Part shown: one piece after another, positions 1 to 64,000 of the stretch
How positions within the stretch are numbered: position 1 is the stretch's first letter
How the letters are laid out: every line of letters begins with the position of its first letter
Assembly (NCBI RefSeq): GCF_003966565.1
Contig: NZ_AP018718.1
Location: forward strand, 1,922,001 to 1,986,000
DNA: 64,000 nucleotides
Origin: Sulfuricystis multivorans
Lineage (GTDB): Bacteria; Pseudomonadota; Gammaproteobacteria; Burkholderiales; Rhodocyclaceae
Direction of reading: 5' to 3'
Program-made: the position numbers and the translations under genes
The notes under the pieces: model-generated
The model's database searches: none
Seen by the model: the letters and a program-made list of their open reading frames with translations, nothing else
Told to the model about the DNA's origin: nothing

Positions 1-1
1 T

Positions 2-1633
2 TCGTTCAACCGTTCCGGCGTCAATTACGAGGCCGGCGCCAAGACCCCGCTCGCTTCGGTGTTCGCCTCGCTTTCGCTGGTATTGATCCTGCTCGCGGTA
101 GCGCCCTTGGCCGCCTATCTGCCCACCGCGGCAATGGCCGGCATCCTGTTTTTGGTCGCCTGGGGGCTGATCGACTTTACTCACATCACCCATATCTGGC
201 ATACCAGCAAGGCGGAATCGGCGATCCTCGCCACCTCGCTCATCGGCACGCTGGTCAATCTCGAGGCTGGCATCTTCCTCGGCATCTTCCTGTCGCTGTT
301 GATGTTCCTCTACCGCACCTCGAAACCGGAGATGATCCCGGTGGTGCCGGCGCCCGAAGAAGGGGCGTATCACTTCGTGCGCGCGAAGGGGCGGCCGGAA
401 TGTCCGCAGCTCAGGATCCTGCGCGTCACCGGCTCGCTCTATTTCGGTGCCGCCAGCCACGTGCAAGCCGTGCTGCAACAGATCGACGAGGACAACCCGC
501 TGCAAAAGTCGGTGCTGCTCACCTGCTCGGGGCTTTCCTACATCGACATCGCCGGCGCGGAGGTGCTGGCGCAGGAAGCACGGCGGCGCCGGCGGCTGGG
601 TGGCGGGCTTTACTTTTACCGCCTCAACCAGACCAACATGGCGCTCCTGCGCCAGGGCGGCTATGTCGATGAAATCGGCGCCGGCGCTTTCTTCCCGGTG
701 ATGACCAACGTCACCGGCGCGCTCTACTGGACGCTTGATCCGAATGTCTGTCGCACCTGCAAGACGCGCATCTTCAAGGAATGCAATAGCGGCATCCTGC
801 CCGATGGCTTCCGCCGCCAGCGCCTCATGCTCGCCACCGACGGCAGCGAATTCAGCCATGCGCCGGAGGAAATCGCGATCCAGATCGCCAAGAGCTTCGG
901 CGTCACGCTCGACGTGATGACGATGGTCGAATCTCCCGCCGACGACGAGATCGCCCATGCGCGCCTGGCGCAAACCGAACGCAAGGCCAATCTCGCCGGT
1001 GTCGCCTGCGAACCCCTCGTGCGTTATGGCAAGCAGCCGTGCGTCGAGGTGGTCGCCGCGGCGCGAGCTGCCGACAGCAACATCCTCGTCATCGGCCGGC
1101 GGCCGCCTCGTGGCAACATCAAGGAGCGCCTCGTCGGCGACATCGCCCAGCAGATCCTGATCCAGTCGCCCTGCCATGTGCTGATCGCCAACTGGCAAGC
1201 GCAGCCGATCAGCCGCCGCATTCTCGTCGCCAGTGACGGTTCATTGATTTCCACCACCGCTGCCGAAGTCGCTACACAAATCGCCAAGGCCATGAACCTC
1301 CCGGTCACAGTGCTCGCCGCCGCGACCACCGACGCCGAGCGTGCCCGCGCCGAGCAGGACCTCGCCGAGAAGATCGGCCTGATGAAGATCGAAGGCGTGA
1401 CGGCCGAGAGCCTGATCGTCGCAAGGCCGCCGACCGAGGCAATCATCGAAACGGCGCAGGACATCGGCGCCGACCTCGTCGTGATCGGCAACGATCAGCG
1501 CAAGGGTTTGGCCCGCACACTCGCTGGGCAGACCACTGATCGCGTCATCGGTGGGCTTGCCTGCGCGGTGCTGGTCGTCAAACGTCCGCCGGAACCCGAA
1601 GCGCTCATCGAGGCGGTGAATAAACAAGCATAG
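2..1633 (+). CDS. SulP family anion transporter fused to STAS and two Usp domains (5' truncated)
   Basis: The reading frame is open from the window edge, so the N-terminal transport domain is cut off. The first visible residues (SFNRSGVNYEAGAK) are the conserved SulP signature. The last membrane helices follow to about base 330. A STAS domain covers about 400-720, a cysteine-bearing linker (CRTCKTRIFKEC, 748-783) follows, and then come two universal stress protein domains at about 820-1200 and 1205-1600, each opening with an [AS]DGS motif. SulP proteins carry sulfate, bicarbonate or other anions across the inner membrane, and STAS domains regulate them. The substrate cannot be told from this fragment. 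In a sulfur oxidiser and CO2 fixer both sulfate and bicarbonate are plausible. The tandem Usp tail is the unusual part. Confidence 0.9.
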   Translation, partial: SFNRSGVNYEAGAKTPLASVFASLSLVLILLAVAPLAAYLPTAAMAGILFLVAWGLIDFTHITHIWHTSKAESAILATSLIGTLVNLEAGIFLGIFLSLLMFLYRTSKPEMIPVVPAPEEGAYHFVRAKGRPECPQLRILRVTGSLYFGAASHVQAVLQQIDEDNPLQKSVLLTCSGLSYIDIAGAEVLAQEARRRRRLGGGLYFYRLNQTNMALLRQGGYVDEIGAGAFFPVMTNVTGALYWTLDPNVCRTCKTRIFKECNSGILPDGFRRQRLMLATDGSEFSHAPEEIAIQIAKSFGVTLDVMTMVESPADDEIAHARLAQTERKANLAGVACEPLVRYGKQPCVEVVAAARAADSNILVIGRRPPRGNIKERLVGDIAQQILIQSPCHVLIANWQAQPISRRILVASDGSLISTTAAEVATQIAKAMNLPVTVLAAATTDAERARAEQDLAEKIGLMKIEGVTAESLIVARPPTEAIIETAQDIGADLVVIGNDQRKGLARTLAGQTTDRVIGGLACAVLVVKRPPEPEALIEAVNKQA

Positions 1634-1665
1634 AAGCCCGCTTCACTCTTTGACGAAGGGCTTCT
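1632..1665. terminator. Possible shared terminator between convergent genes
   Basis: AGAAGCCC (1632-1639) and GGGCTTCT (1658-1665) form a perfect 8-bp inverted repeat with an 18-nt loop. It overlaps the stop of the SulP gene and the end of psiE. There is no clear T-tract, so the assignment is weak. Confidence 0.3.
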
Positions 1666-2092
1666 CTGTGCCTGCCGTCTCGGCATCCTCGCGGTAGGGA
1701 AAACGCACATGGCCGTAGCGGATCAAGAGCACGCCGAGCGTCAAAAGGAAGATGGCGAATGCAACGGCCAGCATGCGCCATTCGGTCATCTCCTTGATGT
1801 CGAGGATCAGATAGCGCGCCAATGCGACGATGGCGATGTACATCGGAAAGCGCACCGGCAGCTGGCCGGACTTGAAATACTGGCCGATCATCGCCAGCAC
1901 TTCGAGATAGAGAAACATCAGCAGCAGATCGGCAAGCTGCACCCGACTGGCGTGGACCATCACCAGCACCTCGTGATACATCGCCACCGCAGTGGCGATG
2001 CCGATCACCATCAGACCAAGATATTCGACCAGATCGAGACCGCGGCTGAAGGCATGCCGTAGGCGATCGAAACTGTGGGAGCGGATGTCCAT
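1643..2092 (-). CDS. psiE: Phosphate-starvation-inducible PsiE family membrane protein
   Basis: This 149-residue protein has four predicted membrane helices (about residues 22-45, 55-75, 82-100 and 107-127). It carries PsiE-type sequence such as the LADLLLMFLYLEVLAMIGQY stretch and ARYLILDIKEM. PsiE is an inner-membrane protein induced by phosphate limitation in enterobacteria; its biochemical role is unknown. It is convergent with the SulP gene, from which it is separated by 9 bp. The ATG start is followed by a soluble N-terminus of about 20 residues. Family assignment is firm, function is not. Confidence 0.85.
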   Translation of the reverse strand: MDIRSHSFDRLRHAFSRGLDLVEYLGLMVIGIATAVAMYHEVLVMVHASRVQLADLLLMFLYLEVLAMIGQYFKSGQLPVRFPMYIAIVALARYLILDIKEMTEWRMLAVAFAIFLLTLGVLLIRYGHVRFPYREDAETAGTEKPFVKE

Positions 2093-2127
2093 CGGATGGA
2101 TAAAATAACCTGGTGCAGCGAGTCTAG

Positions 2128-2143
2128 CCCAGATTGCCCATTA
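2128..2143. repeat. Solo end of a dispersed element (CCCAGATTGCCCATTA)
   Basis: This 16-nt sequence differs at one base from the left end of the element at 63690-63890. No matching second end was found nearby, so it may be a remnant or a chance match. Confidence 0.35.
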
Positions 2144-2243
2144 ACAGATAACAGGCTTTCCTCGAACATCTATTGGCGGCGAGAGGATAAACTTTCGCCA
2201 CCGCTGCGCCATCAGCATTTCCATAAACCGGCAGGGAAGCATC

Positions 2244-2372
2244 ATGGCAAAACAGTACATGGCAGTCATCGAACGCTGCCCGCAAACCGGGCTTTACGTC
2301 GGCAAAATCCCGGGTTTTCCCGGTACGCACAGTCAGGTCGATGAACAGGGCAATCTGCCAGTGCCGTTTTGA
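2244..2372 (+). pseudogene. Shortened HicB-like antitoxin remnant
   Basis: This 42-codon ORF (MAKQYMAVIERCPQTGLYVG...) has a good AGGGAAG-type ribosome site. Its first 30 residues match the N-terminal beta-strand region of HicB-family antitoxins (YxAVIER...TGxYVGxxPGFPG.HSQ). After HSQ the usual helical middle is absent, and the protein jumps to DEQGNLPVPF, which looks like the GLPVP segment near the C-terminus of the family. An internal deletion would explain this. No HicA toxin is next to it. It ends 14 bp before the adenosyltransferase start, so it could still be translated as a leader peptide. Whether it has any function is unknown. Confidence 0.5.
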
Positions 2373-2386
2373 TTCTGCTGACTATC

Positions 2387-2938
2387 ATGGGCTACCGACT
2401 TTCCAAAATCTATACCCGCACCGGCGATGCCGGCACCACTGGGCTGGGCGACGGCTCGCGCGTCAACAAGGATGCGCCGCGTATCGCGGCACTGGGCGAG
2501 GTCGACGAACTGAATGCCGTGATCGGCCTCATGCTGTGCGAGGAGATGCCCAGCGAGGTGCGCACGTTGTTGCTGGGCGTGCAGCATGATCTCTTCGATC
2601 TCGGCGGCGAGCTCTCCGTGCCCGGCGGCGCGTTTCTCAAGGACACACAGCCGGCGCGGCTGGAGGTCGCAATCGACCGCTTCAATGCGGAACTTGCGCC
2701 TCTCAAGGAATTCATCCTACCCGGCGGCACACGCGCCGCGGCACTGACCCATCTCGCGCGCACCGTCTGCCGCCGCGCCGAGCGTGCTCTGGTCACGCTC
2801 GCCCAGCACGAAACGGTGACCGAGGCGGCGCGCCAGTATCTGAACCGCCTCTCCGACCTCCTCTTCGTGCTCGCGCGCTGGTTGAATAAAACGGCCGGTC
2901 ATGGCGATGTGTTATGGCAAAAGGGACTCAACGCCTGA
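2387..2938 (+). CDS. Cob(I)yrinic acid a,c-diamide adenosyltransferase, PduO type
   Basis: This 183-residue enzyme transfers the 5'-deoxyadenosyl group of ATP to cob(I)alamin, making coenzyme B12. The N-terminal ATP-binding signature KIYTRTGDAGTTGLGDGSRV and the helical motifs FILPGGTRAAALTHLARTVCRRAER and LNRLSDLLFVLARW are typical of the PduO/MMAB family. The ATG at 2387 (MGYRLSKIYTRTGD) is preferred over the in-frame upstream codon because family members begin just before the signature. No cobalamin riboswitch or other B12 gene is visible beside it. Confidence 0.92.
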   Translation: MGYRLSKIYTRTGDAGTTGLGDGSRVNKDAPRIAALGEVDELNAVIGLMLCEEMPSEVRTLLLGVQHDLFDLGGELSVPGGAFLKDTQPARLEVAIDRFNAELAPLKEFILPGGTRAAALTHLARTVCRRAERALVTLAQHETVTEAARQYLNRLSDLLFVLARWLNKTAGHGDVLWQKGLNA

Positions 2939-2941
2939 ATC

Positions 2942-3817
2942 TTACGCCAGCAAGCCAATCACCAGTCCCAGCCACAGCAGCGCGACGCCCATCAGATGCG
3001 GGTCGCGCAGCAGTTCGCGCACCGGATCGCCGCCGCCGCCACGGCGATGCAGACGATAGAGATAGCGCAGCAGGCCATAGAGAACGCAGGGCACCGTGAC
3101 GATCAGCCAGCGCGTGCCGTGCAACGCGATGGTCTCCTCGCTGACGGTGTAGAGGCTGTAGGTGATCACCGTCGCGCCGGCCGTCAGCGTGATGAACTGG
3201 TCGAGCAAGGGCAGTGAATACTGTTCGAGCACGCGCCGGTGTGGCTGCTCGCTCGTGCTCGGTACCTCGATCTCGGCACGACGTTTGGCGAAGCCGAGGA
3301 ACAGCGTCAGCATCAGGCCAGTGAGCACCAGCCAGTGCGACGGCGCGATGCCGATGCCGAGCGTGCCGGCAAAGATGCGCAGCATGAAGCCGGCGGCGAT
3401 GATGAAGACGTCGAGGATCACCACATGCTTGAGGCCGAGGCTGTAGGCGACGTTCATCAGCACATACGAAACGAAGACCCACGGTGCCTTCGATGCCGGC
3501 AGGCCGAACAGCCCGGAGATGAGCCCCAGGCCGACGACCAGACAGACGGCGGCAAGCGCGAGCGCCATGCCGATGCCCACCCGGCCGCTGGCGATCGGCC
3601 GCAAGCACTTTTGCGGATGCCGCCGGTCGGCCTCGCGGTCGAGGATGTCGTTCATCACATACACCGCCGAAGAAATCAGGCAGAAGGCGACGAAGGCAGC
3701 GAGCGCCTGCGTGTGCATCTCCGCATTCGACCAGGCATGGCCGAACAGCAGACCCACCAGCACGAAGCCGTTTTTCAGCCACTGGTGCGGGCGGAGTAAC
3801 TGGATCAGCGGCGGCAT
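2942..3817 (-). CDS. UbiA-family decaprenyl-phosphate phosphoribosyltransferase-like protein
   Basis: This polytopic 291-residue membrane protein belongs to the UbiA superfamily. It has the first Asp-rich motif NDILDREADRRHPQK followed by RPIASG, and the N-terminus MPPLIQLLRPHQWLKNGFV. These features point to decaprenyl-phosphate 5-phosphoribosyltransferase, which puts ribose 5-phosphate from PRPP onto a polyprenyl phosphate, rather than to quinone or haem prenyltransferases. The start at 3817 overlaps the end of the GT39 gene by 13 nt, so the two are probably translationally coupled. In mycobacteria the product leads to the arabinose donor for the cell wall; here a pentose donor for a surface glycan is inferred. 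Confidence 0.75.
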   Translation of the reverse strand: MPPLIQLLRPHQWLKNGFVLVGLLFGHAWSNAEMHTQALAAFVAFCLISSAVYVMNDILDREADRRHPQKCLRPIASGRVGIGMALALAAVCLVVGLGLISGLFGLPASKAPWVFVSYVLMNVAYSLGLKHVVILDVFIIAAGFMLRIFAGTLGIGIAPSHWLVLTGLMLTLFLGFAKRRAEIEVPSTSEQPHRRVLEQYSLPLLDQFITLTAGATVITYSLYTVSEETIALHGTRWLIVTVPCVLYGLLRYLYRLHRRGGGGDPVRELLRDPHLMGVALLWLGLVIGLLA

Positions 3818-5325
3818 GATCGTTCCGGGAAATAACGGTCGCAGAAGTAGCAGCCAGAAAGCGGCAGCCACGCCGGCACCACATAATACTGGCGGCGGAC
3901 GCCCTCCAGCACCGTGTCGCGGAAGCTGGCATAGTCGAAACCCTCGCCGCGCACCACCCAGAAGCGCGCACCCCGATATTCGAAGTCATCGATCGCAACG
4001 CGGCGGAACCAACCGTCGTATTCGCCCGGATTTGGCTCGGTCTTGCGCAGCACGGTGATGTCGCGGCCATCCAGCTCACGCCAGTCGGTGAGGATGTCGT
4101 CATGGCGCGCATGTCCCGACCCGGGGCCGAGCACCGGCACATGACGGCGCTCAAGGTAGCCGAGGATCGCCGCATTCGAATAGCCGTCCGAGGCGAGCAG
4201 GGTTGCGCCGATGCGCGATCGTTCGACCAGCTCTCGCCCATCGAAGGTCAGCACCATGCTCGGATAGACATTCAGCGAACGCCAGGTTTCCAGCGGCAGG
4301 CTGACCAGCACCGCAAACAACACGACATGCAATGCGGCGAAGCCGGCGCAAAACCGCACGAGCTTTTCCAGCCCGCCAGACGCTGCGCGGCGGACCGCCA
4401 GCAGCAGCGCGAATGGCACGAAAGACAGCACCCAGTGCAGACCAATGGTCTTGAAGAACGACAGCAGGGCGAACAGCATCAGCGGCACCGCGGCGAGCAG
4501 GCTCAGACTGCGCTCGGTCGCAGATTCGGCGCTGGTGGAACGGCACGCCGGCGCCTTCCACCACGACATCCAGACGATTGGCGGCGTCAGCACATAGAGC
4601 AGCGTCACCAGATACAAAAGCGGCGTCCGCAAATTGAAGCCGATATTCGCCCCGCTGTGGCGATTGACGAAGTTGAACAGATAGTTCGTCCAGCAGTGTC
4701 CGCTGTTCCACCAGGCCATCAGCCCCAACGCCGGAATGCAGCAGGCATAGACGATGGCAAGTCCCTGCCAGGCCGAAGTCTTGCGCCGGCGCGCAGCATC
4801 GACCAGATAACCGAAACCGAGCAGCGCGGCGAAGTATTTGGACAGCACCGCGCCGGCGAGCAGCAGGCCGGCAAGCAGGTACCAGCGCCAATCATCATCT
4901 TGAGCTGCCCGCAGCCAGGCCAAGCCGGAGAGCACTGCGCAATAGACCAGCGCGGTATCGGTGGTGACCAGCACGTTCCAGACGAAGGGTGGCGCGAGCA
5001 GGATCACCGACGCCACTGCATCGCGCTGCCCAGCCGCCTGTGGAAAGAGGCGTGGCCAGACCAAGCGCACTGCCAGCGCAAGCAGCAGCGGCTGAATGAT
5101 CTGCGGCAGGCGCAGCCACCATGCCGCATCGCTCACCGTCAGCAGTACGGCGAGCCACCAGCCGATCATCGGCGGGTGATCGTAGAAGCCCCAATCGGGC
5201 TGCCGCCCCCACCAGTAGAAATACGCCTCGTCGCCGGTCATCGGCAAGGCGGCGGCCAGCCAGAAACGGAAAATGAGCGTCAGCCCGGCAGCGGCGAGGA
5301 AAAAGCGGCCGGACGTGATGGGCAT
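3805..5325 (-). CDS. GT39-like (ArnT/PMT) membrane glycosyltransferase
   Basis: This 506-residue protein has about 10-12 membrane helices. The periplasmic-loop motif TGDEAYFYWWGRQPDWGFYDHPPMI holds the DEAYYW..HPP signature of dolichyl/undecaprenyl-phosphate-sugar transferases (GT-C fold). Such enzymes move a sugar from a polyprenyl-phosphate carrier to lipid A, proteins or glycans. It lies between aroG (7 bp upstream) and the UbiA-family gene (overlap). The start at 5325 (MPITSGRFFLA) is chosen because longer forms run into aroG. The pairing with a polyprenyl-phosphopentose synthase suggests a pentose donor. A copy of the 20-nt dispersed motif lies inside the gene, antisense, at 4526-4545. 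Confidence 0.8.
   Translation of the reverse strand: MPITSGRFFLAAAGLTLIFRFWLAAALPMTGDEAYFYWWGRQPDWGFYDHPPMIGWWLAVLLTVSDAAWWLRLPQIIQPLLLALAVRLVWPRLFPQAAGQRDAVASVILLAPPFVWNVLVTTDTALVYCAVLSGLAWLRAAQDDDWRWYLLAGLLLAGAVLSKYFAALLGFGYLVDAARRRKTSAWQGLAIVYACCIPALGLMAWWNSGHCWTNYLFNFVNRHSGANIGFNLRTPLLYLVTLLYVLTPPIVWMSWWKAPACRSTSAESATERSLSLLAAVPLMLFALLSFFKTIGLHWVLSFVPFALLLAVRRAASGGLEKLVRFCAGFAALHVVLFAVLVSLPLETWRSLNVYPSMVLTFDGRELVERSRIGATLLASDGYSNAAILGYLERRHVPVLGPGSGHARHDDILTDWRELDGRDITVLRKTEPNPGEYDGWFRRVAIDDFEYRGARFWVVRGEGFDYASFRDTVLEGVRRQYYVVPAWLPLSGCYFCDRYFPERSCRR
4526..4545 (+). repeat. 20-nt dispersed motif, copy 1
   Basis: TCGGCGCTGGTGGAACGGCA, an exact match to TCGGCGCTGG-YNNN-ACGGCA. It lies antisense within the GT39 gene. 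Confidence 0.7.
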
Positions 5326-5332
5326 CGGCAGC

Positions 5333-6400
5333 TTATCGCGCGGCAATGGCGGCGCGCCGCTGCCGCACCGCTTCGGCCAGCTGGTCGAGCACGACGACGG
5401 TATCGTCCCAACCCAGGCAGGCGTCGGTGATCGACACCCCGTAGGCAAGCGGCTTACCGGGTTTCAGATCCTGGCGCCCCTCGTTGAGATTCGATTCGAT
5501 CATCACGCCGAAGATGCGCTCCTCGCCGGCGGCGATCTGTGCGGCGACATCGGCGGCCACCTCGAGCTGCCGCTTGTAATCCTTGCGGCTGTTGCCGTGC
5601 GAGAAGTCGACCATCACCCGCGCCGGCAGGCCGGCCTTGCCCAGCTCGATGCAGGCGGCCTCGATGCTGGCGTGATCATAGTTGGGCTGTCTTCCGCCAC
5701 GCAGGATGAGGTGGCAATCCTCGTTGCCGTGGGTCGAGACGATCGCCGAATGGCCGGCCTTGGTCACCGAGAGGAAATGGTGCGGCGCCTGCGCGGCGCG
5801 GATCGCATCGACGGCGATCTTGATGTTGCCATCGGTGCCGTTCTTGAACCCGACCGGGCAGGAAAGACCCGAAGCGAGCTCGCGATGCACCTGCGACTCG
5901 GTGGTGCGCGCGCCGATCGCGCCCCAGCTGATCAGGTCCGCGGTGTATTGCGGCGTGATCGTGTCGAGGAACTCGGTCGCGCACGGCAGCCCCATCTCGG
6001 TCAGCTCCCAGAGCAGACGACGGGCAAGCCGCAAGCCTTCGTTGATCTTGTAGCTGCCGTCGAGACGCGGATCGTTGATCAGACCTTTCCAGCCCACCGT
6101 GGTGCGCGGCTTTTCGAAATAGACGCGCATCACGATCAAGAGGTCTTCGTGCAGCCGGTCGTGTTCGGCCTTCAAGCGGTCGGCATATTCGCGCGCGGAA
6201 TCGAAATCGTGGATCGAGCAAGGCCCGACGATCACCAGCAGCCGGTCGTCGGCGCCATGCAAAATGCGATGGATCGCCGCACGCGCCTCGAACGTCGTCC
6301 GCGCAGCCTTCTCGCTGGCGGGATACTCGCGCAAGATATGGCCGGGGGGGGAGAGCTCCTTGATTTCTTTGATGCGGACGTCATCGACGATGTGTTTCAT
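5333..6400 (-). CDS. aroG: 3-deoxy-7-phosphoheptulonate (DAHP) synthase, class I
   Basis: This 355-residue enzyme condenses phosphoenolpyruvate and erythrose 4-phosphate in the first step of the shikimate pathway. The AroF/G/H signatures are present: VGPCSIHD, the PRTTVGWKGLINDP segment, the TESQVHRELASGLSCPVGFKNGT region and the metal-binding DFSHGNSRKD. Length and N-terminus fit the feedback-inhibited AroFGH type; which amino acid inhibits it cannot be read safely. A run of eight C residues (coding strand, about 6344-6351) sits in the N-terminal coding region. The gene heads an operon with the GT39 and phosphoribosyltransferase genes. Confidence 0.95.
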   Translation of the reverse strand: MKHIVDDVRIKEIKELSPPGHILREYPASEKAARTTFEARAAIHRILHGADDRLLVIVGPCSIHDFDSAREYADRLKAEHDRLHEDLLIVMRVYFEKPRTTVGWKGLINDPRLDGSYKINEGLRLARRLLWELTEMGLPCATEFLDTITPQYTADLISWGAIGARTTESQVHRELASGLSCPVGFKNGTDGNIKIAVDAIRAAQAPHHFLSVTKAGHSAIVSTHGNEDCHLILRGGRQPNYDHASIEAACIELGKAGLPARVMVDFSHGNSRKDYKRQLEVAADVAAQIAAGEERIFGVMIESNLNEGRQDLKPGKPLAYGVSITDACLGWDDTVVVLDQLAEAVRQRRAAIAAR

Positions 6401-6831
6401 GATGAGGGCGACCCGAGGTGATGCGGAAACGAATTCTATCGCAGCGCGTCAATCCGGCCGTGGCAGGCTCCAGCGGCACTTCCCAGGCTTGCCCGCCGCC
6501 CGCCTCGGCGGAGCCAACCGTTGCGACCAGAGTCTGATATCTAGCGACATGAAAAGTTGACATTCTGACGACATCTAACCGGCCGTTGAAAAACGTCACG
6601 AGGATGGCCAGAGGCAAGGCGCACTGAGCGCAGCGACCGAGACCTATCAAATAGATAGGCGAGGGGGCGACAACGCAGTTGCGGCGCAGGCCAACCTTAG
6701 GCGTAGCCGAGATTAAGCGAAGCGACCGAAGCCAACATCACGCAATGCCGCAGATGGCTCACCGCCGGAGTTTTTCAACGGCCTGCTAAACGGACCAACC
6801 TGCGCCGCTGCGCTGTACGGCGAATCGCGTC
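6401..6831. other. Intergenic region between aroG and the response regulator
   Basis: This 431-bp stretch holds the aroG leader (6401-6580) and an inverted-end repeat element (6581-6783), followed by about 48 bp up to the end of the regulator gene. No ORF or RNA gene was recognised. Confidence 0.6.
6581..6783. repeat. 203-bp inverted-end element (MITE-like), copy A
   Basis: The element begins with GGCCGTTGAAAAAC (6581-6594) and ends with its perfect reverse complement (6770-6783). It has no ORF. A second copy of about 85% identity by eye and in the same orientation lies at 43418-43622. This fits a non-autonomous transposable element or a related intergenic repeat. No target-site duplication is clear. 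Both copies happen to lie upstream of aromatic amino acid genes (aroG here, trpG there). Confidence 0.8.
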
Positions 6832-7491
6832 TCAGGCACTCTTGTCCGCGCGGTTGCCAACGCCATGTTGCAGCGCCAACAGGGCGGCTTCGGTACGCGA
6901 GCGCACGTGCAGCTTCTGCAGAATGATGGTCATGTAATGCTTGACGGTCTTTTCCGCCAGATGCAGGCGCTCGCCGATTTCACGATTGTTCAGTCCCTGG
7001 CTCAGCAGTTCCAGCACCTCGATTTCGCGCGTGGTTAGCGTCTCGAAGACATCGGGATGGCGTGGCCGCAGGAACTCGGCAAGCATCTCCGCCGCTAATG
7101 CCGGGGTAACATAAGCCTCCCCCGCGGCGACGCTGCGCATGATGGTGCGCAGCTCGTGCGCGGTGATGCCTTTGAGTACGTAGCCATGCGCCCCGGCTTT
7201 GAACGCCGCCAGCAGATTCTCCGTATCGTTGGATACGGTGAGCATCATGATGCGCATCGCGGTATGCCGGGCGGCGATCTGACGGGCCGCTTCGATACCG
7301 CCCATGCCCGGCATGCTGATGTCGAGCAGTACCATGTCGGGCTGCAATTCTTCGGTAAGCGCCACCGCTTCCTCGCCACTGCCGGCCTGGCCGACGACGG
7401 TGAAATCACCACCGGCAGTCAGCGAGGCGGCAACGCCTTCGCGGAACAGCGGATGATCGTCGGCCACCAGAATGCGGATTGGCTCAGGCAT
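6832..7491 (-). CDS. NarL/FixJ-type response regulator (LuxR family HTH)
   Basis: This 219-residue protein has an N-terminal receiver domain (DD pair near residues 11-12, phosphoacceptor Asp57 in LLDISMPG, conserved Lys in YVLKG). It also has a C-terminal LuxR helix-turn-helix at about residues 155-215 (LTTREIEVLELLSQGLNNREIGERL). The start at 7491 (MPEPIRILVADDHPLF) overlaps the stop of the kinase gene by 8 nt, so the two are one operon. The kinase next door is its likely partner. The divergent cytochrome genes are plausible targets. Confidence 0.93.
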   Translation of the reverse strand: MPEPIRILVADDHPLFREGVAASLTAGGDFTVVGQAGSGEEAVALTEELQPDMVLLDISMPGMGGIEAARQIAARHTAMRIMMLTVSNDTENLLAAFKAGAHGYVLKGITAHELRTIMRSVAAGEAYVTPALAAEMLAEFLRPRHPDVFETLTTREIEVLELLSQGLNNREIGERLHLAEKTVKHYMTIILQKLHVRSRTEAALLALQHGVGNRADKSA

Positions 7492-8932
7492 GGGCGGCTT
7501 TTCGCCGGACGAGCGGCAGACTGGCGGCAATGCGCGTGCCCTGCCCCGGCGCCGCGATCACCTCGCATTGACCACCGAGCAGCCGCACGCGCTCCTGCAT
7601 GAAGCTCAGACCGAGGCGGCCGGCAACCGCTTGCGGATCGAAGCCCGGACCATCGTCGCTGACCTCGATGCGCAGCATCTCCCCGACGTGGCCGACGTGA
7701 ACGGCGACATGCGCGTTCGGCGCATGCTTGCGGCAATTGTGGAGCGATTCCTGCAACAGGCGATAGACGGTGATCTTGACCGCCAGAGGCGCGTCCGGCA
7801 GATTCGCCTCGACCTGCGCCGTCACCGGCATGCCGGTCAGGCGCTCGGCATCGCGCAAGGCACGGCGCACCGTTTCGGACAACGACAATTCCGCCAACCC
7901 CGGGATGCCCAGGCCGGCAGCGATATTGCGCAGATCTTCGAGCGATGAACGCAAGGCGGCGACGATGGTTTGCAGATTCGGCTGCAGCACGTCGCCGGGC
8001 ATCTGACATGCACAACTGGCCGCCATTTCCTCCAGGCTCATCAGGGCAAAAGCGAGCGTCTGCGCCGGCGCATCGTGCAAGTCGGCGGCGATGCGATGGA
8101 GCAGCCGCTCATTGAGCGCGGTCGTTGCGGCGCCGGCCTCTGCCAGGCGGGCGCGCATGCGCTCGTTCTCGGCGAAGGCGGTTTGCAGCTGCTGCAGCTG
8201 GACACGCAAATCGTTGCGCTGGCGGCGAATCGTCTCGTTGGCGCGACGCACTTGCAGGAACAACAGGAAGAAGATCGCCAGCGTGACGGCCGCCAGCAAG
8301 GCCCAGCTGCGCTGCTGCGCGCTCTGGATGTCGCGTTCGATGCTGTCGGTCGAATGATAGAACTCCGCGACCGCGACCACTCGGCCGTGCGGACCTGCTC
8401 GCACCGGCACATGGACTTCGAGCAGTCGTTCCCATTGGCTGCGCTCAGCAGCATGCGCGGCTTCGTTCAGATCGCTCATCTGCGAGTGCACCGTGCCGCT
8501 GAAGGCGGCAGCGAGCGAAGCATCGAGCGGAAACCGGCGGCCGATCTGGTCGTGGTCGCTGCTGTAGCGAATCACCCCGGTGGCATCCCACAGTTTGAAG
8601 CGCACGACCTTGCGGCCCAGCGGCCCCTCGTTGAAGATGCGGTCGAGCGCGGCATGCACTTCGCGACTGGCCATCTGCTCGGGCGTCGCATCGCCCAGTT
8701 GCGCCGCCAGGATACTTTCGACATAGACGGCGGCAATCGCCGCAGCGCGATTCACTGCATTCTGCTCGATCTCGCGGCTGATCCACGAACCAATGATCGC
8801 GGCGCCGAGCGCCAGCAGCAGGGCGCTGCCGATGAGGAATTGTCGCGACAAGCTGAGACGCTCGAAGGGCGTATGGGGCAACGACGTGGCGCTTGGCGCG
8901 GCAATCGATCGCAGTGAAATCAACTCGTGCAT
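7484..8932 (-). CDS. NarX/DegS-type sensor histidine kinase
   Basis: This 482-residue inner-membrane kinase has two membrane helices (about 31-50 and 209-226) around a periplasmic sensor of about 155 residues. A coiled linker follows, then a HisKA_3 dimerisation domain with His286 (RIAADLHDAPAQTL) and a HATPase domain with N box (LLQESLHNCRKHAPNA) and G box (DDGPGFDP). The signal cannot be read; the sensor region looks like a single extracellular Cache/CHASE-like domain. It is divergent from the dihaem cytochrome gene across 141 bp containing an inverted repeat, suggesting redox or electron-donor control of those cytochromes. Confidence 0.92.
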   Translation of the reverse strand: MHELISLRSIAAPSATSLPHTPFERLSLSRQFLIGSALLLALGAAIIGSWISREIEQNAVNRAAAIAAVYVESILAAQLGDATPEQMASREVHAALDRIFNEGPLGRKVVRFKLWDATGVIRYSSDHDQIGRRFPLDASLAAAFSGTVHSQMSDLNEAAHAAERSQWERLLEVHVPVRAGPHGRVVAVAEFYHSTDSIERDIQSAQQRSWALLAAVTLAIFFLLFLQVRRANETIRRQRNDLRVQLQQLQTAFAENERMRARLAEAGAATTALNERLLHRIAADLHDAPAQTLAFALMSLEEMAASCACQMPGDVLQPNLQTIVAALRSSLEDLRNIAAGLGIPGLAELSLSETVRRALRDAERLTGMPVTAQVEANLPDAPLAVKITVYRLLQESLHNCRKHAPNAHVAVHVGHVGEMLRIEVSDDGPGFDPQAVAGRLGLSFMQERVRLLGGQCEVIAAPGQGTRIAASLPLVRRKAAHA

Positions 8933-8966
8933 AACACAATCCTATCACTTTGGTACCGGGCAGCGA

Positions 8967-8982
8967 TCAGACCAAAGTCTGA
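8967..8982. promoter_or_regulatory. Inverted repeat TCAGAC-CAAA-GTCTGA, candidate operator
   Basis: A perfect 6-bp inverted repeat with a 4-nt centre lies in the divergent region between the kinase (start 8932) and the cytochrome c gene (start 9074). Position and symmetry suit a NarL-type regulator site, but this is inference. Confidence 0.4.
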
Positions 8983-9073
8983 CGGAATCGCGCCCGAAGC
9001 CCCTTGATCACGCCAAGCCCACGCGGAGAATGGTTCCCAGCCAATCATCTGTCAATTTTCAAAGGAGATCATC

Positions 9074-9781
9074 ATGCATCGCACACACCGCAAGCTGCTC
9101 ATCACCATCACAGCAGGCATGTTCGGCCTCATCTCCGGTTTTGCCGCGGCAGCGGAAACCGAATCGGCGATCGCCCGCGGTGGCCGTCTTTACGACAAGT
9201 TCTTCAAGGAGAACAACACGGCCAAGCCCGACGCCGATCACCCCAGTTATCCGAACAAGGGGGGCAAGTATGGCAAGGATGCTTCCTGGCGCTGCAAGGA
9301 ATGCCACGGCTGGGACTACAAGGGCAAGGATGGCGCTTACGCCAGCGGCGGCCACGCCACCGGCATCAAGGGCATCAACGGCGCCGCCGGCAAGGATCCG
9401 GCCGCGATCGCCGCGATTTTCCGCGATGCCAAGCACGGCTACAGCGAGAAGCAGCTTTCCGCGCAGGACGCGCAGGATCTCGCCCTGTTCGTCAGCAAGG
9501 GCCAGATCGACATGAGCAAGTATGTCGCCGACAAGAAGGCCAAGGGCAACCCCGCCAAGGGCGAAGTCTATTTCAATACCATCTGCGCTGGCTGCCATGG
9601 CAAGGACGGCAAGAAGATCAAGGATGCGCCGCCGCTGGGCTCTGTTGCCGACAATCCTTATGAGATGCTGCACAAGGTGTTGAATGGCCAGCCGGGTGAG
9701 AGCATGCCGGCGCTGCGCGCGCTCGACCCGCAGATCGCCGTCGATATCGTCAGCTATCTGTCGCAACTGCCCAAGCAGTAA
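9074..9781 (+). CDS. Periplasmic dihaem cytochrome c
   Basis: This 235-residue protein has a signal peptide (residues 1-27, cut near AAA-E) and two haem-binding motifs, CKECH (74-78) and CAGCH (171-175). The second module, with LFVSKGQID...GEVYFNTICAGCHG, is a class I cytochrome c fold. A strong ribosome site AAAGGAG precedes the ATG. The protein should shuttle electrons in the periplasm. The N-terminal module with WRCKECHGWDYKG is of a type seen in putative sulfur-oxidation cytochromes, but the partner enzyme is not identifiable. A good terminator follows, before the next cytochrome gene. Confidence 0.9.
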   Translation: MHRTHRKLLITITAGMFGLISGFAAAAETESAIARGGRLYDKFFKENNTAKPDADHPSYPNKGGKYGKDASWRCKECHGWDYKGKDGAYASGGHATGIKGINGAAGKDPAAIAAIFRDAKHGYSEKQLSAQDAQDLALFVSKGQIDMSKYVADKKAKGNPAKGEVYFNTICAGCHGKDGKKIKDAPPLGSVADNPYEMLHKVLNGQPGESMPALRALDPQIAVDIVSYLSQLPKQ

Positions 9782-9802
9782 GCCACACGCAGACTCACAT
9801 CG

Positions 9803-9845
9803 ATGGGCAGTGCACTTGGCGTGCCTGCCCATTTTGCTTTCTGTT
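9803..9845 (+). terminator. Rho-independent terminator after the dihaem cytochrome gene
   Basis: Arms ATGGGCAG (9803-9810) and CTGCCCAT (9825-9832) are extended inside by GCAC/GTGC. A T-rich run from 9833 follows. It lies 27 nt before the tetrahaem gene, so that gene is either read by read-through or has its own promoter. Confidence 0.75.
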
Positions 9846-9871
9846 TTGTTTTCTGCAAAAAGAAGTTACGT

Positions 9872-10438
9872 ATGTTCAAGAAGATCAAGCTTTGGTTGAA
9901 AAGTCCGACCCACAGCGGTGCGATGCTACTGGTGGCCGGCGTCGTCGGCATCATTTTCTGGGGCGGCTTCAACACCGCGATGGAAGCCACCAACACGCTC
10001 GAATTCTGTGTCTCCTGCCACGAGATGGAGCAGCTCGTCTACCAGGAATACAAGCAGAGCGTGCATTACAAGAATCCCTCCGGCGTGCGGGCGATCTGTT
10101 CCGACTGTCACGTCCCCAAAGACTGGACACACAAGCTGATCCGCAAGATCAAGGCTTCGAACGAGCTGTATCACAAGCTGATCGGCACGGTAGACACGCC
10201 CGAGAAGTTCGAGGCGCATCGTCTCGAAATGGCCGAGCGCGTCTGGAAGGAAATGACGGAGAACAACTCACGCGAATGCCGTAACTGCCATTCCTTCGAC
10301 GCGATGCACTTCGAGAAGCAGGGCCAGCGCGCCAGCGAAAAGATGCAACAGGCGGCACAAAAGAACCCGCAGCCGCCCTGTATCGAGTGCCACAAGGGGG
10401 TCGCACACAAGAAGCCCGTCGTGGAACGCGACGACTGA
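9872..10438 (+). CDS. NapC/NirT-family membrane-anchored tetrahaem cytochrome c
   Basis: This 188-residue protein has one N-terminal membrane anchor (about residues 16-33) and four CxxCH motifs (46-50, 76-80, 136-140 and 170-174), as in NapC/NirT/NrfH quinol dehydrogenases. These oxidise quinol and pass electrons to periplasmic reductases or cytochromes. The start at 9872 (MFKKIKLWLKSP) is preferred, because the upstream in-frame extension reads through the terminator hairpin. No reductase gene is adjacent, so the electron acceptor is open. The dihaem cytochrome is the obvious candidate partner. Confidence 0.92.
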   Translation: MFKKIKLWLKSPTHSGAMLLVAGVVGIIFWGGFNTAMEATNTLEFCVSCHEMEQLVYQEYKQSVHYKNPSGVRAICSDCHVPKDWTHKLIRKIKASNELYHKLIGTVDTPEKFEAHRLEMAERVWKEMTENNSRECRNCHSFDAMHFEKQGQRASEKMQQAAQKNPQPPCIECHKGVAHKKPVVERDD

Positions 10439-10568
10439 AAGGCGACTGAAAGGCTCATGCCCCTTCGGAACCGGCTGCGCGGGCGGTCTGCGGCGTTGCG
10501 CAGGAATTTCTGGCGGTGAAATATTCTGCTGCGCGGCCCGAAGCGCGCAACGGATCGAGTCCGACAGG

Positions 10569-12011
10569 CTAGCCGGTACCGCCCACCGTCATGCCGTCGA
10601 TGCGCAGCGTCGGCTGGCCAACGCCGACCGGCACGCTCTGGCCTTCCTTGCCGCAGGTGCCGACACCTGGATCGAGGGCGAGATCGTTGCCGATCATCGA
10701 CACGCGGGTGAGCACGTCCGGGCCGTTGCCGATCAGCGTCGCGCCCTTCACCGGCCGGGTGATCTTGCCGTTTTCGATCAGATACGCCTCGGCGGCCGAG
10801 AAGACGAACTTGCCGCTGGTGATATCGACCTGCCCGCCGCCGAAATTGGCGGCATAAAGCCCCTTCTTCACCGAGGCGATGATCTCCTGCGGATCCTTGT
10901 CGCCGGCTTCCATCGTCGTATTGGTCATGCGCGGAATCGGTAGATGGGCGAAGGATTCACGCCGGCCGTTGCCGGTGGGCGTAACACCCATCAGCCGCGC
11001 ATTGAGCGTGTCCTGCAGGTAGCCGACGAGGATGCCGTCCTCGATCAGCACGGTGCGCTGCGTTGGGACGCCTTCGTCGTCGATCGATAGCGAGCCGCGC
11101 CGATTGGACAGCGTGCCGTCGTCGACGACGGTGACGCCCTTCGCGGCGACGCGCTCGCCGATCCGGCCCGAGAACGCGGAGCTGCCCTTGCGGTTGAAGT
11201 CGCCTTCCAGGCCGTGGCCGATCGCCTCGTGCAGCAGGATGCCCGGCCAGCCGGGGCCGAGCACCACGGTCATCTCACCGGCGGGCGCAGGCATGGCGGC
11301 GAGATTGACGCGCGCCTGATGCACGGCCTTTTCCGCATAGTCCTGCAACACCGCGTCAGTGAAATACGCATAGTCGAAACGCCCGCCGCCGCCAGCGGAA
11401 CCCTGTTCGCGCCGACCGTTTTCTTCCAGGATCACGGTGAGCGAGACGCGGGAGAGCGGCCGCACATCGGCGGCAAGCCGGCCATCGGAACGCGCGACGA
11501 GGATCGTCTCCCAACTGCCGGCGATGTGCGCCATCACCTGGGTCACCCGTGGATCGGCGGCGCGCGCCAAAGCCTCGAGCCGCTCCAAGAGGCGCACTTT
11601 TTCCGCATCGGGCAGAGAGGCCAGCGGATCGTCAGGGGCATACAACGGGACGAGCGAATGACGTTTGAGCAGCGGCAAGCTGCTGCTGCCGCCAGCTGCG
11701 GCGATGGCGCGCACGGCGCGCGCGGCATCGAGCAGCGCGGCCAGACTGATGTCGTCGGAATAGGCGAAGGCGGTCTTGTCGCCGCTCACCGCGCGCACCC
11801 CGACGCCCTGCTCGATGTTGAAGCTGCCGGACTTGACGATGCCTTCCTCGAGGCTCCAGGCCTCCGAGCGGGAGAACTGGAAGTAGAGATCGGCATAGTC
11901 GATGCGGTGGCCGAACAGTTCGCCGAACACCCGGGAAAGCTGGCCAGCATCCAAGTCGTAGGGCGTCAGGAGATGACGTTCAGCGGTGGCGAAATGGGTC
12001 ATGGTATCCAT
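10569..12011 (-). CDS. tldD: TldD metalloprotease subunit
   Basis: This 480-residue protein matches TldD over its length (E. coli TldD is 481 residues). It has the metal-binding motif [11 protein letters not shown] near residue 264 and the conserved [10 protein letters not shown] near the C-terminus. TldD works with PmbA/TldE as a protease acting on unfolded peptides, and is needed for microcin B17 and CcdA processing in E. coli. The start at 12011 (MDTMTHF) gives the family length; 12002 is also possible. It lies 74 bp downstream of the nitrilase gene on the same strand, a common betaproteobacterial arrangement. No pmbA is in the window. Confidence 0.93.
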
Positions 12012-12042
12012 GGGGTTGGGTCGAATGCAGGATGTGGCGCCG

Positions 12043-12062
12043 TGCCGTGTCGCCAGCGCCGG
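12043..12062 (-). repeat. 20-nt dispersed motif, copy 2
   Basis: CCGGCGCTGGCGACACGGCA on the minus strand, with one mismatch to the consensus at the first base. It lies in the gap between the nitrilase gene and tldD, so it is non-coding with the start chosen for tldD. Confidence 0.6.
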
Positions 12063-12085
12063 GTTTGGACGATATGGGGGCAAAT

Positions 12086-12895
12086 TTACAATCTTCTATG
12101 GCGCAGCGCCGGCAGACTCGCTCTCACTTCGGCGGTGCGCGCCGGGTCGAGTTCGGCAACCACCACACCTTCACCATATTCCATGCCCGCCACGATCTCG
12201 CCCCAGGGGTCGATGACCATGCTGTGGCCGTGGGTCATGCGCCCGGTCGGATGGCGCCCGCCTTGCGCTGACGCGAGCACATAGCACTGGTTCTCGACGG
12301 CGCGCACGCGCAGCAGCAGTTCCCAGTGCGCCTGGCCAGTGGTGTCGGTAAACGCCGCCGGCAGCACGATCAGATCGAGCGTGCCCATCGCGCGGAACAG
12401 CTCGGGAAAGCGCAGGTCGTAGCAGATGCCCAGCCCGACGCGCAGGCCCAGCGCCTCGACCACCACGGGAGCCGGCGGACCGGCTTCGATGGTCTCCGCC
12501 TCGTCATAGCGCTCTGCGCCCTTCTGGAAGCCAAACAGGTGGATCTTGTCGTAGCGCGCGATGCGTCTGCCGGCCGGATCGAAGACCAGGCAACTGTTCC
12601 TGAGTTTCGCCGGATCTTCCGCTGTCAGCGGAATCGAACCGCCGACGAGCCACAGGCCATGCCGCGCCGCCGTCTCGGCGAGAAAGTCCTGGATCGGCCC
12701 GCTGCCCTTGGTCTCGCGCACCGCGAGGCGGTCGGCATCGGTGCCGCCGATGATCGGGAAATATTCCGGCAGGGCGACGAGTTGCGCGCCGCGTGCCGCG
12801 GCCTGGGCGATCAAGCGCGCCGCGGTGGCGAGATTTGCCGCGACCTCGGGCGTCGAAATCATCTGGATCGCGGCCAGGGTAAGGGTTTCGCTCAT
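12086..12895 (-). CDS. Carbon-nitrogen hydrolase (Nit1/Nit2-like amidase)
   Basis: This 269-residue protein is of the nitrilase superfamily, with the catalytic triad visible as Glu44 (LPEYF), Lys117 (YDKIHLF) and Cys158 ([13 protein letters not shown]). The sequence around the active site fits the branch of deaminated-glutathione amidases and omega-amidases, which repair metabolites damaged by transaminase side reactions. The exact substrate is inferred. The ATG overlaps the end of yhdP by 4 nt, and tldD follows, so the three are probably one operon. Confidence 0.88.
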
Positions 12896-15800
12896 TGTGT
12901 CGAACCGGGGGTGATCGGGGGGGTATCGGGGGCTTTGTGGGTCAGCTTCTCGACCTGGGGATCGCTCCAGGAACCGCGCACCGCATATTCGTAGGCGAAA
13001 ATCTGGTCGAGCGGGTCTTTCAGAATCTTTTGCGCCGCCCAGGCGACGGCGCCGGCCACCGGGTGGGCGAGCATCGCACCGACCGCGAGCGACTCGCCGA
13101 TCGCTGGCTGCACGCGCACCTTCAGCTGCTGTGTCTCGGTCACCAGATCGATCTGGCCGGAGATCGATACTTTCGCGGCCGGCCCCTGGATGCGCAGCTC
13201 GTCGGTGGCCATCACACCCCGAGCGATCCTCGCTGCGCCGCCGATACGGTCGAAGGCGAAGCCCTCGCTGAAGATGTCACGAAAATCGAGCGTGATGCGG
13301 CGCGGCAGCGCTTGTAGCGACAGCACGCCGAGCAGGCGGCCGACGCCGGGCTCGAGCTTCTTGAACTGACCCGTGCCGAAATCGACCTCGATGCTGCCGG
13401 CAAGGCTTTTGAGATCGAAGCTCAAGGGACTGCCCCGCCAGCGCACGTCGCCACTGAGTTTTCCTTCGCCACGCCGCACGGCATCGGGCAACTTCAAGCG
13501 TTGGAGCAGCTTTTCCGCATTGCCGACGTCCAGCTTGAAGTCGAGCGCCGTCTCGGCCGCGGCGCGCCCCGGCCGCCAGCGCCCCTCACCCGAGAGCTTC
13601 GCCGCATCGTTCTTCAGCTCGAATCTCCCCTGCCACGTTCCGGCGCGATTTTCCGCCGCCAGGCGTAGTTCGCCGAATGCCTTTTCGCCGACGCGGAAAC
13701 TGTCGATCGCGAGATCGAGCGCCGGCAATTCGCGTGTCGTGTCGCCGCCGCTCTCGCTCGCCGTCTCCACTGCCTCCTCGATCGCGGGGAGGTGCAGACG
13801 GCTGAAATGGCCGCTGATACGGCCCGCCCCGGCCATCTCCCAGATGAGATCGCCCTGCACTTCGCGGCTCGAAAGCATGAGCTGCCAGCGCCCCATGTTG
13901 CGCGTGCCAGAAAGGCGCGCCTCGTGGAAATCGCGGCGCAGCGCGCGCAGCACCGGGCTGCGCACCTCGATGGCCGTCACCGCCAAAGCACCGTCGCTGC
14001 CGTTTTCCGTCCCGTCCTTGACCAGTACGCGCCACGCATCGGCATCGATCCTCGCCAGATCCGCTGCCAGCGCCAGCCCCTGCGCCGGCAGCGGTGAAGC
14101 CTGCGCGACGGCTTTCTCGCCGATACTCAAGCGGCCGCGCCAGGGCGCATTCGCGCGTTGCAACACCAGGCGGGCGACGCGTCCCAGCGTCGCCGACCAC
14201 TGCCCCCGTTGCGGCTCGAGGCGACCCTCGACGAGAAGTGGCAAAGCTTCGAGCCCCGGCTTGTTGAGCGGCTCGGGCAGGCTGGAGGCCAGCCCGCGCA
14301 GATCCGATTCGAGGCGCAGCTCGGCGGCGGTTTTTTTCACTGTCAGCACGCCGCGCCAGGGCGTCTCGCCCGACAGATGGTCGAGCGCCGGCCAGCCGTA
14401 ATGGCGCCGCAAGGCGTTCGCTGCGAGACCGCCGCTGGCGGCAATGCGCACCGCACCGCCCGACTGCGTGGCGATCTCGATGGTCACCGGCTGGTCGAGG
14501 AAACGCGCGCGCAGATTCTTCGCCTGCAAGCGTTCCGTGCTGAATGTCAGCTCTCCCTGCGCTTCCGTGAATGCGGGCAGTCCGGCCAATGCCTCGATGC
14601 GATTGCCCGCGAAACGATAGCGCCCCTGCACTTCGGTCTTGTCCGTGTGGCGGAGCGGGATGACGAGCTTGAGGTCGAGCGTTCCCGTGCCTTGGGCGGC
14701 CATGTCCGCGGTGAAATGGTCGATGCGTTCGCCGACCGGACTTGCCTCGATGAAATCGAAGAAGCGTTGGGTGTCGCCCTGCGCGCGCCCGGTCACGATG
14801 AGCCGTTCTTCCAAAGCTTCGAGGTCGGGGATCTCCGCGCGCACCTCGGACAACGCCACCCCCATGATCGCCGCCCGCTGGCCGTGAATCACCATGCGTT
14901 CGTTCTCGAACAGCAGCTCGCCGTCGATACCGTCGATCGCTGGCCAGCCGGGCGCATAGTCGAGGCCGACGCCGTGGAATCTTCCCCTCACCTGGAAGAT
15001 GCCACCCTTGCCGCCCCGAAACGGAAACTGTGCCAGCGGGCCTTTGAGGCGCAGCGTCGTGTTCTCGGCGCGGCCGCCGCGGATGCTGGCCTTGAGCCAG
15101 TCGCGCGCATCCTTGCTCACCACGCGCGGTAGATAGCGCCACACCGCGCTGCCGGCGGCATCGGTCAGCTTCGCGGTCAGATCGATCTCGCCGGGGCCCT
15201 CGCCGGTGTAACGATAACTGCCGAGCGCCTCGCCCTTGGCATCGTCGTTGCTGAAACTGGCGCGCTGGATGAGAAACTCCGTGGCCCCGGTCTTTGCGCG
15301 CCAGCCGATTTCGGCTTCGAGCCGGCCGAGCGCCAGGGTCGGCTCGGGGAACACGGCCGGCAATTCGAGCCGCGCATCGCTGCCGGCAAGCGTCAGCCGT
15401 CCGGATAGGTGGTCGCCATCGACATGGCCGGAAATGCCGCCGAATCCAGGCAGGGTCTTCCATGCGGCGAGGGAGAGCTCGCTGAAATCGCCGCGGATGC
15501 GAAAGCTTTGCGGTGTCTCGAGCGCCCCCTGCCAGGCCACCTCGAGGTTCCGGAGCCGTCCTCGTGGCGCAAGCGCTTCGAGGCGTTCGCGCAATGGCTG
15601 CGGCACCGGGACAAACGCCATCAACGCCACGAGCTGATCGAGCTCGAGGCGGTTGGCGATCAGCTCGCCGCCGCCTCCGGCAGCCTTGAGCCGCAGGCTC
15701 GCGTCGGTGACGGGAAGTTCGATGCCAGCCACGGTCGCCAGTCGAAAGCGCCTCAATTCGCCGGCATAGCCCTCTTTGGTTCGCCGTGCAATGAGGCGCC

Positions 15801-16710
15801 CATCGAGATGGGTCATGGCCAGTGGCGGCAGGTCGGGCTGCAGGCGCACGCGCAGATCGGCAAGCCGCAGGTCGGCGGTTGCCCCGCTCGGCTGGGCGTC
15901 GGCAAGATCGAGCCAGAGGCGCACATCGCCTCTGCCCTGCGTCATTTCCAGCGGCAGCGTGACCCATGGCGCAGCCGCGGCGATGTCGAGCGCCTTGGCA
16001 TCCAGATACAGTTGCCCGTCCCAGCCAGAGAGATCGCTCAGGCTGCGGCCGCTGACTTTGCCGCGCAGATCGATGCTCGCCGCAATGTCGCCGGAGGGCA
16101 CGGCGACCAGAGCGAAGTCATGATGATGGCCGAGGTTGTGCAGCACGAAGTCGAGGTGGGACAGTTCGAGTGGCGGTGCAGCGCGCAACTCGTCGCGCCA
16201 GACGACGCGGGCCTCGCGCACGACGATGCGATACTGTTCGAGCAGCCAGGCGGTAAAACGGCTATCGCCTTCGGCGCGCACCGGCAGGCCGGCGACGAAG
16301 AGATTGCCGGCGGCGTCGCGCCGGATTTCGAGCACCGGCGCAAAAATTTCGAGGCGATGCAGGCGCGGTTCGAGAAACAGCAGCGAGGTCCAGCCGATCT
16401 CGGCCTCGACGCGTTCGAGCAACAGCGCCTCGCGCCCCGTGCGGTCATGGACGCGCAGCTGGCCGACGACGAGATGCGGATGCAGCCCAGGCCAGTCGGC
16501 GGAAAGTTCCCCGATCTCGACCGGCAGGCCGATGGCTCTGGAAATCTGCTGCTCGATTGCCGGACGCCAGCGGTCGATCTCGGGCATCAGCCAGTAGCGT
16601 CCGACCAGGATCAGGCTCGCCGCGGCGAAATACGCGGCCAGCAAAAGCCGGCCGCTCGAGCGCAACACGGAACGGAGGATGCCGGCAGAGGATGAAGACA
16701 GGATGGGCAA
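12892..16710 (-). CDS. yhdP: YhdP family AsmA-like phospholipid transport protein
   Basis: This protein of about 1270 residues has an N-terminal membrane helix (LLLAAYFAAASLILVGRYWLM) followed by a long beta-rich repetitive body, as in the AsmA-like/YhdP family. YhdP, with TamB and YdbH, forms a bridge moving phospholipids from the inner to the outer membrane. The C-terminal DUF3971/AsmA_2-type region (VEVDFGTGQFKKLEPGVGRLLGVLSLQALPRR) is well conserved. The start is uncertain: there is no ATG. TTG at 16710 is used here; GTG at 16668 and TTG at 16749 are alternatives, the last leaving only 11 bp to glnE. It is divergent from glnE. Confidence 0.88.
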   Translation of the reverse strand: MPILSSSSAGILRSVLRSSGRLLLAAYFAAASLILVGRYWLMPEIDRWRPAIEQQISRAIGLPVEIGELSADWPGLHPHLVVGQLRVHDRTGREALLLERVEAEIGWTSLLFLEPRLHRLEIFAPVLEIRRDAAGNLFVAGLPVRAEGDSRFTAWLLEQYRIVVREARVVWRDELRAAPPLELSHLDFVLHNLGHHHDFALVAVPSGDIAASIDLRGKVSGRSLSDLSGWDGQLYLDAKALDIAAAAPWVTLPLEMTQGRGDVRLWLDLADAQPSGATADLRLADLRVRLQPDLPPLAMTHLDGRLIARRTKEGYAGELRRFRLATVAGIELPVTDASLRLKAAGGGGELIANRLELDQLVALMAFVPVPQPLRERLEALAPRGRLRNLEVAWQGALETPQSFRIRGDFSELSLAAWKTLPGFGGISGHVDGDHLSGRLTLAGSDARLELPAVFPEPTLALGRLEAEIGWRAKTGATEFLIQRASFSNDDAKGEALGSYRYTGEGPGEIDLTAKLTDAAGSAVWRYLPRVVSKDARDWLKASIRGGRAENTTLRLKGPLAQFPFRGGKGGIFQVRGRFHGVGLDYAPGWPAIDGIDGELLFENERMVIHGQRAAIMGVALSEVRAEIPDLEALEERLIVTGRAQGDTQRFFDFIEASPVGERIDHFTADMAAQGTGTLDLKLVIPLRHTDKTEVQGRYRFAGNRIEALAGLPAFTEAQGELTFSTERLQAKNLRARFLDQPVTIEIATQSGGAVRIAASGGLAANALRRHYGWPALDHLSGETPWRGVLTVKKTAAELRLESDLRGLASSLPEPLNKPGLEALPLLVEGRLEPQRGQWSATLGRVARLVLQRANAPWRGRLSIGEKAVAQASPLPAQGLALAADLARIDADAWRVLVKDGTENGSDGALAVTAIEVRSPVLRALRRDFHEARLSGTRNMGRWQLMLSSREVQGDLIWEMAGAGRISGHFSRLHLPAIEEAVETASESGGDTTRELPALDLAIDSFRVGEKAFGELRLAAENRAGTWQGRFELKNDAAKLSGEGRWRPGRAAAETALDFKLDVGNAEKLLQRLKLPDAVRRGEGKLSGDVRWRGSPLSFDLKSLAGSIEVDFGTGQFKKLEPGVGRLLGVLSLQALPRRITLDFRDIFSEGFAFDRIGGAARIARGVMATDELRIQGPAAKVSISGQIDLVTETQQLKVRVQPAIGESLAVGAMLAHPVAGAVAWAAQKILKDPLDQIFAYEYAVRGSWSDPQVEKLTHKAPDTPPITPGSTQ

Positions 16711-16760
16711 GGGGTCGGGGCGGACTAAAATGGGCCGAAACGACGCCAATTCTACCGCCC

Positions 16761-19409
16761 ATGCCTTTCCCCCTTTCCCCGCCCGACTACTCGCGCTATC
16801 TCGCCCGGCTGCTGCAGGCCCGCCCCGAGCTCGCCGACGAGCTGTGCGCCGAAGCGCCGCTGACCGCCGCCCTGGCCCAAGCCTGGCTGAATGAACAGCC
16901 GCTCGACGAAGAAAGTCTCAAGCCGGTGTTGCGGCGTCTCAAGCAACGCGCGATGGCGCGCATCATGAGCCGCGATCTTTCCGGTCGCGCCGATCTCGCC
17001 GAAGTCGTCGAGAGCATGACCGTGATCGCCGAGACGGCCATCGCCGCCGCACTCTCCGTCACCGAGGCGGCGCTGATCGCGCGCTATGGCGAACCCAAGA
17101 ATGCCGCGGGCGAGCGCCAGCAGCTGATCGTCATCGGCATGGGCAAGCTCGGCGGGCGCGAGCTCAACGTCTCTTCCGACATCGACCTGATCTTCGTCTA
17201 TCCCGAAGACGGCGAAACGGATGGCGCGCGGCCGATCTCGAATTTCGAATTCTTCACCCGCCTGGGGCGGGCGCTGATCAACGCGCTTTCCGACATCACC
17301 GCGGATGGCCAGGTGTTCCGCGTCGACATGCGACTCAGACCCAACGGCGATTCCGGCCCGCTGGTCGGCTCCTTCGAGATGCTGGAGAACTACTTCTACA
17401 CCCAAGGCCGCGAATGGGAGCGCTATGCATGGATCAAGGCGCGACCGCTGACCGGAGAACGCTGGGAAGAGCTGGAAGCGATCCGCCAGCCCTTCGTATT
17501 CCGCAAGTATCTCGACTTCGGCACGATCGAGGCGATGCGCGAGCTGCACGCGCAGATTCGCCGCGAAGTGGCGAAGAAGGACATGGCCACCAACATCAAG
17601 CTCGGGCCGGGCGGCATTCGCGAGATCGAATTCATCGCCCAGGTGTTCCAGCTGATCCGCGGCGGGCGCGATCCGGCGCTGCAGGCCAGGCCCACGCTCG
17701 AGGTTCTGAAGCTCTTGGTCGACCGCGGCCAGCTCGAACTCGATGCGGTGGTCGAATTGTCCGCGGCCTACCGCTTCCTGCGCCGGCTCGAACATCGCCT
17801 GCAATACCTCGACGATGCCCAGACCCATGCGCTGCCAGAAAACCCGGAGGATCAGCAGCGCGTCGCGCAGGCGATGGGCTTTGCCGATTACCCGGCGCTG
17901 CTCGCGGAACTCGACGACCACCGCCAGAACGTCGCCCGCCATTTCGCCGCCATCTTCGCCGCGCCCGGGGAACGCAATCACACGCTCGACACGGTCTGGC
18001 ACCAGGCCGACGGTCAGGCGGCGGAACTTACCAAACTCGGCTATCGAGACCCGGCACCGTTGTGCGCGCGACTGGCGGCAATCCGCAACGGCACGCGTTA
18101 CCAGCAGATGGGGGAACAGGCGCGCAACCGCTTCGATGCGCTGGTGCCGCGCGCGATCGAGGCCGCCGCCAGGATGCCCAATCCGGATGAGACGCTTGCG
18201 CGCATGCTCGACCTCATCGAAGCGATCGGCCGGCGCGCCGCCTATCTGGCGTTGCTGCTGCAATACCCCCAGGCGCTCGAACAGGTGGCGAAAATCGTCA
18301 GCGCCTCCTCCTGGGCGGCAGAATATCTGCTCAATCACCCGATCCTGCTCGACGAATTGCTCGATGCGCGCGCCTTGCAGATGGCGCCCGACTGGCAAGC
18401 CTTCCGCCAACATCTCGCCGAGCAGACCGATGCCCTGGAGCCGGATACCGAAGCGCAGATGGATGCGCTGCGCGAGGCGCACCATGCCCAGGTGTTTCGG
18501 CTGCTCGGCCAGGACATCGCCGGGCTGCTCACCGTGGAGCGGCTCTCCGACCATCTCTCGGAACTCGCCGACATCATGGTCGATCGTGCCTTGACCCTCG
18601 CCTGGCGCAAGCTCTCGAGGAAACACCGCGAGCAACCGGCCTTCGCGGTGATCGGCTACGGCAAGCTCGGCGGCAAGGAGCTCGGCTATGCCTCCGATCT
18701 CGATCTCGTCTATCTCTACGACGACCCCGCTCCCGATGCCGCCGCCATCTACGCCAAGCTCGCCACGCGGCTTTCTTCCTGGCTATCGACGCGCACCGCC
18801 GCCGGCATCCTATTCGAGACCGACCTCAGGTTGCGGCCCAACGGCGATGCGGGCCTCGTTGCCAGCTCGCTGGAAGCTTTCCGCAAATATCAGTTCGAGA
18901 GCGCCTGGGTCTGGGAACACCAGGCCTTGACGCGCGCCCGCTCAATCGCCGGCGATCCTGCGATCGGCGCCGCTTTCGAAGCCATCCGCCGCGAGATCCT
19001 CTGCCAGCGACGCGACCGCGCCAAACTGCGCGAGGAAGTTCTGGCGATGCGCGCCAAGATGCACGAAAACCTCGGCACCCGAGGCACATCCGATCTATTC
19101 GACCTCAAGCACGATTTTGGTGGTCTCGTCGATGTCGAATTCATCGTCCAATACCTGATCCTCGCCTACGCCTGCGAGCATCCGCAGCTTGCCGGCAACC
19201 TCGGCAACATCGCCTTGTTGAAGATCGCCGCCGACTGCGGGCTGATTCCCGCCGATCTCGCCGAGGCCGCGCGCGAGGCCTATCGCGAATACCGCCGTCT
19301 GCAACATCTGCGCCGGCTGAACAACCTCGATTCCCGCGTCCCAGCCGCACCGCACGCCGCGCGCATCGCCAAGGTGCGCGCGCTCTGGAAACACGTCTTT
19401 GGAGAATGA
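16761..19409 (+). CDS. glnE: Bifunctional glutamine synthetase adenylyltransferase/deadenylase
   Basis: This protein of 882 residues has two nucleotidyltransferase domains. The first has [22 protein letters not shown] (deadenylylation half) and the second [22 protein letters not shown] (adenylylation half), each followed by the helical GlnD-UR-type segments. It attaches or removes AMP on glutamine synthetase in response to PII proteins, setting ammonium assimilation. The ATG at 16761 starts the conserved region directly; no extra N-terminal domain is seen. argJ follows one base after the stop. Confidence 0.96.
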
Positions 19410-19410
19410 C

Positions 19411-20661
19411 ATGCCCGTCGATTACGCCACGCCCACGCCCGACCAACTGTTTCCCGTCGCCGGCGTCAGGCTCGGCACCGCTGAAGCCGGCATCCGCAAG
19501 GCAGGCCGCCGCGATCTGACGCTGATCGCCCTCGCCCCCGGCAGCCGGGTGGCCGGGGTATTCACGCAAAACCGCTTTTGCGCCGCTCCGGTGCACATCT
19601 GCCGCCAACATCTGAAAAGCGGCGAGATTCGCGCGCTGGTGATCAACACCGGCATCGCCAATGCCGGCACCGGAGCGCCGGGCCTTGCGGCCGCGCTGCA
19701 GTCCTGCGCCGCAGTGGCGAAGTTGCTGGACTTGCGTGCAGAACAAGTGCTGCCGTTCTCGACCGGCGTGATCCTCGAACCGCTGCCGGTGGAACGGTTG
19801 AAGGCGGGCCTTCCCGCCGCGCTTGCCGCGTTGAAACCGGATGGCTGGTATGAAGCCGCGCATGCGATCATGACCACCGACACCGTGGCCAAAGCCGCCA
19901 GCCGCAAAGTCGGCGAGGATCGGACGGCAGCCGTGATCACCGGCATCGCCAAAGGCGCCGGCATGATCCGGCCGAACATGGCGACGATGCTCGGCTTCGT
20001 CGCCACCGACGCGGCAATCAGTCAGCCGATGCTCGAGCGCCTGGTCAAGGAGGCCGCCGACGAATCCTTCAACTGCATCACCGTCGATGGCGATACCTCG
20101 ACGAACGATTCCTTCGTGGTGATCGCCACCGGCCAAGGCAAGGCGAAATTCGACACCATCGACGCCCCCGGCTGGCAGGAATTCAAGCAGGCCGTCATCG
20201 ACGTCGCGCGCGAGCTCGCGCAGGCGATCGTGCGCGATGGCGAAGGCGCCACGAAATACATCGAAATCGCCGTCGAAGGCGGCCGTACGGTCGCCGAATG
20301 CAAGGCAGTCGGCTACGCGATCGCCCATTCGCCGCTGGTGAAGACCGCCTTCTTCGCCTCCGATCCGAACCTCGGCCGCATCCTCGCCGCGATCGGCTAT
20401 GCCTGGAACAACGATCCGGCCTTGCGCGACCTCGACGACACGAAGGTGAAGGTCTGGCTGGCCAGCTGCGGCGAGGAAGTGCTGGTCGCCGAAAACGGCG
20501 GCCGCGCGGCGAGCTATCGTGAGGAAGACGGCGCACGCATCATGAAGGCCGCGGAGATTTCCGTACGCATCGACCTCGGTCGCGGCAGCCAGATGGCCAA
20601 GGTTTGGACCTGCGACCTCAGTCATGACTACGTCAAGATCAATGCCGACTATCGCAGCTGA
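19411..20661 (+). CDS. argJ: Bifunctional ornithine acetyltransferase / N-acetylglutamate synthase
   Basis: This 416-residue enzyme recycles the acetyl group in arginine synthesis, from N-acetylornithine to glutamate. The self-cleavage site is visible as Ala191-Thr192 in [16 protein letters not shown]; the Thr becomes the nucleophile of the beta chain. Other ArgJ motifs include [22 protein letters not shown] and [18 protein letters not shown] ribosome site sits at the end of glnE, fixing the start at 19411 and coupling the two genes. Confidence 0.96.
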
Positions 20662-20670
20662 ACCGTCGGC

Positions 20671-21165
20671 TCATTCGTAGCGCAGCACGTTCTCCGCCGG
20701 CTCGTCCTCGCCCAGCCGCTCGATCAGCGCCTCGATCTCGGCTTCGAGCGGCTGTTCGTCCTCCGCTTCGAGCAATCCCGCGCCGACGAGCCGCGCCACC
20801 AGACCTTCCTGCATCGCCCGGCGCACCTTCCCGAGCGTCGGCACGACATCCTCCTCGCTCTCGTCGAGCACGGTTTCGATGACCGTCGACAGCGCCTCGC
20901 TGGCCTTGACGCTGGTGAGCTCGGTGGCCAGCGCATCCTCACCATATTCGTCGATCAGCGCCTCGACTTCGGCGCTGAGCATTTCCTCGTCACCGAAACC
21001 GTGAACCCGATCGGCCTCGGCGAAACCGGCCAGCACATGGCGCAACCGATCACGCACCACACCCAGCGTCACCGGCATCGTGCAGTCGGGCTCATTGGCG
21101 ATTGCCTCGATCACCGCCGAGAGCTCTTTACTCACCCGTTCATCGGGTTCGATGACCGTCTGCAT
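20671..21165 (-). CDS. Acidic protein with an internal duplication, function unknown
   Basis: This 164-residue protein is not recognised as any named family. It is very acidic and predicted helical, and consists of two related halves. SKELSAVIEAI...LGVVRDRL...SAEVEALIDEYGEDALA (about 12-80) aligns with SEALSTVIETV...LGKVRRAM...EAEIEALIERLGEDEPA (about 89-157). There is no signal peptide or membrane helix. It is convergent with argJ (9 bp gap) and divergent from the small gene at 21314. A strong ribosome site (AGGAACATC) precedes the ATG. Confidence 0.7.
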   Translation of the reverse strand: MQTVIEPDERVSKELSAVIEAIANEPDCTMPVTLGVVRDRLRHVLAGFAEADRVHGFGDEEMLSAEVEALIDEYGEDALATELTSVKASEALSTVIETVLDESEEDVVPTLGKVRRAMQEGLVARLVGAGLLEAEDEQPLEAEIEALIERLGEDEPAENVLRYE

Positions 21166-21313
21166 GATGTTCCTCCATCACCGCTTGCAAGCGCAATGTT
21201 TCTTTTCTTTGTCTAGACCACATAGCCGGTGCAGTCAATGCGCACGCAACACCGCGATCGGTGTTATCTTTGCTCGACGAAAACCGACTGAACCCATTCA
21301 CGGGAGGATTTGA

Positions 21314-21592
21314 ATGGCAACCGTTCGAAAAACCATTGAGACCGCCGAAGACACCCGTGTCATCGAACACCCCGACGGGTTCTACTGGCTGGATCCCGAC
21401 AGCGGCATGGAAATCGGGCCTTTTGCGACACGGGCGGAAGCCGTCGCCGACATGGAATCCGGCGGCGACGAAGACCTCGATGTCAGTGAATCGATTGCTG
21501 AAGTCGAGGACGAAATCGGCATCAACGGCTGGATCGATCCCGACACCGGCCTGCCCGCCGAAGAGTTTGCGCCACACATCGAAGATCATTGA
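21314..21592 (+). CDS. Small acidic protein, function unknown
   Basis: This 92-residue acidic protein has a very good ribosome site (GGGAGGATTTGA). It has two similar short blocks, FYWLDPDSGMEIGPF and GWIDPDTGLPAEEF, sharing the pattern W[LI]DPD[ST]G. The region between them is mostly Glu/Asp. No signal peptide, membrane helix or catalytic motif is seen. It lies 48 bp before pcm on the same strand. I do not recognise a family; the DPDxG blocks could bind a cation, but that is a guess. Confidence 0.65.
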   Translation: MATVRKTIETAEDTRVIEHPDGFYWLDPDSGMEIGPFATRAEAVADMESGGDEDLDVSESIAEVEDEIGINGWIDPDTGLPAEEFAPHIEDH

Positions 21593-21640
21593 CTGGGTTG
21601 AACCAGCGCTGACAGCGGAATCAGGCCCCAGACACGCAGG

Positions 21641-22372
21641 ATGGGCGACATGAGCCATGCTGCCGAAGGACGCTTGGCGACCGAAGAGGCCGCAGGGAAA
21701 GACGATGCACTGCGCGCCGAGCGCGAGGCGATGTTGCGCGACATCGCCGACGAAGTCGCCTGGACACGGCAGGAGATCGGCAAGGAGGCGCTCGATGCGC
21801 GGGTGATGGCGGCGCTCGGTCGGGTGCCACGCGAACTGTTCGTGCCGGCGACGGAACGCCGATTCGCGTTCGCCGACGGCCCGTTGCCGATCGGCCACGG
21901 CCAGACCATCTCGCAACCGTTCATCGTCGCGCTGATGACCGACCTCCTCGCTTTACAGCCCGACGACAAGATCCTGGAAATCGGCACCGGCTCGGGCTAT
22001 CAGACCGCCGTGCTGGCGGAACTGGCGCACGCAGTGTATAGCGTCGAGATCATCGCCGCACTCGCCGAGCAGGCGCGGGCGCGGCTCGCCCGTCTCGGTT
22101 ATGCCAACGTTTTCATCCGTCACGGCGACGGTCACCAGGGCTGGGCAGAACATGCGCCCTTCGATGGCATCATCGTCACCGCAGCGGCGCCGCGGATCCC
22201 ACCCGCGCTGCTCGATCAGCTCAAACCCGGCGGCAGGCTGGTGATCCCGGTCGGGTCGCCCGGCGAGATCCAGCAGCTCAAGCTGGTGCGCAAAGACCCC
22301 GATGGCACACTCAGCGAGCGCAACGTGCTGCGTGTCGTCTTCGTGCCGATGACGAGCCATCCGCGCCAGTGA
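21641..22372 (+). CDS. pcm: Protein-L-isoaspartate O-methyltransferase
   Basis: This 243-residue protein repairs isoaspartyl residues in aged proteins using S-adenosylmethionine. The PIMT core is clear: RVPRELFVP, the GQTISQPFIVALMTDLL segment, the SAM-binding loop ILEIGTGSGYQTAVLAEL, and DGIIVTAAAPRIPPALLDQLKPGGRLVIPVG. The N-terminal 30 residues are a non-conserved extension; the start may be the ATG at 21650 instead. Its stop overlaps the GTG of the next gene (GTGA). Confidence 0.93.
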   Translation: MGDMSHAAEGRLATEEAAGKDDALRAEREAMLRDIADEVAWTRQEIGKEALDARVMAALGRVPRELFVPATERRFAFADGPLPIGHGQTISQPFIVALMTDLLALQPDDKILEIGTGSGYQTAVLAELAHAVYSVEIIAALAEQARARLARLGYANVFIRHGDGHQGWAEHAPFDGIIVTAAAPRIPPALLDQLKPGGRLVIPVGSPGEIQQLKLVRKDPDGTLSERNVLRVVFVPMTSHPRQ

Positions 22373-23028
22373 CGATCGCTTTGTCTTTCGCACCTCAATT
22401 GCTCTGGCTCGCGCTGGGCTGGCTGGCCTATGGCGTCGTGCATTCGCTGCTCGCCGCGCTCACCGTCAAGACCTGGGTGACGCGGCGCTGGCCTGCTGTT
22501 GCGCCGTATTACCGGTTGACTTACAACCTGCTCGCGTTGCTTTTGGTTCTGCCGCTCATCAAAGCGACCTTCGCGCTCGACGGCGAGCCGTTGTGGCGCT
22601 GGACAGGAATGTGGATATGGCTTGCCAACGGGCTCGCGCTAGCTGCGCTCGTCGCGCTGTGGTTTTCGAGCGGCGCTTACGACATGAGCGAGTTTCTCGG
22701 CATCAAGCCACTCAGGGAAAAGCGCACCGATGCCGCCGAGCACGATGCCTTCCGCATTTCGCCGCTGCACCGTTTCGTGCGCCACCCGTGGTATTGCCTC
22801 GGCCTCGTGCTGATCTGGACGCGCGAAATGAATCCGCCGCTCCTCGTCTCGGCGATCATTGTCACGCTCTATCTCGTCATCGGCTCGCGGCTCGAGGAGA
22901 AGAAGCTCGAAGCGCACTACGGCGCGGTTTACCGGGAATATCGACGGCGCGTGCCGGGACTGATTCCGCTGCCCTGGAAATGGCTCAAGACCGAGGAAGC
23001 GAAGGCATTGATGGAGCGTTCAACCTAA
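22369..23028 (+). CDS. ICMT/NnrU-like membrane methyltransferase-family protein
   Basis: This 219-residue integral membrane protein has about six helices. The C-terminal part HRFVRHPWYCLGLVLIW...LYLVIGSRLEEKKLEAHYGAVYREYRRRVPGLIP has the RHPxY...EE..L....G..Y..Y...VP pattern of the isoprenylcysteine methyltransferase/phospholipid methyltransferase superfamily, which also contains NnrU and MddA. Substrate is unknown; thiols, lipids or a role in nitrogen-oxide metabolism are possibilities. The GTG start overlaps the pcm stop. Its last codons and TAA stop lie within the left end of the repeat element at 23022. Confidence 0.7.
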   Translation: MTIALSFAPQLLWLALGWLAYGVVHSLLAALTVKTWVTRRWPAVAPYYRLTYNLLALLLVLPLIKATFALDGEPLWRWTGMWIWLANGLALAALVALWFSSGAYDMSEFLGIKPLREKRTDAAEHDAFRISPLHRFVRHPWYCLGLVLIWTREMNPPLLVSAIIVTLYLVIGSRLEEKKLEAHYGAVYREYRRRVPGLIPLPWKWLKTEEAKALMERST

Positions 23029-23257
23029 AAACCTCAGTTGGACGCGCCCGATGGTGCGTCCCGGCGGGTGCATGGCGCGACGCGACGACGCAGCAGGCTC
23101 ATGCCTGCAAGGAGGAGCAACAAAGCCAGGCGCCGCCGGGGCGCGCTAGCGGGTGCGTAGCGGGGTCACCGACTCGGTGAGCGGGAAAAGTGTGGCAAGC
23201 TCTGATTCTCAAAGGCATTTTTTGCCTACAGGAGCGGTCAACTGGGGTTTTTAGGTT
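23022..23257. repeat. 236-bp element with inverted ends (second family)
   Basis: The left end AACCTAAAAACCTCAGTTG (23022-23040) and right end CAACTGGGGTTTTTAGGTT (23239-23257) are imperfect inverted repeats with a single mismatch. The element fills the gap between two convergent genes and supplies both their stop codons (TAA for the membrane protein, TGA for apaG). There is no convincing ORF inside. A MITE-like or REP-like intergenic element is inferred. Confidence 0.65.
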
Positions 23258-23640
23258 CAATGCAAGATTCTGGGCATCGCCAGGACGAACTCTGAAATCG
23301 GTGCATCGAAGCGCGTGCCATCTTCGGCGACCATCTGATAGCTGCCGCGCATCGTCCCAACCGGGGTCGTCAACGGGCAACTGCTCGTGTATTCGAAGGA
23401 TTCGCCGGGCCGCAGGAACGGCTGGTTGCCAACGACGCCCAAGCCGCGCACTTCCTCGACATGTCCTTCGGCATCGGTAATGATCCAGTGCCGCGAGATC
23501 AGCTGCGCGGCCTGGCTGCCGACGTTGGTGATGTGGATGCGATAGGCGAAGAAATAGCGGTCGGCCTCTGGATCCGACTGCTCGGGCAGATACTGTGTTT
23601 CGACCAGGACTTCGATTTCGTATTTTTTGGACTCTGCCAT
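23257..23640 (-). CDS. apaG: ApaG protein
   Basis: This 127-residue single-domain protein has the ApaG beta-sandwich (fibronectin III-like) fold. Typical blocks are [59 protein letters not shown] and [22 protein letters not shown]. It was linked to Co2+ resistance and Ap4A levels in enterobacteria, but the molecular role is not settled. It is divergent from rpe, with which it is commonly adjacent in betaproteobacteria. The stop codon lies in the end of the repeat element at 23022-23257. Confidence 0.94.
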
Positions 23641-23731
23641 CGACTTATACCTGCCATCAAAAATTGTTAGCCGCCCTGATGGACGGCGCCGCTACAATCG
23701 ATCGCATTCTAATCCTCCCAGGAGAATCGCC

Positions 23732-24424
23732 ATGCTTAAGCCCACTTATCGCATCGCTCCCTCGATCCTTTCGGCCAACTTCGCCAGACTCGGCGAGGAA
23801 GTCGATGACGTGCTCGCCTCCGGCGCCGACATCGTGCATTTCGACGTGATGGACAACCACTACGTGCCGAATCTGACCATCGGCCCGCTGGTCTGCGAGG
23901 CGCTCAGAAAGCATGGCGTCACCGCGCCGATCGACGTGCATTTGATGGTCAAACCGGTCGACCGCATCATCCCCGACTTCGCCAAGGCGGGCGCGACCTA
24001 CATCACCTTCCATCCGGAAGCCTCCGAGCACATCGACCGCACCATCGGACTGATCCGCGATTCCGGCTGCAAGCCGGGCCTGGTGTTCAATCCGGCCACA
24101 CCGCTCGACGTGCTCGAATGGACGATCGAAAAGCTCGACATGGTGCTGTTGATGTCGGTCAACCCCGGCTTCGGCGGGCAAAAGTTCATCCCTTACGTGC
24201 TCGAAAAGGCCCGCCGCGTACGCAAGATGATCGAGGAGCGGGGCTTGGCCACCGAGCTCGAGATCGACGGCGGCGTGGGGCCGGCGAACATCGCCGAAGT
24301 CGCCCGCGCCGGCGTCGACACTTTCGTCGCCGGCTCGGCCGTGTTCGGCAGGCGTAACCCCAACGACCCACACCGTTACGACTCGATCATCGGCGAGATG
24401 CGCGCCGAGCTAGCAAAGGTCTGA
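23732..24424 (+). CDS. rpe: Ribulose-phosphate 3-epimerase
   Basis: This 230-residue TIM-barrel enzyme interconverts ribulose 5-phosphate and xylulose 5-phosphate in the pentose phosphate and Calvin pathways. It has the family motifs [53 protein letters not shown] and DGGVGPANI. The ATG at 23732 has the ribosome site AGGAGAA. It begins the run rpe-gph-trpE, whose members overlap at their starts and stops. It probably also serves the cbb genes further along. Confidence 0.96.
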
Positions 24425-25095
24425 TGCCCGCGATCAAGGCCGTCCTGATCGATCTGGACGGTACGCTGCTCGACACCGTGCTGGATCTGCATGCCGCCGC
24501 CTGCGGCATGCTCGCCGATCTCGGCCGCCCGCCAGTGGCCATCGAGGACATTCGCGCCTATGTCGGCCGCGGCATTGCGAACCTCGTCAAGCGCGTGCTC
24601 GCCGGCAATCTCGAAGCGGCGGACGATCCGACACCGCCCCCCCCCGAGGCGCTGGCGAGTTTCAAGAAGCATTACGCCCATTTCAACGGCCGCGCCGCCA
24701 AACCCTTTCCCGGCGCGATCGAGGGGCTTGCCGCGCTCAAGGCCATGGGACTGCCGTTGGGCGTCATCACCAACAAGGCGAAGGATTTCACCTTGCCGCT
24801 GCTCGAACGCACGCATCTGGCGCCATATTTCTCCGTCACCGTGGCCGGCGACATGCTGCCCAAGCCCAAACCCGACCCGATGCCGCTCGTCTGGGCCTGC
24901 GGGCGTCTCGATGTTTCACCGGCCGATACGCTGATGATCGGCGATTCAGTGCATGATTTCCATGCCGCCCGAGCGGCAGCGTGCAAGATCTTTTTGGTGC
25001 CCTACGGCTACAACGAAGGACAGGATGTGCGCGGGCTTTCGGCCGATGCTATAGTCGAAAGCCTCATCGCTGCCGCACAACGCCTGTCCTCATGA
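24424..25095 (+). CDS. gph: Phosphoglycolate phosphatase
   Basis: This 223-residue HAD-superfamily phosphatase has motif I DLDGTLLDT, the Thr of motif II in GVITNKAKD, and motif III/IV KPKPDPMPL...MIGDSVHDFHAA. It removes phosphate from 2-phosphoglycolate, the toxic product of RuBisCO oxygenation, which suits a form II RuBisCO host. The ATG overlaps the rpe stop (TGATG). A run of nine C residues (about 24637-24645) encodes a Pro stretch and is prone to slippage. Confidence 0.93.
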   Translation: MPAIKAVLIDLDGTLLDTVLDLHAAACGMLADLGRPPVAIEDIRAYVGRGIANLVKRVLAGNLEAADDPTPPPPEALASFKKHYAHFNGRAAKPFPGAIEGLAALKAMGLPLGVITNKAKDFTLPLLERTHLAPYFSVTVAGDMLPKPKPDPMPLVWACGRLDVSPADTLMIGDSVHDFHAARAAACKIFLVPYGYNEGQDVRGLSADAIVESLIAAAQRLSS

Positions 25096-26579
25096 ATGAA
25101 GCCGATTTCGACCGTCTGGCCCGCGCGGGCTACAACCGCATCCCGGTCACCCTCGAGACCTTCGCCGATCTCGACACCCCGCTGTCGATCTATCTGAAGC
25201 TCGCCGACGGCCCGCACTCGTTTCTGCTCGAATCGGTGCAAGGCGGTGAGCGTTTCGGCCGCTATTCGTTCATCGGGCTGACCACGCCGACGCGCATCGC
25301 CGTGACCGGTTCGACGATTTTGCTGCTCACCGGCAACCGGGTGGCCGAGCGGCGCGAGCATACCAACCCGATGTCCTACATTTCCGAGTTCATGGCGCGC
25401 TTCAAGGTGCCGGAGATGCCCAATCTGCCGCGCTTCACCGGCGGGCTGGTCGGCTATTTCGGCTACGACACGGTGCGTTACATCGAGCCGAAACTCGCCG
25501 ATGTGCAAAAGGCCGATCCACTCGGCGTGCCCGACATCTTGCTCCTGTTATGCGAGGAGATCGCGATCGTCGACAACCTCTCGGGAAAACTCACCCTGGT
25601 CGTCTATGCCGAACCCGGCTTTCCCGGTGCCTGGAAACAGGCGCAAGCCAGGCTCAAGGAGCTCATCGGCCGGCTGCGCGCGCCGGTGAAACTGCCGGCG
25701 GATTGCCATGCCGTGCCGCAAGCGCCGAGTTTCGAATTCTCCGAACAAGCCTTCCAGGATGCGGTGCGGCGGGCAAAGCAATACATCATCGACGGCGACA
25801 TCATGCAGGTGGTGCTCTCGCAGCGCATGAGCCGCCCTTTTGCAGCGAGTCCCCTGGCGCTCTATCGAGCCTTGAGAACGCTCAACCCATCGCCGTACAT
25901 GTTCTTCTTCGATTTCGGCGACTTCCAGGTGGTCGGGGCCTCGCCGGAAATCCTCGTGCGTCTCGAAACCGAGGATGGCAGGCGCAAGGTCACCGTGCGG
26001 CCGATCGCCGGCACCCGCAAGCGCGGCGCCAGCGCGGCGGAAGATGCCGCGCTCGCCGCCGAGCTGCTGGCCGATCCGAAGGAACGTGCCGAGCATTTGC
26101 AACTGCTCGATCTGGGCCGGAACGATATCGGCCGGATCGCGAAGATCGGCTCGGTGAAGGTCACCGACAGCTACATCATCGAGCGCTACTCGCACGTGAT
26201 GCACATCGTTTCCAACGTCGAAGGCGAGCTCAAAGACGACGAGGGGCCGGTCTCGGTCTTGAAGGCCACCTTCCCGGCCGGCACCGTCTCCGGCGCGCCG
26301 AAGGTGCGCGCGATGGAGATCATCGACGAGCTGGAACCGACGAAGCGCGGCATCTATGCCGGTGCGGTCGGCTATCTGGGCTTTACCGGCGACATGGATC
26401 TGGCCATCGCCATTCGCACCGCGATCGTCAAGGACGGCCGCATCTTCGTGCAGGCCGGCGCGGGCATCGTCGCCGACTCCGATCCGCAAGCCGAATGGCA
26501 GGAGACGCTCAACAAGGCAAGAGCGCAGCTACGCGCCGCCGACATGGCCGAATGCGGACTGGATACCCGTCTCGACTGA
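25092..26579 (+). CDS. trpE: Anthranilate synthase component I
   Basis: This 495-residue enzyme makes anthranilate from chorismate with ammonia supplied by TrpG. The tryptophan feedback site LLESVQGGERFGRYSFIG is present near the N-terminus. The chorismate-binding core includes GDIMQVVLSQRM, GASPEILVRLE, TVRPIAGTRKRG, LGRNDIGRIAKIGSVKV and FPAGTVSGAPKVRAMEIIDELEP. The ATG overlaps the gph stop (ATGA). Its partner genes trpG-trpD-trpC lie 17 kb away, while tupA overlaps its 3' end by 28 nt. This gene order is unusual. Confidence 0.96.
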   Translation: MNEADFDRLARAGYNRIPVTLETFADLDTPLSIYLKLADGPHSFLLESVQGGERFGRYSFIGLTTPTRIAVTGSTILLLTGNRVAERREHTNPMSYISEFMARFKVPEMPNLPRFTGGLVGYFGYDTVRYIEPKLADVQKADPLGVPDILLLLCEEIAIVDNLSGKLTLVVYAEPGFPGAWKQAQARLKELIGRLRAPVKLPADCHAVPQAPSFEFSEQAFQDAVRRAKQYIIDGDIMQVVLSQRMSRPFAASPLALYRALRTLNPSPYMFFFDFGDFQVVGASPEILVRLETEDGRRKVTVRPIAGTRKRGASAAEDAALAAELLADPKERAEHLQLLDLGRNDIGRIAKIGSVKVTDSYIIERYSHVMHIVSNVEGELKDDEGPVSVLKATFPAGTVSGAPKVRAMEIIDELEPTKRGIYAGAVGYLGFTGDMDLAIAIRTAIVKDGRIFVQAGAGIVADSDPQAEWQETLNKARAQLRAADMAECGLDTRLD

Positions 26580-27376
26580 TCCTGGCCTGTCTTGCGCTGC
26601 TGGGCTGGGCTGGCCTGGCCTGGGGTGAGGTAGCGTTCATCACCGTCGCTTCGACCACCTCGACCGAACAGTCGGGCCTGTTCGGCCATCTGCTGCCAGC
26701 CTTCGAAAAGGCCAGCGGCATCCATGTGCGCGTCGTCGCCCTCGGCACCGGCCAGGCGCTCGATCTGGCGCGACGCGGCGATGCCGATGTGGTGTTCGTG
26801 CACGACCGGGCCGCCGAAGAGAAGTTCATCGCCGAAGGTCATGGTGTGAAGCGGCTGGAAGTGATGTACAACGACTTCATCCTCGTCGGCCCGCAGCGCG
26901 ATCCGGCCGGTGCCGCCGGCCGGGACATCCTCGCCGCCTTGCGCCGCATTGCCAAGGCCCGGGCGCCATTCGTCTCACGCGGCGACAGAAGCGGCACCCA
27001 CGCAGCCGAATTGCGCTACTGGCAGCTGGCGGGCGTCGATCTCGAGCGGGTCAAAGGGCCGTGGTACCGCGATACCGGCGCCAGCATGGGCGCGGCACTC
27101 AACATCGCCAGCGCGCTCGATGCCTATCTGCTCGCCGATCGCGGCAGCTGGCTCAATTTCAAAAACCGCGGCGAGCTGGCGATCCTCGTCGCACAGGATA
27201 GACGCCTTTGCAACCAATACGGCGTCATTCTCGTCGACCCTGCCCGGCATCCGCACGTCAAGTGGCGCGAGGGGCAGCTGTTCATCGATTGGCTCGTCTC
27301 GCCAGCAGGCCAGCAGGCGATCGCCGACTACCGGATCGGCGGTGAGCAGGTGTTCTTTCCGAACGCCAAGCCATGA
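26552..27376 (+). CDS. tupA: Tungstate/molybdate ABC transporter, periplasmic binding protein (TupA-like)
   Basis: This 274-residue protein has a signal peptide (about residues 1-25, cut after AWG). It then has the TupA signature: ASTTSTEQSGLFGHLLPAFE, a GTGQALDLARRGDADVVFVHD segment, the NDFILVGP motif and SRGDRSGTHAAELRYW. Such proteins bind oxyanions, above all tungstate, with high affinity. The ATG at 26552 lies inside trpE; no later good start keeps the signal peptide. The stop overlaps tupB (ATGA). Tungstate is the best guess; molybdate is possible. Confidence 0.87.
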   Translation: MRTGYPSRLILACLALLGWAGLAWGEVAFITVASTTSTEQSGLFGHLLPAFEKASGIHVRVVALGTGQALDLARRGDADVVFVHDRAAEEKFIAEGHGVKRLEVMYNDFILVGPQRDPAGAAGRDILAALRRIAKARAPFVSRGDRSGTHAAELRYWQLAGVDLERVKGPWYRDTGASMGAALNIASALDAYLLADRGSWLNFKNRGELAILVAQDRRLCNQYGVILVDPARHPHVKWREGQLFIDWLVSPAGQQAIADYRIGGEQVFFPNAKP

Positions 27377-28077
27377 GCACGATTGCGGACAGTTTCGCGC
27401 TCGCCGGCGCGCTGATCCTCGACGGCGATGCCCGCCTTGCCGCGATCGTCGCCTTGAGCCTCGAGGTCAGTCTGAGTGCCACGCTGCTCGCCTGTCTGAT
27501 CGGCATGCCGTTCGGTGCGCTGTTGGCGGTCGGGCGTTTCCCGGGGCGGCGTAGCCTGATCGTGCTGATCAACGGCCTGATGGGCCTGCCACCCGTGGTC
27601 GTCGGCCTGCTCGTCTATCTGCTGCTCTCGCGCGCCGGACCACTGGGCAGCCTCGGGCTGTTATTCACGCCGCCGGCGATGATCGTCGCGCAGACCCTGC
27701 TGATCACGCCGATCGTCGCCGCGCTGACGCGCCAGGTGATCGAGGACGAATGGCGCGAATATCGCGAACAGCTGCGCAGCCTCGGCGCCCCCCGGCTGCG
27801 GGCCAGTCTCACGCTGCTGTGGAATGCGCGCTTCTCGCTCACCACCGCTGCCTTGGCCGGCTTCGGCCGCGCCATCGCCGAGGTCGGCGCGGTGATGATC
27901 GTCGGCGGCAACATCGAAGGGGTGACGCGCGTGATGACCACCACGATCGCACTGGAAACCAGCAAGGGCGACCTGCCGCTCGCGCTGGCGCTCGGCTTCA
28001 TCCTCGTCGCCCTGGCGCTGGCGCTGAATACCGTCGCCTACGGCTTCCGGCAATGGGCGCAACGGCGCTGGGGATGA
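27373..28077 (+). CDS. tupB: Tungstate ABC transporter permease (TupB-like)
   Basis: This 234-residue inner-membrane permease has about five or six helices. The cytoplasmic loop EYREQLRSLGAPRLRASLTLLWNARFSLTTAALAGFGRAIAEVGAVMIVGGN carries the EAA-type coupling motif for the ATPase. The GLPPVVVGLLVYLLLSRAGPLG stretch is typical of TupB/ModB-like permeases. It overlaps tupA and tupC by 4 nt each. Confidence 0.88.
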   Translation: MSTIADSFALAGALILDGDARLAAIVALSLEVSLSATLLACLIGMPFGALLAVGRFPGRRSLIVLINGLMGLPPVVVGLLVYLLLSRAGPLGSLGLLFTPPAMIVAQTLLITPIVAALTRQVIEDEWREYREQLRSLGAPRLRASLTLLWNARFSLTTAALAGFGRAIAEVGAVMIVGGNIEGVTRVMTTTIALETSKGDLPLALALGFILVALALALNTVAYGFRQWAQRRWG

Positions 28078-28772
28078 ACGACCAGACTCGCCCTTGGCTC
28101 GTCCTCGACGGCCTCACGCTGATCGAGCGCGGCATCACGCGGGTTGCCGGCATCGATGCAAAACTCGGCGCTGGCCGCACGGCAATCCTTGGCCCCAACG
28201 GCGCCGGCAAGAGCACCCTGCTGCGGCTGATGCACGGACTGTTGCGTCCTAGCGCCGGTCGCGTGATCTGGCCGCAACCGCGGACCCAAGGCATGGTGTT
28301 CCAGCGCCCGGTGATGCTGCGCTGCCGCGTGTCGGCGAACGTCGGCTACGGACTGAAGCTGCGCGGTGTCCCGGCGGACGAGCGCCGGCGCCGCACGCAA
28401 GAAGTACTCGAACGCGTCGGTCTCGCGCATCTCGCCCAGCGTCAGGCACGGCGCCTATCGGGTGGCGAGCAGCAGCGCATCGCGCTGGCGCGCGCCTGGG
28501 CGCTGGCGCCCGAAGTGTTGTTTCTCGACGAACCCACCGCCAGCCTCGACCCGGCAAGCAGCCGCGAAGTCGAGCGCATCATCGCCGAAATCGCCGCCAG
28601 CGGCACGAAGATCGTGCTGACCACGCACAATCTCGGCCAGGCCAGGCGGCTTGCCGACGAGGTGATCTATCTGGAAAACGGCCGGCTCGTCGAGCAGACG
28701 CCGGCAGCGGAATTCTTCCACCAGCCGCGCACCGCCGCAGCGCAAGCGTTCATCGCCGCGGAAATCGGCTGA
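28074..28772 (+). CDS. tupC: Tungstate ABC transporter ATP-binding protein (TupC-like)
   Basis: This 232-residue ATPase has Walker A GPNGAGKST, a Q loop (MVFQRPVMLR), the signature LSGGEQQRIALARAWA, Walker B VLFLDEPTASLD and the H-loop TTHNLGQA. It energises the TupAB import system. The gene ends 12 bp from the convergent GspE-like gene, with no terminator visible between them. A copy of the 20-nt dispersed motif (28165-28184) encodes LGAGRTA just before the Walker A loop. Confidence 0.9.
   Translation: MNDQTRPWLVLDGLTLIERGITRVAGIDAKLGAGRTAILGPNGAGKSTLLRLMHGLLRPSAGRVIWPQPRTQGMVFQRPVMLRCRVSANVGYGLKLRGVPADERRRRTQEVLERVGLAHLAQRQARRLSGGEQQRIALARAWALAPEVLFLDEPTASLDPASSREVERIIAEIAASGTKIVLTTHNLGQARRLADEVIYLENGRLVEQTPAAEFFHQPRTAAAQAFIAAEIG
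28165..28184 (+). repeat. 20-nt dispersed motif, copy 3
   Basis: TCGGCGCTGGCCGCACGGCA, an exact consensus match. It lies in sense orientation inside tupC, encoding GAGRTA in the frame used by the other sense copies. Confidence 0.6.
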
Positions 28773-28784
28773 TTCCCCGCTCCG

Positions 28785-30041
28785 TCATACTTGGCGCGTG
28801 ACGCGTGCCACTTCGTCCAGCGTGGTGAGCCCGGCGCGTGCCAGCTGCAAAGCGGCCTCGCGTAGACTGTGCATGCCCTGCCGGCGTGCCTCGGCTTTGA
28901 TCGTGGCCAGTGGCGCACGCTCGATGATCAGCGTGCGCAAGCCTTCGTCGAGCACGAGAATCTCGGCGATCGCCCGCCGGCCGAGATAGCCGGTCGTGCG
29001 GCAAGCGCCACAGCCGCGGCCGCGACGGAAGGCGCCGATCGCCGCTTCGGTCGGCAACGCGAGCGCCGCGAGCTCGGCGGCCGAGGGCACGACCGGTTCG
29101 GCGCAATGCGGACAGACCGTGCGCAGCAGCCGCTGGGCGACGATGCCATTGAGTGCCTCGCCCAGCGCCGTCGCATCGACACCGAAATGCAAGAAACGGT
29201 TCAGCGCATCGAGGACATGGTTGCCACCCACCGCCGCGAGCACACGCCGACCGTCCTGAGCCGCGGTCAGCGCCAGTTCGGCACTCGCGGCATCGATGAG
29301 CGGATCGATCGCGATCCGGTCGGGATCGTGGCGCAGCGCGGCACGCAGCGCAGCGCTCATCCCGCCTTGCCGGCCGCCGACAACCGCAGTCTGCAGAATG
29401 CCCGGCATCGCAGGACCAGCCGATGCTTCGATGCAGATGGTTTTTTCGCGGCCGCCGTCGCATTCGGCGAGCATCGCGTAGAGCGTAGTCGTGCGACCGC
29501 TGCCCGACGGGCCGGCGACGAGCACCAGCCCGTAAGGCTGCGCAGCGAGCGCATGCAGGTGGGCGCGTTCGGTGCTGGCGAAACCGAGCCGTTCGATCTC
29601 CAGCGCCTCGCCGGCAGGCACCAGCCGGGGCTTGTCGCGAATGCTCAGGATCGCGTCCTCACCGTGCCGGCCGGACAGGATGGACAACCGCACTGGCACG
29701 CGCAGACCGTTCAGCCGTATCTCGCCATGCCCCTCGCGCACTGCACCATTGACGATGCCGAGCAACGTCTTCAGCCGCGCGATCGCCTGCGCCGCGATTT
29801 CGCGTCCAGCCAGTTCGCAGACGGTTTCGAGCACGCCATCGATGCGCTGGCGCACGACCAGGCCGAGCCCTGTCGCTTCGAAATGGACATCGCTCGCGCC
29901 CTGCCGTCGTGCCGCCTCGAGATTGTCCTGCACGAGCCGCATCAACGCATCCGTGTCCAGACCATCCGGCACACGCGCCGGCATTTGCAAGACCGCGGCC
30001 CGCGGCGGGGTTGCAAGGGAAGTGGGTAGTCGGGCTGTCAT
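28785..30041 (-). CDS. GspE-like protein with degenerate ATPase motifs (probable pseudo-ATPase)
   Basis: This 418-residue protein is a clear paralogue of the GspE at 35361-36923. Shared C-terminal text includes LLRTVCPHCAEP and RRQGM.SLR.AALQLARAG.TTL.EVARVT. Every catalytic motif is altered. Walker A is GPSGSGRTTT with Arg183 for the essential Lys; the Asp box IEDPVE is IEASAG (about 204-209); Walker B GEIRD is DPLID (246-250); and the His box STVHAND is AAVGGNH (269-275). The zinc tetracysteine CPHC...CGAC is kept, and the frame is intact. A regulatory or scaffold partner of the real ATPase is inferred. It lies 122 bp after the last pseudopilin gene and has its own AGGAGAG site. Confidence 0.85.
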   Translation of the reverse strand: MTARLPTSLATPPRAAVLQMPARVPDGLDTDALMRLVQDNLEAARRQGASDVHFEATGLGLVVRQRIDGVLETVCELAGREIAAQAIARLKTLLGIVNGAVREGHGEIRLNGLRVPVRLSILSGRHGEDAILSIRDKPRLVPAGEALEIERLGFASTERAHLHALAAQPYGLVLVAGPSGSGRTTTLYAMLAECDGGREKTICIEASAGPAMPGILQTAVVGGRQGGMSAALRAALRHDPDRIAIDPLIDAASAELALTAAQDGRRVLAAVGGNHVLDALNRFLHFGVDATALGEALNGIVAQRLLRTVCPHCAEPVVPSAAELAALALPTEAAIGAFRRGRGCGACRTTGYLGRRAIAEILVLDEGLRTLIIERAPLATIKAEARRQGMHSLREAALQLARAGLTTLDEVARVTRQV

Positions 30042-30163
30042 CGAACTCTCCTGTCGTTGGCGCCACACGCAAGCAAAAACCGAAGCTGCTGCGATCTTGC
30101 GCGTTCGAACGGCCAGCCGCCACTGTCGCCAAACCACGACAAGACGAAGCGCCGATGCGGCTT

Positions 30164-30667
30164 TCAGTGCCGTGCCACTGTCACACTGGCCGCTGCGCCG
30201 ATGGGAACAGGCTGCAACGCGAAGACCCATTCGTCATGACGGTGGGCCTGCGCGAACGCCTCCAGCCCGACGGGAAACCCGCTGCGCCGCAGGGTTGGCG
30301 TCGTGTCGAGGCTATGGATGCCGAGGACGCGCCCGTCCGGGGCGCGCACCACTCCCCAGGTCTTGTTGCCGGTGAGCGGATCGGGATAGATGCGCCGCAA
30401 ATGGCGTTTGGTGCCGGGATGACGTGGATCGCGCAACAGCTCGGCGAGCTCCTGCGGCGCATCGGGCTGGCCCAGCGGCGTGGCCTCGGCATAACTTTTC
30501 AGCGCCGCGCGGAATTCCTGACCGATCGCCAGCAGCTCCGCTTCCTGCGCGCGCCGCTGCAGTTGCGTGCCAACCTCCAGCACCGTCATCCCCGTCAGCG
30601 CGATCAGCGCGACGGCGATCAGCAGCCCGACATAGGTAAAGCCGGCTTGCCCGTTACCACTGCGCAT
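30164..30667 (-). CDS. Minor pseudopilin-like protein lacking Glu5
   Basis: This 167-residue protein has a type IV prepilin leader and N-terminal helix (GQAG^FTYVGLLIAVALIALTGMTVLEV). The residue at mature position 5 is Gly, not the usual Glu. In type II secretion systems only the tip pseudopilin GspK normally lacks Glu5, so a tip role is possible. The C-terminal domain has the pseudopilin-like YPDPLTGNKTWGVV. The start at 30667 is chosen for leader length; 30679 is an alternative. It overlaps the preceding pseudopilin gene by 14 nt. Confidence 0.75.
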   Translation of the reverse strand: MRSGNGQAGFTYVGLLIAVALIALTGMTVLEVGTQLQRRAQEAELLAIGQEFRAALKSYAEATPLGQPDAPQELAELLRDPRHPGTKRHLRRIYPDPLTGNKTWGVVRAPDGRVLGIHSLDTTPTLRRSGFPVGLEAFAQAHRHDEWVFALQPVPIGAAASVTVARH

Positions 30668-31028
30668 AGGGTTTGCCATTCCGGCCGATCCCGCTGGCGC
30701 GGCTTTTCAGGTCGATGACGCCGGTGTCGCCGTTCTCGCTCTGAACGATGACCAGCCGCCAGGTGGTAGCGCTGTCCAGCAGCGGATCGACCGGCAAGTC
30801 GCGCAGATAGCGGCGGGCGACCAGCTCGTCGAGCGAGGCCGGATAACGGCCGCGGTCGGCATGGAAGCGGTCGATCGCCGCGCGCGTGATGCGCAGGTTT
30901 TCCGCGAGCACGGCCTCTTTCGCGGCATCGACGCTGCGCACGTATTTCGGCGAGGCCAACGACAGCAGCAGGGCAAGGATCGCCAGCACGACGAGCAGCT
31001 CGATCAGCGTGAAGCCGCGCCCATACAT
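30654..31028 (-). CDS. Pseudopilin (GspG-like)
   Basis: This 124-residue protein has a short leader and the classical prepilin cleavage region RG^FTLIELLVVLAILALLLSLASPKY, with Glu5. The soluble domain carries YPASLDELVARRYLRDLPVDPLL, as in major and minor GspG-type pseudopilins. It is processed by a prepilin peptidase that is not encoded in this window. The gene follows the preceding pseudopilin by 7 bp. Confidence 0.85.
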   Translation of the reverse strand: MYGRGFTLIELLVVLAILALLLSLASPKYVRSVDAAKEAVLAENLRITRAAIDRFHADRGRYPASLDELVARRYLRDLPVDPLLDSATTWRLVIVQSENGDTGVIDLKSRASGIGRNGKPYAQW

Positions 31029-31035
31029 CTTGGCT

Positions 31036-31509
31036 TCACCATTCGCGGTAAGGGACGCCATTGAGTCCGATCGCCGGGGAGCGGGAAAAGACGTCATAGA
31101 CGTCATTTCCTTCCTTCGGCATATCTGGCTCGCTGGCGTAACTGCGCTTGCCCCAGGTCGCCGCGGCCTCGGCCGTTGGATCGGGGTACAGTGGGTCGCG
31201 CGGCAGACGGCGCAGGAAATAAATTTTGCGTCGGCGCGCATCCTTGGCATCCTCGATGCCGGCGACCAGGACCTGCAGATTGGGCGGATAACCGCTCGCG
31301 CCGGCGGGCAGGACGATGCGCCCCTCGTCGGCGGCCCGCTTGTAAGCGTCGAGGGCATCGCGAATCTCGCGCAGCGCGCGGCGCAATTCCTGTTCTTTCT
31401 GACGCTGCACCGACACCTCGGCGAGCGGCAGCGCGATGCCGGCGAGCACACCGAGGATCGCCAGCACGGCGACCAGCTCGATCAGCGTGAAGCCGGAAAG
31501 CCGTCTCAT
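31036..31509 (-). CDS. Pseudopilin (GspG-like)
   Basis: This 157-residue protein has the prepilin cleavage site and helix SG^[23 protein letters not shown], with Glu5. It continues with a helical [21 protein letters not shown] and [12 protein letters not shown]...[15 protein letters not shown], as in GspG-family proteins. Its ATG overlaps the secretin stop (ATGA). With the two genes that follow, it gives three pseudopilins in a row at the end of the assembly operon. Confidence 0.86.
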
Positions 31510-33320
31510 TTGGCCTGCTCCTCGGCCGCTGCAGGCTGCGCCTGGGCCGGTACGACCTCGGTGTAGGTGGAAAGGTCGGCCGCCGGTGCGCGCAGACTGC
31601 CCTCCGGCCCGGAATCGAATTCGCTGCGCGCCAGCGCCGGGCGTGTCATGCCGCGCACCAGCCGCGGCGTGATCGAAAGGATCAGCTCGGTCTTTTGACC
31701 ATCCTCGGTGCGACCACTGAACAAGTGACCGAGGATGGGAATCTCGCCCAGGCCCGGCACCTTGTTCGCGCTGCTGCGTTCCGAATCGCTGATCAGGCCG
31801 GCGAGCACCTGGTTCTCGCCATCGCGCAGGCGCAGCACCGTCGAGGCATTGCGCGTGCCGATCTGGTAGGCGAGCGTGCCGGTCTTGGTCTTCACCTGAT
31901 CGACGATGTTGCTCACCTCCAGATTGATGCGAATGGCAATTTCGTTGTCGAGGTAGATGGTCGGCTGCACCTCGAGCTTGAGACCGACCTCGACATACTG
32001 CACCGACTCGGCGACGAAGCCGGTCGCGGTCGCCGTGGTGGTGATGTTCGGCACGCGATCGCCGATCATGATCTTGGCCGTCTCGCGGTTGCGCGTGCGG
32101 ATGCGAGGATTGGCGAGTAGGTTGATGTCGGCATCGCCCTGGCCGGCCGAGATGCTCAGCGGCGTGATCGTCGCGCCGAGCGTGCGCGAGGTGGCGTTTT
32201 TGATGTCGGCAAGCGTCAGCAGGCCGTTGGCCGCGCTGGCCAGCGGCGTCAGCGTCAACAAGTCCGGCCAGCGGATGCCCAAATCGAGCAGGCGGCTGCG
32301 TTTCACTTCGAGGATCTCGACGTCGAGCATCACTTCCGGCTCGGGCAGGTCATGCACCGCGAGCAGCTTGCCGGCGAGACGGATCATCTCGGGGGTGTCG
32401 CGCATCACCAGCAGGTTCTGCTTCTCGTCGGCGACGACGTCCTTCGCCTTCAGGATGGTGCGCAACGTTGCCAGCGCGGTCTTCGACTCGGTATTGGCGA
32501 GGTAAAAGGTCTTGATCGTCAAGACCTGATGGTCGCGCGCCTTGGCCGGCGTGTTCGGATAGACGAGCAAGGTGCCGTCGTCGAGCATGCGCCGCTCGAG
32601 CTGGTGCGCCAGCAGCACGGCATCGAGGATCTCTTTCACCGTCGCGTGACGCAGGTAGATCGTCGTCGGTGCGTCGACCCGGACATCCTTGTCGAACACG
32701 AAGTTGATGCCGGAGGTCCGGGCGAGCACCTCGAACACTTGCTTTAACGAAGCGTCCTTGAATTCGATCGATACCGGCCGGGCCAGTGCTGCGCCGAGCT
32801 TGGCATCCTGCGCGGGCGGCTTGCTCGCCAGCGTCGCCTCGATGGTCTCGCGCAGCTTGAGCGCCGCCTCGTCACGCGGTGCTTCGACGAGGATCTCCTG
32901 CAGCCGGGTGAGGGCGGCTTCGGCGTCGCCACGCGCCCAGGCGGCCTCGGCCTCGGCTTGCCATTGGGCGCGGCGTCGTTCCTGCCGGGCCGTCGCAACG
33001 AGTTTGCGGGCGCGTTCGTTGCCCGGATCGAGCGCCAGCACGCGCGCCAGCTGCGCATCGGCCTCGGCGCGCCGCCCGGCCTCGATCGCCACTTCGGCCT
33101 CATGCAGCCAGCGCGCGGCCAGACGCTCGCGCGTCGTCGCCACGGCCATACGCGCCTCGGCACGGTCCGGCGCTTCACGCAAGGCGGCTTCGAAATGCGG
33201 CAGGGCTTCTTCGAGCCGGCCCTGCTCGGCGAGGCGGCGGCCTTCCTGCAGGGGTGCCGAGGTCGTCGCGCAGCCGGTGAGCAGGGCGAGGGTGACGCAA
33301 AGGGCGGAAAGATGCTTCAT
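31506..33320 (-). CDS. Secretin (GspD/MshL-like lipoprotein with TPR region)
   Basis: This 604-residue protein has a lipoprotein signal (LLTGC, Cys17) and a TPR-like helical region (about 25-165). An STN/N0-type domain follows ([31 protein letters not shown]). Next is an N1-type KH domain ([35 protein letters not shown]) and the secretin core with [35 protein letters not shown]. It should form the outer-membrane pore. The order TPR-STN-secretin resembles MshL/PilQ-like secretins more than classical GspD. It overlaps both neighbours (ATGA). Confidence 0.9.
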
Positions 33321-33787
33321 TCCTGGGCTTCTCCGATGTCGAGGGTGAGCCGCTCGTGGCGGTCGAGCGATTGCAAGGTCAGTGCCGGGGGCTGGATCGC
33401 GACCACCCGATAGCGCGCGTCGAAGGTATCGCCGACGCGCACCACGAGGGTTTCCGCGCCGCGCGCGAGGAATACCGCCCAGCCGTCGCGCTCGTCATGT
33501 TGCTTGCCGATCACGCGCCACGGCAGGCTCGGTGCAAGATTCGGCGCTGGTGCGACGGCACCCGGCAGGTCTTCCGTCGCCGCCGCCGGCACAGGCGCGA
33601 TGGCGGCCGTGGCAAAGGGGTCGCCGCTCGCCGCGGGCAGGGCCTTGCGCGCTGCCAATGCCCGCAGGTAGGGCAGGCGCTCGGCCTGCGCGGATGACGG
33701 AGTTGGCGTGGAAGCTTCACCATAGGCCGCGACGAGCGCCACCGCGATCAGCGTCAGGGCGAGCCAGGGCAGACGCGACGAGCTCAT
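33317..33787 (-). CDS. GspC/PilP-like inner-membrane assembly protein
   Basis: This 156-residue protein has one N-terminal membrane helix (residues 7-21), a Pro/Ala-rich linker, and a small beta domain (LPWRVIGKQHDERDGWAVFLARGAETLVVRVGDTFDARYRVVAIQPPALTL). That domain resembles the HR domain of GspC or PilP, which contacts the secretin. Position next to the secretin supports this. Sequence alone is weak evidence. A copy of the 20-nt motif lies antisense in the linker (33541-33560). Confidence 0.65.
   Translation of the reverse strand: MSSSRLPWLALTLIAVALVAAYGEASTPTPSSAQAERLPYLRALAARKALPAASGDPFATAAIAPVPAAATEDLPGAVAPAPNLAPSLPWRVIGKQHDERDGWAVFLARGAETLVVRVGDTFDARYRVVAIQPPALTLQSLDRHERLTLDIGEAQE
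33541..33560 (+). repeat. 20-nt dispersed motif, copy 4
   Basis: TCGGCGCTGGTGCGACGGCA, an exact consensus match. It is antisense in the Pro/Ala-rich linker of the GspC/PilP-like gene, in a different reading frame from copy 1. Confidence 0.7.
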
Positions 33788-34290
33788 GGGCGACCGTTCT
33801 CGGTGGCTTGCAGGAGGAACACGAGACGCAGCCGGGCATCGACGCCACGGGCGGTCACATCCCGTTGCAGCACGAGTTCCGCGACGCCCAGCGCCGGCTC
33901 GGCGAACAGCGCGGCGCCAAGGAACTTCTGCAAATCGACATAATCGCCGCGCAGCGGCAAGGCCAGCGTCGCGCGCTCGAAGCCGCCGGCGTCGTCGCGC
34001 TCGACACCGAACTCGATGCGGCCGGGCTTGAGGCCATGCTGCAGAGCCAGATCGATGACTGCGTTTTGCCGCGCTTCGAGCTCGCTGCGCGGGATCAGCA
34101 GGGCACGGAAGGCGAGGTAATGCGCCTGGCTGCGTTGGCTGCCGTCGTCGCTGGCCGCGACGATCGCCGGCCCCGGCGCCGTGAGACCGGTCAAGGCCAA
34201 GGTCGGCAGCGCCAGCAAGGCCGTAATAGAGAAAAGCCCCGGCCAGCGGTAGCGGCGCCAGACGAGCTGACAGGCAAGACGGAACTTCAC
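33784..34290 (-). CDS. GspM/PilO-like assembly protein
   Basis: This 168-residue protein has one N-terminal membrane helix (about 17-35), then a helix and an alpha/beta domain (FERATLALPLRGDYVDLQKFLGAALFAEPALGVAELVLQRD). The pattern LPLRGDYxDLxxFL is typical of PilO/GspM ferredoxin-like domains. It sits between the PilN/GspL-like and GspC/PilP-like genes with 4-nt overlaps on both sides. It is expected in the inner-membrane platform. Confidence 0.7.
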   Translation of the reverse strand: MKFRLACQLVWRRYRWPGLFSITALLALPTLALTGLTAPGPAIVAASDDGSQRSQAHYLAFRALLIPRSELEARQNAVIDLALQHGLKPGRIEFGVERDDAGGFERATLALPLRGDYVDLQKFLGAALFAEPALGVAELVLQRDVTARGVDARLRLVFLLQATENGRP

Positions 34291-34775
34291 CGCGCCTCCC
34301 GGATATGCAGCTCGAGGGAAAAACGCACCGGCCAGTCGGGGTCTTCGCTGCGCTCGACGCCGAGCAGGGTGGCCTCGGCGATCGGCGTCGCGCTACGCAA
34401 GTGCCCGGGCAAGGCCTGAACGACCGCCTGGCTACGAGCCTCGCCGCTCAAGCGGACGCTGGCATGCGCGATATCCGCCTCGGCGCGTTCCAGCACGGCT
34501 GCGTGCGGCGTCCCGAAATGATCCGCCAACACGGCGAGCACTTCCGGCCAAGGCAGGTTGAGTTCGCGGATCGCCCGGTCGGCCGCCTGCACGGCCTCGC
34601 TGGCCGGCAGGCTGGGCGGCTGGGCTTGCGCCATGTGGCTGGCCTCGACCGGGCTGGTCAGCCCCCAAACCGAGGCGCCGATGATCACCACCAGCATGCC
34701 GAAGGCACCGGCGATCCAGCGCATCCGCGTGGATACCGGCGGCGGCGGAGCGAAGTCGATGGCCAAAGGCTTCAT
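34287..34775 (-). CDS. GspL/PilN-like assembly protein
   Basis: This 162-residue protein has a short cytoplasmic N-terminus (MKPLAIDFAPPPPVSTRMRW), one membrane helix (about 20-40) and a periplasmic ferredoxin-like domain. PilN proteins share this plan, including the cytoplasmic peptide close to the start that binds PilM. The assignment leans on topology and gene order. ATGA overlap with the upstream gene and overlap with the PilO-like gene place it in the operon. Confidence 0.65.
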   Translation of the reverse strand: MKPLAIDFAPPPPVSTRMRWIAGAFGMLVVIIGASVWGLTSPVEASHMAQAQPPSLPASEAVQAADRAIRELNLPWPEVLAVLADHFGTPHAAVLERAEADIAHASVRLSGEARSQAVVQALPGHLRSATPIAEATLLGVERSEDPDWPVRFSLELHIREAR

Positions 34776-35380
34776 GCCGTCACCTGCGCGAGTGGGCCAA
34801 CGATCACCGGCGGCGGGCAAATTTCGGCCAGGCCCGCCTGCCGGCAATCGCGGCGCAACAACGTGGCGAAGTCGGCCCGGCTGCGATCGAGCGGCGGATG
34901 GACGCGCACGTTGCGCCAGCAGCCATCGACGATCAGGCCGATCGTCGTGCTCTCTTCTCCCGCCAGGCAAAACGCCACCGTGCGCTCGAGGCGGCGGCAA
35001 TGCCGGTTGTAGGCGCGCACGAATTGCGGCTGGATGCGGCGCGGCCGCCAACCTCGCTCGGCCGCCCGACGCGGCAGATCGACGGCCACTGCCGCCGGCA
35101 ATGCGCAGGCGAGCCAGGCGCGCGCGGTCGGGTCGGGATCGTAACGCAGCACCCAGCGGGCGGGATCCTCGCCAAAGAGCGCGGCAAAACGTTCCGCGGC
35201 ATAAAGGTCGAGTTCGGCCACGCTGGCGAGCCCCGCGGGGCAATCGAGGATCCAGTAACGGGCCAGCGCATCCGAGACGCTGATCTCGATGGCCGCCCCG
35301 GGCCGCGGCGGGTCGCTGAGCGGCAGCGCGCCGCGCCGCGGCACGTGCCATTCGACGGGTTCAGGTCTGAAGCGTGACAC
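34772..35380 (-). CDS. Unrecognised protein in the PilM/GspL position
   Basis: This protein of about 202 residues has no signal peptide or membrane helix. It starts at a GTG (35380) that overlaps the end of gspE by 20 nt. The text AIEISVSDALARYWILDCPAGLASVAELDLYAAERFAALFG and RVHPPLDRSRADFATLLRRDCRQAGL is not a family I can name. It takes the place of PilM or the cytoplasmic half of GspL between the ATPase and the PilN-like gene, so an actin-like platform protein is a reasonable guess that needs a structure search. Confidence 0.6.
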   Translation of the reverse strand: MSRFRPEPVEWHVPRRGALPLSDPPRPGAAIEISVSDALARYWILDCPAGLASVAELDLYAAERFAALFGEDPARWVLRYDPDPTARAWLACALPAAVAVDLPRRAAERGWRPRRIQPQFVRAYNRHCRRLERTVAFCLAGEESTTIGLIVDGCWRNVRVHPPLDRSRADFATLLRRDCRQAGLAEICPPPVIVGPLAQVTA

Positions 35381-36923
35381 GCGCCACCTCTTCGAGGGTC
35401 GTCTGCCCGGCACGGGCCAGCTGCAAGGCGGCATCGCGCAGGCTACGCATGCCCTGTCGGCGCGCCTCGGCCTTGATCTCGGCCAGCGGCGCCCGTTGGG
35501 CTATCAGGGCTCGCAGACGATCGTCGAGCGCCAGGATCTCGGCGACCGCCCGACGGCCCCGATAGCCGGTACCGCGACACTCGCCGCATCCCCTGCCCCG
35601 GCGCAAGCCATCCCAGGCGGCTTGTGCAGGCAGGCGCAATGCGGCGAGCGCGCGTGAGGAAGGTGTCGCGGCTTCGGCGCAGTGCGGGCAGACAGTGCGC
35701 AGCAGGCGCTGCGCCCAGACACCGTTGAGCGCCGAAGTCAGGGCATAGGGATCGATGCCCAGATGGGCGAAGCGGTTGAAGACGTCGAAGACATCGTTGG
35801 CATGCACCGTCGAGAGCACCAGGTGCCCGGTCAGCGCCGATTGCACGGCGATCTCGGCGGTCTCGGCGTCGCGAATCTCGCCGATCATGATCTTGTCCGG
35901 ATCGTGGCGCAGGATCGAGCGCAGGCCGCGGGCGAAGGTGAGCCCTTTCTTTTCATTGACGGGAATCTGCAGCACGCCGGGAAGCTCGTATTCGACCGGG
36001 TCCTCGATCGTGATCACCTTGTCGCGACCGTCGTGGATCTCCGCCAGCACGCCGTAGAGCGTCGTCGTCTTGCCGCTGCCGGTGGGTCCCGTGACCAGCA
36101 GCATCCCGTAAGGCAGCACCGCCAGAGCACGCATTTGGGCCAGCTCGTCGGCAGCGAAGCCGAGCCGTTCGAGGCTCAGCGTTTCGCCGTCGGCCACCAG
36201 CCGGCGTTTGTCGAGGATACGCAACACGGCATCCTCGCCGTGGATGCTCGGCATGATCGACAGCCGCAGATCGACGCGTCGGCCGGCGAAGCGCACCGTG
36301 AAACGGCCGTCTTGCGGGATGCGCCGCTCGGCGATGTCCAGCTCGGCGAGCACTTTGAGACGCGAGATCGCCTGCTCGGCGGTATCGCGGCCGGCCGCCT
36401 CGGCGATCCGTTCGAGCACGCCGTCGATGCGGTAACGCACCACCAGGCCGTGCGGCGTCGCCTCGATATGGACGTCGCTGGCACCGAGCCGCAGCGCATC
36501 GTGCAACGTCGCATTGATGAGCCGCACGATGGGGCTCGCCTCATCAGCGGCATGGGCCGCGTCAACCTCTGCCTCGCGGGGTGCCGTCTTGCCAGCGCCG
36601 AGTTTCTCCTGGGCGAGGTCTGCCAATGAACTCGTCGCTTCCGCCTGTCTGTCGAGCCAGGCGGTGAGGTCTTCCGGTCGGGCGAGATACCACTCGAGCG
36701 GGCGGCCGGCGCGCGCCTCGAGCCAACGCTGTCGGTCGGCATCGAGCGGATCGTCGGAAACGCCGACGACCCGCCGGCCGTCGCGCAACAGCGCACAGCG
36801 TCGCGCCCGGGCCTCACTGAGAGGCACGCGGCCGAACAACGGCTGCAGCCGGTGCAGTTGATAAAGCGAGAGGATCGGGAAATCGATCTCTTCGCGGAGC
36901 TGGGCCTCGAGCGGCGCGTTCAT
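35361..36923 (-). CDS. gspE: GspE/PilB-type secretion ATPase
   Basis: This 520-residue cytoplasmic ATPase has the N-terminal GspE-N domain and the complete catalytic set: Walker A GPTGSGKTTTLYG, Asp box TIEDPVEY, Walker B IMIGEIRDAETAEIA and His box STVHAND. It also has the zinc tetracysteine CPHC...CGEC. It powers pseudopilus assembly. The ATG overlaps gspF (ATGA). A copy of the 20-nt motif (36582-36601) encodes LGAGKTA in the linker between the N-terminal domain and the core. It is paralogous to the degenerate protein at 28785-30041. Confidence 0.95.
   Translation of the reverse strand: MNAPLEAQLREEIDFPILSLYQLHRLQPLFGRVPLSEARARRCALLRDGRRVVGVSDDPLDADRQRWLEARAGRPLEWYLARPEDLTAWLDRQAEATSSLADLAQEKLGAGKTAPREAEVDAAHAADEASPIVRLINATLHDALRLGASDVHIEATPHGLVVRYRIDGVLERIAEAAGRDTAEQAISRLKVLAELDIAERRIPQDGRFTVRFAGRRVDLRLSIMPSIHGEDAVLRILDKRRLVADGETLSLERLGFAADELAQMRALAVLPYGMLLVTGPTGSGKTTTLYGVLAEIHDGRDKVITIEDPVEYELPGVLQIPVNEKKGLTFARGLRSILRHDPDKIMIGEIRDAETAEIAVQSALTGHLVLSTVHANDVFDVFNRFAHLGIDPYALTSALNGVWAQRLLRTVCPHCAEAATPSSRALAALRLPAQAAWDGLRRGRGCGECRGTGYRGRRAVAEILALDDRLRALIAQRAPLAEIKAEARRQGMRSLRDAALQLARAGQTTLEEVARVTLQT
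36582..36601 (-). repeat. 20-nt dispersed motif, copy 5
   Basis: TCGGCGCTGGCAAGACGGCA on the minus strand, an exact match. It lies in sense orientation within gspE and encodes GAGKTA in a poorly conserved linker. Confidence 0.7.
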
Positions 36924-38098
36924 TGCAGGCTTTCGGCGAGATCGAATATCGGCAGGTAGAGTAGCACGACGATGGTACCGACGATGAGACCGATCGCCGC
37001 CATCAGCAGCGGCTCGAACGCGCGCGCGAAGACATCGATGCGGCGGGCGATCTCGCCGTCGTGGAAGCGCGCCGCGCGGCCGAGCATTTCGCCCAACCGG
37101 CCACTGCGCTCGCCGACGCGCAACAGGCGCAATGCGACCGGTGTCGCGAGTCCGGTGGCTGCAAAGGCTTGCGAGACGCTCTCGCCGCGTTCGATCGCGG
37201 CGGTGGCGGCGCGATGGCGCAACAATGTTTCCGGCGTCAGCAGCCCCTCGCTGAGCCGCAGCGCCTGAAGGATCGGCAAGCCAGCTTCGAGCAGCGTGCC
37301 GAGCGCGAGATAGAGCCGAGAGAGCTCGACCATGACGAGCGTCGCGCCGATGCCGGGCAGACGGCGCGCGAAGCGTTGCGCGGCACCGCTCAGCCACCAA
37401 GCTCTGGCGCCGACGATCGATACGGCCAGGAGAAACATTGCGGCGAGCGCCAGCTCCCGCCCATGCGCGGCAGCGAAATTGCCCCAGGCCATCAGCTGCT
37501 GCGATAGCCAAGGCAGCTCGCGGCCGGTGCCTTGGTAAATGCCGGCAAAGCGCGGCACGACGTGGCCGAGCAGGAAGGCCGCGACCGCGCCGCCGACCAC
37601 CATCAGGATCGCCGGGTAGATCATCGCGCTGACCACGCGACTCCGCACGGCGTCGAGCTGGCCATGGTATTCGAGATATCGCGCCAGCGAGACCGGCAAG
37701 CTCGACGTGCGTTCCGCTGCCCGCATCAGGCCGATGTAGAGCGCCGGGAAATGCTCCGGCTGACGTTCCAGGGCCGTGGAAAAACGTTGCCCTTCCCGCA
37801 GATCGCGCAGCAGCCGTTCGAACACGGCGCGTGTTTCGCTGCGTGCTTCCTTGTCGCACAAGGCCTCGATGGCTTCCGTCAGTGTCAGGCCGGCTTCGAG
37901 CAGCGCGAGCAGCTCCTGGCTGAACAAGGCCAGCGGAAAGACGCTGCGCCGCCTCGCGAGCAAGCCTTGCACCGGCACGACCGACAAGGGGCGCAGCGCC
38001 TGCGCCAACACCTGCGCGCGTGCCGCCGCCGCATCGGCGGCCTCCACGTCGAGGCTGACGATACGTCGATCGGCGAGGGCACGCACCGCGAAGCGCAT
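36920..38098 (-). CDS. gspF: GspF/PilC-type inner-membrane platform protein
   Basis: This 392-residue protein has two T2SSF domains, each ending in a membrane segment, with helices at about 160-180, 215-235 and 365-385. The motif LARYLEYHGQLDAVRSRVVSAMIYPAILMVVGGAVAAFLL and the C-terminal FEPLLMAAIGLIVGTIVVLLYLPIFDLAESL are typical. It forms the inner-membrane base that GspE acts on. The start at 38098 (MRFAVRALADRR) falls 1 bp after the gspG stop. Confidence 0.93.
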   Translation of the reverse strand: MRFAVRALADRRIVSLDVEAADAAAARAQVLAQALRPLSVVPVQGLLARRRSVFPLALFSQELLALLEAGLTLTEAIEALCDKEARSETRAVFERLLRDLREGQRFSTALERQPEHFPALYIGLMRAAERTSSLPVSLARYLEYHGQLDAVRSRVVSAMIYPAILMVVGGAVAAFLLGHVVPRFAGIYQGTGRELPWLSQQLMAWGNFAAAHGRELALAAMFLLAVSIVGARAWWLSGAAQRFARRLPGIGATLVMVELSRLYLALGTLLEAGLPILQALRLSEGLLTPETLLRHRAATAAIERGESVSQAFAATGLATPVALRLLRVGERSGRLGEMLGRAARFHDGEIARRIDVFARAFEPLLMAAIGLIVGTIVVLLYLPIFDLAESLQ

Positions 38099-38099
38099 C

Positions 38100-38504
38100 T
38101 CAGTATGCGATGTCCGCGTTGTCGCCCGTGCCGCCAGGCACGCCGTCACGGCCCAACGAGAGCAGCTCGTAATCGCCCTTGCGGCCGGGCACCCGATAGA
38201 CATAAGGCCGGCCCCAAGGATCGGCCGGCACGTCCTTTTGCAGATAGGGACCGTTCCACTTCGCCTCGCCGGCCGGCCGCTCGCGAAGAGCCGCGAGCCC
38301 CTGCGCCGCAGAAGGATAATGGCCGGTATCGAGACGGTAAGTATCGAGCGCCTTGGCTAGCGCCTCCATCTGGGCGCGGGCCGCGGTGATCTCGGACTTG
38401 CCGAGCTGGGCGGCATAGCGCGGCCCCACGTAGGCGACGAGCAGACCGATGATGGCGACCACCACCAGCAGTTCGAGGAGCGTGAAGCCGCGCGTATGCC
38501 TCAT
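38100..38504 (-). CDS. gspG: Major pseudopilin GspG
   Basis: This 134-residue protein has a short leader, cleavage site RG^FTLLELLVVVAIIGLLVAYVGPRY with Glu5, and the C-terminal GspG signature KWNGPYLQKDVPADPWGRPYVYRVPGRKGDYELLSLGRDGVPGGTGDNADI. The Asp/Gly-rich tail is the calcium site of GspG. Its ATG overlaps the fccB stop codon (ATGA), which joins the secretion genes to the sulfide dehydrogenase genes in one transcription unit. Confidence 0.95.
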   Translation of the reverse strand: MRHTRGFTLLELLVVVAIIGLLVAYVGPRYAAQLGKSEITAARAQMEALAKALDTYRLDTGHYPSAAQGLAALRERPAGEAKWNGPYLQKDVPADPWGRPYVYRVPGRKGDYELLSLGRDGVPGGTGDNADIAY

Positions 38505-39829
38505 GCGAAGGTGTCTCCCATCAGCGCGGCAAACCACTTGCCCATCTCGTCGAAGTTCTTCGTCGACCGCGCCGCCGCTTCGCCAGAGGAGGCGGGCACC
38601 GGCACCATCGACGCCGTCGCGGCATCGTAGCGGTAGTTCGCCGTCAGCCAGGAAGCGGTCGTCGCGGTGATCGGCGAGTAACAGGCCGAGTTGGTGTGCG
38701 GCGACGGATCGAGCGCCAGGCCGGAGAGCAAACGCAGGATCGCGTCGGCGCAAACCTTGGCTTCCTGGTTGGCGATGTGGCCGGCCTTGGGTTGTGTCGT
38801 CGCCGAGGCGTCGCCGATGACGTGGATGCCCGGCGCGGTCGTCGATTCGTAGGACAGCACATCGACCTTGGTCCAGCGCCCGTCCGCGGTGTTGGTGAGG
38901 CCGTTGGCCGAAATCACCTTGCCGGCGCGATGCGGCGGAATCAGATTGAGCACGTTGGCGCGGATGTTGCCGATGCTGGTATCGACCGTCATCGTCGTCG
39001 CATCGACGCTGGTGATCGTCACCCCTGGTTGATACTCGATCACGTCGGCATGGACGTTGTAGAAGGCGTCGGTGAAGGCATTCACTTCGGCGGTGATGCC
39101 CGGGTTGGCATCGAGCACGATCACCTTCGAGCCCGGCCGGTTAGTCTTCAGCCAATCGGCGACGACGCAGGCGCGCTCGTAGGGGCCGGGTGGACAGCGG
39201 TAGGGCTTGGCCGGGATGCTCATCACGAAGACGCCGCCGTTGGGCATCGCGGTGATCATGTTGCGCAACGCGGTGGTTTGCGGGCCGGCCTTCCAGGCAT
39301 GCGGCACCTTCGCCTGCGCAGCGGAGGATTCCAGGCCGGGCAGGATGTCGAAATCGACACCCGGCGCGATCACCAGCCGGTCATAGGCATGGCTGGTGCC
39401 GCCGGCGAGGACGACCTTCTTGCCGACCGGATCGATGGTCAGCACCTCGCCCTGGACGACCTTCACACCATAACGGCTCGACAAATTGCCATAGCCGTAT
39501 TGCAGCGAGCCGATCGTGCGGCTGCCGTTGAGCACCAGGTTGCTCATGATGTTCGAGGTATAGGCCGAATCACGCTCGATCAGCGTGACGGCGACACCGG
39601 TGCCGCCCCACAAGCGCAGATATTTGGCCACCGTTGCACCGGCCATACCGCCGCCGATCACGACCACCCGCCCCTTGATGCCGGTATTGGCAGGCACACC
39701 GGTCGATGTACCGGTCTTGGTGGAGTTCTTCTTCTTGCTGTCCGCGCGGGCCAGCAGGCTCCAGCCGACAGAGGAAAACGCGATGCCCGAGGCGCCGGCC
39801 CATTGGATGAATTTCCTGCGATCGATCAT
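38501..39829 (-). CDS. fccB: Flavocytochrome c sulfide dehydrogenase, flavoprotein subunit
   Basis: This 442-residue protein has a Tat-type signal (DRRKFIQWAG near the start). It also has an FAD-binding Rossmann motif VVVIGGGMAGATVAKYL, a second GxxxP-type segment PAKPYRCPPGPYERACVVADWL and the DASATTQPKAGHIANQEAKVCADAI block of FCSD flavoproteins. FCSD oxidises sulfide to sulfur in the periplasm and passes electrons to a cytochrome c subunit. Cysteines suitable for the redox disulfide are present. The FccA-like gene is 14 bp upstream. A poly-G ribosome site precedes the ATG. Confidence 0.93.
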   Translation of the reverse strand: MIDRRKFIQWAGASGIAFSSVGWSLLARADSKKKNSTKTGTSTGVPANTGIKGRVVVIGGGMAGATVAKYLRLWGGTGVAVTLIERDSAYTSNIMSNLVLNGSRTIGSLQYGYGNLSSRYGVKVVQGEVLTIDPVGKKVVLAGGTSHAYDRLVIAPGVDFDILPGLESSAAQAKVPHAWKAGPQTTALRNMITAMPNGGVFVMSIPAKPYRCPPGPYERACVVADWLKTNRPGSKVIVLDANPGITAEVNAFTDAFYNVHADVIEYQPGVTITSVDATTMTVDTSIGNIRANVLNLIPPHRAGKVISANGLTNTADGRWTKVDVLSYESTTAPGIHVIGDASATTQPKAGHIANQEAKVCADAILRLLSGLALDPSPHTNSACYSPITATTASWLTANYRYDAATASMVPVPASSGEAAARSTKNFDEMGKWFAALMGDTFA

Positions 39830-39843
39830 GGTCCGTTCCCCCC

Positions 39844-40146
39844 TCAGCGGAGCGTCGCCAGGTAATTGGCGAGCTGGTTGATCTCGGCATCGGTATAGCC
39901 GCGCGCGTGCTTGTCCATCATCTTCGGTGTCGATTTCAGCTGCATTTCCTTGAGCTCCTTGACGATTTCGCTGGCCGACTTGCCGGCGAGCTTCTCCACA
40001 CCGCCGCTGCCATTGGTGCCGTGGCACTGGAAGCAGTTCGAGGCGAGCAAGCGCCCGGCCGGCGGGGCGGCGAGAGCGGTCTGGCTCAGTGCGGGCAGAC
40101 AGGCCAGGCTGCATGCCCATGCGCACAAGATTTTTCTTCGTTTCAT
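39844..40146 (-). CDS. fccA: Monohaem cytochrome c subunit of flavocytochrome c
   Basis: This 100-residue protein has a signal peptide (about residues 1-27) and one CFQCH haem site (38-42), with Met ligand candidates in KSTPKMMDKHARGYTDAEINQLANYLATL. Its size matches the monohaem FccA of green sulfur bacteria rather than the dihaem FccA of purple sulfur bacteria. It has a strong AAGGAG ribosome site. It is the first gene of the minus-strand run fccA-fccB-gspG-gspF-gspE and onward, and is divergent from the sensor kinase gene at 40319. Confidence 0.9.
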   Translation of the reverse strand: MKRRKILCAWACSLACLPALSQTALAAPPAGRLLASNCFQCHGTNGSGGVEKLAGKSASEIVKELKEMQLKSTPKMMDKHARGYTDAEINQLANYLATLR

Positions 40147-40175
40147 GACGACTCCTTTTTCTCGATGTGACGAAC

Positions 40176-40195
40176 GCCGCTCGTATCCGAGCGGC
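40176..40195. promoter_or_regulatory. Inverted repeat in the fccA leader
   Basis: GCCGCTCG-TATC-CGAGCGGC is a perfect 8-bp inverted repeat 30 bp upstream of the fccA start. It could be a regulator site or an mRNA hairpin near the ribosome site. A second, looser inverted pair, AAAGTGT/ACACTTT, lies at 40249-40283 in the same divergent region. Confidence 0.4.
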
Positions 40196-40318
40196 AGAGG
40201 ACGGCCTTCCTGGCAGCAGGCCGCGGAGCGCATCCTGAGCGATGCGGTAAAGTGTTGCCACTGTCGTCGATACCCGACACTTTTTCCGGGCGAGTCGTTT
40301 TCCTACCATTGCGAGCCG

Positions 40319-41737
40319 ATGAACCTGTATCCGCGCTCCTTCCTGCGTCTGATCCTGACCGGCTGGCTGCTGACGGCCCTGCCGCTCCTGATTGCGATCG
40401 CCTTCGCCTCGGTGAGCCTGAAAGGACTGAGCGAACGCAGCGCAATTTCGATGCTCGAGACGGCCGAAGCCGCGCGGCTGGCCTGGGAACTCGACGAGGA
40501 CATCCTCACGATGGAGCGCCTGCTGCGGCAATACGAGGCATTGCAGGACCGGTCGCTGATCGACGACTATCTGCTGGCACAAAAGGAATGGAGCTCGCAT
40601 CTGGATGAACTCGTCCGTCTGCCGCTGCTTGCTTCGCTGAGCGACGAGGTAAGCGCCATACGCACACTCGAAGCCACCGCACAGCCCCCGCTGTTGGCCG
40701 ACGCACCTGACGTAGAGCCGATGCTGAACACATTCGAGGCCCTCAAAAACCGTATCAGCGGCCTGATCAAGGAGATCGACCGGCTCAGCGAAGCAGAACG
40801 CCAGACCTTCCGCAACGAAGCAGAACGGCTGCAACAGCAGCTGCTGATCGCCATCGCGCTGGCGCTACTTGCCGCGCTGTTGCTGTTCTGGGCGGGGCAG
40901 CGCACGGTCGCGCAACTGTTTCGTGGCGTCGAGCGCGCCGTAATCGCGTTGGGCAACAACCTGCTGGAACGGCCGATCGAGCTCAAGGGCACCAACGATC
41001 TGCGCTGGATCGGCAAGCGGCTCGAGTGGCTGCGCCGGCGCATGCTCGCCCTGGAGGAAGAGCGCACGCGCATCCTGCGTCACGTCTCGCACGAGCTGAA
41101 AACCCCGCTCGCCGCGCTGCGCGAGGGCAGCAGCCTGCTCGCCGATGGCGTCGCCGGACCACTGTCGATCCAGCAGGATCAGATCGCCGCGATCATGCAG
41201 GGCAACGTGCTGCGGCTGCAGGCGCTGATCGACGGCCTGCTCAAATTGCAGCAGGCCGAGCACGTGCGCGAGCGCATCGAACCCGTGAGCCTGCGGCTCG
41301 ACGAGCTGGTCCAGCAGATTTTGGCGACCCACAAGCTCGCCGCGCGCGACAAGCATCTGCGCATCACCGGCCGGCTCGCGCCGCTGACCCTCGTCGGCGG
41401 CCGCGAGGAGATCACCACCATCATCGACAACCTGCTGTCAAACGCCGTCAAGTTCTCACCACCGCGCGGCACGGTGCGCATCGAGCTCTCCCGCAACATG
41501 CAGAATGCGGTGCTCGACGTCTTCGACGAAGGGCCGGGCGTGCCCGAGGAGGAGCGTAAAATGATCTTCGAGCCGTTCTACCGCGGGACGGCGGCGAAAT
41601 CGGTCGCCGGCGTCGGCCTCGGTCTCGCGATCGCCCGCGAGCTCGCCGTCGCCCATCGCGGCATGCTCGAATATCTTTCCGACGAGGCAGCCACGCATTT
41701 CCGCGTCACCCTGCCCCTCACCGCCGAATTGCCATGA
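40319..41737 (+). CDS. Sensor histidine kinase (GlrK/QseE-like)
   Basis: This 472-residue inner-membrane kinase has helices at about 11-32 and 176-193 around a helical periplasmic sensor of about 140 residues, then a HAMP-like region. A HisKA domain follows with His258 (RHVSHELKTPLAALREGSSLL), and a HATPase domain with N box IIDNLLSNAVKFS and G boxes DEGPGVPEEE and GVGLGLAI. The gene order kinase - small lipoprotein - NtrC-like regulator matches the enterobacterial glrK-qseG-glrR operon. It is divergent from fccA, so control of the sulfide/secretion operon is a natural guess. Confidence 0.9.
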   Translation: MNLYPRSFLRLILTGWLLTALPLLIAIAFASVSLKGLSERSAISMLETAEAARLAWELDEDILTMERLLRQYEALQDRSLIDDYLLAQKEWSSHLDELVRLPLLASLSDEVSAIRTLEATAQPPLLADAPDVEPMLNTFEALKNRISGLIKEIDRLSEAERQTFRNEAERLQQQLLIAIALALLAALLLFWAGQRTVAQLFRGVERAVIALGNNLLERPIELKGTNDLRWIGKRLEWLRRRMLALEEERTRILRHVSHELKTPLAALREGSSLLADGVAGPLSIQQDQIAAIMQGNVLRLQALIDGLLKLQQAEHVRERIEPVSLRLDELVQQILATHKLAARDKHLRITGRLAPLTLVGGREEITTIIDNLLSNAVKFSPPRGTVRIELSRNMQNAVLDVFDEGPGVPEEERKMIFEPFYRGTAAKSVAGVGLGLAIARELAVAHRGMLEYLSDEAATHFRVTLPLTAELP

Positions 41738-42084
41738 GCCCCCTGCGCATCCTTTGCTTGGCTGTCCTGCTGCTGGGAGGTGGCTGCACCAATCTGCCCG
41801 GCCAGGGCGATGCGATGCCGGACGAGTCGCAAAGGCTACGCGAAGCGCTGCGCAAAGCCGAAGACGAAAAGCTGCAACTCCTGCAACAGCTCGCCGAGCT
41901 CCAACACCGGGACGAAGAAGAAAAACAGAAGTTGCATGATCAGCTGGCCGAACGTCAGCGCCGGCTGCGTGATGAGCAGCGCAAGGTCGAGATGCTCGAA
42001 GCCAAGGTCGCCGACCTCGAAAAGAAGGTCGAGGCATTGCGGCGCATCGACCGCGAAACCCTGAAAAGGGCGATCCGCCGATGA
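41734..42084 (+). CDS. Coiled-coil lipoprotein in the QseG position
   Basis: This 116-residue protein has a lipoprotein signal (VLLLGGGC, Cys18). Its mature part is one long, charged helix predicted as a coiled coil (EALRKAEDEKLQLLQQLAEL...LEAKVADLEKKVEALRRID). It overlaps the kinase stop and the regulator start by 4 nt each. In enterobacteria the equivalent gene product, QseG, modulates the neighbouring kinase. No sequence similarity beyond the general plan is claimed. Confidence 0.75.
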   Translation: MSPLRILCLAVLLLGGGCTNLPGQGDAMPDESQRLREALRKAEDEKLQLLQQLAELQHRDEEEKQKLHDQLAERQRRLRDEQRKVEMLEAKVADLEKKVEALRRIDRETLKRAIRR

Positions 42085-43367
42085 GCACGGTACAAGGCGC
42101 CCGCATCCTGGTCGTCGACGACGACCCCGATCTTCTCGCGCTGATCGGCATGCGACTTTCTTCGGCGGGTTATACGGTTGCCAAGGCAGCATCCGGAAAG
42201 GAAGCGCTGGAGATCTTCCGTGCCGAACGGCCGCGTGCCGTCGTCACCGATCTGCGCATGGAAGGCATGGATGGCCATGCGCTGTTCGAGCGCCTGCATG
42301 CCGAAGCGCCGAGCGTGCCGGTGATCATCCTCACCGCCCACGGCACCATTCCCGATGCGGTCGCAGCCACACAGCGCGGCGTGTTCAGCTTTCTCACCAA
42401 GCCTTTCGATGGCCGCGAGTTATTGGCGCGCATCGCCGCAGCGATCGCCCTGTCGCCGCCGATCGCACCGGAACGCGCCAATGCAGCCTGGCGCGGCGGG
42501 ATCGTCTCCGCCGATCCGGCGATGGACGAGCTGCTGCGCGCCGCCCATCGTCTTGCCGACGACCCGCGGCCGTTGCTGCTCAAAGGACCGCCGGGCAGCG
42601 GCAAGGAATTGCTGGCGCGCGCGATCCACCGCTGCGGTGCGCGCGCCGCTCAGCCGTTTCGGATCCTGCCCTGCGCCGCCAGCGCCGACGCCGACGCCAG
42701 CGCACGCTTCGATGCTGCGCTCGATCACGAGGGCAGCTTGCTGCTCGACGACATCGAACGCCTGCCAGCGAACCTGCAAGCCCGGCTGCAGGCGCGCATC
42801 GGCACGACCGACCTGTTCGGGGGCAGGCGCACGAACGTGCGCTTGATCGCGACGGCAGGACAAACGCTGGAAGCCGCCGTCCATGAAGGGCGCTTTCGTG
42901 CCGATCTCTACTACGGCTTGATGCGCAACATGCTGACAGTTCCCGGTCTGGCTGCGCGGCGTGGCGACATTCCGCTGCTCGTCGCGCATTTCGCCGCACA
43001 GGCGGGCGGCAAGACCGCCCAGGCGTTCTCCCCCGAGGCGATGAGCCTGCTCTGCGAGGCGCCTTGGCCCGGCAACGTGCGTCAGCTGCGCAGCATCGTC
43101 GAACAGGCGCTGGCGCTGGCGGTCACCCCGCTCGTCCCCGCCTCGCTGGTCAGACGCCTGCTGGCAGAGGAAAACGCACGGGAAATGGCCGCCTTCGATG
43201 ACGCGCGCCGGGCGTTCGAATACGACTACCTCGTGCAACTGCTGAAATCCACTTGTGGCAATGTCGCCCAAGCCGCGCGCATCGCCCGCCGCAACCGCAC
43301 CGAGTTTTACAAGCTACTGGCGCGCCACGATCTCGATCCGGCGCGCTTCAAACAAGGCGGGCAATGA
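42081..43367 (+). CDS. NtrC-family response regulator lacking the GAFTGA loop
   Basis: This 428-residue protein has a receiver domain (Asp57 in VVTDLRMEGMDG, Lys107) and an AAA+ domain with Walker A GPPGSGKE (169-176), Walker B LLLDDIE (221-226) and arginine-finger region GRFRADLYYGLM. It ends in a Fis-type helix-turn-helix (NVAQAARIARRNRTEFYKLLARH). Between Walker A and B the usual ELFGHxxGAFTGA segment is missing, replaced by CAASADADASARFDAALDHEGS. GAFTGA contacts sigma-54, so this protein probably does not activate sigma-54 promoters in the usual way. The partner kinase is two genes upstream. Confidence 0.9.
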   Translation: MSTVQGARILVVDDDPDLLALIGMRLSSAGYTVAKAASGKEALEIFRAERPRAVVTDLRMEGMDGHALFERLHAEAPSVPVIILTAHGTIPDAVAATQRGVFSFLTKPFDGRELLARIAAAIALSPPIAPERANAAWRGGIVSADPAMDELLRAAHRLADDPRPLLLKGPPGSGKELLARAIHRCGARAAQPFRILPCAASADADASARFDAALDHEGSLLLDDIERLPANLQARLQARIGTTDLFGGRRTNVRLIATAGQTLEAAVHEGRFRADLYYGLMRNMLTVPGLAARRGDIPLLVAHFAAQAGGKTAQAFSPEAMSLLCEAPWPGNVRQLRSIVEQALALAVTPLVPASLVRRLLAEENAREMAAFDDARRAFEYDYLVQLLKSTCGNVAQAARIARRNRTEFYKLLARHDLDPARFKQGGQ

Positions 43368-43417
43368 ATCCGGGCTGCCATCGAGTCCGTTTCTGAGGGA
43401 AAATGGCAGCTTTACCA

Positions 43418-43622
43418 GGCCGTTGAAAAACGTCACGAGGATGGCCAGATGCAAGGCGCACGGAGCGCAGCGACCGAGACATATCAAACAGATAGGCGAG
43501 GGAGCGACAACGAAGTTGCGGCGAAGGCTAACCTCGGTTTTGCCGACCGAGGTTAAGCGAAGCGGCCGAAGCCAACACCGCGCAACGCCGCAGATGGCCA
43601 CCGCAGTAGTTTTTCAACAGCC
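43418..43622. repeat. 205-bp inverted-end element (MITE-like), copy B
   Basis: The element begins with GGCCGTTGAAAAAC (43418-43431) and ends with GTTTTTCAACAGCC (43609-43622), inverted with one mismatch. It is a second copy of the element at 6581-6783, in the same orientation. Inside, AACCTCGG and CCGAGGTT form a perfect hairpin that is decayed in copy A. It lies exactly at the border between the two-component operon and trpG. The remaining 50 and 35 bp on either side hold nothing recognised. Confidence 0.8.
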
Positions 43623-43657
43623 TGTTACATCCCGACGCGCACGAAAGGCGCCACCCC

Positions 43658-44224
43658 ATGCTGCTGATGATCGACAATTACGACTCTTTCACCTACAACC
43701 TCGTGCAGTATTTCGGTGAGTTGGGTGAGCCGGTGCGGGTGTTCCGCAATGATGCGATCACGCTCGAAGAGATCGCCGCGATGGCGCCCGATTACCTGGT
43801 GATCTCGCCGGGGCCCTGCTCGCCGAAGGAAGCGGGCATCTCGGTCGATGCGATCAGGACGTTCGCCGGCAAGCTGCCGATCCTCGGCGTCTGTCTCGGG
43901 CACCAGAGCATCGGCTATGCCTTTGGCGGCGAGATCGTGCACGCCAAGCAACTGATGCACGGCAAGATTTCGCCGGTGCATCACGCCGATGTCGGCATCT
44001 TCAGTGGTCTGCCCAATCCTTTCAACGCCACGCGCTACCATTCGCTGGCGATCCGTCGTGAGACGCTGCCCGGCTGTCTCGAAGTCACCGCCTGGACCGA
44101 CGACGGCGAGATCATGGGCGTGCGTCACAAGGCATTCGCCATCCAGGGCGTGCAATTCCATCCCGAATCCATCATGACCGAGCATGGCTATCGACTACTC
44201 AAGAACTTCCTCGAAGGGAAATGA
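43658..44224 (+). CDS. trpG: Anthranilate synthase component II (glutamine amidotransferase)
   Basis: This 188-residue class I glutamine amidotransferase has the nucleophile motif [10 protein letters not shown] and the His/Glu pair in GVQFHPESI. The N-terminus [23 protein letters not shown] and [11 protein letters not shown] are typical of TrpG/PabA. It supplies ammonia to TrpE, encoded 17 kb upstream, and may also serve PabB. It heads the run trpG-trpD-trpC. A GAAAGG ribosome site precedes the ATG, 35 bp after a repeat element. Confidence 0.96.
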
Positions 44225-44225
44225 C

Positions 44226-45248
44226 ATGATCACGCCACAACAAGCGCTCCAGCGCACCATCGAGCACCGCGAGATCTTCCACGACGAGATGCTGCACTTG
44301 ATGCGGCAGATCATGAAGGGCGAGGTCTCGCCGGTGATGATCGCCGCGATCCTCACGGGCTTACGCGTCAAGAAAGAAACCATCGGCGAGATCACCGCCG
44401 CCGCGAAGGTGATGCGCGAGCTCGCCACGAAGGTCGACGTGCCCCCCAACTCGCATTTCGTCGATATCGTCGGCACCGGCGGCGATGCTTCGCACACCTT
44501 CAACATCTCGACCGCCGCGGCGTTCGTCGCCGCCGCAGCCGGGGCGACGGTAGCCAAGCACGGCAACCGCGGCGTCTCGTCGAAATCCGGCGCCGCCGAC
44601 GTTCTCGAAGCGCTGGGCGCGAAGATCGATCTCCTGGCGCCGCAGGTCGCCGAGTGCATCAAACAAACCGGCATGGGCTTCATGTTCGCGCCCAATCACC
44701 ATCCGGCGATGAAGAACGTAGCGCCCGTGCGCCGCGAGATGGGCGTGCGCACGATCTTCAACATCCTCGGGCCGCTCACCAATCCGGCGAGCGCACCCAA
44801 CTCGCTGCTCGGCGTGTTCCATCCGGATCTGGTCGGCATCTGCGTGCGCGTGATGAAAGAGCTCGGCGCCCAGCACGTGTTGGTCGTCCACGGCAAGGAT
44901 GGCATGGATGAAATCTCGCTCGGCGCCGCAACACTGGTCGGCGAACTGAAGGACGGCGAGATCCGCGAATACGAAATCCATCCCGAAGACTTCGGCATGC
45001 AGATGATCGCCACCCGCAACCTGCGCGTCGCGGATGCCGCCGAATCGAAGGGACGCATCCTCGGCGTGTTGAAGAACCAGCCCGGCCCGGCGCTGGAGAT
45101 CGTCTGCCTCAATGCCGGCGCGGCCCTGTACGCCGCCAATCTAGCCCCGGACATCGGTGCCGGCATCGCCATCGCACGCGAGACGATCGAAAGCGGCCGT
45201 GCCCTGGCGAAGCTCGAGGCATTTGTTCGCGTCACGAATTCGTTATGA
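44226..45248 (+). CDS. trpD: Anthranilate phosphoribosyltransferase
   Basis: This 340-residue enzyme joins anthranilate and PRPP. It has the PRPP-binding [24 protein letters not shown] motif, [21 protein letters not shown], and the anthranilate site region [37 protein letters not shown]. The ATG starts one base after trpG ends. Its stop overlaps trpC (ATGA). Confidence 0.97.
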
Positions 45249-46090
45249 GCGACATCCTGAACAGGATCCTCGCCGTCAAGCGCGAGGAAGTCGCCGCCGC
45301 GAAAGCCGCCAAACCCTTTGCTGCGATCCGTGACGAAGCACGGGCGCAGCCCGCGCCGCGCGACTTCGTCGGCAGCATGCGCACGAAAATCGGCGCTGGT
45401 GGAAATGGTAACGTCCTGCCGGGCGCCGACTCGCCTCGGACAGTCGGCGCTGGCGGGACGGCAGTCATCGCCGAGATCAAGAAGGCCAGCCCCTCGCAAG
45501 GCGTGATCCGTCCGGACTTCCATCCCGCCCAGATCGCCGCCGACTATGAAAGGCATGGCGCTACCTGTCTATCGGTGCTCACCGACCGGCGATTCTTCCA
45601 AGGCGCGCCCGAATATCTGCAACAGGCACGGGCCGCCTGCAGCTTGCCGGTGCTGCGCAAGGATTTCGTGATCGACCCGTATCAGGTCTATGAAGCCCGT
45701 GCGATGGGGGCGGATGCGATCCTCTTGATCGTCGCCGCACTCGAAGACTCGCAGATGGCGGAACTCGAAGAAATCGCCTTCAGCCTAGGGATGGCGGTGC
45801 TGGTGGAAAGCCACGATGCCGGCGAAATCGACCGGGCGCTTCGACTTGAGACACCGCTCATCGGCATCAACAACCGCAATCTGCGCACTTTCGAGGTGAG
45901 CCTCGATACCACGCTCTCACAGCTTTCCCGCATCCCAGCCGATCGCATCGTCGTCACCGAATCCGGCATCCAGACCCCCGCCGACGTCGCATCGATGAAG
46001 GCCCAGGGTGTGCATGCCTTCCTGGTCGGCGAAGCCTTCATGCGCGCACCCTCTCCGGGGGCGGAACTTTCGCGGCTGTTCGGAATGTGA
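45245..46090 (+). CDS. trpC: Indole-3-glycerol phosphate synthase with an inserted segment
   Basis: This 281-residue TIM-barrel enzyme closes the indole ring. Core motifs are [70 protein letters not shown] and [10 protein letters not shown]. Just before the catalytic [11 protein letters not shown], at residues 49-72, there is an extra Gly-rich segment. It consists of two direct copies of the dispersed motif (45390-45409 and 45444-45463) around a degenerate inverted copy. Usual enzymes have only a few residues here. The insert is in frame and in an exposed N-terminal region, so the enzyme is probably active. Confidence 0.94.
45390..45409 (+). repeat. 20-nt dispersed motif, copy 6a (degenerate)
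   Basis: TCGGCGCTGGTGGAAATGGT. The first 10-nt half is perfect and the second half has diverged. It lies within the trpC insertion. Confidence 0.55.
45444..45463 (+). repeat. 20-nt dispersed motif, copy 6b
   Basis: TCGGCGCTGGCGGGACGGCA, an exact match within the trpC insertion, encoding GAGGTA. A degenerate inverted copy lies between it and copy 6a, at about 45414-45429. Confidence 0.75.
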
Positions 46091-46115
46091 AACAAAAGGG
46101 CCGCTGACGCGGCCC
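46091..46115 (-). terminator. Rho-independent terminator of the fbp-to-fba operon
   Basis: GGGCCGC-TGAC-GCGGCCC is a perfect 7-bp stem (46098-46115). On the minus strand it is followed by TTTTGTTT. It lies between the convergent trpC and fba ends and suits the minus-strand operon best; for the trp operon it lacks a T-tract. Confidence 0.75.
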
Positions 46116-46132
46116 CGTGATGCGAATGGTGC

Positions 46133-46154
46133 GTCTTACTTGAGTCTTACTTGA
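46133..46154. repeat. 11-bp tandem duplication at the fba stop
   Basis: GTCTTACTTGA occurs twice in direct succession. The duplication covers the end of fba and duplicates its stop codon region. Confidence 0.7.
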
Positions 46155-47211
46155 TCACTGCAGTCAGCTCGCCCTTCTTGTAACGCTCGGCCATCTTTTC
46201 GAGCGGGATCGCCTTGATCTTGCTCGCCATGCCGGCGCAACCAAACGCTTCGTAACGCGCCTTGCAGATTTCTTTCATCGCCTTGCGGGCTTCGGCGAGA
46301 TACTTGCGCGGGTCGAAGTTCTTGCGGTCGGTGTTGAGATAACGACGGATCGCACCGGTGGAGGCCATGCGCAGATCGGTGTCGATGTTCACTTTGCGTA
46401 CCCCGTTCTTGATGCCTTCGACGATTTCCTCGACCGGCACGCCGTAGGTGGCGCCCATCTCGCCGCCGTTCTCGTTGATGATCTTCAGCCAGTCCTGCGG
46501 CACGCTCGATGAGCCATGCATCACCAGGTGGGTGTTGGGAAGCTTGGCATGGATTTCCTTGATGCGGTCGATCCTGAGCACAGCGCCCGTGGGCGGACGG
46601 GTGAACTTGTAGGCGCCGTGCGAGGTGCCGATCGCGATCGCCAGCGCATCGACGCCGGTGAGTTTGACGAACTCGGCGGCTTCGTTCGGATCGGTGAGCA
46701 GCTGGTCGTGCGAGAGCTTGCCTTCGGCGCCGTGGCCGTCTTCCTTCTCGCCCTGACCGGTCTCGAGCGACCCCAGACAGCCCAGCTCGCCCTCGACGGA
46801 AACACCGATCGCGTGCGACATCTCGACCACCTTGCGGGTGACCTCGACGTTGTACTGGAAGGTGGAGGGCGTCTTCGCATCTTCCATCAGCGAGCCATCC
46901 ATCATCACGCTGGAAAAGCCCGAGCGGATCGCCTGGATGCAGATCGCCGGGCTCGCGCCGTGGTCCTGGTGCATCACGATCGGGATGTCGGGGTGGGTCT
47001 CGATCGCGGCCTCGATCAGCTTGCGCAAGTAGGCTTCGCCGGCGTATTTACGCGCGCCGGCCGAGCCTTGCATGATCACCGGGCTGTTGGTTTCCTCGGC
47101 GGCCTCCATGATGGCCTGGATCTGTTCGAGATTGTTGACGTTGAAGGCGGGCAGACCATAGCCGTGTTCGGCGGCATGGTCCAGCAGTTGGCGCATGGAT
47201 ACGAGTGGCAT
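46147..47211 (-). CDS. fba: Fructose-bisphosphate aldolase, class II (Calvin cycle subtype)
   Basis: This 354-residue zinc aldolase has the zinc ligands and active-site blocks visible as [35 protein letters not shown] and [14 protein letters not shown]. It forms fructose 1,6-bisphosphate, and in Calvin-cycle members also sedoheptulose 1,7-bisphosphate. It is the last gene of the fbp-prk-tkt-gap-pgk-pyk-fba run. A ribosome site GAGGAGAC precedes the ATG. Confidence 0.96.
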
Positions 47212-47248
47212 GGAAGTCTCCTCTTCGATTGGGTTGCGATACGGTTGA

Positions 47249-48685
47249 CTAGGCGGGCCGGTGCTCGCCGACCCGAACGATTTTCAGGGTATTCGTGCCG
47301 CCGGGCTGGCCGATCGGCTCGCCGCAGGTGATGACGATCAGATCGCCCACCTCGACGGCGCCGGCACGGATCAGCTCTTCCTCCGCTTCGAACAGTTGCT
47401 CGTCGCGATCGTGTCCCTGGTAACGGGTCATCAGCGGATAGACGCCGCGATAGACACTGACTTTGTAACGCGTGCGGATGTCGTTCGTCAAGGCATAGAT
47501 CGGTACATTGCAACTGAGCCGGGAAATCCACAGCGCGGTGGAGCCGGTCTGCGTCAGTGCGGCGATCGCCTTCACTTTCAGGTGGTGGGCAATAAACAGC
47601 GCGGCCATCGCGATCGACTGATCGATGCGCGTGAACACCAGATCGAGGAAATGGCGATCGAGCGCGGCCGGATCCATCGATTTTTCTGCCTCGTAACAGA
47701 TGCGCGCCATTGCCTGCACGGTCGCTACCGGATATTCGCCGGCAGCGGTCTCGCCGGAGAGCATCACCGCATCGGTGCCATCGAGCACCGCATTGGCGAC
47801 GTCGGAAACTTCCGCGCGCGTCGGCACCGGCGAGTGGATCATCGATTCCATCATCTGCGTGGCGGTAATCGCGAACTTGTTCATTGCGCGCGCTTGGCGG
47901 ATGATTTTTTTCTGCAGCGCAGGCACGGCGGCATCGCCGACCTCGACGGCCAGATCGCCGCGCGCCACCATCACGCCGTCACAGGCATTGAGGATATCGT
48001 CGAGGTTGTCGATCGCCTCGCGGCGCTCGATCTTGGCGATCACCAATGCCTGGGAGCCCGCCTTGCCGAGCAGCTTGCGCGCCAGACGCAGATCGGCACC
48101 GCTCTTCGGAAACGAGACGGCGACGTAGTCGACCTGGAGCATCGCCGCGTTCTGGATGTCTTCCATGTCCTTGGGCGTCAGCGCGGGCGCGGAAAGCCCA
48201 CCGCCCTGCTTGTTGATGCCCTTGTTGTTCGACAGCTCGCCGCCCTGACGCACCACGCAGTGGATCTCGGCGTCCTGGACGGATTGCACCTCCATCACGA
48301 TGCGGCCGTCGTCGAGCAGCAGGATATCGCCCGGCACGACATCGTCGACCAGTTCAGGGTAATCGAGACCGACACGCTCGCTATCGCCCAGCGTGCATTC
48401 GGCATCGAGAATGAAGCGCTGGCCCGGCTTGAGCACGATCTTGCTGCCGGCGAATTTGCCGATGCGAATCTTCGGCCCTTGCAGGTCGGCCATCACCGCG
48501 ATGGTGCGGCCATGCTTGCGCGAGGCTTCATGCAAGCGTTCGAGACGCTGGCGGTGATCGTCGAGACTGCCGTGCGAAAAGTTCAGGCGTACGATGTCGA
48601 TACCAGCGACAACCAGCCTGTCGATCGTCTCGGCATCGGTTGAGGCCGGGCCGAGCGTCGCGACGATTTTGGTGGCACGTTGCAT
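47249..48685 (-). CDS. pyk: Pyruvate kinase
   Basis: This 478-residue glycolytic enzyme has [31 protein letters not shown], the catalytic Lys/Glu region [35 protein letters not shown], and ATQMMESMI. The C-terminal allosteric domain is complete. Its presence in the cbb run gives a route from fixed carbon to pyruvate. The start at 48685 ([13 protein letters not shown]) is chosen because seven upstream codons are not conserved. Confidence 0.95.
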
Positions 48686-48733
48686 GGGAGCGGTGACGGG
48701 CCGCACGGCGGCGGCCCATTTGTGCGGATGGTT

Positions 48734-49918
48734 TCAGCCTTGGGCGCGCTTTTCGAGAATCTCGACGGCCGGCAGCACTTTGCCTTCGAGATATTCGAGG
48801 AAGGCGCCGCCGGCGGTGGAGATGTAGGATACCTTGTCGTAAATCCCGTACTTCTGGATCGCGGCGATCGTGTCGCCACCGCCAGCGAGCGTAAAGGCCT
48901 GGGTGGCGGCGATCGCCTCGGCGAGCTTCTTGGTGCCATTGCCGAACTGATCGAATTCGAACACACCGACCGGGCCGTTCCAGACCACGGTGCCCGCCGT
49001 CATGATGATGTCGGCAAGCTGCTGGGCGCTTCGCGGGCCGATGTCGAAGATCATGTCGTCCTCCGCCACTTCATCGGCGTTCTTCAGCACCGCCGGCTCG
49101 TTGGCGTCGAACTTCTTGCCGACGACGACATCGACGGCGATCGGGATCGAAGCGCCGCGCTTTTCCATTTTCTCGATCAGCGCCTTGGCCGTCGGGATCA
49201 GCTCGTGCTCGCACAGCGACTTGCCGACGTTCTTGCCGGTCGCGGCAAGGAAGGTGTTGGCGATGCCGCCGCCGACGACCAGTTGATCGACCTTTTCGGA
49301 CAGCGCTTCGAGCACGGTCAGCTTGGTGGAAACCTTCGAGCCGCCGACGATGGCGACCATCGGCCGCGCCGGATTGGCGAGCGCCTTGTCGAGCGCTTCG
49401 AGCTCTTGGGAGACGAGGATGCCGGCGCAGGCCACCGGCGCGAATTGCGCGATGCCGTAGGTCGAGGCTTCGGCGCGGTGGGCGGTGCCGAAGGCATCCA
49501 TGACGAATACGTCGCACAGCGCGGCGTATTTCTTCGCGGTCTCTTCGAGGTTCTTCTTCTCGCCCTTATTGACGCGGCAGTTCTCCAACAGCACGACTTC
49601 GCCTTCGGCCACGTCGAAACCGCCATCGACCCAGTTCTGGATCAGGCGCACCGGCTTGCCGAGCTTCGCGGACATCACCTCGGCGACCGGCGCCAGGGAA
49701 TCTTCGGGCTTGAACTCGCCTTCGGTCGGCCGGCCCAGATGCGAGGTCACCATCACCCGGGCGCCGGCCTGCAGCGCGAATTCGATGGTCGGCAGCGAGG
49801 CGGTGATGCGTGCGTCGGAGGTCACCTTGCCGTCCTTGACAGGCACGTTCAGGTCGGCGCGGATGAAGACGCGCTTGCCCTTGAGATCGAGGTCGGTCAT
49901 GCGGATGAATTTGGCCAT
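48734..49918 (-). CDS. pgk: Phosphoglycerate kinase
   Basis: This 394-residue enzyme phosphorylates 3-phosphoglycerate in the Calvin cycle and runs in reverse in glycolysis. It has [17 protein letters not shown], the substrate-binding [11 protein letters not shown], the hinge GGSKVSTKL and the nucleotide site GGGDTIAAI. The ribosome site GGGAGAC fixes the ATG at 49918. It lies between gap (95 bp) and pyk (48 bp). Confidence 0.97.
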
Positions 49919-50013
49919 GTTTGTCTCCCGAGTCTTTTTCGAAATCAACCACTGAAGCGCTGCGCCGTGATGACAGCGCAACGCTTGGATGGCGGATCTC
50001 TGTGGCTGCCTTG

Positions 50014-53063
<3,050 letters not shown>

Positions 53064-53131
53064 GTGGTTTCCTCCCGGGCAAACGTGCAATTATGCGCGA
53101 TTCCCGTCGTTCGTGGTTTGCGTGTTCCGGT

Positions 53132-54010
53132 TCAGATCGCCATCGCGCGACGCTTGTTTTCCATCAGGCGCAGGATCATCGGCGTGAAGATCAGCTGCAT
53201 CGCCAGCTCCATTTTGCCGCCCGGCACGACGATGACGTTCGGCCGCGACATGAAGGAGTCGTGGATCATCGACAGCAGATACGGGAAGTCGATGCCCTTC
53301 GGGTTGGCGAAGCGGATCACGACGAAGCTCTCGTCCGGCGTCGGAATGTCCTGGGCGATGAACGGGTTCGAGGTATCGACCGTCGGCACGCGCTGGAAGT
53401 TCACGTGGGTGCGCGAGAACTGCGGCGTGATGTAGTTCACGTAGTCGGGCATGCGGCGCAAGATCGTGTCGACCACCGCCTCGGTCGAATAGCCGCGGGC
53501 GCCTTTGTCGCGGATCAACTTCTGGATCCATTCGAGGTTGATGATCGGCACCACGCCGACCAAGAGGTCGGCATGCTGGGCGACATTCACCTTGTCGGTG
53601 ACCACGGCGCCATGCAAGCCTTCATAGAACAACAGGTCGGAGGGCGGCAGATCCTGCCAGGGCGTGAAGGTGCCCGGCTCCTGTCCCCAGGGCGCGGCTT
53701 CCTCGTGGTTGTGCAGGTAGTAACGGCGCTTGCCGGTACCGGTTTCGCCATACTGCTTGAACAGCGCTTCGAGCAGCTCGAGCTCGTTGGCATCGGGGCC
53801 GAAATGGCTGAAGTGGTTGTTGCCCTCCGCCGCCGCCTTGGCAGCAGCCTCCTTCATGGCCTTGCGGTCGTATTTGTGGAAGGAATCACCCTCGATGATC
53901 GCAGCGGTGATCTTTTCACGGCGAAAAACATGCTGGAAGGATTTCGTCACCGTGGACGTGCCTGCGCCGGACGAGCCGGTGATGGCGATGATGGGGTGCT
54001 TGACCGACAT
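53132..54010 (-). CDS. prk: Phosphoribulokinase
   Basis: This 292-residue proteobacterial (class I, octameric type) phosphoribulokinase makes ribulose 1,5-bisphosphate. It has the P-loop GSSGAGTSTVT, GDSFHKYDR, NHFSHFGPDANE, YLHNHEEAAPW, the Walker B-like LFYEGLHGAV and RRMPDYVNYITPQFS. Together with cbbM it defines the Calvin cycle. A CAGGAGACGC ribosome site precedes the ATG, 29 bp after fbp. Confidence 0.97.
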   Translation of the reverse strand: MSVKHPIIAITGSSGAGTSTVTKSFQHVFRREKITAAIIEGDSFHKYDRKAMKEAAAKAAAEGNNHFSHFGPDANELELLEALFKQYGETGTGKRRYYLHNHEEAAPWGQEPGTFTPWQDLPPSDLLFYEGLHGAVVTDKVNVAQHADLLVGVVPIINLEWIQKLIRDKGARGYSTEAVVDTILRRMPDYVNYITPQFSRTHVNFQRVPTVDTSNPFIAQDIPTPDESFVVIRFANPKGIDFPYLLSMIHDSFMSRPNVIVVPGGKMELAMQLIFTPMILRLMENKRRAMAI

Positions 54011-54039
54011 GTGCGTCTCCTGGAGAAATGAAACGAATC

Positions 54040-55077
54040 CTAGCGGAACAGGCTGCGCGTCGAGAACAGCGGCATATCGTAGCTGTCCACGTCCTTGCCT
54101 TCGATGTATTCCTGATGATAGCGGTGGATGCGCTCGACCTCTTCCTTCGAACCGAAGATGAACGGTGCGCGCTGATGCAGCTCTTTCGGCTTGATTTCGA
54201 GAATCGGATTGCGGCCAGTGATTGCCGCGCCGCCCGCTTGTTCGATGATGAAGGCGATCGGGCTGGTCTCATAGATCAGACCCAGACGACCGCCCTGCTC
54301 GCGGGTGCGCTCGTCGTGCGGATAGAGGAACACGCCGCCGCGCATCAGGATACGGTAAGCCTCGGCGACCAAGGAGGCGACCCAGCGCATGCCGAAATCC
54401 TTGCCGCGGGGCCCATCCTTGCCCTGCATGCACTCATGCACGTAACGCCGCACCGGCGGCTCCCAGTATTTCTCGTTCGACGCGTTGATCGCAAACGTCG
54501 AGGCCTGGGCAGGAATCCTGATCTGCGGATGGGTGAGGATGTACTCGCCGATCTCGCGGTCGAGCGTGAAGCCATCCACACCATGGCCGGTGGTGAGGAT
54601 CAGGCGCGTCGACGCGCCATATTGGACGATGCCGGCGGCAAGCAGCTCCTTGCCCGGCTGCAGGAAATCTTCTTCTTTCGGTTTGCGCTTCGGATCGGGT
54701 GCCCGCAGGATCGAAAAGATCGTGCCGGTCTGAAAATTGATGTCGAGATTGCCCGAGCCGTTCAGGGGATCGAAGGCCAACAGGTACTTGCCGCGCGGCT
54801 GGGCCTGGACGATGCCATCGATATCCTCGGAAGCCATCGCGGCGAGATGCCCGGTCGCCATCGCCGCCTGGAGCATCACGTCGTTGGCGAGCGCCTCGAG
54901 TTTCTGGTTCAGTTCCTTGCCGGCGGCGATCAGCGCGCCCTTGCTGACGACATTGGCGATGACCTTGCTCGCCGTCGCGATATCGGTGATCAGACCGGTG
55001 AAATCCCCGGTCGCGCCGGGAATCTTCCGCTGATACTCGTTCATGAACTGGGACAGCGTGACGCGCCCTGCTTCCAT
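54040..55077 (-). CDS. fbp: Fructose-1,6-bisphosphatase, class I, with altered metal site
   Basis: This 345-residue protein is class I FBPase along its length (LANDVMLQAA, ASEDIDGI, PRGKYLLAFDPL, TGHGVDGFTLD, RWVASLVAEAYRILMRGGVFLYP, IYETSPIAFIIEQAGG). The metal-binding motif, normally DPLDGSSN, reads DPLNGSGN here (Asp103, Asn106). The Asp at the Asn106 position binds a catalytic metal ion in well-studied enzymes. The acidic pair before it is SED rather than SEE. The gene heads the operon, with an AGGAGGGGAAC ribosome site. Activity may be reduced, changed, or supported by another ligand; the assignment as a family member is firm. Confidence 0.92.
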   Translation of the reverse strand: MEAGRVTLSQFMNEYQRKIPGATGDFTGLITDIATASKVIANVVSKGALIAAGKELNQKLEALANDVMLQAAMATGHLAAMASEDIDGIVQAQPRGKYLLAFDPLNGSGNLDINFQTGTIFSILRAPDPKRKPKEEDFLQPGKELLAAGIVQYGASTRLILTTGHGVDGFTLDREIGEYILTHPQIRIPAQASTFAINASNEKYWEPPVRRYVHECMQGKDGPRGKDFGMRWVASLVAEAYRILMRGGVFLYPHDERTREQGGRLGLIYETSPIAFIIEQAGGAAITGRNPILEIKPKELHQRAPFIFGSKEEVERIHRYHQEYIEGKDVDSYDMPLFSTRSLFR

Positions 55078-55153
55078 GTTCCCCTCCTAATCGTTGGCCG
55101 CCAGTGAAAAACGATTTATTTTAAGTATCTGCAGGCCGCATTTCTCAGCTCCA

Positions 55154-55191
55154 AGAAAAATCCCCGCCCCCGCCAAAAGGAGGGGGCGGGG
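55154..55191 (-). terminator. Strong rho-independent terminator downstream of cbbO
   Basis: CCCCGCCCCC (55162-55171) and GGGGGCGGGG (55182-55191) make a perfect 10-bp stem. On the minus strand it is followed by ATTTTTCTT. It lies 185 bp after cbbO and 77 bp before fbp, so it should end the cbbMQO transcript or attenuate transcripts that start upstream of it. Confidence 0.88.
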
Positions 55192-55306
55192 CAAAACTGG
55201 CTAAACGCCAGAGGGAGTGGAGAAACGGTTTGCCGACGGCCTGCTGTTCGAACCCGACTCGAGCAGGGCTGCCGTGCAGATGAGCGGACTCTAAAGAACG
55301 TCACCC

Positions 55307-55343
55307 ATAAGGACAAGTCACTTTTTCTTATGGTGTGAATAAG
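55307..55343. promoter_or_regulatory. Candidate CbbR box A (upstream of fbp operon)
   Basis: The core ATAAGGACAAGTCAC, then TTTTTCTTAT and a further ATAAG, aligns with boxes at 60008-60032 and 60844-60880. The pattern ATAA...ACA-GTCA...TTTT-TTAT with inverted ends suits a LysR-type regulator. It sits between cbbO and the terminator before fbp, about 230 bp from the fbp start. Confidence 0.6.
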
Positions 55344-55375
55344 ACGATTGCCGCTGCAGCGCAGCATTCCAGCGC

Positions 55376-57661
55376 TCATCGCGTCAAAGCGAGATAGAGC
55401 ATCGGCAGCTGCTCCGGCAGGCGTTCGATCCGGTCGAGCACCCGCCAGCGATGGCCGAAGATTTCGCGCACGTAGTCGTCGGCCTTGGCATCGAGTGATA
55501 GGCAGAAAGGGATCACGCCTTGCGCATCGAGCTCTTCGACGGCTTTCTTCGCATCCGCTTTCAGATGTTCGGCATCGGTGACATCGATGTCGGCCGGCTC
55601 ACCGTCGGTGAGCAAGAGCAGGATACGGCGATCGGCCTTGCGGGCGGAAAGATAATGGCCGGCATGCCTGAGCGCCGCGCCCATACGGGTGGAAAAGCGC
55701 GCCTGCATCGCAGCGATGCGCCCTTTCACCGTGTCGTTCCAACGCTCCGCAAAACCCTTGAGGTGCAGATAGCGCACCTCGTGGCGCGTATTCGAATGAA
55801 ACCCGGCGATCGCCAGCGGGTCGCCCAAGCGGTCGATCGCCCAGGCCAGCAGCGCGACCGCCTCTTGGCCGAGCTCGAGGATCGTCTGTGCCGTCCCACC
55901 AGCGCCGACTTTATGGTTCAACGACTCGGACAGATCGACCAGCAATAGCACGGCGATGTCGCGGCCATCGGTGCGGTGGCTCATGTTGATGCGCGGATCG
56001 GGCTGGCTGCCGGCCTTGAAGTCGATCAAGGAGCGGATCGCCACGTCGAGATCGAGCTCGCTGCCCTCCTCCTGATAGCGGATACGCACCTTGTCCTGCG
56101 GCTTGAGCATATCCAGCAAGCGTTTGAGATGCTTGGCGAGCGCGGCATGTTTGGCGAGCAAGCGGTCGATGTCCGCCGGATTGCCCGACGGATGCAACGT
56201 TTCATAGACACTCACCCAGTCGGGGCGGTAGGTCTTCGAGCTGTAATCCCACTCGTGATAGTGGCGCGGCGGCAGGCCGAGGATTTCGGACTCCTTCGCC
56301 AGCCGCTTGTCGGAATCGTCGAAGAACTCCTCGTCGTCGGAATCCTCGATGTAGCGCCACAGATGCCGGTTGTCGTCGCGGTAATCGACCTCGGTGTCTT
56401 CGAAACGCACCTTGGGCAGCTGATCGCTCTGGCGGCGCGTCTTTGCGACGTAGGCCAGCGCCAGCTCGGCCACCGCGGCCGTACTCGATGCGCCCTTTGC
56501 CAGCAGCGCATGAAAGCGCGCCACCGTCTCCTGGATCGCCGCATCGCGATAGCCGTGGTCGGGATCGAGACAGGCGCGCGAGAGCATCGCCAGCCGATGG
56601 CGCAGGCAAGAGGTGGTTTCTGGATCGCAGGCATCTTCGATCGGCTTTGGATGCAGCGCCAGAAAAATGCGCGCCAGGCCCGGATATTCGCGCATCAGCA
56701 AGCAATCGATGCGTGCATCTTCGAGGAACTCGACGGCCAGCCGCTGGAACGGGCTCCAGTTGTCGGCGATCTGGGCCTGGCTCCAACGGCGGTGGCCGAC
56801 CATGTGAGCCAGCGTCGCCCGATAGCGGTCGATGCCGGCCACGCCCCGGGCGTCGTCATAGACGTCGGGAACGCGCAAACCCAGCTTGTCGTAATAGGGC
56901 TGCGGCTTGCGCAGCTCATCGAAGGCGGTCGAATAGGGAACCAGATGGTCGGCATCGCGCCACAAGCCGCGCAAGTAGAGATCGAGCTGGCGTTCGACGT
57001 CGGCGAACAGAGTGCCGTGGCGCTCGCGCTGCAAGACCGCCTTGCTATCGGCCAGCCGCAGCGCGAAATAGTCCACCTGCCGTTCCGGATGGTGGCTGTA
57101 GTTGCGGATGCCGTATTCGACCCAGTTCTTGAGCCCTTTCAGGCTCAGTAGATCGAGCAGCCTAGGCGCCTGTTCGAAGAAATGCGGCAGCCCCGGGCTT
57201 GGGAAGGTTGCGTGGCGACCGTGGATAGAGCCGGTGGTACGCATCATCAGATCGCGCGCGATGGCGAGATAAGCTTCGAGCTGTTGCTGCGATTGCAGCC
57301 GCCGCGCCACGGCAGCGAGAGTCTGCAGGAAGCCGGCGATCGCCTTGCCGTTGGGGGATTTCTGCATCGCCCGCACGAAGTCCATCACGGCGGGCAAGGC
57401 CGTCATACCGACTGCGCGCACGACCGACGGCCATTCCTCGAGGAAGATCAGCATCGGTTCCGGGCCGCGGCCGAGCTTGCCGAGGTATCGCGCCGCATCG
57501 AGATAGGCATCGAAGTCGGAGCGCTCGATGACGAGCAGGGCCTCCGCCATCATTTCCTCGAATACCTCGGCGACTTGCGGAAAGCGCGTATCGAGCCGCG
57601 CCCAGTATTCCCGCATCAGCGGGTGCTGGTAGTCGGAGAGCGCCGGATCGGCGGGCGACAC
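55376..57661 (-). CDS. cbbO: RuBisCO activase subunit CbbO
   Basis: This protein of about 761 residues has a long helical N-terminal region and a C-terminal von Willebrand factor A domain with a MIDAS motif (LLLVDLSES...; TDGEPADID) and the CbbO/NorD signature GDPLAIAGFHSNTRHEVRYLHLKGF. CbbO works with the AAA+ protein CbbQ to remove inhibitors from RuBisCO active sites. The start is a GTG; 57661 is preferred for spacing from GAGGTGG, while 57667 is also possible. A copy of the 20-nt motif (55889-55908) encodes KVGAGGTAQ just after the MIDAS strand. Confidence 0.93.
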   Translation of the reverse strand: MSPADPALSDYQHPLMREYWARLDTRFPQVAEVFEEMMAEALLVIERSDFDAYLDAARYLGKLGRGPEPMLIFLEEWPSVVRAVGMTALPAVMDFVRAMQKSPNGKAIAGFLQTLAAVARRLQSQQQLEAYLAIARDLMMRTTGSIHGRHATFPSPGLPHFFEQAPRLLDLLSLKGLKNWVEYGIRNYSHHPERQVDYFALRLADSKAVLQRERHGTLFADVERQLDLYLRGLWRDADHLVPYSTAFDELRKPQPYYDKLGLRVPDVYDDARGVAGIDRYRATLAHMVGHRRWSQAQIADNWSPFQRLAVEFLEDARIDCLLMREYPGLARIFLALHPKPIEDACDPETTSCLRHRLAMLSRACLDPDHGYRDAAIQETVARFHALLAKGASSTAAVAELALAYVAKTRRQSDQLPKVRFEDTEVDYRDDNRHLWRYIEDSDDEEFFDDSDKRLAKESEILGLPPRHYHEWDYSSKTYRPDWVSVYETLHPSGNPADIDRLLAKHAALAKHLKRLLDMLKPQDKVRIRYQEEGSELDLDVAIRSLIDFKAGSQPDPRINMSHRTDGRDIAVLLLVDLSESLNHKVGAGGTAQTILELGQEAVALLAWAIDRLGDPLAIAGFHSNTRHEVRYLHLKGFAERWNDTVKGRIAAMQARFSTRMGAALRHAGHYLSARKADRRILLLLTDGEPADIDVTDAEHLKADAKKAVEELDAQGVIPFCLSLDAKADDYVREIFGHRWRVLDRIERLPEQLPMLYLALTR
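55889..55908 (-). repeat. 20-nt dispersed motif, copy 7
   Basis: TCGGCGCTGGTGGGACGGCA on the minus strand, an exact match. It is in sense orientation inside cbbO, encoding GAGGTA. Confidence 0.7.
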
Positions 57662-57668
57662 AGCCACC

Positions 57669-58472
57669 TCAAACGAACGTGGCGTCGATGGCGTGGTCGA
57701 GCGTGGCGCGGATGTCGGCGTCGTCGGTGATCGGCCGCACCAGCGCCATGCGACAGGCATCCACCTCCGGCACGCCGCGGCGGATCAAGGTCGCGGCATA
57801 GACCAACAGGCGCGTCGAGATGCCCTCATCCAGACCATGTCCTTTGAGATTGCGTCCGACCTGACCGATCTTCACCAACTTCGCCGCCGTGCCCTCGGCC
57901 AGGCCGGTTTCCTTGGCGATGATCGCCGTTTCGAGCTCGGGCGGCGGGTAGTCGAAATCGAAGGCGGTAAAGCGTTGCTTGGTCGATTGCTTCAAGTCCT
58001 TCATCAACGACTGGTAGCCGGGGTTGTAGGAGATCACCAGCTGGAAATCGGGATGCGCCTCGACGAGTTCGCCCTTCTTGTCCAGCGGCAGCACGCGGCG
58101 ATGGTCGGTGAGCGGGTGGATGACGACCGTGGTGTCCTGGCGCGCTTCGACGATCTCATCGAGATAACAGATCGCGCCGATGCGTGCCGCGACGGTCAAA
58201 GGGCCATCCAGCCAGCGCGTGCCATTGGCATCCAAAAGCCAGCGGCCGACCAGGTCGGAAGCCGTCATGTCCTCGTTGCAGGCCACCGTGATCAAGGGCT
58301 TGCCGAGCTTCCAGGCCATGTATTCGACGAAGCGGCTCTTGCCGCAGCCGGTGGGACCCTTGACCATCACCGGTAGACGCGCGGCATAGGCCGCCGTGAA
58401 GAGCTCGACCTCCCTGCCCTGCGGCTGGTAGAAGGGTTCCTGCTTGACGAGGTATTGCGTCTTGTCGATCAT
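57669..58472 (-). CDS. cbbQ: RuBisCO activase AAA+ subunit CbbQ
   Basis: This 267-residue MoxR-type AAA+ ATPase has Walker [17 protein letters not shown], Walker [14 protein letters not shown], sensor region [24 protein letters not shown] and a C-terminal arginine region. With CbbO it reactivates inhibited RuBisCO using ATP. It follows cbbM after a terminator hairpin, and cbbO begins within 8 bp of its stop. Confidence 0.96.
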
Positions 58473-58508
58473 CCCGTTATCCGATCAGAAAAGTCAGGAA
58501 TAGCCAGC

Positions 58509-58533
58509 GAAAAATCCCCGCCGCAGCGGGGAT
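58509..58533 (-). terminator. Intercistronic terminator between cbbM and cbbQ
   Basis: ATCCCCGC-CGCA-GCGGGGAT (58514-58533) is a perfect 8-bp stem. On the minus strand it is followed by TTTTTCGC. It probably lets most transcripts end after cbbM and some read on into cbbQO, giving much RuBisCO and little activase. Confidence 0.85.
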
Positions 58534-58549
58534 CGTGCCCGAAATCGAC

Positions 58550-59935
58550 TTACTTGTGGATGCCGAGCTTTTCGCGCCAGCCCGGATAGAGCTTGTCGGC
58601 ATCGTGCGGGAAGGATTCGAAGGCGCGGGCGAATTCCTTGTGTTCCTTCGCCCATTCGATCGGATCGGCCTTGGCCTTCCAGCACTCGTAGGCCTGGCGC
58701 AGGCTCTTGGCGCCGGCGGCCGGGGAATCGATGTGACCGTAGGAGCCGCCGCCAGCGGTGTTGATGACGTTGCCGTGGCCGAGGTTCTCGAAGAAGCCGG
58801 GAAGCCTCAGCGCGTTCATGCCGCCGGAGATGATCGGCGTGGTCGGCTTCATGCCATACCATTTCTGGTAGTAGGCCGGCCCCTGGAACTCGTCACGCTC
58901 GATGATGTAGGCGATCGCACGGTCATCCTTGTCTCCCTCCATCTTGCCGTAACCCATCGTGCCGACGTGGATGCCGGAGGCGCCTTGCAGGCGGGCCATC
59001 TTGGCCAGCACATAGGCGGTGTAACCACGCTTGCTCTGCGGCGAGGTGACCGCGCCGTGACCGGCACGGTGGTAGTGCAGATACTGGTTCGGGAACCAAC
59101 GGCGGGCCGTCGTGATCATGCCGGGGCCGCCGACGTAACCATCGACCAGGAAGGCGACCTTGTCGGCATCGGGGCCGAAGGTTTCGAGGATGTATTCGCC
59201 TCGGGCGATCATTTCGTCGTGATCGTCGGCGGTGATGTTGGCGGAGAAGATTTTCGCCTCGCCGGTCTCGTCCATCGCGCGCTTCATCGCGTCATAGACG
59301 AGCGGGATGACCTTCTTCATCGGGCAGAACACCTGATTGCCCTGCGGTTCGTCGTTCTTGATGAAGTCGCCGCCGAGCCAGAATTGATAGGCCGCCTGGG
59401 CGAAGGGCTCGGGCCGCAGGCCGAGCTTGGGCTTGATGATCGTGCCGGCGATGTAGCCGCCATCCTTGATCGGGCGGCCGAGGATGCGCCACAGGTCGGA
59501 AATGTCCTTGGCCGGGCCGTCGAATAGCTCGATGGCGCGCTTGGGCATGTAGAAGTCATACATCTTCGCGTATTCGATGTCGCCCATGCCCTGGTTGTTG
59601 CCGATGGTCAGCGTCAGGAACGAGACCATCATCATGCGACCGTCGGTGACGTTGCGGTCGAACAGATCGAGCGGATAAGCGATGCGCATCTCTTCGGTGG
59701 CTTCATCGATGTGATAGACCAGCGCATCGACACCCTTGGTGAAATCGTCGGTGGTGCACACCTCGACGTTGGTGCCGGTAGAGGATTCGGCGGCGAAGTG
59801 CGCGGCGGCCTCGAGATAACCGTAGCCGGCCTTCGGCTTCATCTTGTAGGCGCAGAGAATGTGTTTGCCGCCCTTGATCAGGTCTTCTTCCTTGAGCGAG
59901 AGATCGGCGTAGCGGCTGGATTGATCGAGTGCCAT
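58550..59935 (-). CDS. cbbM: Ribulose-1,5-bisphosphate carboxylase, form II
   Basis: This 461-residue enzyme is form II RuBisCO (large subunits only). It has [12 protein letters not shown], the carbamylated lysine motif [14 protein letters not shown] (Lys193), the metal and substrate blocks [19 protein letters not shown] and the [32 protein letters not shown] segment. It fixes CO2 and suits hosts living at high CO2 or low O2. No form I genes are in the window. A TTCCTCC-type ribosome site (AGGAAA on the coding strand) precedes the ATG. Confidence 0.98.
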
Positions 59936-60007
59936 CGTGGGTTTCCTCCGTAAGTGGTGGTGTGTCGTTTTCAGTGAAACAATGCAAGCATCTTAAGCAA
60001 ATGGTTC

Positions 60008-60032
60008 ATAAATAACAGTCACGTGTTTTTAT
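60008..60032. promoter_or_regulatory. Candidate CbbR box C (cbbM promoter)
   Basis: ATAAATAACAGTCAC followed by GTGTTTTTAT aligns with boxes A and B. It lies 73-97 bp upstream of the cbbM start, a usual distance for LysR-type activator sites. Confidence 0.7.
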
Positions 60033-60040
60033 CGTGACCA

Positions 60041-60817
60041 TCATCGATTTCTGATGATCTCCTCGTGCCAGAGGCGTAGCAGCTCGACATCGACGAAAGT
60101 CTTGCCATGCATGTCGCCACGTCGTACCTCGCAAGGTTTGTCGGGTTCGCCCAGGTCGGAGAGTACTGCGAAAGCGCCCGTGAAATCGTGATCGAGCGTG
60201 TATTCGCTCTCGGTCACCAGGGTCGGCAAACCGGCCGCGAGGCTCGCTCTCAAGCCGTTGGCGGAATCCTCGAAAGCGATGCAGGCAGAAGGTGGGAGAT
60301 GCAGTTTGTCGAGGACCCAGAGATAGATGTCGGGCGCCGGCTTTTTCTTCGGCACCACGTCGCCGGCGCCGATCACCTCGAACCAGGACTCGGCCTCTGG
60401 CGCGAGACTTGCCTTGAGCAGACTCGTGACATTCGCGGGCGTCGTCGTCGTGGCGATCGCCAGCCGTAACCCCGCCAATCGCGCTTCGCGCATCAAGCGC
60501 GCGACGCCGGGCTGCAATGGGATGCCTCCCTTGGCGACGAGGTCGAGATAGTGTTTCGTCTTCGCGGCATGCAAGGCGCGGATCGCCTCATCGGCATCCG
60601 GCCGGCGCAAGAACTCCGGAGCGTATTTTTCGCAGAAGTAGCGGATGCGTTCCTTGCCGCCGGTCACTTGAAGGAGCTCACCGTAGAGCGCGGCATCCCA
60701 GCGCCAGGGCAGACCGACCGCCTCGAACGCGGCATTGAAAGCCAGACGATGACCGTCGCGCTCGGTATCGGCCAGCGTGCCATCGACGTCGAAGATCAGG
60801 GCTTGCAGTGCTTCCAT
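60041..60817 (-). CDS. cbbY: HAD-family phosphatase CbbY
   Basis: This 258-residue HAD phosphatase has motif I FDVDGTLADTE, TTTTPAN (motif II Thr), VVPKKKPAPDIY (motif III Lys) and FEDSANGLRAS (motif IV). The CbbY feature MxxTGGKERIxYFxxxY is present (VTGGKERIRYFCEKYAP). CbbY removes xylulose 1,5-bisphosphate, a misfire product that blocks RuBisCO. It lies upstream of cbbM on the same strand, divergent from cbbR. The ATG at 60817 (MEALQALIFDVDG) is used. Confidence 0.92.
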   Translation of the reverse strand: MEALQALIFDVDGTLADTERDGHRLAFNAAFEAVGLPWRWDAALYGELLQVTGGKERIRYFCEKYAPEFLRRPDADEAIRALHAAKTKHYLDLVAKGGIPLQPGVARLMREARLAGLRLAIATTTTPANVTSLLKASLAPEAESWFEVIGAGDVVPKKKPAPDIYLWVLDKLHLPPSACIAFEDSANGLRASLAAGLPTLVTESEYTLDHDFTGAFAVLSDLGEPDKPCEVRRGDMHGKTFVDVELLRLWHEEIIRNR

Positions 60818-60843
60818 GCCGGGGAAGATAGCCATCCACAATC

Positions 60844-60880
60844 ATAAGTGACAGTCAAGTTTTCTTATTCCAATGATAAG
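60844..60880. promoter_or_regulatory. Candidate CbbR box B (cbbY-cbbR divergent region)
   Basis: ATAAGTGACAGTCAAG then TTTTCTTAT and a further GATAAG align with boxes A and C. It lies between divergent cbbY and cbbR, where LysR-type regulators usually bind to control themselves. Confidence 0.7.
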
Positions 60881-60895
60881 ATCGCAGGCATAGAA

Positions 60896-60915
60896 TCGGC
60901 GCTGGCGAGACGGCA
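60896..60915 (+). repeat. 20-nt dispersed motif, copy 8
   Basis: TCGGCGCTGGCGAGACGGCA, an exact match in the non-coding leader of cbbR, 22 bp before the start codon. Confidence 0.75.
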
Positions 60916-60937
60916 CCGGCAGCCAGGAGTGGATGAA

Positions 60938-61858
60938 ATGAAACATGTCACCTTGCGCCAGCTCAGAGTCTTCGAATCCGTCGCGCGTCATCTGTCGTTC
61001 TCACGCGCGGCGGAAGAACTGCATCTGACTCAACCGGCCGTGTCGATGCAGGTCAAGCAGCTCGAAGAGCTGGCAGGACTGCCGCTCACCGAGATGATCG
61101 GCAAGAAGGTCTATCTCACCCAGGCGGGGGAAGAAGTCGCGCGTCATGCCCGGCGCATCGCCCAACAATTGCGTGAGGCCGAAGAAGCGCTCGATGCCTT
61201 GAAAGGCGTCAAGGGCGGCCGTCTGTCGATCGGCGTCGTCAGCACGGCGAAGTATTTCGCACCGCGCCTCTTGGCCGAGTTCCGCCGTCGTCATGACGGC
61301 ATCATGCTGGATCTGCGCGTCGGCAATCGCGAGACGGTGGTGCATCAACTCGCCGACAACGAGATCGATCTGGCGATCATGGGTCAGCCGCCACGGGAAT
61401 TCGCCACCGTCTCGGCCGCCTTCGCCGATCATCCGCTCGTCATCGTCGCCGCACCCGATCATCCGCTCGCCGCGCGCAAGCGCATCACGGCCGCGGAACT
61501 CGCCGAGGAAACCTTTCTGATCCGCGAGCCCGGCTCCGGCACCCGCGCGACGATGGAACGCTTCTTTGCCGATGCCGGCATCGCACCGCGCCAGCTCCTT
61601 GAACTCGCCGGCAACAACGAAACGATCAAACAGGCCGTGATGGCCGGCCTGGGACTAGCCTTCATCTCTGGGCACAGCGTCGCGCTCGAATGCGAGGTCG
61701 GCCGGCTGGTCCAGCTGCCGGTCGCCGGCACGCCGGTGATGCGCCGCTGGTTCGTCGTGCAGCGCGCCGAGAAGGAGCTGCTCCCGCTCGCCGCAGCCTT
61801 CCGCGCCTTCCTGCTCGACGAGGCGCCGGCGCTGATGGGCGGAAAAACCGCGCACTGA
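60938..61858 (+). CDS. cbbR: LysR-type transcriptional regulator CbbR
   Basis: This 306-residue protein has an N-terminal winged helix-turn-helix (LRQLRVFESVARHLSFSRAAEELHLTQPAVSMQVKQLE) and a LysR effector domain with GVVSTAKYFAPRLLAEFRRRH, typical of CbbR. It activates cbb genes in response to Calvin-cycle metabolites or redox state. The start at 60938 (MKHVTLRQL) has the AGGAGTGG ribosome site; upstream in-frame codons cross box B and the dispersed motif. It is divergent from cbbY-cbbM. Confidence 0.95.
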   Translation: MKHVTLRQLRVFESVARHLSFSRAAEELHLTQPAVSMQVKQLEELAGLPLTEMIGKKVYLTQAGEEVARHARRIAQQLREAEEALDALKGVKGGRLSIGVVSTAKYFAPRLLAEFRRRHDGIMLDLRVGNRETVVHQLADNEIDLAIMGQPPREFATVSAAFADHPLVIVAAPDHPLAARKRITAAELAEETFLIREPGSGTRATMERFFADAGIAPRQLLELAGNNETIKQAVMAGLGLAFISGHSVALECEVGRLVQLPVAGTPVMRRWFVVQRAEKELLPLAAAFRAFLLDEAPALMGGKTAH

Positions 61859-61882
61859 GAATCAGCGCTGGATAGAGGGCAC

Positions 61883-62371
61883 CTATTTTCTTGGCGGCGC
61901 CTTCCACAGCGTGACGGTCACGCCGAGCTTGCCGACGAAAGCCTTGGCATACAGTCCGTCGAGACGCAGCCGCGGCCCACCTTCGGGCAATGCGGACAGG
62001 ACGATGTCGGTCAGTTGCGCATCGGTAAGCCGCGTCGCACCCTCGGCATGCCAGAGCTTGATGTGGCCGCAGGCATCGCGGTCGACGAGCAGTGCCCGGT
62101 CTTTCGCTGCGGCCGGCAGCCGGATCAGCACGCCTTCCGGTAGCTCATAGGCGCGCGCCGGGCCGAACTCGGTCGAACGCTCCGGCCCGCCTTCCGGCGT
62201 CGCGCTCGCCATCAGCTCGAGGGCCGTGTCGTCGTCGAGCTTGCTCTCGCCTTCGCCGTGCCAAACGACGAAACCTTGCGCCCCTTGCTGTACCAGCAGC
62301 ACGTTGTCCTCGGCAAGCGCCGGCAAGATGCCAAAGCACAGCGCCAGCGCGGCGAGCAGGATGCGCTTCAT
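61883..62371 (-). CDS. Exported protein of unknown function with two similar halves
   Basis: This 162-residue protein has a signal peptide (residues 1-20, cut at ALA-E). Its mature part has related blocks: VVWHGEGESKLDDDTALELMASATPEGGPE and IKLWHAEGATRLTDAQLTDIVLSALPEGGPR. A duplication WH.EG.::L.D::L:::::SA.PEGGP: is visible. No cysteine pair or catalytic motif is seen apart from Cys in DACGH. The ATG overlaps the stop of the thioredoxin-like gene (ATGA), so the two are co-expressed. I do not recognise the family. Confidence 0.7.
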   Translation of the reverse strand: MKRILLAALALCFGILPALAEDNVLLVQQGAQGFVVWHGEGESKLDDDTALELMASATPEGGPERSTEFGPARAYELPEGVLIRLPAAAKDRALLVDRDACGHIKLWHAEGATRLTDAQLTDIVLSALPEGGPRLRLDGLYAKAFVGKLGVTVTLWKAPPRK

Positions 62372-62925
62372 TCGGCTTTCCACTTGATCGAACAACCGAT
62401 GCTCGGAATCTGCTCGCGCGGGCCCTGCCCGGTCTGGGCGATCTGCTTCATCGCCTCGAACAGGTCGCGGCGCACGCCTTCCGGTGCGGTCTCCTTGCGC
62501 GACTCGTCGAGCCGGCCGCGATATTGCAGCTCGAGCTGGGCATTGAAACCGAAGAAGTCGGGCGTGCATACCGCGCCGTAGGCGCGGGCGACCGCCTGTG
62601 TCTCGTCGAGCACATAGGGGAAGGGAAACTGCTTCTCGCGGGCGATCTTTACCATGTTGTCCCAGGAATCCTCGGGATAGTCGGTCGGATCGTTGGACAT
62701 GATCGCGATCGAGCCGATGCCGTATTGCTTGAGTTCTTTGGTGTCGCGGACGATGCGGTCGATCACCGCCTTGACATACGGGCAGTGGTTGCAGATGAAC
62801 ATCACCAACAAGCCGTTTTGCCCGCGCACGGCATCGAGGTTGTAGCGCTTGCCATCGACGCCGGGCAGGTCGAAATCGACCGCCTTCCAGCCAAAATCGC
62901 AGACAGGGGTGGGGGTGCTGACCAT
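62368..62925 (-). CDS. Thioredoxin-like / AhpC-TSA family protein
   Basis: This 185-residue protein of the thioredoxin fold has the motif MFICNHCPYVKAVIDRI (CxxC as CNHC), IGSIAIMSNDPTDYPEDSWDNM, and YGAVCTPDFFGFN with the cis-Pro. This group of redoxin proteins is widespread but poorly characterised; thiol peroxidase or disulfide reductase activity is likely. No signal peptide is seen. It is divergent from rsmE and coupled to the exported protein gene downstream. Confidence 0.87.
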   Translation of the reverse strand: MVSTPTPVCDFGWKAVDFDLPGVDGKRYNLDAVRGQNGLLVMFICNHCPYVKAVIDRIVRDTKELKQYGIGSIAIMSNDPTDYPEDSWDNMVKIAREKQFPFPYVLDETQAVARAYGAVCTPDFFGFNAQLELQYRGRLDESRKETAPEGVRRDLFEAMKQIAQTGQGPREQIPSIGCSIKWKAE

Positions 62926-62956
62926 AATGCCTCCATCGTTATGAAATAATGAGCCA

Positions 62957-63688
62957 ATGATACCGCGCTTCCACTGCCCCCCTCCGCTGGCCCCCGGGGC
63001 GCTCGTCGAGCTGCCCGAGACGGTTTGCCATCATGCCCTGCGCGTGCTGCGCATGAGAAACGGTGATCGTCTCATCCTCTTCGACGGCAATGGCGGCGAG
63101 TGGCAGGCGACGCTCAAAGTCGGCGCTGGCGGCACGGCACAAGCGCTGTTGGGTGAATTCGACCCGATCGAGCGCGAATCCCCTTTACAGGTCACGCTTG
63201 CCCAGGCGCTGCCCGCCGGCGACAAGATGGACTGGATCGTCGAAAAATGCGTCGAGCTGGGGGTGGCGGCGATCCAGCCGCTCGCCGCGAAGCGCAGCGT
63301 GATGAGGCTTTCTCTGGAACGCATGGCACGCCGCGTGCAACACTGGAATGCGATCGCCGCCGCGGCCTGCGAACAATGTGGCCGCAACCGTGTCCCGATC
63401 GTCGCGCCGGTGCTTGACCTGCATCAATATCTGGCGACGGCGCAGGCGCAGAATGCCTGCCGTCTGCTGCTCGCGCCACAAGGCGAGGACACGCTCCGCT
63501 CGCTAGCGAGGCCCACGGCGCCGATCGTGGTGATGGTCGGGCCCGAAGGCGGCTGGGACGACGGGGAGATCATCGCCGCGCAGGCGGCGGGTTTCGCCCG
63601 GGTGCGCCTTGGCCCGCGCGTGCTGCGCACCGAGACCGCCGGCGCGGCGCTGTTGGCGGCGCTGCAGGCGCTGTGGGGAGACTTTTGA
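62957..63688 (+). CDS. rsmE: 16S rRNA (uracil-1498-N3)-methyltransferase
   Basis: This 243-residue SPOUT methyltransferase has a PUA-like N-terminus (HHALRVLRMRNGDRLILFDGNGGEW). The catalytic SPOUT core has ITLAQAL-like VTLAQALPAGDKMDWIVEKCVELGV, VMVGPEGGWDDGEI and LGPRVLRTETAGAALLAAL. It methylates U1498 of 16S rRNA. A copy of the 20-nt dispersed motif (63120-63139) encodes KVGAGGTAQ at the join of the two domains. Confidence 0.95.
   Translation: MIPRFHCPPPLAPGALVELPETVCHHALRVLRMRNGDRLILFDGNGGEWQATLKVGAGGTAQALLGEFDPIERESPLQVTLAQALPAGDKMDWIVEKCVELGVAAIQPLAAKRSVMRLSLERMARRVQHWNAIAAAACEQCGRNRVPIVAPVLDLHQYLATAQAQNACRLLLAPQGEDTLRSLARPTAPIVVMVGPEGGWDDGEIIAAQAAGFARVRLGPRVLRTETAGAALLAALQALWGDF
63120..63139 (+). 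repeat. 20-nt dispersed motif, copy 9
   Basis: TCGGCGCTGGCGGCACGGCA, an exact match in sense orientation inside rsmE, encoding GAGGTA at the inter-domain join. Confidence 0.7.
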
Positions 63689-63689
63689 A

Positions 63690-63890
63690 CCCAGATTGTC
63701 CATTAGGGCGCAAGGCGATTTCGAGGCGAGGGCGAGGCGATTTGCGTCCGCGCGACGAGCCAATAACCGTGTCTGGCGATACGCGGGGGCGCAAAGGGCC
63801 CGCCCGCAGCCCGAAAGCCGCCGTGTGGGCGATGAAATGACCGTATCAAATGCTCATGGCGCATCAGCCCGCTCTCAATGGATAATCTGA
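63690..63890. repeat. 201-bp element with inverted ends (third family)
   Basis: The left end CCAGATTGTCCATT (63691-63704) and right end AATGGATAATCTGA (63877-63890) are imperfect inverted repeats. The element fills the gap between rsmE and the next gene. The interior is GC-rich, with many GGCG and GGCGA units and no ORF. A near-identical left end stands alone at 2128-2143. Confidence 0.55.
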
Positions 63891-63908
63891 ATCGAAGGGG
63901 AGACATCC

Positions 63909-64000
63909 ATGTTCGAATCCGCCGAGATCGGCCACCAGATCGACAAGGCCACCTGGAAGAGCACGGTGCCGCAGCTGCGCACCGATTTGCTCGACGCGCA
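63909..64000 (+). CDS. pap: Polyphosphate:AMP phosphotransferase (3' truncated by window)
   Basis: Only 30 codons are present. The N-terminus MFESAEIGHQIDKATW and KSTVPQLRTDLLDAQ matches the start of polyphosphate:AMP phosphotransferases of the PPK2 class II family, which make ADP from AMP and polyphosphate. A GAAGGGGAG ribosome site precedes the ATG. The rest of the gene lies beyond the window edge, so domain content is not seen. Confidence 0.75.
   Translation, partial: MFESAEIGHQIDKATWKSTVPQLRTDLLDA

Follow-up and report, generated by a model that had tools for sequence, protein, structure and literature searches.

Sequence-specific DNA uptake was called unique to Neisseria and the Pasteurellaceae in 2013 by PMC3630211, which also gives 943 to about 3600 copies for the DNA uptake sequences (DUS) of the Neisseriaceae and describes inverted DUS pairs as common in Neisseria terminators. 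According to PMC3630211 and PMC2397512, DUS copies number in the hundreds to thousands and lie on either strand; their dialects vary from species to species at a few positions, with the core fixed. They occupy permissive core-genome positions, are more conserved than their flanks, and adopt dyad arrangements in some species. The Pasteurellaceae uptake signal (USS) is an asymmetric word whose copies within genes show an orientation and frame preference, and over the chromosome as a whole neither orientation is generally favoured (PMC2346458).

The word described here resembles the DUS in the traits taken from both of those papers, and the USS in the traits just named. It differs from the DUS ATGCCGTCTGAA in being an unrelated bipartite word of 24 nt, with fewer copies, inverted pairs that are rare in our sample, and a centre that is an insertion target; the USS, AAGTGCGGT or ACAAGCGGT (PMC3630211), is likewise another word, in another family. 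Inverted pairs are treated here as a common, not a defining, trait of uptake sequences. A direct relation to the Neisseria DUS through the shared string TGCCGTC was rejected; the string is probably shared by chance, because it is lost in two dialects of the word (ACGGTG and GCGGCG).

A 24-nt word dispersed over the genome

The full motif, read from a sequence logo that took in a few chance loci from other phyla, is AAAN-TCGGCGCTGG-YNNN-ACGGCA, an asymmetric, bipartite word of 24 nt. The initial annotation had reported its core at nine loci of the window (the whole 64,000-nucleotide stretch analysed), and all nine were recovered: eight exact cores (at 4526, 28165, 33541, 36582, 45444, 55889, 60896 and 63120) and a copy with one mismatch at 12043. 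A second one-mismatch copy, at 25709, had been missed, as had the AAA conserved at positions -4 to -2 of TCGG, upstream of the core. The "degenerate copy" placed at 45390 does contain a motif head, but it does not match the whole word within three mismatches; it forms the head of an inserted unit of 54 bp (45386-45439) that immediately precedes the copy at 45444.

Table 1. Copies of the word and the inserted unit within the window.
Positions	Strand	Feature	Context
4522..4545	+	core exact (4526-4545), one mismatch in AAAN part	antisense to PMT/GT39-type gene 3805-5448(-)
12043..12066	-	one mismatch (C for T, core position 1)	5' end of tldD-type ORF 10569-12083(-), perhaps ahead of where it really starts
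19906..19929	+	degenerate, three mismatches	orthologous place in G004 has a copy in G004's dialect (ACGGTG)
25709..25732	-	one mismatch	antisense in trpE-type gene 24981-26579(+)
28161..28184	+	exact	sense, ABC-ATPase ORF 27750-28772(+)
33537..33560	+	core exact, one mismatch in AAAN part	antisense to ORF 33317-33787(-), which has no Pfam match
36582..36605	-	exact	sense, T2SSE (gspE-type) gene 35361-37859(-)
45386..45439	+	54-bp in-frame unit, 18 codons, inserted in trpC motif	motif head plus inverted motif-like half
45440..45463	+	terminal copy, core exact	sense, trpC (IGPS) 45245-46090
55889..55912	-	exact	sense, VWA-protein gene 55376-57760(-); orthologous site has a 54-bp unit in G017, no motif in G010
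60892..60915	+	core exact, one mismatch in AAAN part	LysR-type (cbbR) ORF 60848-61858, just before or at start
63116..63139	+	exact	sense, rsmE (RNA methyltransferase) ORF 62957-63688

At up to three mismatches the window holds 13 copies (eight exact, two with one mismatch and three with three), while 100 dinucleotide shuffles gave 1.79 on average and seven at most. Genome-wide, 80 forward and 121 reverse exact cores, 201 in all, occur in 2.81 Mb, and the reversed pattern used as a control occurs on neither strand, so that the over-representation claimed from the window holds. The density in the genome is about 2 sites per 10 kb. Exact copies are surrounded by a halo of near matches, with 41, 24 and 13 sites at zero, one and two mismatches in 464 kb against 0/0/0 for the control, and the flanks of different copies are unrelated to each other. 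A search of the literature for the literal string TCGGCGCTGG returned only unrelated papers among the matches listed.

Where Pfam was informative, it agreed with the gene contexts assigned earlier, with the PMT/GT39 gene carrying its copy antisense, the ABC ATPase, T2SSE, VWA, IGPS and RNA methyltransferase genes carrying theirs in sense, and the TldD and LysR genes at their 5' ends. In the genome sample, 53 of 84 sites were intragenic by crude gene calls, a figure unreliable in detail; the same caller placed three window sites (4522, 28161 and 36582) differently from the Pfam-supported ORFs. The initial annotation had further proposed that the constraint is on DNA and not on protein. Indeed, 344 crude gene calls from part of the genome contained 22 exact cores, where 60 synonymous-codon shuffles gave 0.15 on average and 2 at most, and 50 copies against 6.7 at up to two mismatches. 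Sense copies do not "always" read GAGxTA, but most do (21 of 29 in the genome sample, near matches included), and these residues in other codons were not seen in the motif-less trpC orthologues.

Dialects and inserts at orthologous sites

The word is present in 17 of 18 congeners, in four dialects that differ in their ending (ACGGCA, ACGGCG, ACGGTG and GCGGCG). Exact copies, all endings counted, number 162-449 per genome in these congeners and the own genome; two other genera also carry the word, and 40 further genomes of other genera have 0-4 copies each. Whole-genome counts of the endings, in the order given above, are 354/3/1/0 in G017, 39/367/4/2 in G010, 2/17/415/7 in G004 and 0/4/3/362 in G016, where the ACGGCA figures are slightly low because that ending was searched with CTGG only and the other three with CYGG. 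Several genomes have mixed endings, such as 177 ACGGCA and 246 ACGGCG copies in G002 or 164 and 146 in G014. The congener without the motif, G005, appears to branch basally, on a long branch, in a tree of two genes, a position that fits loss and late gain of the word alike.

At trpC, 17 of the 18 congeneric genomes with the whole site have the word, and 15 of these 17 copies match the majority dialect of the genome in which they lie, the exceptions being G002 and G006; G012, in which only part of trpC was found, is excluded from this count. Most of the congeners examined have a solo copy at this place, as a rule in the dialect of the genome concerned. Over 11 aligned sites of G000 and G017, a small sample, 213 of 220 fixed motif positions are identical and the flanks are about 0.80 identical on average, the motif thus being more conserved than its surroundings. 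Between G000 and G003, 90% of the fixed positions are retained at only one of three aligned sites; the two remaining sites are those of trpC and ispH, where G000 carries a 54-bp insert.

These inserts share one landing site, the bond TCGGCG^CTGG inside the motif. The 54-bp units, found in one clade and represented by one unit in the window's trpC, fit this bond, with orthologous sites uninterrupted at seven loci. All 13 copies found of an element of 23-27 bp, which occurs in both orientations, and all five of a 39-bp element lie at the same bond; the 27-bp element of G009 has an uninterrupted orthologous site at trpC. At three loci, different lineages have different inserts in the same orthologous motif. 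Because uninterrupted orthologous sites exist and one element is found in both orientations, the alignments indicate that short elements have used TCGGCG^CTGG as an insertion target in several lineages.

The element searches need some qualification. A loose query of 17 nt aimed at the 23-27-bp element gave 20 matches, nine of which failed the in-motif test; two of the nine (L077 and L120) are reverse-orientation copies of the element, and the other seven, with three mismatches each, were taken for chance (reversed control, 1). An 81-bp query gave four matches, of which two failed the test and, with seven mismatches, were likewise taken for chance (reversed control, 3), and the reversed control of the 39-bp query was 0. 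In the survey of arrays, solo motifs truncated at the edge of a flank were labelled "none" as well (trpC of G014 and several ispH rows). The orthologous place truly lacks the motif in the case of L447 (in L114), L456 (G016), L466 (G005), L454 (G010), the array at 562 of L330 (L048 and G000) and ispH (G002, G004 and G005); at the place corresponding to L464, the word in G000 is no more than a degenerate one.

The 54-bp units form short tandem arrays of varying length, in frame inside some proteins. Arrays counted were 22 in G000, 27 in G017 and 4 in G003, which are not genome totals because loci were partly picked by trpC protein matches. MIRU-type and Rickettsia palindromic elements also form short tandem arrays of variable length and lie in frame in some proteins. 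The present inserts differ from these in that the counted 54-bp arrays all end in the 24-nt motif, although this was a condition of the count, and in that the 23-27-bp and 39-bp elements, for which the queries were the element sequences themselves, occupy a single bond of the motif. Searched together with its motif, the window's 54-bp unit matched nothing in a phage collection; a three-unit array gave one short plasmid match (43 bases at 86%, E 4e-3), taken for chance.

The use of a single bond by the 23-27-bp and 39-bp elements, the two orientations of the former, the fit of the 54-bp units to that bond beside solo orthologues and the three loci with different inserts are all what one would see if a site-specific endonuclease or recombinase recognised the word and cut at TCGGCG^CTGG, with the solo copies forming its network of targets. 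We consider this unlikely, though it is the strongest competitor to an uptake function. Inserts are seen at far fewer places per genome than solo sites, and a mere target offers no obvious reason for a concerted change of dialect or for many origins by substitution.

Chromosomal distribution and origin of the solo copies

Copies are spaced more evenly than random: 20 intervals are shorter than 1 kb where 38.4 were expected, and none of 2000 simulations gave so low a count. Strand counts are near equal in the congeners and unequal in the own genome (80 versus 121). Orientation relative to the replication arms, a point raised by the initial annotation, was checked, and the copies do not follow the replichores; the reverse excess is found in both, and polarity with respect to replication, of the KOPS or Chi kind, was therefore rejected. 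There is no evident concentration at one place among the 180 listed of the 201 sites. The two smaller contigs (C2 and C3), which make up 9% of the genome and which we infer to be plasmids, carry none of the 80 forward copies, and of the 121 reverse positions the 21 outside the listing could lie there; a 40-kb sample of these contigs contained no copy within two mismatches. In sampled stretches of ten genomes, inverted pairs were rare (two convergent pairs and one direct pair less than 150 bp apart).

The even spacing, the conserved asymmetric word and the empty 40-kb sample of the smaller contigs could suit a binding site for a chromosome-organising or segregation protein acting over the whole chromosome, and dialects would be expected of any DNA-binding protein and its sites. 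Against this, the copies show neither replication polarity nor evident clustering among the listed sites, and known sites of this class (matS, parS, KOPS) are shorter than 24 nt, palindromic or polar. We regard such a role as improbable.

The solo copies arise without insertions or deletions at the loci examined. Motif-less orthologues align without a gap at trpC (G005 and 11 outgroups), ispH, ileS and one further gene; many other orthologue pairs show small gaps close by and speak neither for nor against an insertion. An insertion origin of solo copies was rejected at the clearly alignable loci, where orthologues offered no clean empty sites. The earlier proposal of a mini-element that inserts in genes thus fails for the solo copies and holds for the 54-bp unit and the other short inserts. 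As an account of the word itself, a mobile element of about 24 nt would explain dispersed copies on both strands, and 54-bp units do insert; given the gap-free orthologues, the halo of near matches and the unrelated flanks, we give it very little credence. Equally improbable in our view is a Chi-like recombination hotspot, which would fit a genome-wide word found in core genes such as trpC, ispH and ileS, but known Chi sites are far shorter than 24 nt with variable positions, and orientation here is independent of the replichores.

Candidate receptors and the uptake reading

Type IV minor pilins such as ComP, PilE and FimT (PMC8897410; PDB 5hz7, 2nba, 4noa, 5v23) have a counterpart in the own genome, which encodes a pilin with the Pfam ComP_DUS domain, as do 16 of the 18 congeners; comEC is present in the own genome and in 17 of 18. 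The pilin gene adjoins ispH and other pilins, one of which reads as FimT-like, and that of G000 lies within a pilin operon. These genes do not track the motif, because relatives that lack it carry comEC and ComP_DUS-type pilins no less often, G005 having both. Alignments of PilE (22 loci), FimT (21) and PilV (18) inspected by eye showed no feature diagnostic of a dialect, and none of them pointed to a receptor that tracks the dialects in its occurrence or its sequence. A model of PilE (mean pLDDT 81) has the fold of minor pilins in general: its best match is PilV (5v23), and ComP (5hz7 and 2nba) follows weakly as matches 7 and 8, with E values of 0.02 and 0.039.

By analogy, the phenomenology of the motif is that of a DNA uptake sequence as found in the Neisseriaceae and Pasteurellaceae. 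Among the roles guessed at in the initial annotation, an uptake signal is the best supported because of the dialects, the near-match halo, the permissive sites and the even spacing. We favour the view that the motif probably works like a DNA uptake sequence. Most likely, a DNA receptor on the cell surface, belonging to the type IV pilus or competence machinery, would bind the asymmetric 24-nt word and favour the import of fragments that carry it. Imported fragments would recombine into the chromosome, so that alleles with a better match spread; such biased import would amount to molecular drive, with or without selection for the uptake of DNA from kin. Over time the word would fill permissive positions of the core genome, with the halo of near matches kept, and a shift in receptor preference would be followed by the species' copies, giving rise to dialects. 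The receptor may be a minor pilin, the candidates being the PilE/ComP-type and FimT-type pilins encoded next to ispH.

Several observations weigh against an uptake function. Among the papers listed in literature searches there was no report of transformation for these organisms, the roughly 160-450 exact copies fall below the Neisseriaceae figures and the word is longer. Mixed endings in several genomes, the minority endings of G002 and G006 at trpC, the low retention of G000 sites in G003, the lack of a dialect-following pilin in the alignments, the rarity of inverted pairs, the unequal strands of the own genome and a congener (G005) with comEC and a ComP_DUS pilin yet no motif point the same way. 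We know of no uptake sequence described as having an insertion target at its centre, and this feature might mark the word as primarily a place of cleavage or recombination.

Joining the uptake function to the insertion target, we tentatively propose, with rather more doubt than for uptake as such, that the Rhodocyclaceae may harbour a third independent family of bacterial uptake signals, its word unrelated to DUS or USS. The centre of this word would be a site of DNA breakage or strand transfer, used by selfish mini-elements that ride on a self-recognition tag and would thus be imported preferentially. If so, self-tagging of DNA would evolve repeatedly, here with a third, unrelated word, in environmental bacteria and in four dialects within one genus, one basal member of which lacks it. 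The genus would provide a new clade for testing drive against selection and the co-evolution of receptor and word, and the dialects would predict which of these mostly uncultured bacteria are transformable, and by which DNA. The insertion bond inside the word would give a handle on the physical events at such a signal.

Copies of the word in the genome of Sulfuricystis multivorans

The initial annotation had listed eight exact copies of a bipartite motif and a ninth, at 12043, with one mismatch; a pattern search of the window found all nine where they had been placed, and an additional one-mismatch copy at 25709. A degenerate copy claimed at 45390 is present, but as the head of a 54-bp unit rather than as a separate copy. 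The genome as a whole (G000) comprises 2.81 Mb on three contigs, the window lying at C1:1922001-1986000; in it the 20-nt core, TCGGCGCTGGYNNNACGGCA, has 80 forward and 121 reverse matches, and the reversed pattern has none. Allowing zero, one and two mismatches, 464 kb of sampled sequence contained 41, 24 and 13 copies (the reversed pattern gave none at any of these levels), and no match with up to two mismatches occurred in 40 kb sampled from contigs C2 and C3. EM sites number about 2.2 per 10 kb (98 in 443 kb). Flank alignment extended the core upstream by AAA at positions -4 to -2, with a weak bias at -5 and -1 in some genomes and no conservation beyond -5 in the aligned flanks. Our working motif is AAAN-TCGGCGCTGG-YNNN-ACGGCA (24 nt).

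Three 10-mers, ATTGTCCATT, AATCTGGGTT and GGGAGAGGGG, are also strongly over-represented (20-24 copies each in 424 kb sampled); they resemble pieces of distinct repeat families or of an array. C2 and C3 (L234 and L235) have lower GC (55-57% in the parts read), own over-represented words including TAATCCCCTC and GGGATTACAA, and partial resemblance to plasmid records.

Word sites are too rarely close together: in 1.63 Mb from ten genomes, 20 intervals were under 1 kb against 38.4 expected, and 0 of 2000 simulations were as low. Pairs less than 150 bp apart were rare in sampled stretches of ten genomes (two convergent, one direct). The first 2.125 Mb of G000 hold 165 exact cores, with only 2 intervals under 1 kb against 6-19 expected; the coefficient of variation of the spacing alone, 0.96, was unremarkable, 37% of simulations being as low. 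In G000, reverse-strand copies outnumber forward ones to either side of the GC-skew switch at about 1.35 Mb (among the 180 of 201 places listed), so orientation does not track replication. Sense copies had been said always to read GAGxTA; this frame is preferred but not universal, with 21 of 29 in the KVGAGxTA frame by crude gene calls.

Dialects and constraint on the DNA

Among the matches listed, titles of word-bearing loci include Sulfuritalea, Rugosibacter, Sulfurisoma and Rhodocyclaceae bacterium. Across 42 named genomes reached via such loci, the general pattern occurs 0 to 400 times per genome (Sulfurisoma C21, 289; Sulfuritalea UWPOB_SULF1, 261; Rugosibacter WOFB27, 187; Rugosibacter GW715, 170; Ca. 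Desulfobacillus, 1; Lautropia, 0). Genomes differ in the word's last six bases, its dialect; G004 and G016 are nearly empty for ACGGCA because each uses another one.

Whole-genome copies of the word by dialect. ACGGCA was searched with CTGG, the other endings with CYGG. G001-G018, congeners; G019, G026 and G055, other genera; the G055 count covers the ACGGCA ending only.
Genome	ACGGCA	ACGGCG	ACGGTG	GCGGCG
G000	201	4	2	0
G001	326	107	1	2
G002	177	246	12	3
G003	394	7	0	2
G004	2	17	415	7
G005	0	0	0	0
G006	94	67	1	0
G007	51	366	8	11
G008	32	320	3	5
G009	33	323	10	13
G010	39	367	4	2
G011	258	184	3	4
G012	104	152	2	1
G013	269	14	1	3
G014	164	146	7	1
G015	36	349	5	10
G016	0	4	3	362
G017	354	3	1	0
G018	72	124	2	1
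G019	26	422	53	12
G026	12	176	3	5
G055	49

Sampled stretches of G055 end mainly in ACGGCG. The 40 remaining genomes hold 0 to 4 copies each, all four endings summed. Reversed controls gave 0 matches for the G000 core, ACGGCA and one CYGG-ending search, and eleven in the two remaining CYGG-ending searches together. An Azonexus-labelled genome (G120) has just three copies, two of them letter-identical and 7 kb apart (C35:61463 and 68450), as if DNA had been acquired from a word-bearing relative. A viral-collection contig carries five copies on one strand (L153:882-2238), four within 316-bp tandem repeats.

Sequence comparison indicates that the word is constrained as DNA, and in concert. The earlier claim of DNA-level constraint was borne out by a codon-aware control, with 22 exact cores against 0.15 per synonymous-codon shuffle (344 gene calls, 60 shuffles). 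Between G000 and G017, 213 of 220 fixed word positions are identical (11 sites), and flanks average about 0.80. Between G000 and G003, 90% of fixed positions are kept at just one of three sites; the other two, trpC and ispH, both have a 54-bp insert in G000.

We compared trpC of 18 congeneric genomes (G012 omitted, a fragment of its trpC being all that was recovered) with G019 and 11 outgroups. The word occupies the identical place in 17 of the 18, split in G009 by a 27-bp insert, and 15 of these 17 copies show the majority dialect of their own genome (exceptions: G002, ACGGCA; G006, ACGGCC). G019 has a disrupted copy, and G005 and the 11 outgroups have different residues at this place, with no gap. 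Gap-free word-less orthologues were likewise found for ispH (G017 vs G002), the IleRS gene (G004 vs eight congeners) and, in G016, a 680-aa ORF (vs G017) that we take to be RecG-like. At these four loci, the alignments indicate that the solo word arose by substitution, not insertion. In the orthologue survey as a whole, the surroundings of the site aligned without gaps in 107 pairs labelled 'no motif', and 1-16-residue gaps occurred in many others; several gap-free pairs are distant paralogues, and we therefore rely only on the named loci.

Inserts within the word

The 54-bp units form arrays of one to four tandem units closed by a motif (22 in G000, 27 in G017 and 4 in G003 among fetched stretches), and a strong hairpin is predicted for the unit. 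A trpC query matched further places through the inserted peptide (20, 29, 9 and 4 rows in G000, G017, G003 and G006, some rows being two matches in one array); these four genomes group as a single clade in the TrpC+RsmE tree. At seven loci with such units an orthologue has an uninterrupted motif (trpC, ispH, L449, L346, L458, L461 and L454, whose counterpart is the window copy at 55889). Array length differs between orthologues: two units in L222 vs one in L467, one in L438 vs two in L471, and four in L450 vs two in L474.

Other lineages carry different inserts at the bond used by the 54-bp units, TCGGCG^CTGG. A 23-27-bp element (G007, G009, L045, L077, L093, L112, L120) lies within a motif or degenerate motif in 13 of 13 copies, 11 oriented one way relative to it and 2 the opposite, and a 39-bp element (G011, L083, L131) lies within the motif at this bond in all five; both were sought by their own sequence, with no motif required, in loci many of which had been fetched because they bear the motif. 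An 81/84-bp insert occupies the bond at two places (G008, L020). Three orthologous motifs have different lineage-specific inserts: trpC (54 bp in G000 and G017, 27 bp in G009), the L448 locus (54 bp; 27 bp in L045) and the L443/L463 locus (two 54-bp units; 39 bp in L131). A further long in-frame insert in rsmE of G003 (L410) begins inside the motif after AAAGTCGG, two bases before the bond, with the ACGGCA end 3' of it. Most inserts have a length divisible by three. We infer that inserts at the bond arose by site-specific insertion; those forming direct repeats (54 and 81/84 bp) would reflect either insertion or tandem duplication.

An uptake-sequence reading

Published work describes uptake sequences as having dialects around a fixed core, permissive core-genome positions and conservation above that of their flanks (PMC3630211, PMC2397512), with one orientation favoured in reading frames and no general chromosomal orientation bias (PMC2346458). 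The word described here shows these traits. By analogy, it would work like the Neisseriaceae (DUS) and Pasteurellaceae (USS) sequences, and we infer uptake itself.

The genome of S. multivorans and 17 of 18 congeners have comEC. In G016, comEC matches fall in two pieces on two contigs (C4 and C77), one with a 537-aa open frame; this may be an assembly break. G000 encodes 15 prepilin-like proteins, including a ComP_DUS-domain pilin that adjoins ispH and has PilW-like and further pilin neighbours. These pilins provide candidates for a receptor and no more: the comEC and pilin families also occur in word-less relatives, and alignments inspected by eye revealed no residue tracking the dialects. 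The literature searches turned up no account of this word or of a Rhodocyclaceae uptake sequence among the papers they listed, and we rate as new the word itself, its occurrence in this family and the insertion bond.
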